Shown: positions 1-64,000, counted from the first letter of the stretch. The stretch: 64,000 nucleotides of DNA from Rhodopseudomonas palustris HaA2 (GCF_000013365.1 NC_007778.1:3534001-3598000); one strand, 5' to 3'. Numbers and translations: made by a program. Notes: generated from the letters alone by a model not told the origin.

Positions 1-269
1 AGGATCGGGTCATGGGCGCGGACGGACAGCTCGCGCTGCTGGTCGCGCACCTCCTCGTACATCCGCTCCAGCGCCGCGACGAACAGCCCTTCCTTCGACT
101 TGAAGTAGTAATACAGCATGTTCTTGCTGACCTTGGATCGCTCCGCGATCCGGTCGACCCGCGCGCCGTCGAAGCCGGTGCGAGCGAATTCCTCCATGGC
201 GAGCTTGAGTATCTTCTCGCGAACGCGAGCCGGATCACTGCTTCTGCGCGCCAAGCCGCTATCCTCCAT
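1..269 (-). CDS. TetR family regulator, N-terminal part (cut by window edge)
   Basis: Reading leftward from the ATG at 269, about 89 residues are visible before the window ends. They form a TetR-type N-terminal DNA-binding domain: an ARVDRIAERSKVSK helix-turn-helix followed by NMLYYYFKSKEGLFVAAL, the classic recognition helix and start of helix 4. The ligand domain is outside the window. The gene begins 75 bases after the stop of the molybdenum hydroxylase large subunit and runs the same way, so it is probably the last gene of that operon. Its recognition helix closely resembles that of the second TetR at 17695-18441. I infer that it binds the TTGAC-N6-GTCAA palindrome between 4067 and 4086 and so controls its own operon. 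Confidence 0.88.
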   Translation of the reverse strand, partial: MEDSGLARRSSDPARVREKILKLAMEEFARTGFDGARVDRIAERSKVSKNMLYYYFKSKEGLFVAALERMYEEVRDQQRELSVRAHDPI

Positions 270-344
270 GGCCGAGCGGCGGCCGAAATAGGCGGCCCTG
301 CCCGTCCGCAACTATGCTGGGCCGCGAGGAAAAATCAATCGAAC

Positions 345-2648
345 TTAGGACTTTGCACGAATCCTGCCCTCGGCATCCTGAACCATTTGCCAGATTCGCG
401 GCGGCGACAGCGGCAGCTCCATCGGCTGAACGTCGAGGTGAGACAGCGCGTCCGCAACCGCGTTGGCCATGATGCCGCCGACCGGAATCAGCCCCCCTTC
501 GCCCGCCCCCTTGGCGCCGAGCGGATTGTTCGGACACGGCTTCAGTTCCAGCGTGATCGACCGGATATTCGGAAAGTCGGAGGCGGTCGGCATCAAATAG
601 TCGGCGAATGAACCGGTGAGCAGTTGGCCTTCATCGTCGTAGACCAGATGCTCCAGGAACGTTCCGCCCAGCCCCTGCACGATCGAGCCGATCGCCTGCC
701 CGTGCAAGGTCAGCGGATTGATCATCCGGCCGACATCCTCGACCGACATGTAGTCGAGAACCTTGACGTGTCCGGTGCCCGGGTCGACCGCGACATGCGC
801 CGCCTGCGTGCCGTAGGCCCAGGTGTATTTCTTGTTGAGAAATTCCGCCTCGACTTCGAGCGGCGTCTCGACCAGATCGGCGAACGCGAGATGCTTGGCC
901 TCATGCCTCACGGTTTCGCCGTCGATCGTCACCTGCTCCAGCGAGCAGCCGAAGCGGGCGGCAGCCGTCTGCCGGATCAACAGCTTCAGCTTTTCGGCAG
1001 CGAGCAGGATCGCCGAGCCGCCCATCACCGTCGAGCGCGAATGGTAGGCGCCGTAGCCGTCCTTGACGTCGGTAGTCGAGCCGTGGCGGACCGTGATTCT
1101 GTCGTAGGCGATCTCGGTGGCGTCCGCGGCGATCTGTGCCATGATGGTCTCGAGCCCTTGTCCGACCGACGACGAGCCGAGATAGGCCGTCAGCCCGCCG
1201 CCAATTTCGAGCACCAGCCGCACCTCTTCTTTCGGGCCGGCAGCGCCGCCCTCGATGAAGCTGCCGACGGCGAGCCCGTGATAGTAGCCATCGATCAGCT
1301 TGCCGCTGAGGTGCTTCTTGTCGGCCCAGGCGAATTCCTTCAGGCAGCGATCGAACACGGCGTGGTAGTCGCCACTGTCGAGCTCGGTCGAGCTGTCATA
1401 GGGGGTGATCGACGCCAGCGGATACGGCATCTGGGCGTCGGCAACGAGATTGCGCCGCCGCAGCTCGACGCGATCGATGTTCAGATCGCGAGCCGCCAGA
1501 TCGATCATGCGCTCGCGAATGAAATCGGTCTCGAAGCGCCCGGGTCCGCGATAGGTCCCCGACGGGGTCTTGTTGGTGGTGAGCATCGAACTTTTCAGAT
1601 CGATGTGCTCGATCGCGTACGGCCCCGACATGTATTGCGCGACATTGCGCGGGCCGACCGATCCGTTAGTGCGGACATAGGCGCCGATGTCGGCCCAGAT
1701 TTGGCCACGCAGGCCGATGAAGCGCCCCTCCTTCGACATCGCGAACTCGACGTCGCATTCGATATCGCGCGCGTGGTTGGCGCTCATCATGTGTTCGCGG
1801 CGATCTTCGAGCCATTTGACCGGCCGCCCGACGATCTTGGCGGCCGCCGGAATCAGATAGTCCTCCGGATAGAATTCGCCGCGCGAGCCGAAGCCACCGC
1901 CGACATCGACCTCGATCAGGTCGACGGCCTCCAGCGCCAGCCCGAGCGCCGCGGCGAGCACGCGACGATTGTACCACGCCGTTTTCGCCGCGCCCCAGAC
2001 GGTGAGCTTGCCGGCAGCCGCATCCCAATCGGCGACGAAGCCGCGCGGCTCCATGAACATCGCCGCGTGTCGCTGGATCTTGAAGCGATCGCGGCGGACA
2101 TAGTCGGCGGTCTCGAACGCGTCGTCGGCGTCGCCGCGAAACGCCGTCCAGGTGATGGCGACATTCGACTGATGCTGTTCGAACAGCACCGCGTCCATCG
2201 CTTCCGCCTGCTGTCGGTTGGCGATCGCCGGCAACGGGTCGATGTCGACCACGATCCGCTCCAGCGCATCCTCCGCAATCGCCGCGCTGTCGGCGATCAC
2301 CACCGCGACGGGTTCGCCGACATAGCGGACCTTGCCCGAGGCCACCACCGGCTGATGGAACGGCTCGAGTTGCGGCAGCGGTTGCAAGCGCAGCGGGATC
2401 ACCGGCACCTCGGCGCCGAAATCGTTCGCCGTCAGGACACGGTGAACGCCGTCGAGCGCCAGCGCAGCGGACACGTCGATCGATCTGATGATGCCGTGCG
2501 CCACCGAGCTGCGCAGCACGACCGCATAAAGTTGGTTCGGCCGGTTGACGTCGGCCACATAAGTGCCGCGCCCGCGCACCATGCGCAGATCCTCGACCCG
2601 CTCCATCGGGCGACCAATGTACGAATTGGCGACCTTCGTCATGCTCAT
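345..2648 (-). CDS. Molybdenum hydroxylase large subunit (CoxL/XdhB family), copy 1
   Basis: This 767-residue protein is the molybdopterin-binding catalytic subunit of a xanthine dehydrogenase-family hydroxylase, which inserts water-derived oxygen into an aldehyde or N-heterocycle. The N-terminal RPMERVEDLRMVRGRGTYVA segment is typical of the family. The active-site loop has GAKGAGEGG with the catalytic Glu near residue 717. The AYxCSFR loop of true CO dehydrogenases is absent, so CO oxidation is unlikely. The start was set at the ATG overlapping the stop of the iron-sulfur subunit by four bases (ATGA), which matches the start of the paralogue at 10543-12828. It follows the FAD and iron-sulfur subunits in the usual M-S-L order. 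The substrate is unknown. Confidence 0.93.
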   Translation of the reverse strand: MSMTKVANSYIGRPMERVEDLRMVRGRGTYVADVNRPNQLYAVVLRSSVAHGIIRSIDVSAALALDGVHRVLTANDFGAEVPVIPLRLQPLPQLEPFHQPVVASGKVRYVGEPVAVVIADSAAIAEDALERIVVDIDPLPAIANRQQAEAMDAVLFEQHQSNVAITWTAFRGDADDAFETADYVRRDRFKIQRHAAMFMEPRGFVADWDAAAGKLTVWGAAKTAWYNRRVLAAALGLALEAVDLIEVDVGGGFGSRGEFYPEDYLIPAAAKIVGRPVKWLEDRREHMMSANHARDIECDVEFAMSKEGRFIGLRGQIWADIGAYVRTNGSVGPRNVAQYMSGPYAIEHIDLKSSMLTTNKTPSGTYRGPGRFETDFIRERMIDLAARDLNIDRVELRRRNLVADAQMPYPLASITPYDSSTELDSGDYHAVFDRCLKEFAWADKKHLSGKLIDGYYHGLAVGSFIEGGAAGPKEEVRLVLEIGGGLTAYLGSSSVGQGLETIMAQIAADATEIAYDRITVRHGSTTDVKDGYGAYHSRSTVMGGSAILLAAEKLKLLIRQTAAARFGCSLEQVTIDGETVRHEAKHLAFADLVETPLEVEAEFLNKKYTWAYGTQAAHVAVDPGTGHVKVLDYMSVEDVGRMINPLTLHGQAIGSIVQGLGGTFLEHLVYDDEGQLLTGSFADYLMPTASDFPNIRSITLELKPCPNNPLGAKGAGEGGLIPVGGIMANAVADALSHLDVQPMELPLSPPRIWQMVQDAEGRIRAKS

Positions 2649-3115
2649 CGCTGCGCCTCGGCATAGGCGGCGCGCGCTTCCATTACCGCGTCGACGATGG
2701 GGACGTAACCAGTGCAGCGGCAGAGGTTGCCGGACAGCACCTCGCGGATCCGCTCTTCGCTCGCGTCCGGCTCGCTGCTCAGCAGCGCATGCGCGGTGGT
2801 GATGAAGCCCGGCGTGCAGAATCCGCATTGCAGAGCATGGTGTTTGCGGAAGGCTTTCTGCAGCGGCGTGAGTTCATCGCCCGACAGCCCCTCGACTGTG
2901 GTGACGGCGTCGCCTTCGACCTGGGCGGCGAGCATCAGGCAGGCGCGCACGGCTTCGCCGTTCACCAGTACGGTGCAGGCCCCGCAAACCCCATGCTCGC
3001 AGGCGAGATGCGTGCCGGTCTGGCCGAAATCGTTCCGAATGCAGTCGGCGAGCGTGGTGCGCGGCTCGACCTCGGCGCTGACCGGCTGGCCGTTGAGTTT
3101 GAATTGGACGTGCAT
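2645..3115 (-). CDS. Molybdenum hydroxylase [2Fe-2S] subunit (CoxS family), copy 1
   Basis: A 156-residue two-cluster iron-sulfur subunit that passes electrons from the molybdenum centre to FAD. Ligands are visible: the plant-ferredoxin-type cluster has Cys39, Cys44, Cys47 and Cys59 (CEHGVCGAC), and the second cluster has Cys97, Cys100, Cys132 and Cys134 (CGFC and LCRCTGY). The start MHVQFKLNGQ gives the normal family length. The open frame runs 46 codons further upstream, but that part has no family similarity. The stop overlaps the start of the large subunit (ATGA). It is a close paralogue of the subunit at 12825-13313. Confidence 0.95.
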   Translation of the reverse strand: MHVQFKLNGQPVSAEVEPRTTLADCIRNDFGQTGTHLACEHGVCGACTVLVNGEAVRACLMLAAQVEGDAVTTVEGLSGDELTPLQKAFRKHHALQCGFCTPGFITTAHALLSSEPDASEERIREVLSGNLCRCTGYVPIVDAVMEARAAYAEAQR

Positions 3116-3125
3116 GCGGGTTTCC

Positions 3126-3983
3126 TTAGGCGGCGGACTTGGCGAGCGCCCGCGCCAGCAGCGTCGCTGCGAGCGAGGCACGATAGGCGCCCGGCGCGTG
3201 GATGTCGGTCGGCGGATCGATCGATTGGCGGAGCGCAGTCGAAGCGGCCGCAATCAGCGCCTCGTCCAGCACGCCGCCGTTGAGCACGCGCTCGACCGTC
3301 GGCAATCGGAGCGGCCGATCGGCCACCCCGATCGCGCCGACATGCGCGTCGACGATGCGACCGTCGTTGTCCAAATCGTAGTGCAGCGCGATGCCCGCCA
3401 TCGCGAAATCGCCCTTACGACGGGCGAATTCGAGGAAGCCCCAGCGCCGCGCCGCGGGCCACGGCGGCAACCGAACCTCGGTGAGGATCTCATCCGGCGC
3501 GAGGCTGGTCTCGAGCGCACCGAGGAAAAAGTCCGCGGCCTTGGCGACGCGTGTTCCGGCGCGGCCCACGATCGTCAGCTCCGCGTCGCAGGTGATGGCG
3601 ACGCCGGGCATTTCGGCGGACGGATCGGCATGCGCCAACGAGCCGCCGACCGTTCCGCGGTTGCGGATCTGATAATGCGCGACGTGCTTGATCGCCTCGC
3701 ACAACAGCGGATGCGCCGTGGCCAGCCGCTGATCCGCCTCGATGTCACGCCACCGCACCTTGGCGCCGAGACGAACGCCGTCGGCGCCGATATCGATCCG
3801 GTCGAGGCCCTTCAGCTGCTTCAGATCGACCAGCAGTTCCGGCGCAGCCAGTCGAAAGGCCAGCATCGGCATCAGGCTCTGGCCGCCCGCCAGCACCTTT
3901 GCGTTGCCGTTGCGGGAACCGAGCAGGTCGACGGCTTCGGCGATCGAACTGGGAGAGGCATAGTCGAAGGCCGGTGGCTTCAT
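3126..3983 (-). CDS. Molybdenum hydroxylase FAD-binding subunit (CoxM family), copy 1
   Basis: A 285-residue medium subunit that carries FAD and delivers electrons to the final acceptor. Both FAD-binding motifs are present: AGGQSL at residues 32-37 and TVGGSLAHADP at 111-121. The start at MKPPAFDYASP is typical of CoxM/CutM proteins, and a long upstream extension of the frame is non-homologous. It is the first gene of the operon CoxM-CoxS-CoxL-TetR. The promoter region is shared with the divergent amidohydrolase gene at 4166, and a perfect TGTTGAC-N6-GTCAACA palindrome lies between them. Confidence 0.94.
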   Translation of the reverse strand: MKPPAFDYASPSSIAEAVDLLGSRNGNAKVLAGGQSLMPMLAFRLAAPELLVDLKQLKGLDRIDIGADGVRLGAKVRWRDIEADQRLATAHPLLCEAIKHVAHYQIRNRGTVGGSLAHADPSAEMPGVAITCDAELTIVGRAGTRVAKAADFFLGALETSLAPDEILTEVRLPPWPAARRWGFLEFARRKGDFAMAGIALHYDLDNDGRIVDAHVGAIGVADRPLRLPTVERVLNGGVLDEALIAAASTALRQSIDPPTDIHAPGAYRASLAATLLARALAKSAA

Positions 3984-4066
3984 GATGGCTCCGATGGTGA
4001 TTGTCACGCACGCTAGAGACGTGCGAACACGTGTCCGACCATCCCGGCATTCGCGAGTGTGTCTCA

Positions 4067-4086
4067 TGTTGACTATATGGTCAACA
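4067..4086. promoter_or_regulatory. Palindromic operator, site 1 (TetR-type)
   Basis: TGTTGAC and GTCAACA arms (7 bp, perfect) are separated by six bases. The site lies between the divergent CoxM gene (start 3983) and the amidohydrolase gene (start 4166). It is one of six related sites between 4067 and 21344. That it binds TetR is inferred. Confidence 0.75.
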
Positions 4087-4165
4087 CTTGAATACCTTGT
4101 GATGATCACACGCCAATGCAATCGATATCGTCCGGCCGCAACAGCGAAGACGCGAAGGTTTTCAG

Positions 4166-5119
4166 ATGCAGAACGAGACGCCCGTGATCGCGATCGAGGA
4201 ACATTATTGGGACCCGGAGATGGTCGCTCGTTTTCCCGCCGGGGAGAACGCTTCGCCTTTCTCGACGCTGCTGACAGAACTCGGCGACGTCCGGCTGCGC
4301 GCGATGGACGAGGCCGGGATCGACGTGCAGGTGCTGTCGCACGGCGCACCCGCCGCGCAGAAATTGCCGCCGGATGTCGCTCCCGAGCTGACGCGGCGCG
4401 TCAACGATCGGCTTGCCGAAGCCTGCGCGCGTTTTCCAAACCGGTTCGCCGCCTTTGCCGCCCTCCCGACGCCGGCGCCCGAAGCCGCGGCGCGCGAGTT
4501 GGAACGCTGCGTCCGCGACCTCGGCTTCAAGGGCGCGATGATTCACGGCCTGACCAACGGCCTATTCATCGACGACAAGCGATTCTGGCCGATATTCGAG
4601 GTCGCCGAAAAGCTCGACGTGCCGATTTATCTGCATCCGTCGGTCCCCCACGCGGACGTCACGCGATACTATTACGACGACTACGCGCGCGAATTTCCGA
4701 CCGTGATCCGGCCGGCCTGGGGCTTCACCGTCGAAACCGCGACCCAGGCGATCCGGCTGATCCTGAGCCGCGCGCTGGAAAGCTATCCGCGGCTGCAGAT
4801 CATCCTCGGCCATCTCGGCGAGACCCTGCCCTTCCTGCTGTGGCGGATCAACCAGGCCCTGGCGCGGCCGGGTCAGACGCCACTCGACTTCCGCAAGCAA
4901 TTTTGCGATCACTTCCACGTCACGACCAGCGGCTTCTTCTCCACGCCGGCGCTGATCTGCACGATGCTGGAGCTCGGTATCGATCGCATCATGTTCGCGG
5001 TCGACTACCCCTATGTGGTGAACCGCGACGGCACCGACTGGGTCCAGCAGTTGCAGATCTCACCGGACGACAAACGCAAGCTGGTCGGCGGCAACGCCCG
5101 CCGTCTGCTCAAGCTCTAG
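4166..5119 (+). CDS. ACMSD-family amidohydrolase / metal-dependent decarboxylase
   Basis: A 317-residue amidohydrolase-2 (TIM barrel) protein of the ACMSD / gamma-resorcylate decarboxylase / isoorotate decarboxylase superfamily. Likely metal and catalytic residues are visible: Glu11 and His13 in the AIEEHY motif, which in the resorcylate decarboxylase branch replaces the HxH of ACMSD, then His157 (YLHPS), His216 (GHLGE) and Asp280 (FAVDYPY). Such enzymes non-oxidatively decarboxylate aromatic or heteroaromatic acids, or hydrolyse related rings. An AAGG-like ribosome site lies just upstream of the ATG. It is followed 12 bases later by an alpha/beta hydrolase and is divergent from the CoxM operon, with operator site 1 between. 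The exact substrate cannot be read from sequence. Confidence 0.88.
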   Translation: MQNETPVIAIEEHYWDPEMVARFPAGENASPFSTLLTELGDVRLRAMDEAGIDVQVLSHGAPAAQKLPPDVAPELTRRVNDRLAEACARFPNRFAAFAALPTPAPEAAARELERCVRDLGFKGAMIHGLTNGLFIDDKRFWPIFEVAEKLDVPIYLHPSVPHADVTRYYYDDYAREFPTVIRPAWGFTVETATQAIRLILSRALESYPRLQIILGHLGETLPFLLWRINQALARPGQTPLDFRKQFCDHFHVTTSGFFSTPALICTMLELGIDRIMFAVDYPYVVNRDGTDWVQQLQISPDDKRKLVGGNARRLLKL

Positions 5120-5131
5120 CCGGAAACGACG

Positions 5132-6049
5132 ATGCAGGACGTAGCGCCTCCGGACATCCCGGCTGAACTCCGCGCGCTGATGGCGGAGATCGGCCCGAAA
5201 TGGGCGACCAACACCAAAGGCCACATCCAGCTGATGATCGACGAGTTCAGCGAGTTGCTGAAGCACTCGCCGAAGCAAGGCGTCGACGTCGAGCCCAACA
5301 TCACCTATGGCCCGCACGAGCGCCAGGCCTTCGACGTCTATCGGCCGCATTCACCATCCCAGACGCCGCGGCCGGGGCTGATCTTCGTTCACGGCGGCGC
5401 GTTCACCGAAGGACGACGCGATCGCAGCAGCGAAATCTACGCCAACGTCCTGTATTACTTCGCGCGGCACGGCATCGTCGGCATCAATGCCGGCTACCGC
5501 CTGGCGCCCGAGGCGCGCTATCCCGGGGCGACGCGCGACATCGCCAAAATCGTGGCCTGGATGCGCGCCAACGCAACGGATCTTGGAGTCGACCCGGAAC
5601 GGATTTTCCTGATGGGTCATTCGGCCGGCGGGGCACATGTCGGCAGCTACGCGTTCGACCGCCGGCACCAGGCCGATGGCGGTCACGGGCTTGCCGGCGT
5701 GCTGATCATCAGCGGCCGCGTACGCGCCGATAGCCACGCCCACAACCCCAACGCGCTCCGAGTCGCCGAATATTACGGGAGCGATGCCGCGGTCCACGAG
5801 GACGTCTCGCCGGTCAACCACGTCGACGCAACGAGCCCGCCGACCTTCATCGCCTGCGCGGAATTCGAAAACCCGCTGATCGACGTGTATTGCTTCGAGC
5901 TGGCCTATCGGCTCGCCGCGGCGAAGCGAAAGGCGCCGCCCTTCATGTGGCTCAAGGGCCACAACCACACCTCGATCATCGGCCAGTTCAACACCGCCGA
6001 AGACGCGCTCGGCCGCGCGTGCCTCGATTTCATCCGGTCTACGAGCTGA
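5132..6049 (+). CDS. Alpha/beta hydrolase (hormone-sensitive lipase-like, family IV)
   Basis: A 305-residue esterase-type hydrolase. It has the oxyanion-hole HGGAF motif (residues 87-91) and the nucleophile elbow GHSAGG with Ser164, both typical of the HSL/carboxylesterase family. A GYRLAPEARYPG motif following the HGG strand is also typical. Late Asp and His triad residues are probably in the VYCFELAYRL and GHNHTS regions. No signal peptide is seen, so it should be cytoplasmic. It forms a two-gene unit with the upstream amidohydrolase (12-base gap). It converges with the aldehyde dehydrogenase gene, and the two stops are 24 bases apart. Arylformamidase-like (kynurenine formamidase) activity is a possible alternative. 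Confidence 0.88.
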   Translation: MQDVAPPDIPAELRALMAEIGPKWATNTKGHIQLMIDEFSELLKHSPKQGVDVEPNITYGPHERQAFDVYRPHSPSQTPRPGLIFVHGGAFTEGRRDRSSEIYANVLYYFARHGIVGINAGYRLAPEARYPGATRDIAKIVAWMRANATDLGVDPERIFLMGHSAGGAHVGSYAFDRRHQADGGHGLAGVLIISGRVRADSHAHNPNALRVAEYYGSDAAVHEDVSPVNHVDATSPPTFIACAEFENPLIDVYCFELAYRLAAAKRKAPPFMWLKGHNHTSIIGQFNTAEDALGRACLDFIRSTS

Positions 6050-6072
6050 CGCGCCTGCTCCGCACACCGGGA

Positions 6073-7464
6073 CTATACCCCGCGCATTCCGGTGAACTTG
6101 AGCTGGGTGTACTCCTCCAGCGCATAAGGTAACCCTTCGCGGCCGACGCCCGAGCGGCCCATGCCACCGAACGGATAGTTGTCGAGCCGGAACCGGCTGG
6201 CCTCGTTGATCCACAGCGATCCGACACGCACCTCGTCCGCGACCCGCAACGCGGTCGACAGGCTCGCGGTGAAACACGAGCCTTGCAAGCCGAATTCGCA
6301 ATCATTGGCGATGCGGATGGCATCGTCGACATCGGCGGCGCGGAGCACCACGACGACAGGTCCGAACACCTCCTCGCGGATGAGCCGCGCCGCCGCCGGC
6401 GGCTCGACCACGATGGTCGGCGGGATCACGCAATCCCGGATTTCGCCGCAGCTGATCACGCGGGCGCCGAGGGCGCGCGCGTCTTCGATCATCGCCGCAA
6501 TCCGCTCGGCAGAGACTCGCGACACCACGGGACCGAGGTCGGTATCCGCCGCGGCCGGATCGCCGACCTTGAGACGCTTCGTTTCCTCGACGAAGAGAGC
6601 AAGGAACCGATCGAACACCGGCGCTTCAACAATGATCCTTTGCGTTGAAATGCATTGCTGGCCACTCGCTTCGAACGACGACGGCACGATGCGTTTCACC
6701 GCGTCCTCGATGTCTGCGTCCGCCGCAACGATGTTCGGCGAATTGCCGCCGAGTTCGCCGAGAAATCGCTTTGCGCCGGCAGCCCGCGCCAGTGCGTCGC
6801 CGGCCGCAGTGCCTCCGGTTAGGGTTACAAGATCGACGTCGCGGTGCCCAGCCAAGCCCAGCGCCTCTGCGCGATCGCCAGGAACCACCCACACCAGCCC
6901 CTCGGGAACGCCGCCCGTGACGAAGGCCCGTGCAATCATCTCTGCGATCCGCGTGCCCTCGAGAGACGGCTTGATCACGACGGCGTTGCCGGTGGCGAGC
7001 GCCGGCGCCAATTTCTGCACCAGCAGGTTGGACGGTGCATTGAACGGGGTGACCGCAGCGACGACACCATACGGCATCCGCCGCGCAAATCCGACAGAGC
7101 CGACACCCGCCGGCACCATGTCCAGAGGCAGCAAATGTCCGCCCAGCGCATGCAGATGCTGTGCGCAGGCCGCGATGAAAGCGACGCTGCGCCTGACCTC
7201 CATCTCGGCAGTTTTGCGCGGCTTGCCGATATGCGCGATCATCGCCTCGACGATCTCGCTCCGCGCCCGTTCCAGCGCGGCGGCGGCGCCATGGATCCAT
7301 TCCGCCCGAACGTGTCCCGGCGTCTTGAGATGCTGATAGAACGCGGCCTTCGCTTCGCGCGCGATCTCATCGACACGCTGCTCGCTGGTGCCCGGCGTCG
7401 TAAAGGCTTCCTGGGCCGTCCAGGGATTGTAAACGACGAAACGACCGTCCTTGTCAGCCTGCAT
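6073..7464 (-). CDS. NAD(P)-dependent aldehyde dehydrogenase
   Basis: A 463-residue ALDH-superfamily enzyme that oxidises an aldehyde to the acid in the cytoplasm. Catalytic Cys271 lies in SGQQCISTQR and the general-base Glu237 in LGELGGNSPN. The cofactor-binding TPFNAP and VIKPS motifs are at about residues 139-166. It is a single-gene unit divergent from the aspartate dehydrogenase-like gene, with operator site 2 in the 134-base gap. Within the predicted regulon it would oxidise an aldehyde released from the ring substrate. The specific substrate is unknown. Confidence 0.92.
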   Translation of the reverse strand: MQADKDGRFVVYNPWTAQEAFTTPGTSEQRVDEIAREAKAAFYQHLKTPGHVRAEWIHGAAAALERARSEIVEAMIAHIGKPRKTAEMEVRRSVAFIAACAQHLHALGGHLLPLDMVPAGVGSVGFARRMPYGVVAAVTPFNAPSNLLVQKLAPALATGNAVVIKPSLEGTRIAEMIARAFVTGGVPEGLVWVVPGDRAEALGLAGHRDVDLVTLTGGTAAGDALARAAGAKRFLGELGGNSPNIVAADADIEDAVKRIVPSSFEASGQQCISTQRIIVEAPVFDRFLALFVEETKRLKVGDPAAADTDLGPVVSRVSAERIAAMIEDARALGARVISCGEIRDCVIPPTIVVEPPAAARLIREEVFGPVVVVLRAADVDDAIRIANDCEFGLQGSCFTASLSTALRVADEVRVGSLWINEASRFRLDNYPFGGMGRSGVGREGLPYALEEYTQLKFTGMRGV

Positions 7465-7558
7465 AGGTCCCCATTGCTCAACGTGCGGTGATGAACGCCG
7501 ATGCCGTGCAGTCGCGAATACCGCCGCCCCAAGCTTCGGCCGGGGCGACTTGACATCA

Positions 7559-7578
7559 TGTTGACCATTCAGTCAACA
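7559..7578. promoter_or_regulatory. Palindromic operator, site 2 (TetR-type)
   Basis: TGTTGAC and GTCAACA arms with a six-base spacer, identical in design to site 1; an extra A/T pair extends the arms to 8 bp. It is placed between the divergent aldehyde dehydrogenase (start 7464) and aspartate dehydrogenase-like (start 7599) genes and could control both. Confidence 0.75.
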
Positions 7579-7598
7579 TTAGTCGTAGCACGAAAGTC

Positions 7599-8402
7599 GT
7601 GGTGCATTTACCCGGATCGAGGTCGCCATTGAAGATCGCCGTGATCGGCTACGGAGCCATCGGAAGGTTCTTGATCGAGCAGCTCGATGCCGTTCCGGAT
7701 TTCGAGATCGCAGCGGTCTATTCCGTGCCGGCGCCACCCGATCGCGCCGAGCGCGTGGTCGACGATCTCGACGCGCTGCTTGCGACCCGGCCCGACCTGG
7801 TGGTCGAATGCGCCGGCCATCGCGCCCTGTCGGAATGCGGCGAGGCCGTTCTTCGCAGCGGCGTCGATCTGTTGGTGGTCTCGGTCGGCGCCCTCGCCGA
7901 TCCCGCGCTCGAGCAGCAATTACGGACAGCCGCCCGGCACGGGGGCCGCCTGCTGATCGCCGCGGGCGCCTTGAGCGGCCTCGACGCACTCAGCACGGCG
8001 CGCGAGGCCGGCCTGGATTCGGTGTCCTATGTCGGCAAGAAGGCGCCAGCGGCTTGGACCAACACGCCCGCGGAAGACATGGTGGACCTGACATCGATCA
8101 CGTCGGCCGTGACATTCCTCGAATGCGACGCGCGTACAGCCGCGCTCCGCTTCCCACAGAACGCCAACGTGGTCGCGGCCATCGCACTGGCCGGGCTCGG
8201 CTTCGAGCGCACGCAGGTGAGCCTCGTCGTCGATCCGGCGTCGAACGGCAACAATCACTCCTTCGTAGCCCGCGGCGCATTCGGCGAGATCGCCATGACG
8301 ACGCGCTCGGCCACCCTGCCTGCCAATCCCAAGACATCCATGCTGGCGCCCTACAGTCTCGTGCAGACCATCAAGAAGCACGCCGGTTTGATCATCGTTT
8401 GA
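7599..8402 (+). CDS. Aspartate dehydrogenase-like protein (NadX family)
   Basis: A 267-residue NAD(P)-dependent dehydrogenase of the L-aspartate dehydrogenase family. It has an N-terminal Rossmann motif (IGYGAIG, about residues 16-22), the VVECAGH segment, and the C-terminal family signature NGNNHSFVARGAFGE followed by LPANPKTSMLAPYS. The known reaction interconverts L-aspartate and iminoaspartate/oxaloacetate plus ammonia. A GTG start at 7599 gives the displayed length; a TTG 30 bases downstream (ahead of KIAVIGYG) is also possible. It lies 20 bases after operator site 2. No nadA or nadC is nearby, so a catabolic rather than NAD-biosynthetic role is more likely. Confidence 0.85.
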   Translation: MVHLPGSRSPLKIAVIGYGAIGRFLIEQLDAVPDFEIAAVYSVPAPPDRAERVVDDLDALLATRPDLVVECAGHRALSECGEAVLRSGVDLLVVSVGALADPALEQQLRTAARHGGRLLIAAGALSGLDALSTAREAGLDSVSYVGKKAPAAWTNTPAEDMVDLTSITSAVTFLECDARTAALRFPQNANVVAAIALAGLGFERTQVSLVVDPASNGNNHSFVARGAFGEIAMTTRSATLPANPKTSMLAPYSLVQTIKKHAGLIIV

Positions 8403-8468
8403 CGCAGCGAGGCCGTTTAGCGCATCTGCCATGCAAACAGACCGCCAGCACCGCTGCTGGCAAAATTA

Positions 8469-8486
8469 GTTGACTAGTTAGTCAAC
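8469..8486. promoter_or_regulatory. Palindromic operator, site 3 (TetR-type)
   Basis: A perfect palindrome, GTTGACTA-GT-TAGTCAAC, with the same TTGAC-N6-GTCAA core as the other sites. It lies 57 bases upstream of the cupin gene start and 66 bases after the aspartate dehydrogenase-like stop, so the cupin probably has its own regulated promoter. Confidence 0.75.
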
Positions 8487-8543
8487 ACGAAATACCCATG
8501 ATGTACTGACACTCCTTGTGGAACGGTTCTGGAGGAATTTGAC

Positions 8544-9071
8544 ATGGCCACGGCGAGACACGCACGCCCGAAGGAGCTCGAAGGCGTCTCGATCGACGAA
8601 ATCATCGAACGTTACGTCGCGCGCTACGCAGATCGCAGGGCCGACTGGGCAGCCTTCGAAGACGCCAAGATCGAAGGCTACAAGCGCGCCCAGCACCGCT
8701 TCATCGGCGCCGGCGGCTCCGGCAAGTACAACGACTCCACCGTGATCCCGGCCGGCAACTTCACGCTGTCGATCATGTTCGTGCCGCCCGGCCAGGGCAA
8801 CGCACCCCACACCCACGAGGCCGAAGAGGTGTTCTTCGTGCTGCAGGGCCATCTCGACGTGTTCGTCGAGGACGAGAGCGGCCGCCGCATCACTCGTCGC
8901 CTCGGACCGTGGGAGTGCATCTCTTGCCCCGCGGGCGTGATCCACGGCTATCAGAACGACAGCCTGGAGCCGGTGTACTTCCAGGTGATGATCGGCCGCG
9001 GCAAGCCGGAAACGATGGGCTACGCCGACGACGAGCTGTACAAGCGCCGCGACGCGCATCTCAAGGCCTGA
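8544..9071 (+). CDS. Cupin-domain protein
   Basis: A 175-residue protein with one cupin barrel. The first cupin motif supplies His89, His91 and Glu95 (HTHEAEEVFFVLQG), and the second includes His134 (PAGVIHGY), so a metal site (Fe or Mn) is intact. A strong GGAGG ribosome site precedes the ATG. The approximately 60 residues before the barrel are helical and charged. Its role is not known; small cupins in catabolic clusters act as dioxygenases, isomerases or metal-dependent ring-processing enzymes. A strong terminator follows and operator site 3 precedes it. Confidence 0.88.
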   Translation: MATARHARPKELEGVSIDEIIERYVARYADRRADWAAFEDAKIEGYKRAQHRFIGAGGSGKYNDSTVIPAGNFTLSIMFVPPGQGNAPHTHEAEEVFFVLQGHLDVFVEDESGRRITRRLGPWECISCPAGVIHGYQNDSLEPVYFQVMIGRGKPETMGYADDELYKRRDAHLKA

Positions 9072-9115
9072 GCTCCGCGCGGCGCCGGCCGCGACGACAC
9101 CGGGACCAGCCATCG

Positions 9116-9150
9116 AGGCCGGTGCGATCACGCGATCGCGCCGGCCTTTT
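9116..9150 (+). terminator. Rho-independent terminator after the cupin gene
   Basis: A 14-bp stem (AGGCCGGTGCGATC pairing with GATCGCGCCGGCCT, one G-U pair) closes a four-base loop and runs into TTTT. It lies 45 bases after the cupin stop. Confidence 0.8.
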
Positions 9151-9262
9151 CGTCTTTGGCGCCACTTCAGGCCGGACCGCCGGCCGCGGGGTGCGCCGCA
9201 GCGGCGCTCCATCGGCACGGTGATCGGGCGCGGCGGCGCACGATCACCGTCCCCGGCCGGAG

Positions 9263-10303
9263 TCACACGCTCTGCGGCGGGACGAACTCCCGGCCCGTGG
9301 GCACGAAATCGTTGGTGTAGAGCGCCGCCGGCTCGAGCGCTGTGGTGACTCCGGCATTCGCCTTCAGCACCGCCACGGTCGAGGCCCAATCCTCGGGCGG
9401 CATCCAGCCGAGCGGCTTGTTGGCCGACGTCGGGGTGACCCAGGTGCTCCACGACAGCTGCGCCTCGCGCAAGGTGATCGCCGGGTCGGTCGACTCGAGA
9501 TACTTCTTCACGACCTGCGTCAGTTCGTCGGGATGGGCGCGGCCGTAGAGGAACCCCTTCACGCTGGCCAGCACCATGCCGCGTATGACATTCGGCTCGG
9601 ACAGCATGTCGTCGTGCACGATCAGGCCGTTGCTCATGCAGACCACCCCGGCGTCGGAGTACCAGAAAGGCCGCACGTTCTTCTTGCCGCGGATCTCGAT
9701 CGACGGGATGTAGCCTTGGGCGAAGCCGGCGATCGCCGCGACCTGGCCGTTGATCAGCGCCGGGCCGGCGCCGGCGCCGTCGACATTGACGACGCGGACC
9801 GACGCGGGATCGACCCCCGAACTCTTGAGGAACGCCGGAAATTGCTGGAACTGCGCCGAGCCGGTGGTGATGCCGACGGTCTTGCCGACCAGATCCTTCG
9901 GCTCCCTGACATCCGAGCCCTCGAGCACGAGCACGGCGCATGGGTTCCGCCGATAGATCCCGGCGACCATCTTCAGCTTGGCGCCCTTCGACACCGTGTT
10001 GCCGACGACGTAGCCGTCGGCGAAGCCGAACTGCGCAGCCTTCGACGCGACGATCTGCGCGGTGTTGCCGGAGCCCTTGCCCTGGTTGATGGAGACGTCG
10101 AGGCCTTCATCGGCGAAGTAGCCCTTCTCCTTCGCGACCAGGAAGCCGGCGTTCGGTCCGCCGTAGATCCAGTCGGTCTGCAGAGAGACCGCACGCAGAG
10201 ACTTCAGCGATTGCGCCCGCACGATCGCCGGAAACGACACGACGGCCATGGTCGCGGCCCCGGTCTTCAGCCAATCGCGCCGTGTCATCTTCCCTCTCGG
10301 CAT
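9263..10303 (-). CDS. ABC transporter substrate-binding protein (SsuA/THI5-like), orphan copy
   Basis: About 346 residues, exported by the Tat route: the N-terminus has TRRDWLKTGAATMAVVSFPA followed by an AQS cleavage-like site. The body is NMT1/THI5/SsuA-like (TDWIYGGPNAGFLVAKEKGYF, GKGSGNTAQIVASK, then GKTVGITTGSAQFQ), the family that captures sulfonates, nitrate or pyrimidine-type precursors. I chose the ATG at 10303 because GGGTGGGAG lies ahead of it; an ATG 27 bases upstream is an alternative. It is clearly paralogous to the binding protein at 20244-21266, sharing the same motifs and the same FVPP C-terminus. No permease or ATPase is adjacent, so it may feed the single permease/ATPase pair at 18567-20229. 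Confidence 0.92.
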   Translation of the reverse strand: MPRGKMTRRDWLKTGAATMAVVSFPAIVRAQSLKSLRAVSLQTDWIYGGPNAGFLVAKEKGYFADEGLDVSINQGKGSGNTAQIVASKAAQFGFADGYVVGNTVSKGAKLKMVAGIYRRNPCAVLVLEGSDVREPKDLVGKTVGITTGSAQFQQFPAFLKSSGVDPASVRVVNVDGAGAGPALINGQVAAIAGFAQGYIPSIEIRGKKNVRPFWYSDAGVVCMSNGLIVHDDMLSEPNVIRGMVLASVKGFLYGRAHPDELTQVVKKYLESTDPAITLREAQLSWSTWVTPTSANKPLGWMPPEDWASTVAVLKANAGVTTALEPAALYTNDFVPTGREFVPPQSV

Positions 10304-10366
10304 TGTGCGCTCCCACCCGTGATTAGTCACCGATTATTGACGAGTGATACGCAAAGTCAAACTGAA

Positions 10367-10382
10367 TTGACTAACTGGTCTG
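10367..10382. promoter_or_regulatory. Palindromic operator, site 4 (imperfect)
   Basis: TTGAC-N6-GTCTG, an imperfect copy of the TTGAC-N6-GTCAA core, 64 bases upstream of the binding-protein start. An extra half-site GTCAA at 10356-10360 lies at the same 11-base spacing on the other side, giving three phased half-sites. Confidence 0.55.
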
Positions 10383-10542
10383 TCTAACTTGACGGCAGTG
10401 TTGGGCGGTTTGCGCAGCAAACTGCGTACCGGAACAGCACTCGGTACGAAGAATGAGGCCGCTCGATCAGTAGACGGGCGTCATCCTGCCGCAAGCAGGG
10501 CACCGGGCCCCGCAGAGCGGAAGTATCCGGCTAGCCGCCTCG

Positions 10543-12828
10543 CTAAGCAGGGCGCGCTGCGGCAGCTTGCACAAGCCGCCAGATCCGGTCCGGAGATAGC
10601 GGCAGCGCCTTCGGCTGCACGTCAAAATCGCGCAGCGCCGCCGCGACCGCATTCGCCAGAATCCCGCCGACCGGAATCGTCCCGCCTTCGCCGGCGCCCT
10701 TGGCACCAAGCGGATGGTTCGGCGACGGACACATCTCGATCGACGACGAGCGGATGTTGGGATAGTCGGTCGCGAGCGGAACCAGATAGTCGGCCAGCGA
10801 GCCCGACAGCATCTGCCCCTCGTCGTCGTACACGAAGTGCTCGAGCAGCGTGCCGCCGAGCCCCTGCACGATCGAGCCGATCGCCTGGCCGTGCAGCGTC
10901 AGCGGATTGATGATGCGGCCGGCATCCTCGATGGCGACGTAGTCGACGATCTCGATATGTCCGGTCTCGGCATCGACCGCGACATGCGCGACGTGGCTGC
11001 CATAGGTGTAGGTGTGCTTGGTGTTGTGAAACGTCGCCTCGAAGGCGATGCCCTTCGCCGCCAGTTCCTTCAGCCCGACCGACCCGCCGTGCTGCGCGGC
11101 GACGCGCCCGGCCTGATAGCTGACCTCCTGCTCGGCGCATTGCAGCAGGCCGGCGCCGGCCGTCAGCAGCTGTGCCTTGATCTCCGCTGCGGCGAGCAGC
11201 ACGGCGTTGCCGCCCATCACCGTGGAACGCGAGTGATAGGATCCCCAGCCTTCCTTCACATAAGTCGTCGAGCCGTGAAAGACGCGGATCGCCTTGAGCG
11301 GCAGGTCCATCGCATCGGCGGCGATCTGCATCAGGATGGTCTCGACGCCCTGCCCGACCGCCGAAGAGCCGACATAGAGCGAGATCGTGCCGTCGCTTTC
11401 CAGCACCATGCGCGCACTTTCGCGCGGACCGGCGGCGCCGCCCTCGACGAAACAGCCGACCGCGAGGCCGTGATAGCGGCCGTCGACGAGCTTCCCCTGC
11501 AGATGCTGCTTGTCGGCCCAGCCCGCTTTGGCGAGGCAGAGATCGAGCACCTTTTCATAGGCACCGCTGTCGAGTTCGGTGACGACCGGGTTCGGAGCAA
11601 TCGCCGGAAACGCCAGCGGCAGTTCCTCCGGCGTTAGCAGATTGCGGCGGCGGAATTCGACGCGATCGATGCCGAGGTCATCGGCGGTGAGATCGAACAT
11701 TCGCTCGCGGAAGAAATCCGACTCGAATCGCCCCGGACCGCGATAGGTGCCGGCCGGCGATTTGTTCGACGCGATCACCGCGACGTCGGCGCGATAGCGC
11801 GGCACGCGATAGGCGCCGGGCATGAACTGCCCGACATTGCGCGGCGCGATCGTTGTCGAGGTGCGGAAATACGCGCCGATGTTCATCTGCATCCGGGCGC
11901 GGATCGCGAGAATGCGGCCGTCGCGATTGCAGGCGATTTCGAGGTCGGCGGCGACGTCGCGCGAATGGGTCACCGCGAGCAAATGCTCCCGGCGGTCCTC
12001 GATCCATTTGACCGGCCTGCCGATTTTGCGCGCGGCGAACGGGACCAGGAAATCCTCCGGGAAGAATTCGCCGCGCACGCCGAAGCTGCCGCCGGCATTA
12101 CCCTCGATCATCACCACCTGCTCTTCGGGCAGATCGAGCATCCCGGCCAGAATCTTGCGGTTGGCGAACGGGACCTTGGTGGCGCCCCACGACGTCATCC
12201 GGCCTGCGGCGGCGTCCCATTCGGACACCACGCCACGCGTCTCCATCGTGATACCGGTATGGCGGTGCACGTACAGCCGCTCGCGGCGGGTGTAGGGCGC
12301 GGTCTCGAAGGTATCGTCGATCTCGCCGCGGCTGACCTCGTAGTCGAACACCCGGTTGGAGCCGTGTGCCTCGAACAGCAGCGCGTCGTGCGCGACCTCG
12401 TCCTCGAACCTCGTGACCGCCGGCAGGGGGTCGATATCCGCCTCGATCAATTCGAGCGCGTCCTCCGCCAGCGCCGGTGTGTCGGCGATCACGATCGCCA
12501 TCGGCTCGCCGACGAAGCGGACCTTGCCGTCGGCGATCACCGGCTGCCGGAACGGCTCCATCGCCTCGTTGGGAAACAGCCGCACCGGAATCCGCGGCAC
12601 CGCGCCGATATCCTCGGCGGTATAGACCGCATGCACGCCCGGCATCGCCCGCGCCGCGGTGACGTCGATGCGCCGGATCACGCCGTGCGCGACCGAGCTG
12701 CGCAGAATCGCGGCATGCAGCATGCCGTCGCGATGCACGTCGTCGACGAAGCTGCCGAGTCCGCGCAGCAGCTTTGGATCCTCGACACGCTCGATCGGCT
12801 GTCCAACCAGCGGCACGCGCTCGTTCAC
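10543..12828 (-). CDS. Molybdenum hydroxylase large subunit (CoxL/XdhB family), copy 2
   Basis: A 761-residue molybdopterin subunit, closely related along its whole length to the copy at 345-2648 (shared QPIERVEDPKLLRG-type N-terminus, SVGQG/AVGQG motif and SRSTVMGG motif). The catalytic Glu is near residue 714 in GAKGAGEGG, and there is no CO dehydrogenase AYxCSFR loop. The start overlaps the stop of the iron-sulfur subunit by four bases. It is the last gene of a six-gene operon starting at 17575, whose members all overlap their neighbours by four bases. As a hydroxylase, it probably acts on an N-heterocycle or aldehyde. Confidence 0.93.
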   Translation of the reverse strand: MNERVPLVGQPIERVEDPKLLRGLGSFVDDVHRDGMLHAAILRSSVAHGVIRRIDVTAARAMPGVHAVYTAEDIGAVPRIPVRLFPNEAMEPFRQPVIADGKVRFVGEPMAIVIADTPALAEDALELIEADIDPLPAVTRFEDEVAHDALLFEAHGSNRVFDYEVSRGEIDDTFETAPYTRRERLYVHRHTGITMETRGVVSEWDAAAGRMTSWGATKVPFANRKILAGMLDLPEEQVVMIEGNAGGSFGVRGEFFPEDFLVPFAARKIGRPVKWIEDRREHLLAVTHSRDVAADLEIACNRDGRILAIRARMQMNIGAYFRTSTTIAPRNVGQFMPGAYRVPRYRADVAVIASNKSPAGTYRGPGRFESDFFRERMFDLTADDLGIDRVEFRRRNLLTPEELPLAFPAIAPNPVVTELDSGAYEKVLDLCLAKAGWADKQHLQGKLVDGRYHGLAVGCFVEGGAAGPRESARMVLESDGTISLYVGSSAVGQGVETILMQIAADAMDLPLKAIRVFHGSTTYVKEGWGSYHSRSTVMGGNAVLLAAAEIKAQLLTAGAGLLQCAEQEVSYQAGRVAAQHGGSVGLKELAAKGIAFEATFHNTKHTYTYGSHVAHVAVDAETGHIEIVDYVAIEDAGRIINPLTLHGQAIGSIVQGLGGTLLEHFVYDDEGQMLSGSLADYLVPLATDYPNIRSSSIEMCPSPNHPLGAKGAGEGGTIPVGGILANAVAAALRDFDVQPKALPLSPDRIWRLVQAAAARPA

Positions 12829-13313
12829 GCCCCCACTCCCTGCTCACGCTGATAGGCCGGTCGCGCTTCCATCACGGCTTTCACAATCGACAGATAGCCG
12901 GTGCAGCGGCAGACATTGCCGGACAGCACATCGCGGATGCGCTCTTCATCGGCGTCGGGCTCGCGCGTCAGCAGCGCATGCGCGGTCATCAGAAAGCCCG
13001 GCGTGCAGAAGCCGCATTGCAGGCCGTGGTGCTTCTGGAACGAGGCCTGTAACGGTCCGAGATTGTCGCCGTCGGCAAGGCCTTCGATCGTCATCACCGA
13101 TTTGCCAGCGACCTGCACGCCGAGTGTCAAGCACGACCGCACCGCTTCGCCGTCGATGATGATGGTGCAGGCGCCGCAGACGCCGTGCTCGCAGCCGATA
13201 TGCGTCCCGGTCTTGCCGAGTTCGTGGCGGATGCAGTCGCCGAGCGTCAGCCTCGGCTCGATTTCGGCGGCGACCGGCGCGCCGTTCAGCTCGAATTCAA
13301 CCCGCGTTTTCAA
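12825..13313 (-). CDS. Molybdenum hydroxylase [2Fe-2S] subunit (CoxS family), copy 2
   Basis: 162 residues with the eight expected cysteine ligands: Cys41, Cys46, Cys49 and Cys61, then Cys100, Cys103, Cys135 and Cys137 (CGFC, VCRCTGY). The start codon is TTG, overlapping the FAD subunit stop as TTGA and preceded by AAGGAG. The encoded MKTRVEFELNG aligns with the start of copy 1. The stop overlaps the large subunit start. The tight overlaps imply translational coupling and equal subunit dosage. Confidence 0.95.
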   Translation of the reverse strand: MKTRVEFELNGAPVAAEIEPRLTLGDCIRHELGKTGTHIGCEHGVCGACTIIIDGEAVRSCLTLGVQVAGKSVMTIEGLADGDNLGPLQASFQKHHGLQCGFCTPGFLMTAHALLTREPDADEERIRDVLSGNVCRCTGYLSIVKAVMEARPAYQREQGVGA

Positions 13314-14182
13314 CGAAGCTCTCCTTTACGCGCGCCGGCGTCGCGCAGCGCACGCGCAGTCAGCGTCCCGACCAGGGATTTGCGATAGTCGCCGGACGCA
13401 TGGATGTCGGACGACGGCGCCACCGAATCCGACGCCAGCGTTTTCGCGCGCGCGATCAGGCCATCGTCGAGCTTGCAGCCAGCAAGTAGCTGTTCCACAG
13501 CGGTGAGCCGCAGCGGCGTTTCGCCGGCGCCGATCACCCCGACATGCGGATCGACGATCCGGCCGTCGCCGTCGAGATCGAAGAACACCGCAACGCCGGC
13601 CATGGCGAAATCGCCCTTGCGCCGGGCAAATTCATGAAACGCCCAGCGTCGCCCCGGCTGCCACCGCGGGAACCGGACCTCGGTGATGATCTCGTCCGAC
13701 GCGAGCGCCGTCTCCAGCGCCGCGACGAAGAAGTCGGCGGCCTCGATCACGCGCGTGCCGGCCTGTCCGATCGCGACGATCTCGCAATCGCAGACCAGCG
13801 CCACGCCGGGCATCTCGGCGGAGGGATCGGCATGCGCCAGACTGCCGCCGACGGTGCCGCGGTTGCGGATCTGGTAGTGCGCGACGTGATCGATCATCGC
13901 CTGGAACAGCGGATGCGCGGTCGCGAGCCGCGCATCCTGTTCGATCTGGCACCAGCGAACGCGCGCCCCGACGCGCAGGCCATTGGCCGTCACGTCGATG
14001 GTTTCAAGGCCAGGCAACTTCTGGATGTCGACCAAGAGCGGCGGATACGCCATCCGGAACGCCAGCAGCGGCAGCAGGCTCTGGCCGCCGGACAGCACCT
14101 TGGCGCCGTCGTTGGCGGCGAGCAGCCGCACCGCCTCGTCCAGCGTCGCCGGGCACGCATAGTCGAACGGCGGCATCTTCAT
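13310..14182 (-). CDS. Molybdenum hydroxylase FAD-binding subunit (CoxM family), copy 2
   Basis: 290 residues starting at MKMPPFDYACP. The two FAD motifs are SGGQSLLPLL (31-40) and TVGGSLAHADP (110-120). It is paralogous to the copy at 3126-3983. The ATG overlaps the stop of the CocE-type hydrolase by four bases (ATGA), and its own stop overlaps the TTG start of the iron-sulfur subunit. A longer open frame upstream belongs to shadow coding opposite the hydrolase gene. Confidence 0.94.
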   Translation of the reverse strand: MKMPPFDYACPATLDEAVRLLAANDGAKVLSGGQSLLPLLAFRMAYPPLLVDIQKLPGLETIDVTANGLRVGARVRWCQIEQDARLATAHPLFQAMIDHVAHYQIRNRGTVGGSLAHADPSAEMPGVALVCDCEIVAIGQAGTRVIEAADFFVAALETALASDEIITEVRFPRWQPGRRWAFHEFARRKGDFAMAGVAVFFDLDGDGRIVDPHVGVIGAGETPLRLTAVEQLLAGCKLDDGLIARAKTLASDSVAPSSDIHASGDYRKSLVGTLTARALRDAGARKGELR

Positions 14183-15861
14183 GGCGTGGCTCCGGACTGC
14201 GACGGGATGTGCGGCAGCAGCAGATAGGACACGTGGCCGGGTCCCGTGAGGATCGTGGTGCGGCCGTCGAACTCGGTGCGCGGGCGATCGCGTTCGTGAT
14301 TGTGCAGGATGCGGCCGGAGACGCCGGGCGCCTCGTAGTCCCGCCCCTGCAGCGTCAGCGCCAACCGATAGCCCGGCGGGCAAACGATGCTGGTCGGCCA
14401 GATCTCGACGTCGAGCAGATACGGCTGGCCCGGCTCGAGCTTCTGGATCTCGTCGTGGCTGTGATACGGCCGCACCGGCGTTGACATCGCCGGATCGAGC
14501 TTGCGATGCGACGCGCGCAGCCAGCCGCGCGCCACCGGCTCGGTGTCGCTGGCGCCGGCGAACACCACTTCGCGGCCGTCCGGCCGAAACAGCCGCAGCG
14601 TCGCGAAGATGTCCGCGTCCGGCGTCGACGACGCGATCCACAGCCGCGCCGTCACCGGCCCCGTGAACTCAGTGGCCTGATCGAACGGCCGCGTGAGGAA
14701 GGTGACGCCGTCGCCCATCGCGACGAAGGTGCTCGATGCTGCCGCGGCCGGCGAATCGATCGACAAGCTCTGCGCCGCTGCGTCGAGATAGTGCAGCTGC
14801 CAGTCGGTGCGCGCCAGCGGCCACTCCGCCTCGTTTCGCGCAACCGCGCCGTCGGGGCTGCGGATCTCCAGCCGGATCGTCGGCTCGCCATCCCAACCGT
14901 TAGCCTCACCCTTGAGAAAATACGCGAAAAACCGCTTCTGGCGGTCGATATAGGCCGGCAGATAGAAGCTCTCGAAATGCGTGCCAATATGCATATCGAG
15001 CCATTTCAACCCCGAGCCGGCGCGACAGAAGCCTTCGACGTTGCCGCGCAAATGCAGGCCGCAGCCCCCCCAATTGCCGGCGGAGAACAGCGGCACCTGA
15101 ACGCGGCCGAGATCCGGCGAACGCTGCCGGAACCAGGCATCGTCGAGCGGATGCTGCAACAGATCGCCGGCATGATCGGCGCGGTTGGCGCGCAGCAGAT
15201 AGTCGCTCAGCGCCGCGCCGGTGGTGGTCTTGCCGGTGTCGCGATCGCGATGGTGCGTCGCCGCGTTGCCGTGCTGATTGGGCAGCACCTGGCGTGGCCA
15301 CCACGCGGTCGGGAACGAATTGCTGAAGATGCCGCCGTGGTGACTCCAGTCGCGATACAGGTCGCTACCGCCCTCCCACGGGCAGATCGCCGCGAGATGG
15401 GGCGGCTGCAGCGCGGCAACCTGCCACTGCTTGATCGACAGATACGAAATACCGATCAGGCCGACCTTGCCGCACGACCACGGCTGCGTCGCGGCCCATT
15501 CGATCGCGTCGTAATAGTCCTGCGTCTCGCGCGGCGAGAACGGGTCGAGATAGCCGGGCGACTGTCCGCTGCCGCGGCCATCGACCGCGATCACCACATA
15601 GCCGTCCGGCACCCAGCGCTCGGGGTCGATCATTTCCCAGCGCAAATAGCGTCCGCTCGATCCGTCGTCGATGATCGCGGGATTGAGCGTCTGCAACTTC
15701 TTCCACGGCAGTTCGTAGCCGTCGGCGAAGTGGATGTCCTTGCCGTAGATGCCGAGCGACATCAGCACCGGATACGGACCGTCCTGGGCGGGACGATAGA
15801 TATTGGCACGGAGCCAATGTCCGTCGCTGACCGGAATGACGACGTTCTTCTCAACGATCAT
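14179..15861 (-). CDS. CocE/NonD family hydrolase (X-Pro dipeptidyl-peptidase-like)
   Basis: A 560-residue alpha/beta hydrolase of the CocE/NonD family, which cleave esters or amides (cocaine esterase, glutaryl-acylase-like). The nucleophile elbow is GISY with Ser139, preceded by the family motif DGRGSGQSPG (94-103). The C-terminal third is the beta-rich PepX C domain (FTGPVTARLWIASS and PGYRLALTLQGRDYE). The start MIVEKNVVIPVSDG matches the family N-terminus; the frame extends further upstream without homology. It overlaps both neighbours by four bases. A role in hydrolysing a ring-opened or esterified intermediate is inferred. Confidence 0.9.
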   Translation of the reverse strand: MIVEKNVVIPVSDGHWLRANIYRPAQDGPYPVLMSLGIYGKDIHFADGYELPWKKLQTLNPAIIDDGSSGRYLRWEMIDPERWVPDGYVVIAVDGRGSGQSPGYLDPFSPRETQDYYDAIEWAATQPWSCGKVGLIGISYLSIKQWQVAALQPPHLAAICPWEGGSDLYRDWSHHGGIFSNSFPTAWWPRQVLPNQHGNAATHHRDRDTGKTTTGAALSDYLLRANRADHAGDLLQHPLDDAWFRQRSPDLGRVQVPLFSAGNWGGCGLHLRGNVEGFCRAGSGLKWLDMHIGTHFESFYLPAYIDRQKRFFAYFLKGEANGWDGEPTIRLEIRSPDGAVARNEAEWPLARTDWQLHYLDAAAQSLSIDSPAAAASSTFVAMGDGVTFLTRPFDQATEFTGPVTARLWIASSTPDADIFATLRLFRPDGREVVFAGASDTEPVARGWLRASHRKLDPAMSTPVRPYHSHDEIQKLEPGQPYLLDVEIWPTSIVCPPGYRLALTLQGRDYEAPGVSGRILHNHERDRPRTEFDGRTTILTGPGHVSYLLLPHIPSQSGATP

Positions 15862-16904
15862 GCGCAACCTTGCCGTTTTGGTTCGCCTGCCGGCGAACCC
15901 GCCGCGACTTGCGCGGCTCCCCACATCGGAGCCAGCGCACGATTGATGTCGCGCGCGATCGTCCATCCCTGATAGATGAAGGCCGAATACAGATCGACGC
16001 AGCTTGCGCCGGCGCGGCGCATCGCCAACACATCGGCGGCGGAGCTGATGCCGCCATTGCCTTTGATCGCCAGACGGCCACGCGCAAAGCCGGCGGCCCG
16101 CTCGACATTCATCAGCGCCGTGTCGAAGATCTCGCGTCCGTGCAGAGTGCCGGCGCCAGTGCCGAGCCCCGGCTCGGCGATCCGCCGTCCACCTCCGACC
16201 TTGATGCCGCCGACACCGGCCGCAATACACACCTCGATGAGTTCCGCGAACCGATCATGCAGCCGCGTCGTATCGTTGGGCACGCGCACAACGATCGATC
16301 CGGCGCGGCCGTCGAGCCGCGCGAGCACGCCGCGCAGCATGCCGATCTCGTCGAACACTTCGCCGTCGGCCAGCACGTTGGGACACATCAGGCTGAGCTC
16401 AACCAGATCGACGTGCGGCGCCACTTCGATCACGCCGGCCGCGATCGTGTCCGCCGAGAAGCCGCCGATATTGGCGATCACCGGCACGGCACGAGGGCCG
16501 AGACGGCGCAATCGCTCGGTCGCGTACGCCCTGCCCTTGCTCGGCACGCCCATCGAGTCGGCGATCGACTCGGTGCCGCGGCGTCGCACCAGCCGCGGGA
16601 ATGGATTGCCGACCCGCGGCTCCGGCATGATGGAGCCGACGCAGACGAATCCGAAGCCGAGGCAGGACAGCGCCGCGATCAGTTCGGCATCCTTGTCGAA
16701 TCCCGCGGCGAGACCGACCGGATTGGGCAGCTCGACGCCGGCAAAACGCGTGACCAGACGCGGGTCGTCGACGCGCAGCGTGGCAGCCGCGGCGAGCAGT
16801 CGCCACGGCACGGCGCGGCGCAGCGCCGCATGCGCCATCGCGTGGCTGCGATCCGGCGACATCCGGAACAGGCCGGGCGCGAGAAGGTCACGATACAGAT
16901 TCAT
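15858..16904 (-). CDS. Dihydroorotate dehydrogenase-like flavoprotein, diverged active site
   Basis: 348 residues with a class 2 DHODH-like scaffold: N-terminal helices (YRDLLAPGLFRMSPDRSHAM), the AGFDKDAE FMN motif at 67-74, and a C-terminal phosphate-binding stretch KGNGGISSAADVL. Substrate residues differ from PyrD. The class 2 NxxGFNN segment is ADSMGVPSKG, the catalytic SSPNT is LMCPNV with Cys174 (class 1-like), and the ATNTT orotate contact is IKVGGGRR. It therefore probably reduces or oxidises another substrate. It overlaps the isochorismatase stop and the CocE start by four bases each, so it is part of the catabolic operon and not pyrimidine biosynthesis. Confidence 0.85.
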   Translation of the reverse strand: MNLYRDLLAPGLFRMSPDRSHAMAHAALRRAVPWRLLAAAATLRVDDPRLVTRFAGVELPNPVGLAAGFDKDAELIAALSCLGFGFVCVGSIMPEPRVGNPFPRLVRRRGTESIADSMGVPSKGRAYATERLRRLGPRAVPVIANIGGFSADTIAAGVIEVAPHVDLVELSLMCPNVLADGEVFDEIGMLRGVLARLDGRAGSIVVRVPNDTTRLHDRFAELIEVCIAAGVGGIKVGGGRRIAEPGLGTGAGTLHGREIFDTALMNVERAAGFARGRLAIKGNGGISSAADVLAMRRAGASCVDLYSAFIYQGWTIARDINRALAPMWGAAQVAAGSPAGEPKRQGCA

Positions 16905-17575
16905 AAGGCCGAATTCGCCACGGCAGCGGTCGCCCCGACGCCTTGCCAGGTGGCGATCACGTCGTCGGCATCGACCACCGCTCCGTAGTCGCGATGGAAC
17001 CGCTTCAGCGCACCGCGATGATCCTCGTCGCTGGCGGCGCCGCAGCAATCGCCGACCAGCGTCACGTAGTAGTCGCGGAAATACGCGTCGCGCCCGGCGG
17101 ATTCGACACACGTGTCGGTCGCGATGCCCGTGAGCAGCAGGCTCCGGATGCCGCGATCGCGCAACAGCTCGGGCAATTGCGGCCCGACCATCGCGCTGTA
17201 GCGATGCTTGATCACGACCGGCTCGCCCGGCTCCGGTGCGACGCGGTAGAACTCGGCGCCCCATGTGCCGCTGCGGCAGCGCGGCAACTCGCTGCCGATC
17301 CGCGCGTTGCGTTCGCGCATCGCATCCGACAGATGCTCGGGATCGTAGATCGCCTGGACGAAGATCACCAGAACGCCGGCCCGGCGCGCGGCGTAGATCA
17401 GCCGCAACAGATTGGGGACCCGCTCCCGCTGCACGACGCCGAGGTCGGCGCCGATCCGGTCGAAGAAACCGCCGGGCGCGGCGAAATGGTTCTGCACGTC
17501 GATCACCAGCAGCGCCGCATGCCGCGGATCGGTCTTGTCGGCGAGATTGCGAAGAAGCGCTGTGGACGACGGCAA
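16901..17575 (-). CDS. Isochorismatase-family cysteine hydrolase (RutB-like)
   Basis: A 224-residue cysteine hydrolase with the full triad: Asp26 (VIDVQNHF), Lys123 (VVIKHRYSA) and Cys156 (GIATDTCVES). The GIATDTCVESAGRDAYF signature and the GG-F segment after the Asp resemble ureidoacrylate and carbamoyl-type amidohydrolases, so the likely reaction is C-N bond hydrolysis releasing ammonia or carbamate. It is the first gene of the six-gene operon running to 10543. Operator site 5 lies 76 bases upstream. True isochorismate cleavage is unlikely in this setting. Confidence 0.88.
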   Translation of the reverse strand: MPSSTALLRNLADKTDPRHAALLVIDVQNHFAAPGGFFDRIGADLGVVQRERVPNLLRLIYAARRAGVLVIFVQAIYDPEHLSDAMRERNARIGSELPRCRSGTWGAEFYRVAPEPGEPVVIKHRYSAMVGPQLPELLRDRGIRSLLLTGIATDTCVESAGRDAYFRDYYVTLVGDCCGAASDEDHRGALKRFHRDYGAVVDADDVIATWQGVGATAAVANSAL

Positions 17576-17650
17576 GCAGGGCTCCGGAATGCGAGGGCAT
17601 CGACCGGCACGACCGCCGGTCCACTCACCCGCCGCGAAACATTCAAGATA

Positions 17651-17666
17651 CTGACCAGTTAGTCAA
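17651..17666. promoter_or_regulatory. Palindromic operator, site 5 (TetR-type)
   Basis: CTGAC-N6-GTCAA, matching the shared core with one mismatch. It is placed upstream of the isochorismatase-to-CoxL operon (first start 17575) and just beyond the 3' end of the TetR gene at 17695. Confidence 0.7.
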
Positions 17667-17694
17667 GACGTTTTGGCGACGACCTACGCGGTTG

Positions 17695-18441
17695 TTACTT
17701 CCGACCCGCGGTGTTCGGCGCGCCGTAGCGGAGATAGCTGAGAATTAGGTCCTCGATATGCGCGGTGCGCACCTTCATGTCTTCTTCGGTCGACAATTTG
17801 CGATCCAGCAGATAGGCGAGCGTGTAGCGATTGGAGAGGAAGTGGTAGGCCAGCGCCGAGATCGAGATGTAGAGTTCGACCGGATCGACGTTGCGGCGGA
17901 AGTCGCCGGAGCGCTCGCCCTGCTTCAGCAACTCGCCGATATTCGCCATCAGCCCCGAATAGCCGGCCTTGGTCAGCTTCGATTTGCGCAGGTGACGCCC
18001 CTTGTGGAAGTTCTCGGAATTCAGAAGACCGATGAACTCGGGTGAACCGTGCCAGTATTTGAAGGTCGACTGCACCAGCTTGCGGACGCCGTCGATCGGC
18101 GACGCGACGTCCAGCGGCCACGCCGTCTGATAGGCATGCATGCCCTCATAGGCAGCCTCGAGCACCGCGATGAACAGCCCTTCTTTGCTGCCGAAATAAT
18201 GATAGATGAGATTCTTGCTGACCTGCGCGATGCGCATGATGTCGTCGACCCGCGCGCCGTCATAGCCCTTCGCCGAGAATTCCTTGGTGGCGACGTCGAG
18301 AATGCGCTGCCGGGTCGCGATCTGGCCATGACCGGCGCCGTTGACCGGCTTCACGCGCGCGCGAGAGGCCTTGGCCGGCGCGGCAGATACCGCGGATTTA
18401 CGGACCTTGGTCGTCCGAGCGGAGGTCGAGGCATTGGCCAT
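17695..18441 (-). CDS. TetR family transcriptional regulator
   Basis: A 248-residue TetR protein. About 40 lysine/alanine-rich, low-complexity residues precede the HTH domain (RQRILDVATKEFSAKGYDGA, then VDDIMRIAQVSKNLIYHYFGSKEGLF). The C-terminal domain (residues about 95-240) is the helical ligand/dimer domain. Its recognition helix nearly matches that of the partial TetR at 1-269, which makes overlapping operator preference likely. It lies 125 bases after the permease gene on the same strand, so it may be the last gene of the transporter operon under operator site 6. I infer repression relieved by the substrate or a CoA ester. Confidence 0.93.
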   Translation of the reverse strand: MANASTSARTTKVRKSAVSAAPAKASRARVKPVNGAGHGQIATRQRILDVATKEFSAKGYDGARVDDIMRIAQVSKNLIYHYFGSKEGLFIAVLEAAYEGMHAYQTAWPLDVASPIDGVRKLVQSTFKYWHGSPEFIGLLNSENFHKGRHLRKSKLTKAGYSGLMANIGELLKQGERSGDFRRNVDPVELYISISALAYHFLSNRYTLAYLLDRKLSTEEDMKVRTAHIEDLILSYLRYGAPNTAGRK

Positions 18442-18566
18442 GCGGCAAACTTTCAGATGCGGAGTAGGAAGCGTGTAGCATTAGCGCCGAAATCGAGCCG
18501 GAACCAGAGCCGATATGCAAGCGGGGCTCGTGATCGGCTCGCTCTTCCACATCTCCGGGTTCGGGA

Positions 18567-19421
18567 TCACACGGTCGGCGGCGAGATCTTCTCCTGATGC
18601 GGCATGCACAGGCGCTCGACGACTTCGACGATCCAGAAGAAGAACACCCCGAGCACCGTCAGCGCCACCAGTCCGGCGAACAACAGGGGCGTGTTCATGC
18701 TGCCGTTGGCGACCATCAGTTGATAGCCGAGGCCGCCGTCGCCGCCGACGAATTCACCGACCACTGCGCCGACCACCGCCAGCGTGATCGAGATCTTCAA
18801 CCCGGCGAAGATCGACGGCAGCGCGTTCGGCAGCCGGATCAGCCGGAAGGTGTCGAACGACGACAGCCCCATCGACTGCGCCAGATAGATCTTCTCGCGC
18901 TCGATCGCGGCCAGGCCCATCACGGTGTTGATCACGATCGGGAAGAACGCGATCAGGAACGCGATCAGCACCTTCGGCACTAGGCCAAAGCCGAACCAGA
19001 TCACGAACAGCGGCGCCACCGCGACCTTCGGCATCGCCTGCGACGAGATCAGGAGCGGATAGATCGACTTGGAGAACACCGGCCAGCGAAAGATCGCGAA
19101 GGCCAGCGGAATGCCGACGATGATGCTGACCGCGTAGCCGGCCAAAATCTCGACCGAGGTGATCCAGCTTTCGCGCAACAGCAGATCCCAGTTCGCGATC
19201 GTGGCCTGCAGCACGACGCTCGGCGGCGGAAACAGATAGACCGGGACGCCGAACACCCGCGTCGCGACCTCCCAGAACACCAGCAGCGAAACCCCGGTCA
19301 GGACCGGGTAGATCAACTCGGCGCGGCGGTCACGCTTGCGCCTGGCCCGCGTCTGTTCCTGAACGCGCTGCTCGATCTGCTCGATGGAGAGCGTGCGGCC
19401 CCCAGTCGCCATGTCGACCAT
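18567..19421 (-). CDS. ABC transporter permease (SsuC/TauC-like)
   Basis: 284 residues with about six membrane segments and the BPD permease EAA-type loop (AAIEREKIYLAQSMGLSSFDTFRLIRLPNALP). It belongs to the nitrate/sulfonate/taurine/pyrimidine-precursor importer family. Start candidates are MVDMATGG at 19421 and an internal ATG nine bases on; the first leaves only four bases after the ATPase stop. It forms an importer with the ATPase at 19426 and the binding protein at 20244, and perhaps also with the orphan binding protein at 9263. Confidence 0.94.
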   Translation of the reverse strand: MVDMATGGRTLSIEQIEQRVQEQTRARRKRDRRAELIYPVLTGVSLLVFWEVATRVFGVPVYLFPPPSVVLQATIANWDLLLRESWITSVEILAGYAVSIIVGIPLAFAIFRWPVFSKSIYPLLISSQAMPKVAVAPLFVIWFGFGLVPKVLIAFLIAFFPIVINTVMGLAAIEREKIYLAQSMGLSSFDTFRLIRLPNALPSIFAGLKISITLAVVGAVVGEFVGGDGGLGYQLMVANGSMNTPLLFAGLVALTVLGVFFFWIVEVVERLCMPHQEKISPPTV

Positions 19422-19425
19422 GCCC

Positions 19426-20229
19426 CTACTCCTTGATGACGCCGCGCGCGAGAAACACCTTGAGAATCTCGTGGCTGTAGCGCGCGAATTCGGCGGATTC
19501 CCGCATCGCGAGGGTTCGCGGCCGCGGCAGGTCGATATCGATGATGCGGTCGATCTTTCCCGGGCGCGGCGTCATCACCACGACGCGATCCGACAGAAAC
19601 ACCGCTTCGGCGATGCTGTGGGTGATGAACAGCACCGCCGTCGAGCGCTCGCTGCAGATCCGCTGCAGGTCGAGCACAAGTTGATCGCGGGTCAGCGAGT
19701 CGAGCGCGCCGAACGGCTCGTCCATCAACAGATGCGGCGGATCGTGGATCAGCGCGCGGCAGATCGAAACGCGCTGCTTCATGCCCCCCGACAGCGAGCC
19801 CGGATATTTGTTCTCGAAGCCGCCGAGGCCGACGGCGGCGAGCAGCTCCCGCGCGCGCTTCTCCGCGACCTTCATGTCCATCTTGCGCGCGACCGCCTGC
19901 AACATCACGTTCTGCAGCGCGGTCCGCCATTCCAGCAGCACGTGGTTCTGAAACACGATGCCGAGGTCGGTGCGCGGCCCATCGACCAGCTTGTCGTCGA
20001 CCAGCACCCGCCCCTCCGAACGCGACGCGAGACCGGCGGCGATCATCAGCAAGGTGCTTTTGCCGCAGCCGCTCGGCCCCACGATCGAGACGAACTCGCC
20101 GCGACGTTGCTGCAGCGAGACCCGATCGAGCGCCCGTACCGGGCCGTCGTCGCTTGCATAGACTTTGCTGAGGTTGTCGACCTCGAGATAGGGAGTGGTG
20201 TGCGGTGGCGGTGCGACAGCGATGTTCAC
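19426..20229 (-). CDS. ABC transporter ATP-binding protein (SsuB/TauB-like)
   Basis: 267 residues from a GTG start (MNIAVAPPPH). Walker A is GPSGCGKST (51-59), the signature is LSGGMKQR, and Walker B is LLMDEPFGALD, followed by the switch ITHSIAEA. It powers import by the permease downstream. The GTG lies 14 bases after the binding-protein stop. The open frame extends upstream opposite the binding-protein gene, without homology. Confidence 0.94.
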   Translation of the reverse strand: MNIAVAPPPHTTPYLEVDNLSKVYASDDGPVRALDRVSLQQRRGEFVSIVGPSGCGKSTLLMIAAGLASRSEGRVLVDDKLVDGPRTDLGIVFQNHVLLEWRTALQNVMLQAVARKMDMKVAEKRARELLAAVGLGGFENKYPGSLSGGMKQRVSICRALIHDPPHLLMDEPFGALDSLTRDQLVLDLQRICSERSTAVLFITHSIAEAVFLSDRVVVMTPRPGKIDRIIDIDLPRPRTLAMRESAEFARYSHEILKVFLARGVIKE

Positions 20230-20243
20230 GAAACCCGTCTCCG

Positions 20244-21266
20244 TCAGGCGTTCTGGGGGGGCACGAATTCGGGCTCCGTCGGCACGAACTCGTTGGTGTA
20301 GAGCTGCGACGGATCGAGATCGATGGTCACCCCGCCATAGGCCTTGAGCGTCTCCACCGTCGCCTTCCAATCCTCCGGCGCAATCCATCCCAGCGGCTTG
20401 TCTTTCGTCGTCGGCGTCACCCAGGTCCGCCAGGACAGTTCGGCTTCCCGCTTGGTGATCGCCGGATCGCTGGCTTCCTGATACTTCTTGATGATCTGCG
20501 CCGTCTCGTCGGGATTCTGACGGCCATACAGAAAGCCCTTCAAGGTCGCCCGGACGAAGGCGGCGACCAGCGGCTTGTCGGACAGCGTGTCCCGATGGAC
20601 GATAATGCCGTTACTCACCGCGTTGACGCCGTGATCGGCGTACCAGAACGTTCGCGCCTTCTTGTTGCCGCGGATCTCGATGCTCGGAACCCAGCCTTGG
20701 GCGAAGCCGGCGATTGCGTTGACCTTTCCCGAGATCAGCGCCGGCACTGCGCCCGCAGCATCGACATTGATGACCTTGATCTGTGACAGCTGCAGCCCCG
20801 CGCCGTTGACGAAGGCCGGCCATTGCTGAAATTGTGCGGAGCCGGTCGGAATGCCGATGGTCTTGCCGATCAGATCTTTCGGCTGTTGGATCGAGGATTC
20901 GTCGAGCACGATCACGGCCGTCGGCGTGCGACGGAACACCGCGCCGACCATCGTCAGGCGCATGCCCTTGGAGACGCTATTACCGACGACAAATCCGTCC
21001 GCGAAGCCGAACATCGACGCCTTGTTCGCCACGATCTGCGCGGTTCCGCCCGAGCCCTTGCCTTGACTCAGCGCGACGTCGAGACCCGCCTCGGCGTAGA
21101 AGCCCTTTTCTTTCGCGACTGCGAAACCGCAATTCGGCCCCTGATGCAACCAGTCGGTCAGACACGTTACCGGGCGCAGCGTCTGTGCGCGAAGAATGCC
21201 GGGCGCGGCCATCGTCGCACCTGCAGCAAGCGTCAAAAAGCCGCGGCGCGTAGGATCCATCGGCAT
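20244..21266 (-). CDS. ABC transporter substrate-binding protein (SsuA/THI5-like)
   Basis: About 340 residues, Tat-exported (DPTRRGFLTLAAGATMAAPG, then AQT). The body motifs TDWLHQGPNCGFAVAKEKGFY, GKGSGGTAQIVANK and GKTIGIPTGSAQFQQWPAF and the C-terminal EFVPPQNA mirror the orphan binding protein at 9263. I chose the ATG at 21266 because GGGAGG lies at good spacing; an ATG six bases upstream is directly against that site. It is the first gene of the transporter operon and is divergent from the SDR gene, with operator site 6 between. The ligand is probably the regulon's substrate. Confidence 0.93.
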   Translation of the reverse strand: MPMDPTRRGFLTLAAGATMAAPGILRAQTLRPVTCLTDWLHQGPNCGFAVAKEKGFYAEAGLDVALSQGKGSGGTAQIVANKASMFGFADGFVVGNSVSKGMRLTMVGAVFRRTPTAVIVLDESSIQQPKDLIGKTIGIPTGSAQFQQWPAFVNGAGLQLSQIKVINVDAAGAVPALISGKVNAIAGFAQGWVPSIEIRGNKKARTFWYADHGVNAVSNGIIVHRDTLSDKPLVAAFVRATLKGFLYGRQNPDETAQIIKKYQEASDPAITKREAELSWRTWVTPTTKDKPLGWIAPEDWKATVETLKAYGGVTIDLDPSQLYTNEFVPTEPEFVPPQNA

Positions 21267-21328
21267 CAACATCCCTCCCTCGACAAAACATTTGCAAAAT
21301 GTCACTCCATCGCCAATTAATGTCAATA

Positions 21329-21344
21329 TTAACTAACTAGTCAG
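21329..21344. promoter_or_regulatory. Palindromic operator, site 6 (imperfect)
   Basis: TTAAC-N6-GTCAG, matching the shared core with one change in each arm. It lies between the divergent binding-protein gene (start 21266) and SDR gene (start about 21430). Confidence 0.55.
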
Positions 21345-21429
21345 TGCACATTCGTCCTGCATAGCCTGCTCAATTGTGCGGCGGCTTGCCGAGCGATGAT
21401 GCACGCAGGACTTGTCAGGTAGGATGGGG

Positions 21430-22233
21430 ATGGATATTTCGCTGGACGGACGAGTCGCTCTCGTCACCGGGGCGGGACGCGGCATCGGCGCAGCCATCGC
21501 GAGCCGGCTCGCGGATGCTGGCGCGCTGGTGTATCTCGCCGACAAGGATCTCGCGCGTGCAGAAACTCAGACCGCCGAAATCAGCGCACGCGGCGGCAAA
21601 GCACGCTCCGCAATGCTCGATGTCTGCGACGCCGATCGCTGGCAGGCCGTCGTCGCGGACATCGAACGAAGCACCGGCCGCCTCGACATCCTCGTCAACA
21701 ATGCCGGTCTTGCGGTCTCCAAATCCGTCGAAGACACCACGGTCGACGATTGGCGCATGCTGATGCGGATCAACCTGGAAGGCCCGTTCGTGGGGACCAA
21801 AGCGGTCCTGCCGCTGATGAAAACGACCGCGCTCCAGACACCGTTCGGCGGCTCGATCGTCAATGTCAGTTCGATCTCCGGCATCGTCGGCACGGCGAAT
21901 CTGTCGTGCTACGCAGCGACCAAGGGCGGCCTTCGTTACTTCAGCAAGAGCGCGGCGCTGGAATTCGCCAGGGCCGGATATCGCATCCGCGTCAATACGA
22001 TTCATCCGGGACTGACCGAGGGCGCGTCCTCGACCGTGCTGTTCGAGGGCAGCGTCGCATCCGGCGCCTGCGCCGACCTCGAAGAAGCCGAGCGGATGTG
22101 GACCAGCCGTTATCCGGTCAACCGCATGGCCCGCCCGATCGACATCGCCGGGGGCGTTCTGTTTCTGGCCAGCGACGACTCGAATTTCATGACCGGCACC
22201 GAACTGATCATGGACGGCGGCCTGACTGCGTGA
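21430..22233 (+). CDS. Short-chain dehydrogenase/reductase (SDR)
   Basis: A 267-residue classical SDR. The cofactor motif is TGAGRGIG (13-20), the structural motif is NNAG (90-93), and the catalytic residues are Ser148, Tyr161 and Lys165 (YAATK). The C-terminus (NFMTGTELIMDGG) is typical of FabG-like enzymes. I chose the start MDISLDGRVALVTG by family fit; ATG at 21424 and TTG at 21412 are in frame upstream. It is the only gene to the right of operator site 6 and the last intact gene before the scar at 22234. It would oxidise or reduce an alcohol/ketone intermediate of the pathway. Confidence 0.9.
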   Translation: MDISLDGRVALVTGAGRGIGAAIASRLADAGALVYLADKDLARAETQTAEISARGGKARSAMLDVCDADRWQAVVADIERSTGRLDILVNNAGLAVSKSVEDTTVDDWRMLMRINLEGPFVGTKAVLPLMKTTALQTPFGGSIVNVSSISGIVGTANLSCYAATKGGLRYFSKSAALEFARAGYRIRVNTIHPGLTEGASSTVLFEGSVASGACADLEEAERMWTSRYPVNRMARPIDIAGGVLFLASDDSNFMTGTELIMDGGLTA

Positions 22234-22324
22234 TCTAACGATGTCTTACGCGGCGCCCATTCCAAATTTATGGCAGTTGTCGAGCGCGATGACACCCTTG
22301 TGCAATTAGCAAACTTGTTGCGCT

Positions 22325-22750
22325 TTGCATGGCCAACTGTCTTCGTCCGCTCTGCGAGCTCGATCAGTCGAGCAAATCTATCGTCTCATCCAGAACACTC
22401 ACCCTGTGAACTGGACGCGCTGGCGCGACATGGTCGTCGCCAATGACAAGGGGCACGCTGCCGCTTTGCGCGAGTTCGGGGCGAGCCCGAGCGACATTCG
22501 TTCCATTCGGGACGCTGACCGGGCGGCACAGGGGATAAGCGAGGAGATCGAGCAGGAGGCGCGTCGCGCTGTTGCGAATGGACGCATGGTCGGACCGCTC
22601 CGGCTCATCGAAACTGTGGCTCCCGCTTCCAGCGCCGCGGTCGATTTCCTGATGCCTGAATACGGAGGTCCCGGAGAACAGAACGTTCTCGTTATCACGT
22701 CGAAGAGCATGACTTTCTTCGGCGATGGCACCGTCGTGAGAGCCCTGTCG
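22325..22750 (+). pseudogene. Possible truncated gene of unknown function
   Basis: A plus-strand reading frame with protein-like composition, for example EQIYRLIQNTHPVNWTRWRD and later NVLVITSKSMTFFGDGTVVR. It then runs, without a stop, into sequence that is clearly the antisense of the AAA+ remnant at 22760-23346. The join near 22750 therefore looks like a recombination point that removed its C-terminus. I do not recognise the family. It may not be a gene at all. Confidence 0.3.
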
Positions 22751-22759
22751 TCGATCCCC

Positions 22760-23346
22760 GCTTCCTGGTGGGGAGGCGCATTGCCAAACTGCCTCACCGT
22801 CCCACTCTCCCTTGCATTAATGATCGCCTCAATGACACGCCGCAGCCTCCTGACCGACCCACCGCGCCACTGCCGTCGGGCCGCCTCGATGTCATCCTGG
22901 CCGAGCGGCGCAATCCAACGCGCGTCGAGACCGCGCTCGGCGGCGATGTCGGCAACGACGGCCGGCAGCAACGCGTCGAGATCTGAGGTGCGCGGCTTGG
23001 GGAAGTGGACCACCCTGAACCTGTCGCGGATCGGCGACGGCAACGGATCCAGCGAGTTCGCGGTGGCGATATAGCTGACCATGGACAGGTCCAGCGTGGT
23101 CTGAAGCGCGGGATCGGGGTAGCGGGCGGCGGTTTCCGGCTCGAGGAAGCCGAGCAGCGAATCCCAGAGCCGACCGTAGTCCGAGCGGGTCGCGGCCTTT
23201 TCAAGTTCGTCGAGTAACACGATCGGATTGGCGATCTTGCCTTGCGCGATCGCGAGGAAGCTGTAGCACGGCTCGGCGCTGTACCACCTCTTTTGTGGTC
23301 GAGCGAGGCCTGAATAGCATCCGCTATCAAAGAATGGCTGCAGCAA
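22760..23346 (-). pseudogene. AAA+ ATPase remnant (Lon-like AAA core, both ends missing)
   Basis: The minus-strand frame encodes the middle of an AAA+ ATPase: RWYSAEPCYSFLAIAQGKIA, then the Walker B NPIVLLDELEKA, a sensor-type segment SYIATANSLDPLP, and the arginine-finger-like SPIRDRFRVVHFP. Walker A and everything before it are missing, since the frame opens just ahead of RWYSAEP. The C-terminus merges into unrelated sequence near 22760 with no proper end. It is a decayed fragment, lying beside the HsdR remnant, and probably came from the same lost mobile or defence locus. Confidence 0.75.
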
Positions 23347-23352
23347 GGGCGA

Positions 23353-23748
23353 TTACGCCACCGCGCTCTCGTTCAACATCTCGATCTTCGAAAACAGCGT
23401 CGTCACCCGCTCCTCCCCGAACAGATCGTCCGGTCCGGTCGGCGCGACGTCGGTGAACGGGGCCTCGTAGAGCAGCGCCGGGTCCATGATGCCCTGGTCG
23501 GTCAGGCGTTCGACGACCATGTTGATGAACTCGATTTGCGCGGCCGATGCGGTGCCGCTGTTGAGGAAATCGCCGAAAGCTTCGTTGACGGCGGTGCGGT
23601 CGAGTCCGACCAGCGAGCGGACGAAGCGGCCAAAGCCTTGGCTGAGGTCGCGAGCGCGGACGATGTCGCCGGCTTCACCGATGCCGGCGTACCAAGCCGC
23701 CTGTTCGGAGAGTAGCTCGCATGCAATCAGGCGCTCGATCTCCTGCAA
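23353..23748 (-). pseudogene. hsdR: HsdR C-terminal remnant (type I restriction enzyme R subunit)
   Basis: About 131 residues that match only the C-terminal domain of type I restriction subunits (EcoEI-R C-terminal type): GFGRFVRSLVGLDRTAVNEA, then AAQIEFINMVVERLTDQGIM and DPALLYEAPFTDVAPTGPDDLF. The helicase and nuclease domains, about 700-900 residues, are gone, and no hsdM or hsdS is near. The natural stop is retained. It is a dead restriction gene left after deletion. Confidence 0.85.
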
Positions 23749-24099
23749 GAGAGCTGCAGCAAGACGACGGATGTGGACCGGGGACCACCGGTCGTGGCTC
23801 TCAACGAAGCCGCGACGGCTGCGGCGAGCTGGACTTCGTACGGCACGCCAGCCCCGTCCAGACCGATATCAGCGCAATGGCGCCGAACAAATGACCTCGC
23901 CTCAGCCTCTTACGTGGCCATTGTTTGAATACTGCGTGAAGGTCGCTCAGCCATGCCCCCATCTCCTGACGTTGGTCGATGCATCGACCAACGCTCACTC
24001 GGCAGTCAGCAAGTCGCAAGTGTTGATTCATGCAGCCCGAGACCCGACATTTCCTGTGCGGGCAGCCCGCCCGCGTACGGAGCAGGAAAGGATCTCGTC

Positions 24100-24465
24100 A
24101 TGCCAGACTACAAGGAAGCTGTGGCCACGCTGCAGCAGCAACTCGACAGCGCCAAACAAGCGCTGCCACGCGATGTCGCGGCCGCAGTGGCGACCCGGGA
24201 TTGGAGCGATGTGCTGAGAGATCGGTTCGACGTAGAGGCGCTGATCGAGCATCTCGATCAACAGGTCAAAGACAGCGCCTTCATCAAGCAACTGCAAGCC
24301 GCTGCGGACAAGGAGCGCTCGCAGCAGCGACAGCGCGGCCGGCCGCGCAAGCAAGCCGACGCAAGGGCTGAGCCGACCGCACCGTCCAAGCCGCTGCAGA
24401 ACTTCATCCGCAGGGCGGTCCCCAAGCCGGCCACCGAGCCGACAAACGCCACGACCGCCAGCTAG
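24100..24465 (+). CDS. Small basic hypothetical protein with AT-hook-like motif
   Basis: 121 residues from an ATG with a good ribosome site (AGGAAAGGA). The first 70 residues are predicted helical and possibly coiled coil (EAVATLQQQLDSAKQALPRD, later DVEALIEHLDQQVKD). A QRGRPRKQAD stretch resembles an AT-hook, and the tail is proline/threonine-rich. It resembles small DNA-associated proteins of plasmids and islands, but I do not recognise a family. It sits alone between the HsdR remnant and the tRNA fragment. Confidence 0.55.
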   Translation: MPDYKEAVATLQQQLDSAKQALPRDVAAAVATRDWSDVLRDRFDVEALIEHLDQQVKDSAFIKQLQAAADKERSQQRQRGRPRKQADARAEPTAPSKPLQNFIRRAVPKPATEPTNATTAS

Positions 24466-24503
24466 GCCTGCCGCTCCTCGGAGGTTGCGGAAAAACGTGT
24501 ACT

Positions 24504-24522
24504 GATGTATCAATGATACATC
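24504..24522. promoter_or_regulatory. 19-bp perfect palindrome
   Basis: GATGTATCA and TGATACATC arms around a single central A. It is AT-rich against a GC-rich background and sits 39 bases after the small hypothetical gene with no intact gene close downstream. It looks like an operator that lost its gene. Confidence 0.5.
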
Positions 24523-24582
24523 CCTCTGGCGCAATATAGATCAGCCAAGGCCTGCAATTTCGGGAATTTACGGGGAATGTGC

Positions 24583-24630
24583 TAGCGGGAGAGGGATTTT
24601 AACCTATGACCTTCAGGTTATGAGCCTGAC
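24583..24630 (-). tRNA. Degenerate 3' half of initiator tRNA-Met (probable att site)
   Basis: The minus strand reads GTCAGGCTCATAACCTGAAG followed by a T-arm and acceptor-like sequence (AGGTTAAAATCC, CTCCCGC). The anticodon arm with CAT is exact. Several changes from the usual alphaproteobacterial initiator sequence fall in the T-arm and acceptor. The 5' half is absent. This is the sort of copy left as an attachment site by a tRNA-targeting integrase, and a tyrosine recombinase lies 225 bases to the right. It is not a functional tRNA. Confidence 0.75.
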
Positions 24631-24854
24631 CTCCGCAACCTCACTATGTCTTCCTCATCACTAACCGACTCAAGAGCCTTCACGATCGTCTCCGCAGCAA
24701 CAGACATCATCGAACATGCGCTGGGCGGGAATATTGGTGACGACGGCAAGGAACGGCACTTCGATTTACAATGGCGCACTTACTCGAGTCCCTTCGCCTT
24801 TTTCACGAAATCACCCGTGATTTGGACTTGCGCCCAATGATTGTTCGCCCGCAA
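24631..24854. other. Non-coding gap between tRNA fragment and recombinase
   Basis: No supported gene. It holds one arm (24632-24642) of an 11-bp inverted repeat whose other arm is at 24481-24491, bracketing the palindrome and the tRNA fragment. The rest shows no recognisable feature. Confidence 0.5.
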
Positions 24855-25949
24855 TCATTGTCCCAGTTCGACATTCTGTTTGGCCGGAAACAACCGCGCC
24901 CTCTGCTCAGCAGGCGTCGGATTCAAATACCTCATGAGCACTGCCACCGTCTTGTGGCCGCTTTGCCGCATCAGTGTTTTCAGCTCAGCTCCCCTCGCTG
25001 CCATCCTCGACAACGCTTCATGCCGGAGATCGTGAATTCTCAAGTCCTGACACCCTGCCCTGACCCTGATCTCATTCCGCCAGGCATCTTTGGCGACCCA
25101 CGGCGTGAACCGGAAGACCTTGCTGTCGGCGGGCTCTCCGTCTGTCAGCTCGAGCAAACCGGCGTAAGCGCGGTCCGACAGCGCGACGTGCCGCACGCTG
25201 CCGTTCTTTGAGTCAGGAATGAAAACAAATCCATAATCCCGACGAATCCATGCGCATTCGATAGAGATTGCCTCTCCAAGCCGCATTCCGGTGTCGAGGA
25301 GAAGTGGGAAAAGGGCGCGCCATTGCCGACGCGTCGGATCAACGGGAAGCTCTTCAATTGCCTGCGCAATGGCCTCTTCCTCCCCGTCCAGGAGCCGCCG
25401 TTCACGGTGCCCCGTGGGCTGCGGCACGCCGCGTCGGCGCTTCCGAAGCGAAGCGATCGGATTGGCGATGTCGACGGCCTTTTCGTGAATCAGCCATTCG
25501 TAGACGGCCGAAATCGTGTTGAGGTTGTTCCTGATCGTTGACGCTGACTTCCCTGCCTTGTCGCGCGCATCGCGGAAGTCAGCAAAGTCGGAAACCATCA
25601 GATCCCGGATGCGCTTTTGGGCGAATTCCTCCCGGGCCAACATCTGAAGCATTGCAACTTCCTGAGATGCACCCTTCTTTTCGGGCGTCACCTTGATCCG
25701 GTAGTCATCCAGCGCCTCCGCAAAGCGCTTCTCAGGCCACCCCAGCGGTCCATAGGCCTTGAGTTCGAGCCGAGGATCACGCCAGTTGCCAAGCTTCATG
25801 GCCGTCTCTGTCGAACTCAGCCAGAGCTTTGCGGCATCTTTCTTTTGGAACGTTTTGCTGATCGATTTCGAGGCTGCCGGCCCCTGAAAAGTATCCGGCA
25901 GGCGCGCCGTGGCAGTCCAATTTCTTCCGCGCTTGATCAAGGTCGACAT
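24855..25949 (-). CDS. Tyrosine recombinase / site-specific integrase
   Basis: 364 residues from the ATG at 25949; an in-frame ATG at 25976 would add nine. The N-terminal half holds an arm-type and SAM-like core-binding domain. The C-terminal catalytic domain has Arg223 (DTGMRLGEA), a probable Lys248, the box HDLRH (306-310, HxxR), His332 and the nucleophile Tyr341 (GHKTVAVLMRYLN). All catalytic residues are intact, so it may be active. Its gene lies next to the tRNA-Met fragment, which I infer to be its attachment site. It is the only apparently intact mobility gene in the window. Confidence 0.92.
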   Translation of the reverse strand: MSTLIKRGRNWTATARLPDTFQGPAASKSISKTFQKKDAAKLWLSSTETAMKLGNWRDPRLELKAYGPLGWPEKRFAEALDDYRIKVTPEKKGASQEVAMLQMLAREEFAQKRIRDLMVSDFADFRDARDKAGKSASTIRNNLNTISAVYEWLIHEKAVDIANPIASLRKRRRGVPQPTGHRERRLLDGEEEAIAQAIEELPVDPTRRQWRALFPLLLDTGMRLGEAISIECAWIRRDYGFVFIPDSKNGSVRHVALSDRAYAGLLELTDGEPADSKVFRFTPWVAKDAWRNEIRVRAGCQDLRIHDLRHEALSRMAARGAELKTLMRQSGHKTVAVLMRYLNPTPAEQRARLFPAKQNVELGQ

Positions 25950-26154
25950 GGCGTTAGGCGTCCGCTCTGCAACCATAAAGCGAATGCGCCTTTCAACCTG
26001 CCCCGGCACCGACTTCGCCGGAACCGAGCGGCGGCGCCGGAATCGTAGGCTGCCTGACTCCATCGCAACGTTCGTGACGATCCCACCGCTGCCCCAATTC
26101 CCGTTACGGACTTGAGGATCTGCGAATTGGGATGAGCGACCGCGCGCTGGCGGC

Positions 26155-29100
26155 CTATGGTTTGGCGCCGAACTCGACGAATTGCACCGCGCTGTTCTGA
26201 TTGTAGGTCTGTCGCTCGCTATCCTTGCGACGCTTGTTCTCCTGCGCAGGTTCGCCATCGCCGCCGCCAAAGCCGAGAAATTCGACGATGATGACGGACG
26301 GCCGGTCGTTCCCGGCGCCAGTGTTCGGCGCGGCCGTCTGCTGGGTGGCGGCGGTCGCGTTGGATGCCGCGAGGCCCGCGCTCATGTTCGGCGCCTGCAC
26401 GGTCGGAATGCCCGTGGAGCTGCCCTGCACCTGGATGTTTGCGGCATTGAGTATCTGCAGCGCCGCCAGGTTGACGTTTCCGGAGACGCGGATACCCGCC
26501 TCGCCGGCGTCGATGGTGCCGAGCGGCGCGATCAGGTCGACGTCGCCGGCTGGCACTTCCGGGATCGGATTGAGCGTCGCGATGCCGGCGCCGGAAGACG
26601 GCACCTGCGACGACAGGCTGACATTGCCGTAGTTGTCGTAGACGCGCCGCGGCGGGGTGTAGACCACGGTGGTCTTGGAGCCGCGGCCGGCGTTGATGTC
26701 GCCTTCCGCAGACCATGCAATGATGTCACCGCCGAAGGTGGTCATGATGCGCGACAGGCCGAGCAGGATGCTGCCCTTGCTGTAAAGCTGGATATCGCCT
26801 TGGCCCTGCGTGACCAGACCCGCCGATGCCGGCGGCACTTGTCCCTCAATGCCGATGATGGTGCGGCCGCCCGGTGTGAGCGTCTGGATGTCGCCGCCCT
26901 TCTGGGTGCGGACGCCGGAGGCGCCATACAGGGTGATGTCGCCCGCCCGCACGACAGGCCGTCCATTCGCATCCTGGTCCGGGAACAGCGCGGCGATCAC
27001 GTTGCGTCCGCGCAGATAGCTGCCGTAACGCGAGCTGGTGCTGTCGTTGTATTCACGGCCGCCGGCAGTGAGTTCGGCGAAGTAGACCTGGCGCAGGAAA
27101 ATGCGCTGCCGCTCGGGCGCCAGGGTGCCGAAATAGGCCAGCGCCTCCGCGTCGGTGCCGGTGAAGCCGTAGCGCTCCTTCAGCCAGGCCGCGAGCTCCT
27201 TCTCATAGGTCTTGGCGACCTTGCCGAACTGGTCCTCCAGCGGCACCCCTGCCACCGCCAGCCGGGCCGGATCGAGATAGAGCGCCGCCAGGTTCTCGTA
27301 ATCCGGTCCCGCCTCGCCGACGCCGGCGAGCAGCGCGATGCTGGCGCCCGGGCGGGTATCGCCCGACGCGATCGCGCCGAGACTGGTGATCACGCCCTTG
27401 TCGGCCTGGTACAGGTTGCGCCCCGCCGAGATTTCGAGCGCGCCGGGGCCGGCGATGTCGATATTGGCGTAGAGGATGTCGCGTCCGGCGGAAAAGATCG
27501 AGACGTCGTCGGCATCGCTGTGCACGATCAGGTTGCCGTCCGAATAGCCGTAGAGGGCGGTGCCATACACCGTGACGCCGGGCGCAAGGCCGGCCGCGAC
27601 GATGTCGCGGCCGGCGCGCACGACGACCGGAGCCGATGCATTGAGCCAGGTCGTGCCGCTCCCAAACGTCACCGTCTCACCGGTCATGAGGCCGACGATG
27701 TCGCCTTCGCGGGCGTAGAAGCGGACGGGATCGGCATCATCAGCGCGGTCGAGCGCGACTTTCGCATCGTTCGGGCCGAACACGAACAGCGACCCGTTGA
27801 TCGGGTTGCTGCTGCCCGAGCTGTGGCTGCCGTTCGGCGATGCGTTGGTCACGATGACATCGATTGAACCGTCCGATGGGTAGCCTGCGAAGGCCGGATT
27901 GAACGGGGTCGGCAATGCCGTGCCGGTGCCGGACAGGCTGAACGCATAGTGCCCGGCATAGATCGAATCGGCGGCCAGCATCTCCAGCGAGCCGGTGGCC
28001 GAGGGCGCCAGGGTGATGGTGGGATAGACGGCCGAAGCATCGTAGCGCATGAAGGACAGCGCATCGATGCCGTAATAGATGCTGCCGCCGAGCGCCGCCG
28101 CCCGCAGGATCGATGGATAGGTGAACCATCCGTCGGCGGCGTTCTGGTCGCTGTTGTAATTCGAAGAGCCGATGCTCCACGTCTCCGTCGTCGAGGTGGT
28201 GGGCGTGAGGTTGCCGCCCGCCGAGATCAGGTTGATCGCGGTGTGATCGGTCCACAGCGTGAACCAGCTGCCGCCGCCGCTGGCGTAGTCGACGCCATCG
28301 ACCGAGAAGGCGGAACTGCTCGGCGTCGCCGACCGGCCGGCATCGCCGACGCCGCCGAGCACGAGATCGCCCGCGGTTTGCAGATAGACCGCGGAATCGC
28401 CGGGGACCACCGTGATCCCCGATCGCGCTTCGGACCGCGTCGCCTCATACGGATCGGCGCCGCGGGTATCGTAGCTGTCCCTGAATCCGTAGAGCAGCTC
28501 GATGCCGCCGATCGACGCCGCGGTCACGGCGAGCGTGCCGCGCAGGTTGATCAGCGAGCCGCCGAGGGCCTGCTTGTCATTCGAGGTGGTGATTGCGAGA
28601 TTCGGATTGAGCGCGCCGGCGATCCGCATGTCGATGTCGCCGCCGCCGGTCAAGGTGAGCGATCCGTCGGCGCCGACGCGTCCGGTGCTGCCCACGGCAA
28701 CCACCAGGCCCTGGCTTCGATCCACGCCGCTGGTCTGGCCGCCCGCGCTGCTGCGCTGCGTGATCGCGCCGGCATCGCCGCCGACCCGGATGGTGATATT
28801 GCCGCCGCCCAGCGCGCCGATGCCGGTGAAGCCGATGAGATCGGGGATGTCGGACGGATTGCTATAGCTTGTATTCTCGACGTAGGTGCCGAAATTGATC
28901 CACCACGAGGTCGCGATCGTCTGGTCGACCGCCGCGGTGCCGCTGCCCTGGCGCCACAGCCAGTTGCCGGTCAGCACGCTCGATGGGCTTTGCCGGGCGG
29001 ACTGGCCGTAGATGTCGCCGATCAGATCGCCGCCCGCCGCGATCAGGACATTGCCGCCGTGATCCGGGTACCACGCCTGATAGGATGCCAGCGCGGCGGT

Positions 29101-32100
29101 CGCGTAATCGGCATTGGTGCTGCCGAGCAGCGTGCCATCGACATTGACACTGCGGGCGAGATTGTAGCTCGGATCGACCGCGTTCGCCGTGCCGGCGGTG
29201 TAGACGCCGTAGAGCGACTGCATCTTGATGCTGCCGGCGGCGACCAGCGACAGGTCGCCGGTGCCGGTGCGGACCACGCTGAACGAGGGCGCCACCACCG
29301 TGGTCGTCGCCGGCAGGCTGATGGTGCCGAGGTAATTTTGAGCAGGATCCGCGAAATCGTCGGGCAAGCCGAAATCAAACATGGTGTAGTTGGGATCGCC
29401 GTAGATCGTGGCGATCTGAACCCACGTCTTGTTGAGCAGTGCGGACGGATTGGTTATACCCTCGGGAAGGTAACCGCCCAGAACGACCATCAGGGCATCG
29501 AGTCCCTTCTGGGTCAGGCCCAGTTCGATATTGCCCTGCGCAGGATCCCAGAAATTGGCCGGCATCCCGTAGTAGTAAACGATTTCCTCCCATGTACCCC
29601 ACAAGAGCGCAGAGATTTCGGCCTCCGACTTTCCGATAAAGTCGTCCACCGTATAACCGTAGTCGTTACAGACTGCCGCGCAGAGAGCCTCCGCTCCCGC
29701 CCGGCTCAAATTGAGGACATCGCCAGCCGAGGCGTACCGCGAGACATAGTGGGTGTCGGCCAGAATGATGTCGCCCTTGCCCAGCGCGTTGCGCGCCCGC
29801 ACATTGGCCGAGCCGAGATCGGCGCCGGCCACCAGCGTCAGGTCCGACGATTTCGCGCCGGCGGCGAGCATCGAGGCGAGCGCCCAGTTGCGGCCCTGGA
29901 TGCCGCCGGTCGTCCCGCGCAGATCCACCGCAGTGCCGCCGACGAGCTTGACGTTGGTCTGGGCCGGGATCAGCGAGCCGGCCGCGAGCGTCATCTGTGC
30001 CGTGGAGGTCATGTCCACCGGCAGCGGCACGCCCTTCGGCCAGACCAGCGCCGCAAAGCTGGCGGCGCTCTTCAGGACCGTGCCGGCGCCGAGCTGCATG
30101 CCGGCGGTGAGCGTCACCGCGTTCGGCAGGACCATGCCGGCCGCGTAGGCCACCGAGCCGTCCGCATTGTAGATGGTCGCCTGCACCACGGTGCCCGCCG
30201 ACAGCGCGAGCGAACTTGCCAGGGTGGCGCGCACCGGCAGCACCGTGCCGGACGGCAGGGTGCCGAAAGAGGCCGGAAGGTCGTAATTCAGCGTGACGCC
30301 CTTTTTGAACACCGTTCCGGTCTCGAGCGTGACCGCGGTGGCCAGCACCAGATCGCCGCCATAGGGCACCACGCCCTCCTCGAGCAGCCAGCCCTTGACG
30401 TCGTCGGGCGTCGACGGCGGCGGCGCAAAGCCGTCATTGATGCTGCCGTGGATATTGAGATTGCCGACGGCGCGGATGTTGTAGGCGCCGGGCTCGCCGA
30501 AGCCGTAGGTCGCCGAGTTCACGTTGCGATCGGCATTCGGCCCGTAGCGATAGCCGGACAGATCGAGATCGCCGGCCACCGTCAGGTCGCCGTTCGGATT
30601 GTCGGCGCTGACCTTGCTGACGATATCGACGCCGGGCCGCAGGTGATAGCTGCCGAGACCTGCGAGCCTGGCGCTCAGCGAGGCATTGCCGAGTGCGGCA
30701 TTGATGAAGGCGACGCTGTCGTTGTCGAGATCAGCGAGATAGCTCTGCGTGATCTCCTGCGGCTTGTAGCCGGTGACATCGGGCGCAGCGGCCAGCGGCG
30801 CGTCGTCATAGATGCGGAACGCATTGACCGCGATGGTCTTGGCGCCCCGGATCAGCGGCGTGCCCTGCACATTGACGGCGACGTCATTGGCGCCGTCGTT
30901 GCCGCGCGTGCCGGCGGCAACGCCCGAGCCGCCGAGGCGTGGTGCGTTGAGCGTCAGGGTGCCGCGCGCCACGCCGTCATTGAGATATTCGCCTGAACCG
31001 AACATCACATTGGTGCCGGCGCGCAGGTCGACGGCCGCGTTGCCGGTCAGCGTCAGCGTGCCCATGCGCGTCGTTAGATCGACAATGGCGCGGTTCGGCG
31101 ATTCGATGATCTTGCCATAGCTGTCGAAGCGCATCCCGGTGCCGTGCGCATCGAGCGTGCCGTTGATGGTCAGATCGCCCATCGCCGCCAGCCGGATCGT
31201 GCCGACCTGATAGCCGCTGGCATCGATGGTGCCGTTGACGGTCAGGCTGCCTCCGTCGAGCGTGATTTCGACCTCGCGCGCCTTGACCTCGTTGCCGACG
31301 ACGAGGCTGCCCTGCTTGATCTGGAAGCGGCGGGCGCCGAACAGCTCGCTGCTGTTGAGCCGGGCATTCAGCCCCGCGAAATCGGCGAGCGTCTGCGCAT
31401 ACACGCTGAGCTCGGCCGCATCGTAGGGCACATAGGTGCCGCCGGCGTCGTAAGTGCCCGTCGCGCCGCCGCGGAACGTGCCGGCGAGATCGACATGGCC
31501 GGCACTCGCGCCGAGTGCCGTGACCGTCGCGGTTCCACCGCTGTTGTACTGCGCCGACAGATCGATCACCGATCCCGCCGCCTGGCTGATGTTGCCGGCG
31601 GTGCTGGTCATGACCAGATCGCCGCCCCAGCTGTATTTGGTGACATCGAAGAACACCACGGCGCGGCCCGACAGATCGAGCCGAGAATTGTCGCCGAGCA
31701 CGATATCGCCCGCCGCGGTCAGCTCCAGCCGCCCGGACGGCAGCACCACGCTGGTATCGACGGTGATGGTGGCGCCGGTCAGCTTCAGCGTCGCGCCGAG
31801 TTCATCGACGCTCCCCGCCGTGCCGCCCGATCCGACGACGCGGATATCGCCGCCGGCCGTGATAGTGTTGACCGAGCCGGCCGCGCCGGTGAACAGCGGC
31901 GCCGTGATGGTGAGGTTGCCGCCGCTGTATTGATAGCCGGTCGTCGCGTCATAGGCACCCTGCCGGGCATAGACGCCGAGCGTGCTCTCGTTGGTCGAGG
32001 TCACATAGTCGGTGGCCGTAATGTTGACATTGGCGAAGCCGAGCGCGATGCGGTTGTCGACTGTCGTGGTGCTGGGTTGGGTGTTGAGGCCGTAGCCGAG

Positions 32101-35100
32101 CACGACCCGGTTCGCCACGATGTCGAGCGTGCTGTCGCCGAGCCTATCGGCCATCGCCGCACCCGGCGCCAGGGTCGAGCCGGTCCAGACGAATTCGCCG
32201 GCCCGGATCGTGGCGGTGTCGCCGGCCGCGCCGTAGCCGTAGATCGCCGGCGTCGCCAGCACCAGACGCTCCAATGTCGATGCGTCGAGCGTGACGTCGC
32301 CGAACACGTTGACCGCGTCACGCGCACTGAGCGCCAGCGTCTCCAGCGCCGGCGCGCCGATCGCGGTGTTGCCCGCCAGCAATCGCGCCAGCACGGCCTG
32401 GTTGAGGGTCAGCCCGGTCGGCAGCCGGCCGGCGGCCGAAGCTGCAGCGATGCTGGCATCGGAGCCGAGATTGATCGCCGACAATCCCAGCACGAGATTG
32501 CGGGTGCCGTATGAGACGTTGTCGGCGAAGCTGACGCTGCCCGACGTCATCAGGCCGATGGTGCCTTCGGAGGCGATCGTCGTGGTCAGGTTGCAGCCAG
32601 CGGTGACGCAGGCGCCGATCGTGATATCGACGTCGGCCGCCGTTGTCTCGCCCTGCAGCAAGGTGATCACGCCATTGGACACGATCAGCATGCCGGAATC
32701 CACAAGGTAGGGAGCACTCGTGTCGGTGCCAGTCGATCCGCGACCGATGGTGCTGATCGTCGCGCCCTCCTCGATCGTGATGGCGCCCCTCTCCTGTGCC
32801 CACGACCTTGATCTCGAGTAGAAGACGATCTCAGCCGCCGACAGTCGAGCGCCGCTGCGCAGCACGATATCGCCGAAATAGCCGGCGTTCAGGATCAGAC
32901 GCGCCGCGTCGAGCTTGCTGAGTTCGTCGGCGGAGACCGAGGCCGCCACCATGCCGGCGGTGGCGCCCTGCCCGGTCGCGAGGATCTCGCTGATGCCGGT
33001 GATCGAGACTGCGCCGCTGTAGCCGTCGCTGCCGGCCTCGGCCCGGATGCGCAGCGCGCCATCGAACATCAATTGCATCCGATCATCGGCGACGCGCGCC
33101 TTGGCGAGCTGCATGTACAGCCCGCCGGCATCGACCGTCATCCAGCCGCGCGCGACGCTGTTGGTCTCGGCGTTAGCCAGCACGTAGGCATTATAGGTGG
33201 TCTCGTTGAAGGACGAATGCTTGCGGACCTGATCCGCCGCCGTGATGATGACCCGGTTCGGCAGCGACGCGCGGATCGCCGTATTGGCGACGCCGAGATA
33301 GGCGCTGACGATGTACGAGCCGCCGCCGGTCGCAGCGACGCCGGTGACGGCGGGGCTGACGGTACTGCCCAGTTCCACCCGATAGGCGCCTGGCAGCAGC
33401 GCATAGGTCGCGGGCATCAGCGTGTAGGTGCCGGCGGCAAGACCCGGCACGCCCTCGGGAATGGTGATCTGGCGGCCCACCGCCGGCAGGCCATAGCCCG
33501 CTTCCTGCACCACCGGCGCATAGGCGACGGAGCTGCTCGGCACGATCGCGTAGACCTGATTGCCCTTGGCGCTGTAGCTGTAGCCCGGATTGGCATTGAC
33601 CAGCGGCGTGGTCAGGATGTTCACCGAGCCTCCACGCCCCGAGACGAAGCCGGCGCCGGTCAGTTCGCCGCCGCCCGACAGGTCGATCAGTGAACCGGCA
33701 TCGGCCTCGATATGCAGGCCGTTGAGGGTGATGGTCGGACTGGTCGCGGCGACCGTCGCGCCGTTATAGGTGTAGCTGGTGCCGTCGGCCGTGCCGCCAT
33801 AGGGCATCACCAGGCCGACGCCGCTGACCGAGGTGATGCTGCCCGCCAGCAGATGGACAGTATCCGCCTGTGGGACGCTCCCGCTCGAGAGGCTGCCGAG
33901 CACGATTCGCCCGAACGGCGCGCGCACCACGCCGCCCTGGTTGATCGTATCGGCGGCCAGGGTGAGCGCGCCGAAGGCGGAATAGGGCACGTCGGGATCG
34001 GTGTCGCCGTAGCGCAGGATATTCAGCACGCTGCCGGCGAGAAGCAGAGCGTCGCTGCCGGGGATGTAGCCGGCGGTGATCGACCCGGTGGTCTTGGTCG
34101 CCGGATAGATCTGCGCGGCCGTCACGGTGACGTTGCCCGGCGTCTGCAGCTGGGCACCCTTCGTCCCGGTTCCACCGAGCATGCGGACATCGCCGCGGCT
34201 CAGAAGATCGACCAGCGCGAAGCCGCGGCGATCGAGTGTGTAGGTCTCGGCCTGGGTGTTGATGGACTGGTGGATGCCGAACACCACGCGGTCGCGGATA
34301 TCGAGCAGATCGGCGGCGACGGAGAAGACCGCGCTGCTCGACTGTTGCGACGGTGTGCCATAGCCCTCGTCCCACCGCACGGCAGGCAACGTGTACAGAT
34401 CTTTGGCGATGCGGGTCACGCCGGCCAGCCGCACATAAGGCCCCGACAGCGATACCCGCGAATCCGCGGCGGCATTGGCGCCAAGCGCGAAGGCGCCGGC
34501 ATAGAGGCTCAGGCTCTGGCTCATGGCCAGCGTGACGCTGCCATCGAACGAAATCAGACCATCCGACAGCAGCGACAGCGTGCCGAAGCCGCCGGCCTTG
34601 ATGCGATCGACGCCGAGCCGCGCGGTGCCGGTCACCAGGGCCGCTTTGGCTTCCGCCATCGAGTCGGCATCGGCGATGGCGCTGTCGCCCTGGATGTCGG
34701 CGATGACCAATTCGCGATGCCGCAACACATCGCCGGATGTCGACGAGCGCAAATAGTTCGGCGCCTCCAGCGCCAGCGCCAGCGTCCCGCCGGCGGCGTT
34801 CGCGCCGCCGGCTGCCGCGCGCAGCGTGCCGTCGAGATAGATCCCGTTGCTCGATTTGATAACGATGCTGCCGCCATTGCTGGCAACCTCGAGCGGCGCG
34901 CTGGTTCCCGCCAGCCCGGTTCCTGAGATGTCGAGCACCGCGCTGGTGCCGGAGGCATCGAGCAGCGCGCCGGGCCGGATCACCACGAAGGCATTCAACG
35001 TGGAGGATTCTCCGGTCGTCTCCCAATCCATCGCGCCGCCGATCAGGATCGAGCCGCCATTGCCGACCACGCCATAGGTCTCGCCGCGCGCATTGGTCGC

Positions 35101-38100
35101 CGTGACCGCGCGGGCCGCGACATCGAGCACGGCGTCATCGCCGATCCAGACCAGCCCGGGTTTGTTGTCGCCGATGCCCTGATTGAGGCTCGCCGACGCC
35201 TGGGTCAGGCTGATGGTGCCGCCCGGCGCGGTCAGCGTGCCGTCGATGGTGAAATCCTTGGCCTGCAGGCTGATCGACTGGCCGGTATCGACGCGGATCA
35301 CCGCGCCGGTCTGAATGCTGATCGGGCCGCTCGCCGTCGTCAGGGTCCCCTCGCCGACATTGGAGCGCAAGGTCAGGCTGGCGCCGCCGCGCTGGGTGAG
35401 GCTGCTTTTGCCGGCGTCTTCGGTCCATTCGGGCGGCGTCCAGACGCTGAGCGCGCGAGAGGGATCCTCGCCGGTGGCGACCGAGAAGGCCGCGTCCGTC
35501 AAGCGATAGACCGGCATCGCGACATCGAGCTGGGCGCCGGCCGCGACCACGACACCTTGCCGGCCATTGATATCATAGCTGGAGAACCCCGACTGCAACA
35601 GCGACGCGTCGACCTGCAAGATCTCTTTGACGGCCGCCGCACGCTGGAGCACCGAGCCCGCATTGATCAGCGTTCCGGCCGCGATCGTGCCGTCCGACGG
35701 CGCCAGCGTCCCGGCCGCCGCTGTCTTGGTGAACGGGGCGACCGACGGCAGGCCGTTCGGGAACACCGCAGCCGGCAAGGTGTAGCCCGCCAAATATTGC
35801 ATAGAGTTTGCATGGATGCTGATGACCGTCCCCGCCGGGAGAGTCACGGCGTTGGAACCGTAGATGTTGTAAGATGGGCCTTTTTGGTCCGCGCCCGTTT
35901 TGATTGTGTAACTGTAAAAGGTTAGATTTGGCGCCGGTGGCGTCCAGTCCGCCGCCAGCGTCACGTATTGGATGCGCGCATCCGCGGTCAATGTATCGCC
36001 GGGCTCGAACCAGGTGGCCTGATAGGAGTAGCTCGCCGGCAGCACCTCGCCGGCCTTGACCTGATAGTCCTCCAGCAGCACCAGATCGGCCGGCGCCGCC
36101 TCGCCGGCGCCGAGCACGCCGTCGGTCGCCAGCACCTTGCCGCCGATGGCGATGGCCGTGCCGGATTCGAGCTTGAGCGTGCCGCCGCCGCTGACGCCAT
36201 AGGCGCGGATCGTGCCGTCGAGGGTCAACAGGCCGTTGGCCGTCACGGTGGAATTCTGCTGGTCCGCAATCAGCGTCACATCGCCGCCGCGGCCGCCTTT
36301 GGTCTTGCCGGTGGCGAGGATCGCCGCGCCCGACGAGACGTCGATGACGCTGCCCTCCTGCAACGTCACGTCATGTGTCGAACGCAGCGTGACCGAACCG
36401 CCGTCGATGAAGGCCTGCTTCGGATCGTCCGAATCCGCCTGCGCCGCGTTGACCCAAAGCCCGCGCAGATCGAGCGTCGCGCCGTCATAGAGCGTGATCG
36501 AGGAGAGGCCATTCTTCAGCAGCACCGCATAGGCGCCGCGGCCGCCCGAAGCGGCGCCTGCCAGCACGTTGTCGACCACGATCGAGCCGCTCCGCGCGGT
36601 GACATCGGCCTTGATGTCGACCACCGCCGCGTTGAGATTGATCTTGCCGCCATCGGCGAGCGTGATCGCGCGATCGATCGTGATGGTGCCGGAGGTGCCG
36701 ATATCGAGCCCGCCGAGATGGGCTTCATTGATTCGGTCGGCGTCGATCCAGGCGGTGTTGGTGCGGACCGACGGCAGCACGGCGGTGGCGGACAAGCCCG
36801 TGGTGATGTCGGCGACATCGCTGAAGCGGACATCCGAGCCGTAGACGGCAACCAGATTTGCCGTGGCGTCATAACGGGCGAGGCCGAGCGTGCCTTCCAG
36901 CGGCGCGGCATTCTGCACCTGCTTGTAGCCGTCGGTGACGCCCTCGGCGCGCGCGCGGGCCTGGCGTTCGCCGGTGATGATGTCGGCGATGATATCCGCC
37001 TCGAAGATCGCCGTCGGCGTCGACAGATTGAGCCGGCCGGCGTCGCGGCCGACGGTGTAGCCGGCCTCATAGCTCGCTATGATGTCGCGACCGGCGGGGC
37101 TGGCCCACACTTCAGTCAGCGACTCGGCCACCTCGCCTTGAATAATATGCGTACGCACGAAGCTGCCGCCGGCCGCAATGAAAGTCATATCGGCCGGGGC
37201 AGTGTCGACCGTATACCTGCGACCGTCGCTCCCGATCAGCACGGTCGAATAGATCCAGCCGCCTTGATAGCTGACCGAACCACCGGAGATATCGAACTTT
37301 GCGCCCTGCTGCGCGATGACTTGAGGCGCCGACAGCGTGATGGTGCCGCCCACAGCCGCCCATTCGCCGATGGTGTGGCCGGTATTGGCGAGATAGCCGC
37401 TGATTTCGAGCAATCCGCCACTGGTGTAGTATCGGTCGGAGGCATAGCCGCCGGTGCCCGCCGCCACCAGAACGAGATCGCGGACATCGATCCAGACGTT
37501 CTTGCCGATCAGCGCGGCGTTGTCGCGATTGACCGGGGAATCCCTGAGTTCATTGCCCTGGACATTGACCTCCACCCGGTTGGCCGACATCGGCAGCAAT
37601 ACGTCCCGCACACCCGAAACGTCGAGCGTTGCGCCGGTCTCGGCGAACACGCGCGTGCCGGCGCTGACCGCAATCTGGCCGCCTTGCGCCGCGGTGTAGG
37701 AACCGTTCTGGAAATTGACGAGACCGCCGGTGACGATCTCGATCCGCGACTGGTCGCGACGGTCGGTCAACGGCGACAGATTGTTGAACTGCGCGGCCAG
37801 CGGATTCAACCCGGACGCGGCGATCAGCGCATCGCGCTGTGAGTTCAAGGCCGTGTCGTCCGAATCCAGCTCGGGCAGGATCGCGCTGACGCTGTTGCCG
37901 GTCATCGTGACGCTGCCGCTGGCGTCGCTGGCCGCGTTCAACAGATGGATGGTGCCGCGCTGGTTGACCGAGGTCGTGGAGAGCAACACCCCGTCCTGCG
38001 TCACGGTCCGGCCGGCGAGCGTGATATCGCCCTGCTGCGACAGCACGATGCCGCTATTGGTCACGCGGCCCGCGGAGCTGCCGGCAGCGATCACCGTCGC

Positions 38101-39144
38101 GATTTCGTTGCCATTGGTGGTCGAGAACTGGTTGGCGTCGGTGCCGTAGCCCTTGCGCAAAATGAAGTTATCGCCCGCCGCCAGCATCGTCTGGCCCTTC
38201 GGCGTGGAGATACTTCCGGCATTGCTGACCTCGCTGCCGATCATCAGCACGAAGCCGCCGCCCGAGGTCACCGACGCTGGCGCAGACGTGGAGATCGAGG
38301 CTCCGGCTTCGACCACGACCTTGCCGCCAGCCGCAGTGAAGCTCGGCGTGTAACTGCTGCCGGATTGCGTCGAATAGATGCCGTTGGCGCTGAACTGGGT
38401 GTCGGTGATATTGGCGGTCGAGGCGATCAGCGATCCGACATTGATCTGGCTGTTGCCGCCGAAGATGATGCCGCTCTGGTTGATGACATAGACTTGGCCA
38501 TCGGCCTTGATCTGGCCGAGGATCTGACTCGGCGCGGTGGCGGCCGTGACGCGGTTGAGCGCGACCCACGAACTGTTGCCCTGCTGGTCGAAGGTCAGCG
38601 TCGTCTTGGCGCCGACGTTGAACGTGTTCCAGTTCAAGATCGCCTGCGCCGAGGTCTGGCGAATGCCGACCTGGGTCTGGCCCGACGCATTGACGCCCTC
38701 GGTCGGCACATTGGCGCCGCTCCAGCCCGCCGCCAGATTCGGATCGAGGCCGCCGACCGCGAGTCCGTTCGGCACACTGATGGGCGACGTCGCCGATGTC
38801 TGCCGAGCGGCCGCCGCGGCGCGCGCCGCCGCCTGCACAACCTGCATGTCCTGCACGGCACGTGCGGCGCGCGTCAGCGAGTCCTGGGTCTGCCGCGCAG
38901 CGGCCGCGGCTTGCTGTGCCGCTTGCGCCGCGGCGTCCGAGGCGATGTTCGGCGCCGACACTGTGGAGGCGGCGCCGTTCAACGACCGTGCGTGAGCAGG
39001 CATGGCTAGCATCAAAGCCAGCGCACTCGCTCCCGCCAACAATGCCGGACGACGATATCGATGGGAGAAAGACCAACGGGAGAACGAAGAAGGCGTCGAA
39101 CCGGCATGAACGGACATCAGTTTGCTCTTTCGGCGAGTAGTCAT
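26155..39144 (-). CDS. Giant filamentous haemagglutinin family adhesin (TpsA-like)
   Basis: About 4,329 residues in one uninterrupted frame. A long signal region contains RRPALLAGASALALMLAMPA then HAR. An alanine/glutamine-rich stretch follows, then the TPS/FHA secretion domain (coding roughly 38750-38390) with NWNTFNVG and NQSGIIFGG motifs. The body is a very long beta-helix of short repeats on the pattern GxVxLxAG/GSISI. A helical insertion lies at about 29320-29720. The C-terminal 900 residues resemble the DUF3739-type end of this family (DIQLYSKGSILLGLSRIMTT). It should be surface-exposed or secreted and act in adhesion or biofilm. The start may instead be the ATG at 39117. It is last in an operon with FecR, sigma and STN genes; no TpsB is in the window. 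Confidence 0.9.
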   Translation of the reverse strand: MTTRRKSKLMSVHAGSTPSSFSRWSFSHRYRRPALLAGASALALMLAMPAHARSLNGAASTVSAPNIASDAAAQAAQQAAAAARQTQDSLTRAARAVQDMQVVQAAARAAAAARQTSATSPISVPNGLAVGGLDPNLAAGWSGANVPTEGVNASGQTQVGIRQTSAQAILNWNTFNVGAKTTLTFDQQGNSSWVALNRVTAATAPSQILGQIKADGQVYVINQSGIIFGGNSQINVGSLIASTANITDTQFSANGIYSTQSGSSYTPSFTAAGGKVVVEAGASISTSAPASVTSGGGFVLMIGSEVSNAGSISTPKGQTMLAAGDNFILRKGYGTDANQFSTTNGNEIATVIAAGSSAGRVTNSGIVLSQQGDITLAGRTVTQDGVLLSTTSVNQRGTIHLLNAASDASGSVTMTGNSVSAILPELDSDDTALNSQRDALIAASGLNPLAAQFNNLSPLTDRRDQSRIEIVTGGLVNFQNGSYTAAQGGQIAVSAGTRVFAETGATLDVSGVRDVLLPMSANRVEVNVQGNELRDSPVNRDNAALIGKNVWIDVRDLVLVAAGTGGYASDRYYTSGGLLEISGYLANTGHTIGEWAAVGGTITLSAPQVIAQQGAKFDISGGSVSYQGGWIYSTVLIGSDGRRYTVDTAPADMTFIAAGGSFVRTHIIQGEVAESLTEVWASPAGRDIIASYEAGYTVGRDAGRLNLSTPTAIFEADIIADIITGERQARARAEGVTDGYKQVQNAAPLEGTLGLARYDATANLVAVYGSDVRFSDVADITTGLSATAVLPSVRTNTAWIDADRINEAHLGGLDIGTSGTITIDRAITLADGGKINLNAAVVDIKADVTARSGSIVVDNVLAGAASGGRGAYAVLLKNGLSSITLYDGATLDLRGLWVNAAQADSDDPKQAFIDGGSVTLRSTHDVTLQEGSVIDVSSGAAILATGKTKGGRGGDVTLIADQQNSTVTANGLLTLDGTIRAYGVSGGGTLKLESGTAIAIGGKVLATDGVLGAGEAAPADLVLLEDYQVKAGEVLPASYSYQATWFEPGDTLTADARIQYVTLAADWTPPAPNLTFYSYTIKTGADQKGPSYNIYGSNAVTLPAGTVISIHANSMQYLAGYTLPAAVFPNGLPSVAPFTKTAAAGTLAPSDGTIAAGTLINAGSVLQRAAAVKEILQVDASLLQSGFSSYDINGRQGVVVAAGAQLDVAMPVYRLTDAAFSVATGEDPSRALSVWTPPEWTEDAGKSSLTQRGGASLTLRSNVGEGTLTTASGPISIQTGAVIRVDTGQSISLQAKDFTIDGTLTAPGGTISLTQASASLNQGIGDNKPGLVWIGDDAVLDVAARAVTATNARGETYGVVGNGGSILIGGAMDWETTGESSTLNAFVVIRPGALLDASGTSAVLDISGTGLAGTSAPLEVASNGGSIVIKSSNGIYLDGTLRAAAGGANAAGGTLALALEAPNYLRSSTSGDVLRHRELVIADIQGDSAIADADSMAEAKAALVTGTARLGVDRIKAGGFGTLSLLSDGLISFDGSVTLAMSQSLSLYAGAFALGANAAADSRVSLSGPYVRLAGVTRIAKDLYTLPAVRWDEGYGTPSQQSSSAVFSVAADLLDIRDRVVFGIHQSINTQAETYTLDRRGFALVDLLSRGDVRMLGGTGTKGAQLQTPGNVTVTAAQIYPATKTTGSITAGYIPGSDALLLAGSVLNILRYGDTDPDVPYSAFGALTLAADTINQGGVVRAPFGRIVLGSLSSGSVPQADTVHLLAGSITSVSGVGLVMPYGGTADGTSYTYNGATVAATSPTITLNGLHIEADAGSLIDLSGGGELTGAGFVSGRGGSVNILTTPLVNANPGYSYSAKGNQVYAIVPSSSVAYAPVVQEAGYGLPAVGRQITIPEGVPGLAAGTYTLMPATYALLPGAYRVELGSTVSPAVTGVAATGGGSYIVSAYLGVANTAIRASLPNRVIITAADQVRKHSSFNETTYNAYVLANAETNSVARGWMTVDAGGLYMQLAKARVADDRMQLMFDGALRIRAEAGSDGYSGAVSITGISEILATGQGATAGMVAASVSADELSKLDAARLILNAGYFGDIVLRSGARLSAAEIVFYSRSRSWAQERGAITIEEGATISTIGRGSTGTDTSAPYLVDSGMLIVSNGVITLLQGETTAADVDITIGACVTAGCNLTTTIASEGTIGLMTSGSVSFADNVSYGTRNLVLGLSAINLGSDASIAAASAAGRLPTGLTLNQAVLARLLAGNTAIGAPALETLALSARDAVNVFGDVTLDASTLERLVLATPAIYGYGAAGDTATIRAGEFVWTGSTLAPGAAMADRLGDSTLDIVANRVVLGYGLNTQPSTTTVDNRIALGFANVNITATDYVTSTNESTLGVYARQGAYDATTGYQYSGGNLTITAPLFTGAAGSVNTITAGGDIRVVGSGGTAGSVDELGATLKLTGATITVDTSVVLPSGRLELTAAGDIVLGDNSRLDLSGRAVVFFDVTKYSWGGDLVMTSTAGNISQAAGSVIDLSAQYNSGGTATVTALGASAGHVDLAGTFRGGATGTYDAGGTYVPYDAAELSVYAQTLADFAGLNARLNSSELFGARRFQIKQGSLVVGNEVKAREVEITLDGGSLTVNGTIDASGYQVGTIRLAAMGDLTINGTLDAHGTGMRFDSYGKIIESPNRAIVDLTTRMGTLTLTGNAAVDLRAGTNVMFGSGEYLNDGVARGTLTLNAPRLGGSGVAAGTRGNDGANDVAVNVQGTPLIRGAKTIAVNAFRIYDDAPLAAAPDVTGYKPQEITQSYLADLDNDSVAFINAALGNASLSARLAGLGSYHLRPGVDIVSKVSADNPNGDLTVAGDLDLSGYRYGPNADRNVNSATYGFGEPGAYNIRAVGNLNIHGSINDGFAPPPSTPDDVKGWLLEEGVVPYGGDLVLATAVTLETGTVFKKGVTLNYDLPASFGTLPSGTVLPVRATLASSLALSAGTVVQATIYNADGSVAYAAGMVLPNAVTLTAGMQLGAGTVLKSAASFAALVWPKGVPLPVDMTSTAQMTLAAGSLIPAQTNVKLVGGTAVDLRGTTGGIQGRNWALASMLAAGAKSSDLTLVAGADLGSANVRARNALGKGDIILADTHYVSRYASAGDVLNLSRAGAEALCAAVCNDYGYTVDDFIGKSEAEISALLWGTWEEIVYYYGMPANFWDPAQGNIELGLTQKGLDALMVVLGGYLPEGITNPSALLNKTWVQIATIYGDPNYTMFDFGLPDDFADPAQNYLGTISLPATTTVVAPSFSVVRTGTGDLSLVAAGSIKMQSLYGVYTAGTANAVDPSYNLARSVNVDGTLLGSTNADYATAALASYQAWYPDHGGNVLIAAGGDLIGDIYGQSARQSPSSVLTGNWLWRQGSGTAAVDQTIATSWWINFGTYVENTSYSNPSDIPDLIGFTGIGALGGGNITIRVGGDAGAITQRSSAGGQTSGVDRSQGLVVAVGSTGRVGADGSLTLTGGGDIDMRIAGALNPNLAITTSNDKQALGGSLINLRGTLAVTAASIGGIELLYGFRDSYDTRGADPYEATRSEARSGITVVPGDSAVYLQTAGDLVLGGVGDAGRSATPSSSAFSVDGVDYASGGGSWFTLWTDHTAINLISAGGNLTPTTSTTETWSIGSSNYNSDQNAADGWFTYPSILRAAALGGSIYYGIDALSFMRYDASAVYPTITLAPSATGSLEMLAADSIYAGHYAFSLSGTGTALPTPFNPAFAGYPSDGSIDVIVTNASPNGSHSSGSSNPINGSLFVFGPNDAKVALDRADDADPVRFYAREGDIVGLMTGETVTFGSGTTWLNASAPVVVRAGRDIVAAGLAPGVTVYGTALYGYSDGNLIVHSDADDVSIFSAGRDILYANIDIAGPGALEISAGRNLYQADKGVITSLGAIASGDTRPGASIALLAGVGEAGPDYENLAALYLDPARLAVAGVPLEDQFGKVAKTYEKELAAWLKERYGFTGTDAEALAYFGTLAPERQRIFLRQVYFAELTAGGREYNDSTSSRYGSYLRGRNVIAALFPDQDANGRPVVRAGDITLYGASGVRTQKGGDIQTLTPGGRTIIGIEGQVPPASAGLVTQGQGDIQLYSKGSILLGLSRIMTTFGGDIIAWSAEGDINAGRGSKTTVVYTPPRRVYDNYGNVSLSSQVPSSGAGIATLNPIPEVPAGDVDLIAPLGTIDAGEAGIRVSGNVNLAALQILNAANIQVQGSSTGIPTVQAPNMSAGLAASNATAATQQTAAPNTGAGNDRPSVIIVEFLGFGGGDGEPAQENKRRKDSERQTYNQNSAVQFVEFGAKP

Positions 39145-39288
39145 TGCAGACCGACCGGAACCTCCGGCAGCCCGGAGCACCGATCGGATGCCTCTCACCG
39201 GTATGACGAACCAGCCATCCCGCGAACGAAATGCTTTGCCGAAGATTCTTTTCAGAACGTCCGCTTTCGATCGGAGGCCTCGCGCCGT

Positions 39289-40269
39289 TCAAGAGCTCAA
39301 GATCACGACACCTCCCGGCAGCCTTGTGACACTGGCGTGAAACACCAGCTGAATCTGGGTGATGGCATCCTCCAGCCGGTCGAGCTTGAAGCGCGCCGTG
39401 ACCGGACGTTTCGCGAGGCTGGCGTTCGCCACGATGATCTTGCCGGGCCAGTAGCGATTGACTTCATCGACGACCCGGCCGAGCGGTTCGTCATGAAAGG
39501 CGAGGATGCCTTGCTGCCAGGCCGTCACGCCGGCCGGATCGATCTCGACCAACGGACCCAAGCCCGCATCCGTGTAGGACACCTGCTGCTTTTGCCGCAA
39601 CGTAACAGGCACTCCGCGCTGCTCGACCAGGACTGTCCCACTCACGCATGTGATGCAGACTGAAGGCCCATCGCGGCGCATATTGAACATCGCATCCGTC
39701 GCGGTTGCCTGTCCGTCGCCCGCCAGCGCCACGATCGATCGAGCCGCACGCACCGCCGTCGTGATCGCAGCTTCGCCGGCTATCAGCTCGATCCGCTCGG
39801 TGTCGCCGGCCAGCCGTATGTCGACGCTTGTTCGGGTGTTGAGCTCGATCGTAGCTCCCCCCTCGGTCGTGACCCGCCGCTGCTGGCCAGTCACTGTCCT
39901 ATAGTCGGATGTCAGTTCGGACAGCGACGACCACAGGCCGAGCGGTGGCCGCACGACCAGATAGGCCGCACTCGCGGCCAGCGCGCCGCCGAGCATGGCT
40001 CGACGCCCCATCCGCATGGGCATTCCGGACGTCGGCGCGGCCATGCCGCGGCGTTGGCGCGCAACTCTCTCGACGGCCGGCTTGACGGAATGCCACAGCT
40101 TGCCGGCTTCCACGAAAGCCGCCTCGTTCTCCGGACTCTGCGCGCGCCAAAGCGCCAAGGCCTGCAATTCGCCCGTGGTGACCTCGCCGGAGGTCAAACG
40201 CGTCAGCCGCTCGAAGGCTTGATCCTCCCGCGTATCGGCTGCCATGTTCTGATCGTCCGACTCGGTCAT
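39289..40269 (-). CDS. FecR-family anti-sigma / transmembrane sensor
   Basis: 326 residues. The N-terminal DUF4880-type segment (RLTSGEVTTGELQALALWRA) would bind the sigma factor. A single membrane anchor at about residues 87-110 (RRAMLGGALAASAAYLVV) separates it from a periplasmic FecR domain (RVTTEGGATIELNTRTSVDI) and a C-terminal DUF4974-like module ending GGVVILSS. It transmits a periplasmic signal to the ECF sigma factor. It lies 144 bases upstream of the adhesin and 93 bases after the sigma gene, on the same strand. Confidence 0.92.
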   Translation of the reverse strand: MTESDDQNMAADTREDQAFERLTRLTSGEVTTGELQALALWRAQSPENEAAFVEAGKLWHSVKPAVERVARQRRGMAAPTSGMPMRMGRRAMLGGALAASAAYLVVRPPLGLWSSLSELTSDYRTVTGQQRRVTTEGGATIELNTRTSVDIRLAGDTERIELIAGEAAITTAVRAARSIVALAGDGQATATDAMFNMRRDGPSVCITCVSGTVLVEQRGVPVTLRQKQQVSYTDAGLGPLVEIDPAGVTAWQQGILAFHDEPLGRVVDEVNRYWPGKIIVANASLAKRPVTARFKLDRLEDAITQIQLVFHASVTRLPGGVVILSS

Positions 40270-40362
40270 GCGAATGCGTCGCCCTCCCGCGTCAGGTCGC
40301 GATCGCCGCCTGCCCTACCCGTTATGACGATTTCCGCAAGCCCGAAGCGAAACATCATGGCG

Positions 40363-40872
40363 CTATTTTCGCTCCAGACGGCTTTTGCAATATTGCAGCG
40401 CATATTTCAGCTCGATCTGGACCATCCGCTTCGAAATGCCGAGCCGGTCGGCGATCTTCTGATGCGGCTCCTGATCGAGCCGCGCTGCAATCAAAATGTC
40501 TCGACGACGCTCGGACAGTTCCCCGATCGCCTCTTCGAAGATCGCCAGATCGCGACGTGATTCCAGTCTCTCCGCCTGGCCGGGCGCGTCCTCGACGATA
40601 TCGTCGAGGATGGCATTGACGTCGGACTTGCGCGCCCGGCGGGTTTCCAAGCGTTGCCGATCGGTTGCCAGATTAAGCGCCACGCGCGCGAGATAGGCGT
40701 CCGGGTTACGCAACACCGAAACATCGTCAACCCGGTCGAGGCGAAGCCATGTCTCGTGCAAGGTCTCGCGCGCGAGGTCCTCGGAGCCGAGGCGCCGCGT
40801 CAATAGGATCCGAAGCTCGTCATAGCTCTCGACGAGGCGTCGACGCAGCGTCACCCAGGCCGACTCGATCAT
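40363..40872 (-). CDS. ECF-family RNA polymerase sigma factor (FecI-like)
   Basis: 169 residues, the usual FecI-type length. Sigma region 2 covers about residues 10-75 (ARETLHETWLRLDRV), and region 4 about 115-165 (IADRLGISKRMVQIELKYAL) holds the promoter-recognition helix-turn-helix. It starts at the ATG at 40872, 41 bases after the stop of the STN protein. Its target is probably the promoter of this operon or of the adhesin gene. I could not identify its promoter motif. Confidence 0.93.
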   Translation of the reverse strand: MIESAWVTLRRRLVESYDELRILLTRRLGSEDLARETLHETWLRLDRVDDVSVLRNPDAYLARVALNLATDRQRLETRRARKSDVNAILDDIVEDAPGQAERLESRRDLAIFEEAIGELSERRRDILIAARLDQEPHQKIADRLGISKRMVQIELKYALQYCKSRLERK

Positions 40873-40913
40873 GCGGCTGCCGCAGGTATATCGGTTGGTA
40901 TGTCCGCTGCCAT

Positions 40914-41660
40914 TTATTGATTGGCCCGCATTCGATCAGCCGAAGCACAATCGCCGGTCACATCGGGGGGGCGCGGCGCGATCACCATGGTAATAGGTTG
41001 TGGTAGTTGCGAAGGCGGCGCTTCGCTCACCGTCAGCCGCCCCACCGCGGCGATGATCTGCGCATCCCGATCGCGGTCGCCGGACGAATTCACCAAAGAG
41101 GTCAACAAAACCTCACCGGAAGATCCGACCGTGAATCTGAGGGCAACCTTGTACTGCCCCGGACGGGTCTGCGCGTTTCGGCAGAGCGTGTCGAGGAGGC
41201 CCGCCTGCACGACTCCCAAGAAACGCCCGTATCTGGCGATCTCCGGCGGGGAACGAGCTGGAACGTTGTCGCCCAACGAGGCTACGTCCTGACGCGGAAC
41301 CAGCGAAAATGAGTCCTGGGTGGTATGCCACGCGGTCAAGCCGGATCCGGCAAGCATCGCCTGCAACGCAGCCTCGGGCGTGAAGACACCTTGGACTTTC
41401 GCTGAACGACGCCCCGACGTCAGCGACGTCTCATATAGAACCTGCACATTGCTGGTCGAGCTGAAGACATCGAGCGCCGCCTCCAGAGGCTGCGGGGCGA
41501 TGTCGAACGAGAAAGAACCGGCGTTTTCCCGTTCCCCCGCTTTTTCTGCCGCAACCGCGCCAGCCATCGCGAATGCCGCCGATAGGACTGCAGCCCACAG
41601 CCACGACGCCTGACGCGGCCAAGGAAATATCGGCAGTTCTGATTCAGTGCCCAGAAGCAT
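40914..41660 (-). CDS. STN-domain periplasmic protein with TonB-C-like domain
   Basis: About 248 residues from the ATG at 41660 (a GTG at 41669 adds three). There is a signal or anchor segment (WLWAAVLSAAFAMAGAVAA). It is followed by a secretin/TonB N-terminal short (STN) domain at about 49-123 (FDIAPQPLEAALDVFSSTSN), then a TonB C-terminal-like domain at about 142-212 (YKVALRFTVGSSGEV). In classic cell-surface signalling the STN domain is part of a TonB-dependent receptor; here it is free. It is the first gene of the operon and probably the signal input for FecR. Confidence 0.87.
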   Translation of the reverse strand: MLLGTESELPIFPWPRQASWLWAAVLSAAFAMAGAVAAEKAGERENAGSFSFDIAPQPLEAALDVFSSTSNVQVLYETSLTSGRRSAKVQGVFTPEAALQAMLAGSGLTAWHTTQDSFSLVPRQDVASLGDNVPARSPPEIARYGRFLGVVQAGLLDTLCRNAQTRPGQYKVALRFTVGSSGEVLLTSLVNSSGDRDRDAQIIAAVGRLTVSEAPPSQLPQPITMVIAPRPPDVTGDCASADRMRANQ

Positions 41661-42033
41661 GACAACCACAGCAGCTGCCCGCTGTTCACCTCGTCAGCCA
41701 GGGCTTCATCGCGCACGCGAGCAGATCAGACCTGCGATGGCGATCTGTCACAACTCGACAGCGATAGGGGAAAAGTGTGACAGCTGTTCGGTGCCATGAG
41801 ATCGACCTAGCAGCAGGCGATCAATTCCGCACGCGAGCGAAGTCCCTGTCAGGCCCGACCATCGCAGTCGGGATCACGCCGGCGAGCACCTGTCGCGCCC
41901 GGCTTTCCGACCGAGATGGCCGAGACGATCCGTCCGCTGGAGCCCGCTTCGGCCGGTGATGGTTCGTCCGACCGGCGGCAAAGACGTCTGCTGCGATGCG
42001 CCGCGTGGTCGGGCTCGCGAATGGCGCCTCAGG
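41661..42033. other. Intergenic region with spaced inverted repeat
   Basis: No supported gene in 373 bases. It should contain the promoter of the STN-sigma-FecR-adhesin operon. CTGTCACA at 41745-41752 is mirrored by TGTGACAG at 41776-41783, perfect 8-bp arms with a 23-base spacer. I see no convincing terminator for the transporter operon upstream of it. Confidence 0.5.
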
Positions 42034-43692
42034 TCATGCGATCATCGCGCCCTGCGCCACCGGCGCATGCGGGCCGGCAAACAGGCTGCGGCCCGGGATG
42101 GCGTCCAGCAAGGCGCGCGTGTAGGTGTGCTGCGGCGCGGTGAACACCGAACGGGTATCCCCCTGTTCGACGATTTCACCGCGACGCATCACCACGATGC
42201 GATCGGCGATTTCCGCGGCAACGCGCAGATCGTGGGTGATGAACAGCATCGCCAAATTCATCTCCTCGCGCAGTTCCGCCAACAGGTCGAGAATCTGCGC
42301 CTGCACCGAGACGTCGAGCGCCGAGACCGCCTCGTCGGCGACCAGCACCATCGGCTTCAGCGCCAGCGCACGCGCGATACAGATGCGCTGACGTTGGCCG
42401 CCGGAGAACTCGTGCGGATAGCGCCCAGCCGCGCCGGCTTCGAGGCCGACACGGGCCAGCAGACGCTTGGCATCGGCGATCGCCTCCGCCGGCGGCACGC
42501 CGTAGGCCATCGGCCCGCGCGCGATCGCGTCGCCGACTTTCTGCCGCGGATCGAGGGCCGCGAACGGATCCTGGAACACGATCTGCACTTTCCGGCGCAT
42601 GGCCCGCAGCTGGCTGCCGTGGAGATCGAGGAAGTTCACGCCGGCGAATTCGATGGCGCCGGCATCCGGTTCGATCAGGCGCATGATGATGCGGCCGAGG
42701 GTCGATTTGCCAGAGCCGGACTCGCCGACCACCGCGACGGTCTCGCGCGGGCGCAGGCTGAGCGCGACGTCGCGGAGCGCCGCCACGGTCCGGTTCGGCC
42801 GAAACAGGCCCTGCCCGGTGACGAACGTCTTGTTTAGACCGCGCGCATCGAGCAACGGCTCGCCGTGAATTCCGCGGTCGATCTCCGACGTCGGCCGCGA
42901 ACCCGGCACCGCAGCGATCAGCGCCTTGGTGTAGTCGTCCTTCGGCCGTCGCAGCACCTCGTCGACACTGCCCTGCTCGACCACCCGGCCGTTCCGCATC
43001 ACCACGACGCGGTCCGCGATATCGGCAACCACGCCGAAATCATGGGTGATGAACAACACGCCCATGCCGCGTTCGGTCTGCAGCTTCCGGATCAGCGCCA
43101 GGATCTGCTGCTGCGTGGTGACGTCGAGCGCGGTCGTCGGCTCGTCGGCGAGCAGCAGCGCCGGGTTGTTGGCCATCGCCATCGCGATCATCACCCGCTG
43201 CCGCTGGCCGCCGGAGAGCTGAAACGGATAGCTGCGAACCAGCGTCGCCGGGTCGGGCAGGCCCACCGCCGTGACCAGATCCAGCACCCGCGCATCGAGA
43301 TCGGCGCGGGTGGGGCGCGGTGCGGCGTGGACCAGGATCGCCTCCGATATCTGATCGCCGACCCGCGCCAGCGGGTTGAGCGCGCTCAGCGGCTCCTGAA
43401 AGATCATCGAGATCGGGCCACCGCGCAGGCCGCGCATCGTGTCTTCCCCCGCATGCGCGAGGTCGTCGCCGCGAAACCGGATCGTGCCGGTGCCGATTGC
43501 CAGATTCGGCGGCAGGAGCCCGAGGACAGCATGCGCGGTGATCGACTTGCCCGAGCCGGATTCTCCGACCAGGCAGACGATCTCGTTGCGCCGTACGCTG
43601 AGCGACACCTCCGCGACAGCGTGACTGCGATCGCCGCCCCTCGGCAGTGCCACCGACAAGTTTTCGACGGACAGCAGAATATCGTCGTTCAT
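42034..43692 (-). CDS. Dipeptide/oligopeptide ABC transporter, fused double ATPase
   Basis: 552 residues with two complete ABC domains in tandem (DppD-DppF fusion, as in GsiA). Each half has its own Walker A GESGSGKS (first at 43-50), LSGGQRQR or FSGGQRQR signature, Walker B ([11 protein letters not shown] or [11 protein letters not shown]) and the peptide-importer C-terminal tail ([22 protein letters not shown]). It energises the two permeases upstream. The start overlaps the upstream permease stop by four bases (ATGA). Confidence 0.95.
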
Positions 43693-44528
43693 GCGTTGCG
43701 CGCCTTTCGCGAGATGCGCGGGTTCAGGGTGTCGTTCAGCCCCTCGCCGACCAGATTGATCGCCAGCACGGTCAGCAGGATCGCGATGCCGGGAAACATG
43801 CTCATCCACCACGCCTGACGGATCACGGTGCGCGACGCGCCGATCATCAGCCCCCACGACATCAGATTGGGATCGCCGAGCCCCATGAAGCTGAGCGCAC
43901 TCTCGATCAGGATCGCGGTCGCGATCGTCAGCGAGCCGGTGACGATGATCGGCGAGATCGCATTGGGTAGGATGTGCCGGAGCGCCACCACCAGAGGCGC
44001 CTGGCCCTGACACACCGCCGCCTGGACGAACTCGCGGCCGCGCAGGCGCATGAACTCCGCCCGCGTCAGCCGCGCCAGCGGCGGCCAGCTCACCGCACCG
44101 ATCGAGATGATCACGTTGGTCAGCGTCGGGCCGATCGTGGCCACCAGCAGGATGGCGAGGATGAAGCCCGGAATGGTCTGGAACAGTTCGGTGATACGCA
44201 TCATCAGCTCGTCGACCCGGCCGCCGAAATAGCCGGCGATCGCCCCGATCACCACCCCGATGCACAGCGCCGCCAGCGTCGAGGCGACGCCGATCGTCAG
44301 CGATACCCGGGCGCCGTAGGCGATCCCCGCGGCGACGTTCCGGCCGAGCATGTCGGAGCCGAGCGGCAGCCCCTCGCTGGCCGGCGGCTGGAACGGCGCC
44401 GCGACCATCTCCCAAGGGTCTTCGGGAAAGATCACGGGCGCCAAGACCGCGAGCACGATGACGCCGATCAGGATCACCAGGCCGATCAGGCCGGTCGGGT
44501 GACTCAGGAAGGTCTTCAGCCGATCCAT
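43689..44528 (-). CDS. Dipeptide ABC transporter permease (DppC-like)
   Basis: 279 residues with an N-terminal membrane helix (GLIGLVILIGVIVLAVLAPV), the DppC-type FPLGSDMLGRN-like segment (LPLGSDMLGRNVAAGIAYGA), and about six helices with the EAA loop around REFVQAAVCQGQAPLVVALR. It pairs with the DppB-like permease 12 bases upstream and overlaps the ATPase downstream. Confidence 0.95.
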   Translation of the reverse strand: MDRLKTFLSHPTGLIGLVILIGVIVLAVLAPVIFPEDPWEMVAAPFQPPASEGLPLGSDMLGRNVAAGIAYGARVSLTIGVASTLAALCIGVVIGAIAGYFGGRVDELMMRITELFQTIPGFILAILLVATIGPTLTNVIISIGAVSWPPLARLTRAEFMRLRGREFVQAAVCQGQAPLVVALRHILPNAISPIIVTGSLTIATAILIESALSFMGLGDPNLMSWGLMIGASRTVIRQAWWMSMFPGIAILLTVLAINLVGEGLNDTLNPRISRKARNA

Positions 44529-44540
44529 CTCAACCTCCGC

Positions 44541-45563
44541 TCAGGATGCAGCACGCAACGACACGCGCGGATCGACGATCCGGTAGATCGCGTCGGTCAG
44601 CAGATTGAGCCCGATGACGATCACCGACATCACCAGGAAGATGCCGAGCATCAGCGGATAGTCGCGCTGCAGCACCGCATCGAAGGTCAGCCGGCCGAGA
44701 CCGGGCCAGGCGAACACCGTCTCGATCACCACCGCGCCGCCGACCAGCGTTCCAGCCTGCATGCCGGCGACGGTGACCACCGGCAGCACGGCGTTGCGCA
44801 GCATGTGGTGGACGATGATCTGGCCGCGCCTCAACCCCTTGGCGCGCGCGGTCTTGATGAAGTCCTGATGCGCCACATCGATCACCGCCGAGCGCATCAG
44901 CCGCGCGTAGATCGCCAGATGCACCGCACCGAGCGACACCACCGGCAGCACCAGATGCGCGGCGATGTCGCGGGCCCGTTCGAACGGCGTCATCTGCACG
45001 CCGATGGTGACGTAGCCGAACGCCGGCAGCCAATCGAGCTGCACAGAGAACAGCAGCACCAGCATCAACCCGAGCCAGAACACCGGCATGGCGTAGAGGA
45101 ACAGCGACACGATGGTCAGCGCGGTGTCCGACCATTTACCAGCCCGCACCCCGGCCAACGTGCCGAGCGAGACGCCGGCCGACAGCGACAGCAGAAACGC
45201 ACAGCAGGTCAACAGCAGCGTCGCCGGCAGGCGTTCGGCGATCAGCGACAGCACGGAGCGCTGCTGCCGATAGGAGTAGCCGAGATCCAGCGTCACGATC
45301 CGCTTCAGGTAGATCGCGAGTTGCACGGGATACGGCTTGTCGAGGCCGTACTCGGCACGGAGCCGGGTCAACATCTCCTCATCGGCCGCCCCGCTCTGCC
45401 CGGCCATCACCTGCGCGGGATCGCCGGGCGCCGCATGCACCAGCACGAAGTTGAAGGTGGCGATGACCAGCACCACCGCGACGAACCGCGCCACCCACTG
45501 GACGATCGCGATCGCGATCGCCACGCCTCGGTTGCCGGTGATGGACAGCGCCAGCGCTCTCAT
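44541..45563 (-). CDS. Dipeptide ABC transporter permease (DppB-like)
   Basis: 340 residues from the ATG that overlaps the binding-protein stop (ATGA). The N-terminus has a membrane helix followed by HAAPGDPAQVMAGQSG, the DppB family signature. The EAA loop is DFIKTARAKGLRRGQIIVHH, and the C-terminal helix and DAIYRIVDPRV tail are typical. Five to six membrane segments are visible. Confidence 0.95.
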   Translation of the reverse strand: MRALALSITGNRGVAIAIAIVQWVARFVAVVLVIATFNFVLVHAAPGDPAQVMAGQSGAADEEMLTRLRAEYGLDKPYPVQLAIYLKRIVTLDLGYSYRQQRSVLSLIAERLPATLLLTCCAFLLSLSAGVSLGTLAGVRAGKWSDTALTIVSLFLYAMPVFWLGLMLVLLFSVQLDWLPAFGYVTIGVQMTPFERARDIAAHLVLPVVSLGAVHLAIYARLMRSAVIDVAHQDFIKTARAKGLRRGQIIVHHMLRNAVLPVVTVAGMQAGTLVGGAVVIETVFAWPGLGRLTFDAVLQRDYPLMLGIFLVMSVIVIGLNLLTDAIYRIVDPRVSLRAAS

Positions 45564-47149
45564 CCGAACGAAACCGTCCCGAACGTGTCGTGCACGCCGA
45601 TCGCCGTCGTCACCACGTTCTTCAGACGTTTGTCCATGAAGTTCGGATAGTCGATCTCGAGCAGCCAGGCGACCGGCACGTCCTCGACCATGATCTTCTG
45701 AACCTCGCTGTAGAACTCCTGGCGCTTGTCGTCCGAGGTCGCGACCGCGGCCTCCTCGAACAGCCGGTCGACCTCCGGATTGGAGTAGCCGCAGGTGTTG
45801 GAGAACAGAATGCCCTTGCGGATGTTGGAGGAGACATAACTCCGTGACACGCCGAGCGCCGGATCGCCGAACTGATAGACCGTGGTCGCCGTCATCGAGA
45901 AGTCCCAGTTGCTGAACTTCTCGGCCCATCCGGCGACATCGATCCCCTGGAGTTGCAGGTCGATGCCGACGCGGGCGAGCGACTGGCGAATGAATTCGGA
46001 GGTCCGTTGATGCGTTTCACCGTAGGGCGGCACGAGATAGGGAATCGTCACGCGCTTGCCGTCGGCACCCGGCTTCAGCCCCATCTCGTCGAGCAGAGCC
46101 TTCGCCTTCTCGGGCGAGAAGTCGTAGGCCTTGACGTTCTTCTCGTAGAATTTGGTCTTCGACGACACCGGGCCGGTCGCGACCTTGCCGAGACCGAAAT
46201 AGATGCGGGCCAGCAACGCCTTGCGGTCGATCGCATACATCACCGCCTGCCGGAACCGCTTGTCGTTCATCGGCGCGATCCGGGTGTTGAACTCGAGCCA
46301 CGTATGGGGGGCGAAGAATTCGTAGCCCTTGGTGGTCATCGTCAGATGCGGCAGCTTGGACAGCCGCGGCACCTCGAACAGTTCGACGTCGGTCCATTGC
46401 GTGAGCTGCACGGTCCCCTGCTCCAGCGCCACCGAGCGCGACGCCGAGTCCGGGATGACCCGATAGATAATCTCGTCGAGAACCGGCTCGCCCGGGCGAT
46501 AATAGCCTTCGTGCTTGACCAGATGGACGTGCGAACCGCGCACCCATTCCTTCAGCTTGAACGGACCCGAGCCGATCGCCTTCGCATTGGCCGGGTTCTT
46601 GCGATAGTCCGTGCCTTCGTAAATATGCTTCGGCACGATCGGGGCCGTGGTGCAGTCGAACGCGGTGAGGAACGGCGCGAACGGCGCCTTCAGTTTGAAC
46701 ACCACGGTCAGCGGATCCGGCGCCTCGGCCTTCTCGACGCGCGAGAACGTGTTGCGCGCGCGGGCGTGGTTCTCGATCAGCACCTTCATGATCGAGAACA
46801 CCACGTCTTCGGACGTCAGCGGCGCGCCGTCGTGGAAGGTGATGTTGGGATGCAGCTTGAATGTATAGGTCAGCTTGTCGGGCGACACTTCCCAGGACTG
46901 CGCCAGGCCGGGCAGCGGCTTGAGATCGAAATCGTAGCGCAGCAGGCTTTCGTAGATCTTGCCGCCGAGCGTCAGCGTCGGCTGCTGCTGGTTGAGCGCG
47001 GTGACCAGGATCGGCGGCTCCGGCTGAATGATGGTGTTGAGCGTGCCGCCGCGGGTTTGCCCCACCGCCCGGGTGATGCCGAGCGGAATGCCGCCGATGC
47101 CGGCCGCGCCGGCCAGCAGGCCGAGCTTGGTGAATTCGCGTCTGTTCAT
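45560..47149 (-). CDS. Peptide ABC transporter substrate-binding protein (family 5, DppA/OppA)
   Basis: 529 residues, Tat-exported (NRREFTKLGLLAGAAGIGG). The body is a family-5 extracellular solute-binding protein: LAQSWEVSPDKLTYTFKLHP, then FHDGAPLTSEDVVFS and FRQAVMYAIDRKALL. Such proteins bind peptides, but many bind other amides, opines or sugars. It is encoded directly after the ThDP enzyme (79-base gap) and before the two permeases, so the ligand is probably the substrate of the enzymes upstream. Confidence 0.94.
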   Translation of the reverse strand: MNRREFTKLGLLAGAAGIGGIPLGITRAVGQTRGGTLNTIIQPEPPILVTALNQQQPTLTLGGKIYESLLRYDFDLKPLPGLAQSWEVSPDKLTYTFKLHPNITFHDGAPLTSEDVVFSIMKVLIENHARARNTFSRVEKAEAPDPLTVVFKLKAPFAPFLTAFDCTTAPIVPKHIYEGTDYRKNPANAKAIGSGPFKLKEWVRGSHVHLVKHEGYYRPGEPVLDEIIYRVIPDSASRSVALEQGTVQLTQWTDVELFEVPRLSKLPHLTMTTKGYEFFAPHTWLEFNTRIAPMNDKRFRQAVMYAIDRKALLARIYFGLGKVATGPVSSKTKFYEKNVKAYDFSPEKAKALLDEMGLKPGADGKRVTIPYLVPPYGETHQRTSEFIRQSLARVGIDLQLQGIDVAGWAEKFSNWDFSMTATTVYQFGDPALGVSRSYVSSNIRKGILFSNTCGYSNPEVDRLFEEAAVATSDDKRQEFYSEVQKIMVEDVPVAWLLEIDYPNFMDKRLKNVVTTAIGVHDTFGTVSFG

Positions 47150-47228
47150 GAGATCCCCCGCATTGAGTTGAATAGAACCAGATCGTTCGCCGGCGGCGTC
47201 GAAGATGGCATCGACACCGACCTCCTCA

Positions 47229-48812
47229 TCACACCATTGCCTCGATCACGGCAGGACCACGCCGGCCGAGCGCGGCATCGAACGCGCGCGAGAACTCCGA
47301 CGCCGTCGTGACTCGGCGGGATTCGACGCCGAGCCCCGCAGCCAGCTTGGTCCAGTCGAGCTCGGGCTGATCGAGCTGCAGCATGCGCTGCGCATTGCGT
47401 CCCGGCGTCTGCGCACCGACCTTGCTCATCTCGCCCCACAGCGTGGCGTAGGAGCGGTTCGAAAATACGATGGTGAGAACGTCGAGATTCTCGCGCGCGT
47501 GGGTCCACAGACCCTGCACCGTGTACATGCCGCTGCCGTCGGCCTGCAGGTTGATCACCTTGCGGTCGGGACACGCGACCGCGGCGCCCGCGGCCATCGG
47601 AATGCCGATCCCGATCGCGCCACCGGTGATCTGCAGATAGTCGTGCGGCGGGGCGTCGTAAGACAGGTCGAAGAAGCCCGACGAGGTCAGTGCCTCGTCG
47701 CAGACGATCGCTTGCTCGGGCAGCCGCGCGGCGACGAGGCGGTTCACCATATCGACGGTCAACGCCCCGCTGGCGACCGGCGCCGCAGCGGCGCGCGGCG
47801 CGACCGCGACCGGCGCGCGCGGGGCATCGACCTCGTCGGCCAGCCATTCGAGCGCCTGTACCAAATCCTGATCCGGCCCCGCCAGCCGGACGATCTCGCA
47901 ATTCGCCGGCGCCAGCCTTCCCGGCCTGTTCGGATAGGCGAAGAACGACACCGGCTCCTTGGCGCCGATCAGCACCACCATGTCGACGTCCTGCAGCATC
48001 CGGCCGCCGATCTCGTGGGTCATCGCCAGCTTCGCGATCGGCGCGCGGCCGCGGCCACGTTCGATCCGGCCGTTGGCGCCCTGCGCGTAGATCTCGACAC
48101 CGGCGCTGCGGCGGATGCCGTCCGCAATCGACAGTGCCTGCTCACGCAAGGCGGCGCCGGTCAGCAGCAGCACGACACGCCGCTTGGTGCGGATCGCGGC
48201 GCCGATCCGCGCCACCGTCTCCTGCTGAAGCGGCGCTTGCGGCAGCCGCCTGCCCCGCGCCGGCGGCGCGCGATAGACATGCTCGTTCCAGGCCATGTCC
48301 GCCGGCAGGATCAGGGTGGAAATCCCGGGCGCCATGCTCTGCGACCAGGCCTCCGCCACGTCGAGATCGATCCGCGTCGGATCGCCGATCCGTTTGACCC
48401 AGCGCGACATCGGGCGCGCCAGCGAGTCGATGTCGCTGGTCAGCGGCGAGTCCAGCGGCAGATGCTCGACCGCGTGATCGCCGACGACGTTGATCATCGG
48501 CGAATGCGCGCGGCGGGCGTTGTGGATGTTGGCTAGGCCGTTGGCGAGGCCCGGGCCGAGATGCAGCAGCGTCGCGGCCGGCCGGTCGCGCATCCGGGCG
48601 TAACCGTCCGCAGCGCCGGTGACGACGCCCTCGAACAGACCCAGGATGCACCGCATCCGCGGCTGGCGATCGAGCGCCGCCACGAAATGCATCTCCGACG
48701 TGCCAGGATTGGCGAAGCAGACATCGACCTCGTGCGCCAGTAGCGCATCGCAAAGCCGGTCTGCTCCCGTCATCGATTGCATGGCGGACGCCGCCGGTGC
48801 CGCGACTGCCAT
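47229..48812 (-). CDS. ThDP-dependent enzyme (acetolactate synthase / benzoylformate decarboxylase-like)
   Basis: 527 residues with three ThDP-enzyme domains. The cofactor-activating Glu61 lies in GLFEGVVTGAADGYARM. The C-terminal ThDP-Mg motif is LQADGSGMYTVQGLWTHARE with NRSYATLWGEM. This subgroup is usually annotated 'acetolactate synthase large subunit' but resembles 2-oxo-acid decarboxylases. No small subunit is nearby, arguing against branched-chain synthesis. The start MAVAAPAASAMQSMTG overlaps the M20 peptidase stop by one base (TGATG). It may decarboxylate the 2-oxo acid made by the aminotransferase to an aldehyde for the dehydrogenase. Confidence 0.88.
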   Translation of the reverse strand: MAVAAPAASAMQSMTGADRLCDALLAHEVDVCFANPGTSEMHFVAALDRQPRMRCILGLFEGVVTGAADGYARMRDRPAATLLHLGPGLANGLANIHNARRAHSPMINVVGDHAVEHLPLDSPLTSDIDSLARPMSRWVKRIGDPTRIDLDVAEAWSQSMAPGISTLILPADMAWNEHVYRAPPARGRRLPQAPLQQETVARIGAAIRTKRRVVLLLTGAALREQALSIADGIRRSAGVEIYAQGANGRIERGRGRAPIAKLAMTHEIGGRMLQDVDMVVLIGAKEPVSFFAYPNRPGRLAPANCEIVRLAGPDQDLVQALEWLADEVDAPRAPVAVAPRAAAAPVASGALTVDMVNRLVAARLPEQAIVCDEALTSSGFFDLSYDAPPHDYLQITGGAIGIGIPMAAGAAVACPDRKVINLQADGSGMYTVQGLWTHARENLDVLTIVFSNRSYATLWGEMSKVGAQTPGRNAQRMLQLDQPELDWTKLAAGLGVESRRVTTASEFSRAFDAALGRRGPAVIEAMV

Positions 48813-50110
48813 CACAGCTTCCTCAGCCCACACCATTCCGCGACGAACAGCGCGATGCTCAGCGTCGTCTTGCGCAGGCTTTCGAGATCGATGCGCTCGT
48901 CGAACGCGTGCGGCCCCTGGCCGTAGGGTCCGTAGCACAGCGCCGGAATGCCGTAGTCGACCGAGTAGTAACGGGTGTCGTTGACGGCCGTAGACAGCCG
49001 GGCGTCGAGCGGCGCATTGAAGGCCGTTTTATGCGCAGAAGCGAGCACGGATTCCGCCACGCCGCCCGGCTCGCACACCGCTGGATCGGCCTTGAAGCCG
49101 CTCCAGATCAGTTCGGCTGGATTTTCCGACAGGAAGGCGTCGGCCGCCTGCGCATCGGCGAGGCATTTCTCGATGCCGCGCATCGCCTCTTCCGGCGTAT
49201 CGCCGGTGAGCAGACCGAGGCGGCAATCGACTTCGCACCATGCGGCGGTCGAACTCGCCCAGTCGCCACCCTTGATGATGCCGACATTGAACTTGATCGG
49301 GTTCTTGATCTGCCCGAACCACGGATCGCGCACCGCCGCCGCATTCAGCGTCTTGGTGTAGTCCTCGAACGCGCGCACCAGATGCATCGCCGACAGAATG
49401 GCGCTGGTGCCGGTCTCCGAATAGGCGACGTGAACCGGCGTGCCGCGCACCCGCAGCCGGAACCAGATCGCACCGACCTGAGCGCGCGTCAGCGTGTGGC
49501 CGGTCGGCTCGGGGATCAGGCAGGCATCGGCCCGATAGCCGCGCATCAGCGTCGAGAGCGCGCCGTTGCCGGTGCTTTCCTCTTCGGTCACCGTCTGCAC
49601 ATGCACGCGCGCGTCGGGCGCGTAGCCGGCGGCTCGGATCGCATCCAGCGCGAAGATCATCGCCGACACGCCGCCCTTCATGTCCTGCGCGCCGCGGCCG
49701 ATCATCCAGCCGTCGCGAACTGTGGCCTCGAACGGTGGATCGCTCCATAGATCGACCGGGCCTTCCGGCACCACGTCGATATGGCCCTGCAGGATCAGGC
49801 TGCGGCCCTTGCCATCGCTCTCGGCGGTGGCGACGACCTGCATCGAGCCGGCCGGATCAATCGTATCCATCGGCGCCGCCTTGGGATGGCTGGCGATATC
49901 GACGTCGGCGAGACTGAACGTATCGACCTTGTAGCCACGCGCGGCGAATTGCTGCGCCAGCCATGCCTGCTGCGGCGCCTCCTCGCCGCGCAAGCTGCGG
50001 AACTGCACCATGCGCTGGAGAAACGCGACCTGGTCGTCGAAATTGCGATCGACGGCGGCCCGCAGGCTCTCGGTGATCGCATCCGATTTCGTCAATGTCT
50101 CAGTCGTCAC
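48812..50110 (-). CDS. M20-family metallopeptidase (ArgE/DapE-like deacylase)
   Basis: 432 residues from a GTG start (VTTETLTKSD); the frame extends upstream without homology. The dizinc motif LQGHIDVVPEG supplies His110 and Asp112, GRGAQDMKGG supplies the bridging Asp143, and VTEEEST the catalytic Glu pair (about 176-178). The lid/dimerisation domain is at about 210-330. The family hydrolyses N-acyl amino acids, succinyl-diaminopimelate or dipeptides. In this operon it probably releases the free amino acid from an imported amide or peptide. Confidence 0.92.
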   Translation of the reverse strand: MTTETLTKSDAITESLRAAVDRNFDDQVAFLQRMVQFRSLRGEEAPQQAWLAQQFAARGYKVDTFSLADVDIASHPKAAPMDTIDPAGSMQVVATAESDGKGRSLILQGHIDVVPEGPVDLWSDPPFEATVRDGWMIGRGAQDMKGGVSAMIFALDAIRAAGYAPDARVHVQTVTEEESTGNGALSTLMRGYRADACLIPEPTGHTLTRAQVGAIWFRLRVRGTPVHVAYSETGTSAILSAMHLVRAFEDYTKTLNAAAVRDPWFGQIKNPIKFNVGIIKGGDWASSTAAWCEVDCRLGLLTGDTPEEAMRGIEKCLADAQAADAFLSENPAELIWSGFKADPAVCEPGGVAESVLASAHKTAFNAPLDARLSTAVNDTRYYSVDYGIPALCYGPYGQGPHAFDERIDLESLRKTTLSIALFVAEWCGLRKL

Positions 50111-50159
50111 GCCTCGGTCTCCCCTGGATCTGATAGTCGTCGCAATGCAGATGACAGCG

Positions 50160-51611
50160 TCAGCGATCGAGACCGCCGAGCAGGATGTATTTGGTCTCGA
50201 CATATTCCTCGATGCCGTGGCGCGAGCCTTCGCGGCCGAGGCCGGATTCCTTGACGCCGCCGAACGGCACCACGTCGGCTCCGAGCAGCGCCGAATTGAC
50301 GCCGACCATCCCGGACTCCAGCGCTTCGGCGACCCTGAACACCCGGCCGAGGTCGCGGGCGTAAAAATACGCCGCCAGTCCGAACGGCGAGTCGTTGGCC
50401 TGCGCGATCACGTCGGCTTCGCCGCGGAAGCGATACACCGGAGCGACCGGACCGAAGGTCTCCTCGCGCGTGACGACCATGTCGGCGGTGACGCCGGTGA
50501 CGACGGTCGGCTCGAAGAAAGTTTGTCCGAGCGCATGACGCTTGCCGCCGAGCACGATCTTGGCCCCCTTGGCGACGGCGTCGGCGAGATGATGCTCGAC
50601 CTTGGCCACCGCCTCCTTGGTGATCAGCGGCCCCTGAGTGACGCCGTCGTCGAGTCCGTTGCCGACCCGCAACGTGGCAACCTTGGCGGCGAGCTTCTCG
50701 ACGAAGGCGTCGTAGATCCCGTTCTGCGCGTAGATCCGGTTGGCACAGACGCAGGTCTGCCCCATGTTGCGAAACTTCGAGGCGATCACGCCGTCGACCG
50801 CGGCGTCGAGATCTGCATCGTCGAACACGATGAACGGCGCATTGCCGCCGAGCTCGAGCCCGACCTTCTTCACGGTCGACGCGGCCTGCCGCATCAGGAT
50901 CTTGCCGACCTCGGTGGAGCCGGTGAAGCTGATCGCCCGCACCGTCGGATGCTCGGTCCACGCCTTGCCGATCGCAGGCGCGTCGCCGGTGATGATGTTG
51001 AGCACGCCTGCCGGAAACCCTGCGCGCTGCGCCAGCACGCCCAGTGCAAGCGCCGTCAGCGGCGTTTCCGGCGCCGGCTTGATCACCACCGTGCAGCCGG
51101 CGGCGAGCGCCGGCGCCACTTTGCGAGTGATCATCGCGGCCGGAAAATTCCACGGCGTGATCGCCGCGACGACGCCGACCGGCTGACGGATCACCATGGT
51201 TCTGGAATCGGCGCGGTGCGCCGGAATCGTCTCGCCGTAAATGCGGCGCGCCTCTTCGGCATAGAACTCGACGAACGATGCCGCATAGTCGATTTCACCC
51301 AGTGCCTCGGCGAGCGGCTTGCCCTGCTCCGACGTCAGCAGCCGTGCGAGATCGTCGCGATGGGCGATGATCTGATCGAACCAGCCGCGCAGCATCGCCG
51401 CGCGCTGTTTCGCCAGCAGCTTCGACCACTGCCGGAATGCAAGCCCGGCGGCGCGAACCGCCTCGTCGGCCTCGTCCGCACCGAAGTGCGGCACCGCGCC
51501 GATGCGCTCGCCCGTCGCCGGGTTGAACACAGCATCGACCGGCTCACCACACCATTTGCCGCCAATCAGGCAGCGCTCGGCCAACAGGCCAGGATCACTC
51601 GGCATCAGCAT
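50160..51611 (-). CDS. Succinate-semialdehyde dehydrogenase-like aldehyde dehydrogenase
   Basis: 483 residues of the GabD/SSADH branch of ALDH. Catalytic Cys287 lies in MGQTCVCANRI, the CxC-type motif typical of GabD. The general base is Glu253 (GLELGGNAPF), and WNFP and IKPA motifs are present. It oxidises succinate semialdehyde or a related omega-oxo acid to the diacid with NAD(P). It lies 37 bases after the aminotransferase gene, matching a gabTD arrangement, and 49 bases ahead of the peptidase. Confidence 0.9.
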   Translation of the reverse strand: MLMPSDPGLLAERCLIGGKWCGEPVDAVFNPATGERIGAVPHFGADEADEAVRAAGLAFRQWSKLLAKQRAAMLRGWFDQIIAHRDDLARLLTSEQGKPLAEALGEIDYAASFVEFYAEEARRIYGETIPAHRADSRTMVIRQPVGVVAAITPWNFPAAMITRKVAPALAAGCTVVIKPAPETPLTALALGVLAQRAGFPAGVLNIITGDAPAIGKAWTEHPTVRAISFTGSTEVGKILMRQAASTVKKVGLELGGNAPFIVFDDADLDAAVDGVIASKFRNMGQTCVCANRIYAQNGIYDAFVEKLAAKVATLRVGNGLDDGVTQGPLITKEAVAKVEHHLADAVAKGAKIVLGGKRHALGQTFFEPTVVTGVTADMVVTREETFGPVAPVYRFRGEADVIAQANDSPFGLAAYFYARDLGRVFRVAEALESGMVGVNSALLGADVVPFGGVKESGLGREGSRHGIEEYVETKYILLGGLDR

Positions 51612-51648
51612 CTCGATTAGTCCCGTCTCGGCGCGGATGCGCCATGTG

Positions 51649-52923
51649 CTACGCAGCGAGGCAACGCTCCAGGATCGCCAGCCCCTCGTCGACGATCGCG
51701 TCGGAGGCGGTCAGCGGCACCAGAATGCGAATGGTGTTGGCGGCGGTGCCGCACGACAGCAGGATCAGACCGTTCTCGTATGCGAGACGCGTCACTCGCT
51801 TGGTCGTCTCGGCGTCCGGCTCGCTGCTGCCACGCTGTTTCAGAATGTCGAACGCGACCATCGCGCCGGGCCCGCGCGCGGCCGAGGTCGGCACCAGCGT
51901 GTTCGACAGTGCGAATCGATCGATCGCATTGCGCAGCCGCTCGCCGATCTGGTTCGCCCGCGCAATCAGATTCTCGTCTTCGAACACGTCGAGCACAGCG
52001 AGCGCGGCGGCGCACGCCAGCGGATTACCCGCATAGGTGCCGCCGAGGCCGCCCGGCTCGGCGGCATCCATGATCGCCGCGCGCCCGATCACGCCCGACA
52101 GCGGCATGCCGCCCGCCAGGCTCTTCGCCACGCAGACGATGTCGGCCTGCACGTCGTAGTGCTCCATCGCGAACATCTTGCCGGTGCGACCGAAACCGGT
52201 CTGCACCTCGTCGGCAATCAGCACGATTCCGCTCTCGTCGCAGATCCTGCGCAGGCCGCGCATCAGTTCGGGTGGCGCCTGATGGAATCCGCCCTCGCCC
52301 TGCACGGGCTCGATGATGATCGCCGCCACTTGCGAGGCGTCGATATCGGCCTTGAAGATGAAGGACACGCAGCGCAGCGCGTCTTCCACCGTGACGTCAC
52401 CGCCGGCGGCGGGAAACGGCGCATGCCACACGCCGGGCAGCGGCGGGCCGAGGGCCTTCTTGTAGGGGATGACCTTGCCGGTCATTGCGGATGCAAATGC
52501 GGTGCGGCCGTGGAAGCCGCCGGTGAACGCGATCACGCCGCTGCGGCCGGTCGCGGCACGCGCGATCTTGACGGCGTTCTCGGTGGCCTCCGCCCCGGTG
52601 CTGAGCAGGATCGATTTCAGCGGACCGTTGATCGGCGCCAGGGCGTTCAGCCGCTCGGCGAGCCGAATATACGACTCGTAGGGAAGAACCTGGAAGCAGG
52701 TGTGCGTGAACCGATCCAATTGGCCTCGGACCGCTTCGACCACACGCGGATGGCAGTGGCCGGTGTTTAACACGGCGATGCCGCCGGCGAAGTCGATGTA
52801 ACGCTTGCCTTCGACGTCCCAAATTTCGCTGTTCAGCGCACGCTCTGCAAAGATCGGCGTGGCCTGGCTGACGCCTCGCACCACGGCCTCGTGTCTGCGT
52901 GCCAGCAACTCACTATTCGTCAT
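51649..52923 (-). CDS. gabT: 4-aminobutyrate aminotransferase-like (class III, GabT)
   Basis: A 424-residue PLP enzyme. The Schiff-base Lys267 is in VCVAKSLAGG, Asp238 (LIADEVQTG) contacts the pyridine nitrogen, and the phosphate pocket is STGAEATENA (108-117). Length and the AVLNTGHCHP and GTYAGNPLA motifs fit GabT well. It would transfer the omega-amino group of 4-aminobutyrate or 5-aminovalerate to 2-oxoglutarate, giving a semialdehyde for the next gene product. It is the first gene of the colinear cluster after lysR, 184 bases away. Confidence 0.9.
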   Translation of the reverse strand: MTNSELLARRHEAVVRGVSQATPIFAERALNSEIWDVEGKRYIDFAGGIAVLNTGHCHPRVVEAVRGQLDRFTHTCFQVLPYESYIRLAERLNALAPINGPLKSILLSTGAEATENAVKIARAATGRSGVIAFTGGFHGRTAFASAMTGKVIPYKKALGPPLPGVWHAPFPAAGGDVTVEDALRCVSFIFKADIDASQVAAIIIEPVQGEGGFHQAPPELMRGLRRICDESGIVLIADEVQTGFGRTGKMFAMEHYDVQADIVCVAKSLAGGMPLSGVIGRAAIMDAAEPGGLGGTYAGNPLACAAALAVLDVFEDENLIARANQIGERLRNAIDRFALSNTLVPTSAARGPGAMVAFDILKQRGSSEPDAETTKRVTRLAYENGLILLSCGTAANTIRILVPLTASDAIVDEGLAILERCLAA

Positions 52924-53107
52924 CAGCTCTCTCCCGAACTGATAGCGAAGCTAGAGCGCCCGTGACGGCAATCAATCAGCTTGTACGTTCGCTCTGGTGA
53001 CTTGCATGCACCAATCGATCGGAGCTGCACGATCGCGAGCAGATGATGTCCGTTTATTGGGCGATCTGCTCAACACGCAGCCAGTGAAGCGCCGATCGCT
53101 GCGTCGC

Positions 53108-53998
53108 CTAGTGCCCGGCCAGAACGCGTCTCAGCCAATTGCGCAACGCGACGATCTCCGGATCGTCCCAGCGCTCCTTCAGCGCCAGTAGCTGATAAGT
53201 CTCCATATAGACCGACGAATTGAGCACCTCCACCAATGCGCCTGAGCGCAGATCCTCTTCGACCAGGACTTCGTTACCCAGCGCGACCCCCTGCCCGAGT
53301 CGCGCCGCTTCGATCGCCAGATGGGCGTGCCACAGCCGTTGACCGCGCAGCGGCGGCAGATCGTCGAGGCCCGCGAGTTCGAACCAGCGCGTCCATTGCT
53401 CGGTGGACTCCTCGTGGATCAATGCGATCTTCGACAGATCGTCGAGGCTGCCGATCGCCGGATAACGCGCGAGATAAGCGGGGCTGGCGACCGGAAACAC
53501 GCGCGGCCGGACCAGGATCTCCGCCATCAGCGAGCCGCGGGAATCGATCACGTCGGCATAGACGATCTCGGCGTCGGCCTCCGCCCGCACCAAGTCCGGA
53601 TGCGTCAAGGTCGGCTGCAAATTCACTTCCCAGTTGCGCGGTGGGCCGGTCAGTTCAGGCAGTCTCGACAGCAACAGGCGATTGGCAATTCCGGGAATGC
53701 ACCAGATGTTCAAGGTCGGCAGCGACGACGGGCGGGCGTTCATGGTGGCACGCGCGATGATGTCGAATGCCTGAGAAATCTGCTGGTGAAAACTCAAACC
53801 GGCTTCCGTCAGGATGACTCCGCGGCCCTCTCCGCGCACCAGCGCGACTCCGAGGAACTTCTGCAGGTTCTGCAAATGACGCGACACCACGGTATGGCTG
53901 ACGGCGAGTTCGTCGCCCGCGGCACGGACGCTTCCGGTCCGGCCGACGCTCTCGAAGGCACGCAGGGCAATCAACGACGGCAGACGACGGCGCGTCAT
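53108..53998 (-). CDS. LysR-family transcriptional regulator (GcvA-like)
   Basis: 296 residues from MTRRRLPSLIALRAFESVGR. The winged HTH is at about 10-65 (SVRAAGDELAVSHTVVSRHL). The C-terminal half is a substrate-binding-protein-like inducer domain of the GcvA subgroup (LNIWCIPGIANRLLLSRLPE, then GQGVALGNEVLVEEDL). It lies directly upstream of the gabT cluster on the same strand and is divergent from the BisC-type gene, so it may regulate either. A start 33 bases further upstream is possible but adds unrelated residues. Confidence 0.92.
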   Translation of the reverse strand: MTRRRLPSLIALRAFESVGRTGSVRAAGDELAVSHTVVSRHLQNLQKFLGVALVRGEGRGVILTEAGLSFHQQISQAFDIIARATMNARPSSLPTLNIWCIPGIANRLLLSRLPELTGPPRNWEVNLQPTLTHPDLVRAEADAEIVYADVIDSRGSLMAEILVRPRVFPVASPAYLARYPAIGSLDDLSKIALIHEESTEQWTRWFELAGLDDLPPLRGQRLWHAHLAIEAARLGQGVALGNEVLVEEDLRSGALVEVLNSSVYMETYQLLALKERWDDPEIVALRNWLRRVLAGH

Positions 53999-54284
53999 GA
54001 ACGCTCCATCAACGGGTCGGTGTAACGGCACGCTTGCACATTATCTCCTTGTCTTCTCCGCGCTCTCGCAGGTTTCGCGGGTCGGGCGAAATTTGAGCGG
54101 CGAGCGAACTCTTCCCTCTTGTCGCATGTCGACGCAACCGTCACAAATACCGGCGTTCACCCCTGCCGCACTGTCCGGCGCGACGGCACGACATCCCCTC
54201 GATTTTGAACGATTACAAACAAGGCGGCGTCGGCGCGGTTTCGTCCGACAGAACCGCCGGGCACGAATGACGGAGACCAACGAC
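53999..54284. other. Divergent promoter region of lysR and the BisC-type gene
   Basis: 286 bases between the LysR start and the chosen BisC start. It should contain both promoters and a LysR box. I did not find a convincing T-N11-A palindrome by eye. Confidence 0.4.
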
Positions 54285-56636
54285 ATGAACGACGGCTGGA
54301 GCACGCACAGTTCGCATTGGGGCGCCTTCTCCGCGCGCTGGGACGGACGAGCCCTCGAGGTCGAACCGGATGCGGGCGACCCGGCGCCCTCGCCCATCCT
54401 GGAAAATTTCACCGACGCGTTGCGACACAAGGCCCGGATCGAACGGCCGATGGTTCGGCAAAGCTGGCTGGACAAAACCGGCGCCGAACGCACATTCGAC
54501 GGCGCGTTCGTCGAGTTGCCGTGGGACGAAGCGCTCGACCTTCTCGCCGCCGAACTGTCGCGCGTTCACGCCGGCTACGGCGCCGCCGCGATCTTCGGCG
54601 GCTCCTATGGCTGGGCCAGCGCCGGCCGCTTTCATCACGCGCAGAGCCAGATCCACCGGTTTCTGAATGTTGCGTTCGGCGGTTACGTCCGCTCGGTCAA
54701 CAGCTACAGCGCCGGCGCGTCCGCGGTGATCCTGCCGCATGTGCTGGGGTCGTTCGAAGCGCTGTCGCGCCGCAACGTCACCTGGGAGCAGGTCAGCGAG
54801 CATACCGACACGGTGCTTGCATTCGGCGGCATGGCGCTGAAAAATTCGATGGTGGCGAGCGGTGGCATCAGCCGGCATGTCGAACGCGATGCGATGCAGA
54901 AGGCCGCACAGCGCGGCACCCGATTCTACTGCATCAGCCCGCTGCGCGACGATCTGCCCGAACAGGCATCGGCGACTTGGCTTCCGATCCGGGTCGGCAC
55001 CGATGTGGCATTGATGCTCGGCCTCGCGCACAGCCTGGTCGCGGAGAATCTGCACGACCGCGACTTCCTCGCGCGCTACTGCACTGGCTACGAGATCTTC
55101 GAGCGCTATCTGCAAGGCCTCGACGACGGTCAGCCGAAGCACGCCGGCTGGGCGTCGGGTATCACCGGCATGGCCGCAGCGGAGATCGTCGCGCTCGCAC
55201 GCCAGGCGGCCCGGGGCCGCACGCTGGTGACGGTGTCGCATTCCCTGCAACGCGCGCAATACGGCGAGCAGCCGGTCTGGATGGGCGCGGTCCTCGCCGC
55301 GATGCTCGGGCAGATCGGCCTGCCGGGCGGCGGCTACAACTACGCGCTCGGCGCGCTCGGCCACACCGGCCGGCAGGTCAATGCCGTGCCGATTCCCACC
55401 ATGCCGCAAGGGCGCAACGGCGTCGAAGAATTCATTCCGGTGGCGCGGATCAGCGACATGCTGCTCCATCCCGGCCAGCCGTTCGAGTACAACGGCCGCA
55501 CGCTCCGCTATCCGGACATCAAGCTGGTGTACTGGGCCGGCGGCAATCCGTTTCACCATCACCAGGACATCAACCGGCTGCGCCGTGCCTTCAACGTGCC
55601 GCAGACCATCGTGGTGCACGAGACCGCGTGGACGGCGAGCGCACGCTTTGCCGACATCGTGCTGCCGGCGACGATGACACTCGAGCGCGACGACATCGGC
55701 GCCGCGGCGACCGATCCGCGGCTGATCGCGATGCGCAAGGTCGCGCCTCCGGTCGGCGAAGCGCGGGACGATTTCGAGATCTTCGCCGCGTTGGCACGGC
55801 GCCTCGGCGTCGAACAGGCTTACACCGAGGGCCGCGACAGCCGGCAATGGCTCGAGCATCTCTACGAGACCACGCGCGCCGCGCTCGAAGCCAAGGGCTG
55901 GGACGCGCCGGCCTTCGACGAATTCTGGCGTCGTGGCGAACTGGCGCTGCCGTCGGAGCCGGACGACGGCGGACTTTTGCGCGCGTTCCGCGACGACCCC
56001 GATGCGCACAAATTGCCGACGCCGAGCGGCCTGATCGAGATCTTCTCGTCGACGATCGCGTCCTTCGACTACGCGGATTGTCCCGGCCACCCGACTTGGT
56101 TGCCGGCGACCGATCAGCCGACCCCGCGGCATTCGTTGACGCTGATCGCCAATCAGCCGGCGACGCGCCTGCACAGCCAGCTCGACTTCGGTCGCTACAG
56201 CCAGTCGAGCAAGATCGCCGGCCGTGAGGTGGTGCGGCTCAACCCCGCCGATGCGCAATCGCGCGGCATCGTCGCCGGCGACATCGTCCGCATCTTCAAC
56301 GATCGCGGTGCCTGCCTGGCGGCCGCAGCGATCTCGGACGCCGCCGCGGCCGGCGTGATCCACCTGCCGACCGGCGCGTGGTACGACCCGCTGCCGGACG
56401 GCGGCGACCGCCCGCTTTGCGTCCACGGCAATCCGAACGTGCTGACGCGCGACATCGGCACGTCGCGGCTGGCGCAAGGCTGCACCGGTCAGGTGACCGT
56501 CGTCGAATGTGAGAAATACGCGGGTCCCATTCCACCGATCCGCGCCTTCGATCCGTCGGCGCCGGTGAAGCGACGACGCGTCACTCCGTCTCCGGCCGAC
56601 GGCGACGGCGCCGCGACGGAGCGCCGCCAGGCATAA
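54285..56636 (+). CDS. bisC: BisC/TorA-type molybdopterin oxidoreductase
   Basis: 783 residues of the DMSO reductase family. The molybdenum-ligating Ser107 lies in GGSYGWASAGRFHHAQ, the motif of the BisC/TorA/DorA branch. The MGD-binding domains run to the C-terminus (HGNPNVLTRDIGTSRLAQGC). There is no [4Fe-4S] cysteine motif at the N-terminus and no signal peptide, which fits a cytoplasmic biotin- or methionine-sulfoxide reductase more than periplasmic TMAO reductase. I chose the ATG at 54285, with GGAG nine bases ahead; an ATG at 54267 would add six residues. It stands alone and is divergent from lysR. Confidence 0.87.
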   Translation: MNDGWSTHSSHWGAFSARWDGRALEVEPDAGDPAPSPILENFTDALRHKARIERPMVRQSWLDKTGAERTFDGAFVELPWDEALDLLAAELSRVHAGYGAAAIFGGSYGWASAGRFHHAQSQIHRFLNVAFGGYVRSVNSYSAGASAVILPHVLGSFEALSRRNVTWEQVSEHTDTVLAFGGMALKNSMVASGGISRHVERDAMQKAAQRGTRFYCISPLRDDLPEQASATWLPIRVGTDVALMLGLAHSLVAENLHDRDFLARYCTGYEIFERYLQGLDDGQPKHAGWASGITGMAAAEIVALARQAARGRTLVTVSHSLQRAQYGEQPVWMGAVLAAMLGQIGLPGGGYNYALGALGHTGRQVNAVPIPTMPQGRNGVEEFIPVARISDMLLHPGQPFEYNGRTLRYPDIKLVYWAGGNPFHHHQDINRLRRAFNVPQTIVVHETAWTASARFADIVLPATMTLERDDIGAAATDPRLIAMRKVAPPVGEARDDFEIFAALARRLGVEQAYTEGRDSRQWLEHLYETTRAALEAKGWDAPAFDEFWRRGELALPSEPDDGGLLRAFRDDPDAHKLPTPSGLIEIFSSTIASFDYADCPGHPTWLPATDQPTPRHSLTLIANQPATRLHSQLDFGRYSQSSKIAGREVVRLNPADAQSRGIVAGDIVRIFNDRGACLAAAAISDAAAAGVIHLPTGAWYDPLPDGGDRPLCVHGNPNVLTRDIGTSRLAQGCTGQVTVVECEKYAGPIPPIRAFDPSAPVKRRRVTPSPADGDGAATERRQA

Positions 56637-56955
56637 GCTGCCGCCGGCGCCTGCGCGCCGCTCGTCGCAGGGATCGACGACTCCGCCCGCCGCCGGCATC
56701 GATCGCGAAGCCGGCGCGCCAGTCTACGTGTGCGTCCGAGATCGAGCCGTGCAGCATCGCGACGTCATCGTCCGGGCATCGCAACGGCCGTCGCCAGCGG
56801 ATTCTTCAACGGTCTGCGGGAGTTTGCCGCGAAGTTGCGCTGGCACAACAACGCCGGATGGCGCGGCCCTATAGCTGCGCGTGCGTTGCACGCTGAGCTC
56901 ATCAGATCTCGTCAGAGATGGTGATGCAGCGCCGTCCGGCGGGACGCCGCAGCGA
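56637..56955. other. Convergent gap, no gene seen
   Basis: 319 bases between the convergent BisC-type gene and the unknown gene at 56956. I see no supported coding region and no clear T-tract terminator. Confidence 0.5.
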
Positions 56956-57846
56956 TCAGCTGCGGTCGATGGCCGTCGATGCGGCGGCGACCCGGCGCAG
57001 GCCGGCCAGACGCGCGATCGATTGCGCCGCCAGCTTCTGCGCCAATTCGAGGCTCGACTGATCGATCGCGCGATCGGCGTCGTCGAGGTAGAGGTCCGAC
57101 AATTGTTCTGCCCGATGCAAGGCACGGCTGCTGATCTGATCGAGAGGCGACGCCTCCACGATCGCCTCGTGCGGCTGGCCGGATGGCGGAAGCGGCGATG
57201 GCGCAAGCGTCGCCAGGAACTCGCGCTCCCGGGCCGTCAAATGCTGCGCCCATGCGGCGATGTCCTTGAGCAGCAGGCTCTCGAGCAACGCAGCCGACGG
57301 TGGCCGAGTCGCGAATTCCCCGTCCGGCTGACGCGGGCCGCGGATCGCCCGCCAGGCCGCTCGCCGCTCGCGCCGCAGCAGATTGCCGTCGGCCAGCGCT
57401 TCGCGCGCAAATCCTTCGGCCACGGATCGGACCTCGGCGTCCATCGCCACCGCGATCACGTAGGTCCAGAACACGAAGGCGCGCTGCCGGTGTTGCACCG
57501 CAATCGCCCAGGCTGTGTAGGGCGTGGACAGGCTGGACTGTTCGATGTCCGAGAGCTCGCTTTCCGGCACGAGGTCCGGCGCCACCCAGGGCCGATCGCG
57601 CGGCGTCGGCACGCGACCGCAGTCCTGCTCACAAGCCGCGATCAGCGATCCGACGCGCTCGCGTTCGCGCGCCGTCAGCACCTCGAACACGCAGCGCACC
57701 GGCCGGAAGTTTTCGTCGACCCGAGCGGCGAGCGCGCCGTAGTGCCGATGAGCGCGCTCGGCGAGATCGAGCGCGACCGCATAGAGCGCGAACGGTTCGG
57801 TGATCGCCGCCGTTGGAACCGCGGTGAGAAGCGAAGCTCTGGCCAT
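56956..57846 (-). CDS. Uncharacterised helical protein next to nosR
   Basis: 296 residues, largely alpha-helical. The first third (PFALYAVALDLAERAHRHYG, then CVFEVLTARERERVGSLIAA) and a later helix (VFWTYVIAVAMDAEVRSVAE) resemble the helix pairs of ferritin/rubrerythrin-like proteins, but a full diiron ExxH set is not clearly present. The C-terminal region is basic. It is divergent from nosR with about 159 bases between. I do not recognise a named family; a link to denitrification is suggested only by position. Confidence 0.65.
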   Translation of the reverse strand: MARASLLTAVPTAAITEPFALYAVALDLAERAHRHYGALAARVDENFRPVRCVFEVLTARERERVGSLIAACEQDCGRVPTPRDRPWVAPDLVPESELSDIEQSSLSTPYTAWAIAVQHRQRAFVFWTYVIAVAMDAEVRSVAEGFAREALADGNLLRRERRAAWRAIRGPRQPDGEFATRPPSAALLESLLLKDIAAWAQHLTAREREFLATLAPSPLPPSGQPHEAIVEASPLDQISSRALHRAEQLSDLYLDDADRAIDQSSLELAQKLAAQSIARLAGLRRVAAASTAIDRS

Positions 57847-58005
57847 ATGAGGGCTCCTACGGAGGTTGACTTAGGCTGCAGCGGAGAACAGAACTTCAGC
57901 GCGCTCGACAATGCCGTCGGTGAACTACGGGAACGATGTGTCTCGACACTGAAACGGCATCGCGCAATTTCCCGCACTCCACCGATCGAAAACGATGGAA
58001 CTATC

Positions 58006-60300
58006 TTGCGGGAATTACAAGCCATATCCGCCTTCCTATCCGTGTTGCTCGCGACGCTGCTGATCGTGTGCGGCGGCAGTGCTGTGCACGCCGCGTCTCT
58101 CGCCGATTTCATCGGCAAGGCTCAGCCGGGCGAGCTGCTGCCGGGCGCCGACAGATTTGGACCGCTGCAAGGCACGCCCGCGATCGCGCCGGTGTATCAG
58201 GACGACCGGCTGCTCGGTTTCGCCTATCTCTCCTCCGATTTCGCCAACGCCACCGGCTATTCCGGAAAGCCGATCCAGATTCTGACCGGCATCGATCCGG
58301 CCGGCGTCATCAAGGGAATCAAGCTGGTCGAACACAAGGAACCGATCGTGCTGGTCGGGATTCCGGTGCAGCGCATCCTCGACGTGGTCAACAAGCTGAT
58401 CGGCGCCGACATGGCGCGCGTGGCGCGCGGCACGGCGCCGGCGCCGCAGGTCGATATCGTCAGCGGCGCGACCGTCACCGTGCTGGTGATGGGCGACAGC
58501 ATCGTGCGCTCCGCCACCAAACTGATCCGCAGCGGCCGCATCGGCGGCGGCGCTGTCGTCGCGGCCGCCGCGGTGCCGCCGGTGACGAGGACGATCGATC
58601 TCGACAAAAGCGAGGTTCGCGACTGGCAGGGATTGCTCGCCGACGGCGCGGTGCGGCGGCTGCTGGTCACCGTCGGCGAGGTCAATCAGGCGTTCGAAAA
58701 GTCCGGCAATACGGCGGCCGCGGCGCATCCCGAGGAAGGCGATCCCGACGAGCCGTTCGTCGACATGTACGCCGCCGACGTCGCGGTGCCGACGATCGGC
58801 CGCAGCCTGCTCGGCGACGATGGCTACAACCGCCTCGCCGCACGGCTGAAGCCCGGGCAGCAGGCGCTTGTGGTCGCCGGCGCCGGGAAATACTCGTTCA
58901 AAGGCTCCGGCTATGTCCGCGGCGGCATCTTCGACCGCATCGAGCTGATCCAGGACGGCAACAGTATGCGGTTCCGCGACCGCGATCACACCCGGCTGGG
59001 AAGTCTGGCTGCGGAAGGCGCGCCGGAATTTCCGGAGATTGCTTTGTTCGTCGTTCCGAACGATTTCAGCTTCGACCCCACGGCGCCCTGGTCACTGCAA
59101 CTTCTGGTGCAGCGTGTCATCAACGTGCGCGACAAGGCGGTTCTGACCTTCGATCTCGGCTACACGCTGCCGGAGGTGCTCACCAAACGGGAGCAGCAGG
59201 CGCCGACCGTCACCGATGCCGCTCCCGCCAAGGCTCCCGCTCCCGCCAAGGCGCCCTCCTCCAATCCGGCAGCCACGAGTTCGCCCGACGCGATGGATAA
59301 CGGCGAGCAGCCGCTGTGGATGCGGATCTGGCAGGGCGACCTGGTCAAGATCGGCATCACCATCGCCGCGCTCGGCACGCTGGTCGTGATCTTCTTCTTC
59401 CAGAACGCGCTGGTGCGGCGCCCCAGGCTCTACACCTGGGTGCGCCGGGCCTACCTCACCTTCATCCTGGTCTGGCTCGGCTGGTACGCCAACGCACAGC
59501 TCTCCGTCGTCAACGTGCTGACCTTCGCCAACTCGCTGATCTCCGGCTTCAGTTGGGAGTACTTCCTGTCGGCGCCGCTGATCTTCCTGCTATGGGCATC
59601 CACCGCCGCCGGCCTGCTGTTCTGGGGCCGCGGTCCGCTCTGCGGCTGGCTGTGCCCGTTCGGCGCGCTGCAGGAGCTGCTCAACAACATCGCCCAGGCG
59701 TTCAAAGTCCCGCAATATCGGCTGCCGTGGGGGCTGCACGAACGGCTGTGGCCGATCAAATACATCATCTTCCTCGTGCTGTTCGGGCTGTCGCTGTACT
59801 CCACCGCCCTCGCCGAGCAAATCGCCGAAGTCGAACCGTTCAAGACCTCGATCGTGCTGAAATTCGCACGCGAGTGGCCGTTCGTGGTGTACGCGCTCAC
59901 CTTGCTGGCCGTAGGACTGTTCGTCGAACGCTTCTTCTGCCGCTATCTCTGTCCGCTCGGCGCTGCGCTGGCGATCCCCGGCCGGATCCGGATGTTCGAG
60001 TGGCTGCGGCGCTGGCCGGAATGCGGATCGCCCTGCCAGCGCTGCGCCAACGAATGCCCGGTGCAGGCGATCCATCCGGAGGGCCACATCAACGTCAACG
60101 AATGCATCTACTGCATGCACTGCCAGGAATTGTACTTCGACGACCATCGCTGCCCGCATCAGATCCAGGTCCGGCTGAAGCGCGAGAAGCGCGCGGCGCT
60201 GGCGTCGCCCGCGATGCGCAGCGGCAAAGGCCCGGACACGCTCATCACCGCCGGCGGCCGACCGATCGCCGGCCTGACGACATCCCCACCCGCACCCTGA
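58006..60300 (+). CDS. nosR: NosR, nitrous oxide reductase regulatory/electron-donating protein
   Basis: About 764 residues from a TTG start that opens a signal peptide (SAFLSVLLATLLIVCGG). The open frame runs far upstream without homology, and no ATG fits. After the signal comes ADRFGPLQGTPAIAPVYQDD, the NosR hallmark, and a periplasmic FMN-binding domain with SGATVT. Then come about five to six membrane helices containing the CGWLCPFG and CRYLCPLG motifs, and a cytoplasmic double [4Fe-4S] region (CQRCANECP, CIYCMHCQE). NosR supports nosZ expression and feeds electrons to nitrous oxide reductase. A proline/alanine-rich linker (AKAPAPAKAPSS) precedes the membrane part. It is first in nosRZDF. 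Confidence 0.94.
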   Translation: MRELQAISAFLSVLLATLLIVCGGSAVHAASLADFIGKAQPGELLPGADRFGPLQGTPAIAPVYQDDRLLGFAYLSSDFANATGYSGKPIQILTGIDPAGVIKGIKLVEHKEPIVLVGIPVQRILDVVNKLIGADMARVARGTAPAPQVDIVSGATVTVLVMGDSIVRSATKLIRSGRIGGGAVVAAAAVPPVTRTIDLDKSEVRDWQGLLADGAVRRLLVTVGEVNQAFEKSGNTAAAAHPEEGDPDEPFVDMYAADVAVPTIGRSLLGDDGYNRLAARLKPGQQALVVAGAGKYSFKGSGYVRGGIFDRIELIQDGNSMRFRDRDHTRLGSLAAEGAPEFPEIALFVVPNDFSFDPTAPWSLQLLVQRVINVRDKAVLTFDLGYTLPEVLTKREQQAPTVTDAAPAKAPAPAKAPSSNPAATSSPDAMDNGEQPLWMRIWQGDLVKIGITIAALGTLVVIFFFQNALVRRPRLYTWVRRAYLTFILVWLGWYANAQLSVVNVLTFANSLISGFSWEYFLSAPLIFLLWASTAAGLLFWGRGPLCGWLCPFGALQELLNNIAQAFKVPQYRLPWGLHERLWPIKYIIFLVLFGLSLYSTALAEQIAEVEPFKTSIVLKFAREWPFVVYALTLLAVGLFVERFFCRYLCPLGAALAIPGRIRMFEWLRRWPECGSPCQRCANECPVQAIHPEGHINVNECIYCMHCQELYFDDHRCPHQIQVRLKREKRAALASPAMRSGKGPDTLITAGGRPIAGLTTSPPAP

Positions 60301-60317
60301 AAGCCTAGGAGCAAACG

Positions 60318-62264
60318 ATGACCGACAACACCAAGGATCACGGCGTCAGCCGACGCACCTTGCTCGGAACCACTGCCGCGGCGGCCGGCGTCGGCCTCGC
60401 CGGTGGCATCGCATTCACCACCGACGGCAATCAGCTGATCGGGACCGCCGATGCCCAGACCAAGGCCGCGCCGACGCTTCCCGCGCGCCCGGCGATCCAC
60501 AAGGCCGAGGTCGCCCCCGGCGAGCTCGACGAATACTACGTGTTCTTCTCGAGCGGCCAGACCGGCGAATTGCGGATCGTCGGGCTGCCCTCGATGCGCG
60601 AACTGATGCGCGTGCCGGTGTTCAACCGCTGCAGCGCCACCGGCTGGGGCCAGACCAACGAAAGCCTCAAAGTTTTGACCGAGGGCCTGCTGCCGGAGAC
60701 CCGCGAATTCCTCAAGACTCGCGGCGGCACTTATGTGAACGGCGATCTGCACCACCCGCATCTGTCGTTCACCGACGGCACCTATGACGGCCGCTACGCC
60801 TTCATGAACGACAAGGCCAACACCCGCGTCGCCCGCGTCCGGCTCGACGTGATGAAATGCGACAAGATCATCCAGTTGCCGAACCAGCACACCGTGCACG
60901 GCCTGCGCGTGCAGAAATATCCGCGCACCGGCTACGTGTTCTGCAACGGCGAGGACCGCGTGCCGCTGGTCAACGACGGCAAGATCCTCGACAAGCCGAA
61001 GGAATACCACGCGATCTTCACCGCGGTCGACGGCGACACCATGAAGGTGGCCTGGCAGGTGATGGTCGACGGCAATCTCGACAACGTCGATGCCGACTAT
61101 CAGGGCAAATACGCATTCGCGACCTGCTACAATTCTGAGGAAGGCGTCAACGCCGCGGAAATGACCGCGAGCGAGCAGGACTGGGTCGTCATCTTCAATC
61201 TCAAGCGGATCGAAGAGGGCGTGAAGAAGGGCGACTTCAAGGAGATGGGCGGCGTTCCGGTGCTCGACGGCCGCAAGGGATCGCCCTACACCCGCTACGT
61301 CCCGATCTCCAACAGCCCGCACGGCATGAACACCGCACCCGACGGCATCCACATCGTCGCCAACGGCAAGCTGTCGCCGACCGCGACGGTGATGGACGTG
61401 CGGCTGTTCGATCAGTTGTTCGACGACAAGATCAAGCCGCGCGACGTCGTGGTGGCGGAGCCGGAGCTCGGCCTCGGCCCGTTGCACACCGCCTATGACG
61501 GCAAGGGCAACGCCTACACCACGCTGTTCATCGACAGCCAGATCTGCAAGTGGAACATCGATCTGGCGAAGCGCGCCTTCAAGGGCGAGAAGGTCAGTCC
61601 GATCCTGCAGAAGCTCGACGTCCACTATCAGCCCGGCCACAACCACACCTCGATGGGCCAGACCAAGGAAGCCGACGGGAAATGGCTGATCTCGCTGAAC
61701 AAGTTCTCGAAGGATCGGTTCCTCAATGTCGGGCCGCTGAAGCCGGAGAACGACCAGCTCATCGACATCTCCGGCGACAAGATGAAGCTGGTGCACGACG
61801 GCCCGAGCTTCGCCGAGCCGCATGACGCCACCATCGTGCATCGTTCCAAGATCAACCCGATCTCGATCTGGGACCGCGCCGATCCGATGTTCTCCGACGC
61901 GATCAAGCAGGCCAAGGCCGACGGCATCAAGCTGGAAGAGGAGTCCAAGGTGATCCGCGACGGCAACATCGTGCGGGTCTACATGACCTCGCAAGCGCCG
62001 TCGTTCGGGCTCGAGCACTTCCAGGTCAAGCAAGGCGATCAGGTCACCGTCTACGTCACCAACATCGACTCCGTCGAGGATCTCACCCACGGCTTCTCGA
62101 TCATCAACTACGGCATCAACATGGAGGTGGCGCCGCAAGCCACGGCCTCGGTGTCGTTCTCGGCCGACAAGGCCGGGGTGTATTGGTACTACTGCTCCTG
62201 GTTCTGCCACGCCATGCACATGGAGATGAAGGGCCGGATGTTCGTCGAGCCGAAGACGGCCTGA
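60318..62264 (+). CDS. nosZ: Nitrous oxide reductase, clade I (Tat-exported)
   Basis: 648 residues reducing N2O to N2 in the periplasm. The Tat signal is [20 protein letters not shown], typical of clade I. The seven-bladed propeller holds the CuZ histidines (for example [18 protein letters not shown] and HNHTSMGQ). The C-terminal cupredoxin domain has the complete CuA set: His591, Cys626, Trp628, Cys630, His634 and Met637 ([12 protein letters not shown]). It starts 17 bases after nosR with an AGGAG site and is followed by nosD 11 bases later. All key residues are present, so it should be functional. Confidence 0.98.
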
Positions 62265-62275
62265 GGAGCATCGAG

Positions 62276-63634
62276 GTGTCTTTCCTGCTGCGTCTGTTTC
62301 CGGCGGCAATGTTCGCCGCCGGAGCCTGCGGCCCCGTTCTGGCGGAGACGATCGGCATCGCGCCGACGCAGTCGCTGCAGGCGGCGCTGGAGCGTGCGCA
62401 GCAGGGCGACGTCCTCGAACTCGCACCGGGCGATCATCACGGCCCGATCCGGATCGATCGACGCGTCGTGATCGGCGGCAGGCCCGGGGCGAACCTCGTC
62501 GGCAACGGCAGCGGCAGCGTCGTCACGGTCACGGTTCCGGACGTCACCATCCGCGGCCTCACCATCAAGGGCTCAGGCCGCGACCTGCAGACCATGGACT
62601 CGGGCATTTTCCTCACCAAGGACGCGGCCCGCGCGCTGGTCGAAAACAACCGACTCGAAGGCAACCTGTTCGGAGTTTACGTTCATGGCGCGACCGGATC
62701 GCGGGTGCAGCGCAACGTCATCGAGGGCCTGCGCAATGTCCGGCTCAACGAGGCCGGCAACGGCGTCTCGGTGTGGAATGCACCGGACGTCGTCATCGCC
62801 GGGAACATCTTCCGCTACGGCCGCGATGGCATCTTCAGCATCACCAGCCGCAAGGACCGCTTCATCGACAATCGTTTCGAAGGTGTCCGCTTCGCCGTCC
62901 ACTACATGTACACCAACGACAGCGAGATCTCCGGCAACGTCTCGATCGGCAACCACGTCGGCTACGCCATCATGTTCTCCAATCGGCTGATCATCCGCGG
63001 CAACGTCTCGGAGCGCGACCGCGATCACGGATTCCTGTTCAACTACGCCAATTATGCCGCGATCGAGGGCAACCGCGTCACCGGCGGTCCACGCCGCGGC
63101 CTGATCGATCGCGAGGATGCCGCCGACGACGAGAAGGGCATGCTGCCGGAGCCGCGCGGAGCGCAGCCGAGCGACGAAGGCCCCGGCAAATGCGTGTTCA
63201 TCTACAACGCCAACCACAACAAATTCCGCGACAACTGGTTCGAGCGCTGCGGCATCGGCGTGCACTTCACCGCAGGCTCGGAGGGTAACGAGATCACCGG
63301 CAATGCCTTCGTCGGCAACCGCACCCAGGTGAAATATGTCGGCACCCAAGACCTCGACTGGTCGAAGGGCGGCCGCGGCAATTACTGGAGCGATAACCCC
63401 GCATTCGATCTCGACGGCGACGGCATCGCCGACACCGCCTATCGGCCCAACGATCTGGTCGACCGGGTGCTGTGGACCGCGCCATCGGCCAAGGTGCTGA
63501 TCAACAGCCCCGCGGTCCAGGTGCTGCGCTGGGCGCAGAGCCAGTTTCCGGCGCTGTATCCCGGCGGCGTGGTCGACAGTCGCCCGCTGATCGCGCCGCC
63601 GCCGAAACCCTCGGCGTCGCGGAGCCAACCATGA
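62276..63634 (+). CDS. nosD: NosD, periplasmic copper-processing protein
   Basis: 452 residues from a GTG start preceded by GAGGAG. The signal peptide (LLRLFPAAMFAAGACGPVLA) targets the periplasm. The body is a right-handed beta-helix of CASH/PbH1 repeats (for example NNRLEGNLFGVYVHGATGSR, then ISGNVSIGNHVGYAIMF). NosD works with NosF and NosY to mature the CuZ centre of NosZ. Its stop overlaps the nosF start by four bases. Confidence 0.95.
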   Translation: MSFLLRLFPAAMFAAGACGPVLAETIGIAPTQSLQAALERAQQGDVLELAPGDHHGPIRIDRRVVIGGRPGANLVGNGSGSVVTVTVPDVTIRGLTIKGSGRDLQTMDSGIFLTKDAARALVENNRLEGNLFGVYVHGATGSRVQRNVIEGLRNVRLNEAGNGVSVWNAPDVVIAGNIFRYGRDGIFSITSRKDRFIDNRFEGVRFAVHYMYTNDSEISGNVSIGNHVGYAIMFSNRLIIRGNVSERDRDHGFLFNYANYAAIEGNRVTGGPRRGLIDREDAADDEKGMLPEPRGAQPSDEGPGKCVFIYNANHNKFRDNWFERCGIGVHFTAGSEGNEITGNAFVGNRTQVKYVGTQDLDWSKGGRGNYWSDNPAFDLDGDGIADTAYRPNDLVDRVLWTAPSAKVLINSPAVQVLRWAQSQFPALYPGGVVDSRPLIAPPPKPSASRSQP

Positions 63635-64000
63635 GCGCGACCGTCTGCATCAGCGACGTCGAGAAGAGCTATCGCGCGGTGCGCGCGCTGCGCGACGTCT
63701 CGTTCGAGTTGGCGCCGGGCCGGCTCAGCGCATTAGTCGGCCACAATGGCGCCGGCAAGACCACGCTGATCAAGCTGATGCTGGGGCTGATCCGCGCCGA
63801 TCGCGGCGACATCCGCGTGCTCGGCGAGGACCCCGCCGCCGGCGAATTCGCCGGCCGCCGGCTGCTCGGTTATCTGCCGGAGAACGTCGCCTTCAACGCC
63901 GCGCTGACCGGGCGCGAAACCCTGGCGTTCTACGCCAGGCTGAAGAGCATCAAGCCCGCGACGGCGTGGCCGCTGTTCGAGCGCGTCGGGCTGGCGGCCG
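63631..64000 (+). CDS. nosF: NosF, copper-maturation ABC ATPase (cut by window end)
   Basis: The first 123 codons are visible. The N-terminus carries Walker A GHNGAGKTT (37-45) followed by LIKLMLGLIRADRGDI and the Q-loop region (LLGYLPENVAFN). It is the ATPase of the NosDFY maturation system. The start overlaps the nosD stop (ATGA). The signature motif and Walker B lie beyond the window, where nosY would be expected next. Confidence 0.93.
   Translation, partial: MSATVCISDVEKSYRAVRALRDVSFELAPGRLSALVGHNGAGKTTLIKLMLGLIRADRGDIRVLGEDPAAGEFAGRRLLGYLPENVAFNAALTGRETLAFYARLKSIKPATAWPLFERVGLAA

Follow-up and report, generated by a model that had tools for sequence, protein, structure and literature searches.

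Two look-alike classes of predicted operator and two TetR paralogues in a catabolic gene cluster of Rhodopseudomonas palustris HaA2

A 64,000-nucleotide stretch of the Rhodopseudomonas palustris HaA2 genome (the window) carries six palindromic sites, predicted as operators, at 4069, 7561, 8470, 10367, 17651 and 21329. A first-pass annotation had read them as copies of one operator, TTGAC-N6-GTCAA, that serves a single self-regulated regulon of about 19 genes over 22 kb. Here, we have found that the six sites fall into two look-alike classes, A and B. We suggest that two RutR-like TetR paralogues probably run two interleaved, self-regulated regulons, one for each class. That a dedicated, self-regulated TetR operator system extends across the whole catabolic cluster is well supported, but one shared operator and a single regulon are not, and the cluster is larger than was thought (∼32 genes over ∼35 kb).

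The six sites and the gene cluster around them

Relative to TTGAC-N6-GTCAA, the six sites in window order have 0, 0, 0, 2, 1 and 2 mismatches. The first three had been placed one or two bases off in the first-pass annotation, which had set a genome-wide scan for the motif as its check. The exact core occurs only five times in the 5.33-Mb genome (5,331,656 bases), and three of these occurrences are 4069, 7561 and 8470, packed into 4.4 kb. The class-A 20-mer TGTTGACYANNYRGTCAACA, with up to two mismatches, is found at four places in the whole genome, all four in the cluster. All sites fall in intergenic DNA and have been retained in two related strains. All six are genuine and well in excess of chance. 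The first-pass annotation had noticed no site in the rest of the window, and the matrix scan likewise found none scoring above 9 bits between 22.4 and 64 kb.

Mismatch counts by themselves are weak proof, since the loose core with two mismatches is common here (33 matches in the window against 14 expected). We therefore dropped it as a diagnostic and relied on the refined class-A and class-B patterns, which a genome-wide scan found to be almost restricted to the cluster. The exact TTGACYANNTRGTCAA was likewise dropped as a marker of the cluster: among 150 relatives scanned, it is present in 17 genomes, mostly outside this cluster, with a few copies adjoining RutR-like genes, and so the bare core serves other regulators too. 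A literature search on the operator strings gave nothing useful. Several other matches were rejected as operators of the cluster. The class-B match at -3365 lies inside the coding sequence of an NMT1 gene, the match at -26461 is weak and has no tie to the cluster, and the class-B-like match at G000:4211476 is a separate palindrome adjoining a TetR/efflux gene set. ATCAT-N7-ATGAT, the most enriched palindrome in TetR2-like loci, is conserved coding sequence (IIVDMICGAWGGRPD).

The features of the window are listed in the table. Since the window begins within the gene for TetR1, the cluster was followed leftward (negative coordinates), where an FAD oxidoreductase, an ABC importer with a third coxMSL set, coxG, another ABC importer and the remainder of TetR1 are found. 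Three more sites lie there, two of class A (-12553 and -627) and one at -10688. The cluster thus does not start at 345, as had been proposed, but spans -12.5 to 22.2 kb, with 12.5 kb outside the window.

Predicted operators and genes of the cluster within the window (A and B, scores of the class-A and class-B matrices)
Feature	Coordinates	Strand	Sequence and position	Scores and remarks
TetR1 gene, 5' part	1..311 (whole gene -438..311)	-	last behind coxM1-S1-L1	TetR_N, TetR_C_29
coxL1, coxS1, coxM1 (molybdenum hydroxylase set 1; class-A unit)	345..3986	-		Pfam, NCBIfam
Class-A operator (predicted)	4069..4084; 20-bp dyad 4067-4086		TGTTGACTATATGGTCAACA (20-bp dyad); between coxM1-S1-L1-TetR1 (-) and amidohydrolase-hydrolase (+)	A 35.3 / B 1.6 bits; exact core; kept in two relatives
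Amidohydrolase (gamma-resorcylate-decarboxylase type), then alpha/beta hydrolase (class-A unit)	4166..6049	+		
Aldehyde dehydrogenase (ALDH; class-A unit)	6073..7464	-		
Class-A operator (predicted)	7561..7576		TGTTGACCATTCAGTCAACA; between ALDH (-) and AspDH-like gene (+)	A 32.5 / B -0.1 bits; identical in R. palustris 2.1.18
Aspartate-dehydrogenase-like protein (AspDH; class-A unit)	7599..8402	+		
Class-A operator (predicted)	8470..8485		AGTTGACTAGTTAGTCAACA; before cupin gene (+); flanking genes in same direction	A 32.1 / B 20.3 bits
Cupin	8544..9071	+		found in both modules in other species
NMT_d, NMT1/THI5-like binding protein (class-B unit)	9263..10330	-		
Class-B operator (predicted)	10367..10383		TGACTAACTGGTCTGT at 10368-10383; upstream of NMT_d (-)	A 4.6 / B 16.8 bits; exact class B; identical string before NMT_d in G150
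coxL2, coxS2, coxM2, CocE/NonD hydrolase, dihydroorotate-dehydrogenase-like protein (DHOD), RutB-like isochorismatase (class-B unit)	10543..17575	-		
Class-B operator (predicted; site 17651)	17650..17666	-	TGACTAACTGGTCAGT at 17650-17665; upstream of isochorismatase-DHOD-CocE-coxMSL2	A 21.0 / B 20.4 bits; exact class B; identical string before isochorismatase in G150 and G151
TetR2 gene	17695..18441	-	last behind NMT_a-ATPase-permease	TetR_N, TetR_C_29
Permease, ATPase, NMT1-like binding protein of ABC importer a (ABC-a; class-B unit with TetR2)	18567..21272	-		
Class-B operator (predicted)	21329..21345		TAACTAACTAGTCAGT at 21330-21345; between NMT_a-ATPase-permease-TetR2 (-) and SDR (+)	A 11.0 / B 25.1 bits; exact class B; TAACTAACTAGTCAGT also upstream of TetR2-like genes of other species (L099, L119 and L156)
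Short-chain dehydrogenase (SDR)	21424..22233	+	divergent from ABC-a across 21329	

It could be argued that the TTGAC arms, which are similar to the -35 hexamer, are elements of divergent promoters, or that the dyads are terminators, as the dyad at 8486-8469 scored terminator-like. This we find hardly credible. Sites 8470 and 10367 lie between genes that run in the same direction, where a single promoter would do, and still neither arm has been lost. The dyads reach beyond the hexamer (TGTTGAC..GTCAACA) and segregate together with TetR genes, and promoter and terminator matches are no commoner in the region than in shuffles. The terminator-like hairpin at 8486-8469 and the operator dyad are one and the same.

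Two classes of predicted operator with displaced centres

Class A reads TGTTGACYA-NN-YRGTCAACA and is found at 4069, 7561 and 8470, while 10367, 17651 and 21329 match class B, TRACTAACTRGTCWGT, exactly. The two classes have the string TTGACTAACT in common, and the dyad centre of class B is displaced by 2 bp from that of class A. As a result, class-B sites resemble class A with mismatches on one side, and it was in this form, as mismatched copies of one operator, that they had first been described.

The class-B pattern was first read from the HaA2 genome and tested elsewhere afterwards, and the matrices for both classes, seeded from exact cores, were trained solely on loci outside the genus. 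The sites do not all fit a single-operator model best; rather, the two matrices divide them. In three strains, 4069, 7561, 8470, -627 and -12553 are assigned to class A, and 10367, 21329 and, as a tie, 17651 to class B. Left of the window, the outside-trained matrices gave -627 18.4 bits for A and 1.6 for B, and -12553, a variant class-A site, 19.8 and -6.1 bits. Site -10688 scores as class B (A 8.1, B 22.4 bits), yet it is kept at L161, L151 and L153, in genomes without TetR2, and is therefore placed in neither regulon. The two regulons may overlap at 17651 and 8470, since the former fits both models equally and the latter fits class B moderately.

Both relatives in which the cluster was found give the same pattern of A and B scores. 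Only 2 of 120 relatives carry it, namely Rhodopseudomonas infernalis HC1 (G009; ∼95% DNA identity) and R. palustris 2.1.18 (G013; ∼85%), and counterparts of all nine sites are present in both. In alignments of HaA2 with R. palustris 2.1.18, the dyads are conspicuous amid diverged flanks, with changes of the spacer within kept arms (TTGACTATATGGTCAA vs TTGACTACCCGGTCAA).

Each class has a regulator gene behind it. As the first-pass annotation had noted, the tetR genes are each last in an operon preceded by a palindromic site: TetR1 in the coxMSL1 operon behind 4069 (class A), and TetR2 in the ABC-a operon behind 21329 (class B). Both proteins belong to the TetR_C_29 branch of the TetR family, with domain scores above the curated cut-offs of 24 bits for TetR_N (TetR1, 56; TetR2, 58.4) and 26.2 bits for TetR_C_29 (124.1 and 114). 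They are 40% identical. Their recognition helices, KVSKNMLYYYFK in TetR1 and QVSKNLIYHYFG in TetR2, both start with VSKN and agree at 7 of 12 residues; they are therefore similar rather than near-identical, as had been claimed.

Class and regulator in other genomes

The differing helix residues track the operator class in relatives. An early scan of distant homologues with 1.5-kb flanks found a GTAAC palindrome and no TTGAC, and a branch-specific view was therefore adopted. For the comparison, 76 loci carrying TetR1- or TetR2-like genes were drawn from 84,980 species genomes. Outside the genus, TTGAC-N6-GTCAA was found 30 times in the locus set against 0.51 expected, nearly always at TetR1-type regulators. 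TetR2-like regulators have CTAAC-N2-GTTAG in its place, and a third branch with NK[RGQ] helices has the palindrome GTAAC-N6-GTTAC. Among loci with KNM-YYYF helices, 14 of 16 have class A and none of the 16 has CTAAC-N2. With KN-YHYF helices, class A is found at 1 of 52 loci and CTAAC-N2 at 15, with no exact CTAAC-N2 site at the other 37; with NK[RGQ] helices, GTAAC-N6 is found at 14 of 21. The single KN-YHYF exception (L094) is a contig of the Tardiphaga genome G151; this contig also holds coxMSL1, and its genome has TetR1. One KNM-YYYF regulator, at L157, has a class-B site nearby, which, like the 37 KN-YHYF loci lacking an exact CTAAC-N2 site, counts against the pairing. The genomes compared throughout are related and are not independent samples.

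Searching whole genomes for TetR1 and TetR2 orthologues and for both motifs showed that class and regulator segregate together. A TetR1 orthologue (57-77%) without a TetR2 orthologue is found in eight genomes (G153-G160). Their TetR1 loci (L138, L144, L147, L151, L153, L161, L128 and L135) all have exact class-A cores; by the strict 18-mer, G153, G154, G155, G159 and G160 have several class-A sites on the TetR1 contig, and G156-G158 have class-A cores there with different flanks. Exact class B is absent from all eight, the few one-mismatch matches being TGACTGACTRGTCAGT or TGACTAACTAGTTAGT. In the two Bradyrhizobium loci, L144 and L147, genes for cupin, AspDH, ALDH, BD-FAE, amidohydrolase, coxMSL1 and ABC-b travel with TetR1. 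Conversely, in G150, where TetR2 (76%) occurs without TetR1, class-B sites number exactly three, all of them exact, and precede ABC-a, isochorismatase-DHOD-CocE-coxMSL2 and NMT_d, the same genes as in HaA2; no class-A site is found in its cluster, and its single class-A match is on another contig. In G151, which carries the two regulators side by side with the two classes, every class precedes the genes that match it, with class B ahead of NMT/ABC-a and isochorismatase-DHOD and class A in the coxM1/cupin and TetR1/ABC-b intervals. As the two gene sets are found apart or together across genomes, they are separable modules.

These findings bear on the earlier view of one operator and one regulon, in which both TetR proteins bind a degenerate TTGAC-N6-GTCAA and 10367, 17651 and 21329 are weaker copies of it. 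The string common to both classes, the shared VSKN start of the helices, and the fit of 17651 and 8470 to both models would all agree with this view. We nevertheless consider it unlikely, since the supposed mismatches are the same at every class-B site, are kept in relatives, and form the exact pattern in the TetR2-only genome G150, while perfect TTGAC sites occur with TetR1-type regulators and exact class B is missing from the eight TetR1-only genomes.

Proposed regulation and comparison with known systems

The best reading of the cluster, from its sequence and that of its relatives, is that of two regulons, each under its own TetR, which are interleaved and may cross-talk at 17651 and 8470. 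TetR1 would bind the class-A dyad at 4069, 7561 and 8470, and also at -627 and the variant -12553. Its regulon would comprise coxMSL1-TetR1, the decarboxylase/hydrolase pair, ALDH/AspDH, the cupin, ABC-b and the FAD oxidoreductase. TetR2 would bind the class-B dyad at 10367, 17651 and 21329 and control NMT_d, the isochorismatase-DHOD-CocE-coxMSL2 operon, ABC-a-TetR2 and probably the SDR gene. Since each regulator gene lies behind its own operator class, each would act as a repressor of itself, and we propose that a substrate or pathway intermediate, as a small inducer, would release the repressor. Both repressors could possibly act at 17651 and at 8470, the site before the cupin gene that is used by both modules.

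The circuit could also be a mixed one, in which the two regulators compete for, or cooperate at, sites that they share, and TetR2 may be an activator instead of a repressor at some class-B sites. Besides the fit of 17651 to both models and the moderate class-B fit of 8470, the cupin gene, found in both modules elsewhere, is preceded by the class-A site that scores highest for class B, and 10367 is just upstream of, not over, a promoter match (TTGACT-N16-AATAAT at 10360-10333). We regard such a circuit as very unlikely, since TetR proteins as a rule repress and other genomes hold either regulator alone with its own class, so that neither requires the other.

On the two-regulon reading, what looked like a degenerate motif resolves into two different operators with a regulator assigned to each, and nearly every operon of a large catabolic cluster gains a predicted one. 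Three TetR_C_29 branches are tied to three operator cores (TTGAC, CTAAC and GTAAC), a link that aids the prediction of TetR targets from the helix sequence. When the inducers have been found, the two systems would also be candidate modules for biosensors. It is conceivable, though doubtful, that the duplicated repressors diverged at a few helix residues to read dyads that have TTGACTAACT in common with centres 2 bp apart. If so, the diverged helices would insulate two interleaved catabolic regulons, leaving 8470 and 17651 as sites for both, and, taken with the GTAAC branch, would amount to a code by which the operators of this TetR_C_29 branch could be read from the helix.

The gene content suggests uptake by NMT1/THI5-type ABC importers followed by hydroxylation by molybdenum hydroxylases, a step by the gamma-resorcylate-decarboxylase-like amidohydrolase, amide hydrolysis by the RutB-like isochorismatase, and aldehyde oxidation. 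The cluster would serve the uptake and breakdown of a small, probably ring-shaped compound; neither protein families nor solved structures singled out one substrate, and an N-heterocycle or a hydroxylated aromatic would be our guess.

RutR, of the pyrimidine utilisation (rut) operon of E. coli, has been reported to bind a palindrome of ∼16 bp (PMC10891134). In E. coli MG1655, TGGACTAAACGGTCAA lies between rutA and rutR, and class A is a RutR-type 16-bp box. Sites 4069, 7561 and 8470 have its 16-bp dyad, TTGAC arms and YA-NN-TR inner part, with one inner base off at 7561, and class B, with its centre 2 bp away, does not fit. The RutR helix, VSKTNLLYYF, is similar to those of TetR1 and TetR2. 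The two proteins differ from RutR in that they carry the TetR_C_29 domain, fall far below the cut-off of the RutR equivalog TIGR03613 (60.1 and 48.5 bits against 368) and belong to a different gene cluster, in which no rutA-G set was seen. The TetR_C_29 regulators with GTAAC-N6-GTTAC in relatives are of the same Pfam C-terminal branch and have the inner CYA-NN-TRG of class A, but differ in the outer half-site (GTAAC vs TTGAC) and in a helix of the [AV]NKRM-YHYF kind.

Two TetR repressors on one catabolic gene set are already known. In actinobacterial steroid catabolism, the paralogues KstR and KstR2 split one catabolic gene set into two regulons. Unlike in that system, the predicted operators described here look alike and overlap in sequence, and the proposed regulons alternate along one 35-kb cluster; this likeness and this alternation are less usual.

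Dyads and a promoter-like sequence within the catabolic cluster

Upstream of the operon for the importer ABC-c and the molybdenum hydroxylase set coxMSL3, site -10688 can be read as TTGAC-N10-GTCAA too, and its sequence is retained in genomes lacking TetR2. At site -12553, a variant of the class-A dyad (the predicted TetR1 operator) precedes an FAD oxidoreductase gene, as it does the orthologue at three fetched loci (L161, L151 and L153). Since a sigma-70-like promoter lies immediately downstream of class-B site 10367, assigned to TetR2, this site would be upstream of the -35 element.

Positions of the features (G000, source genome; G150, genome with TetR2 orthologue)
Feature	Window	Genome	Sequence
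Site -12553	-12553	G000:C1:3521447	TGTTGAA-N6-TTCAACA
Site -10688	-10688	G000:C1:3523312	TTGACTAACTAGACAGTCAA
coxMSL sets	-7822..-4087; 345-14188		
Promoter	10333-10360 (-)		TTGACT-N16-AATAAT
Perfect palindrome		G000:C1:4211472-4211491 (= L175:3473)	ATGACTGACCAGTCAGTCAT
Perfect class-A-like match		G150:C6:76347-76364	GTTGACTGATCAGTCAAC

Palindromes elsewhere

The perfect palindrome is immediately 5' of a TetR gene accompanied by HlyD-like and ABC genes; near-copies of its core occur in several relatives, regardless of TetR1 or TetR2. The match in G150, which lacks TetR1, is on another contig and may be the site of an unrelated regulator. In relatives' loci (L039-L064), 17 GTAAC-N6-GTTAC palindromes adjoin TetR_C_29 genes with [AV]NKRM-YHYF helices; by sequence, this is a third predicted operator class of this TetR_C_29 branch.

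Repeated coxMSL sets

The cluster holds three distinct coxMSL-type molybdenum hydroxylase sets, and at the DNA level sets 1 and 2 each share ∼68% identity with the region of the other set in a relative, which suggests that parts of the cluster were duplicated.
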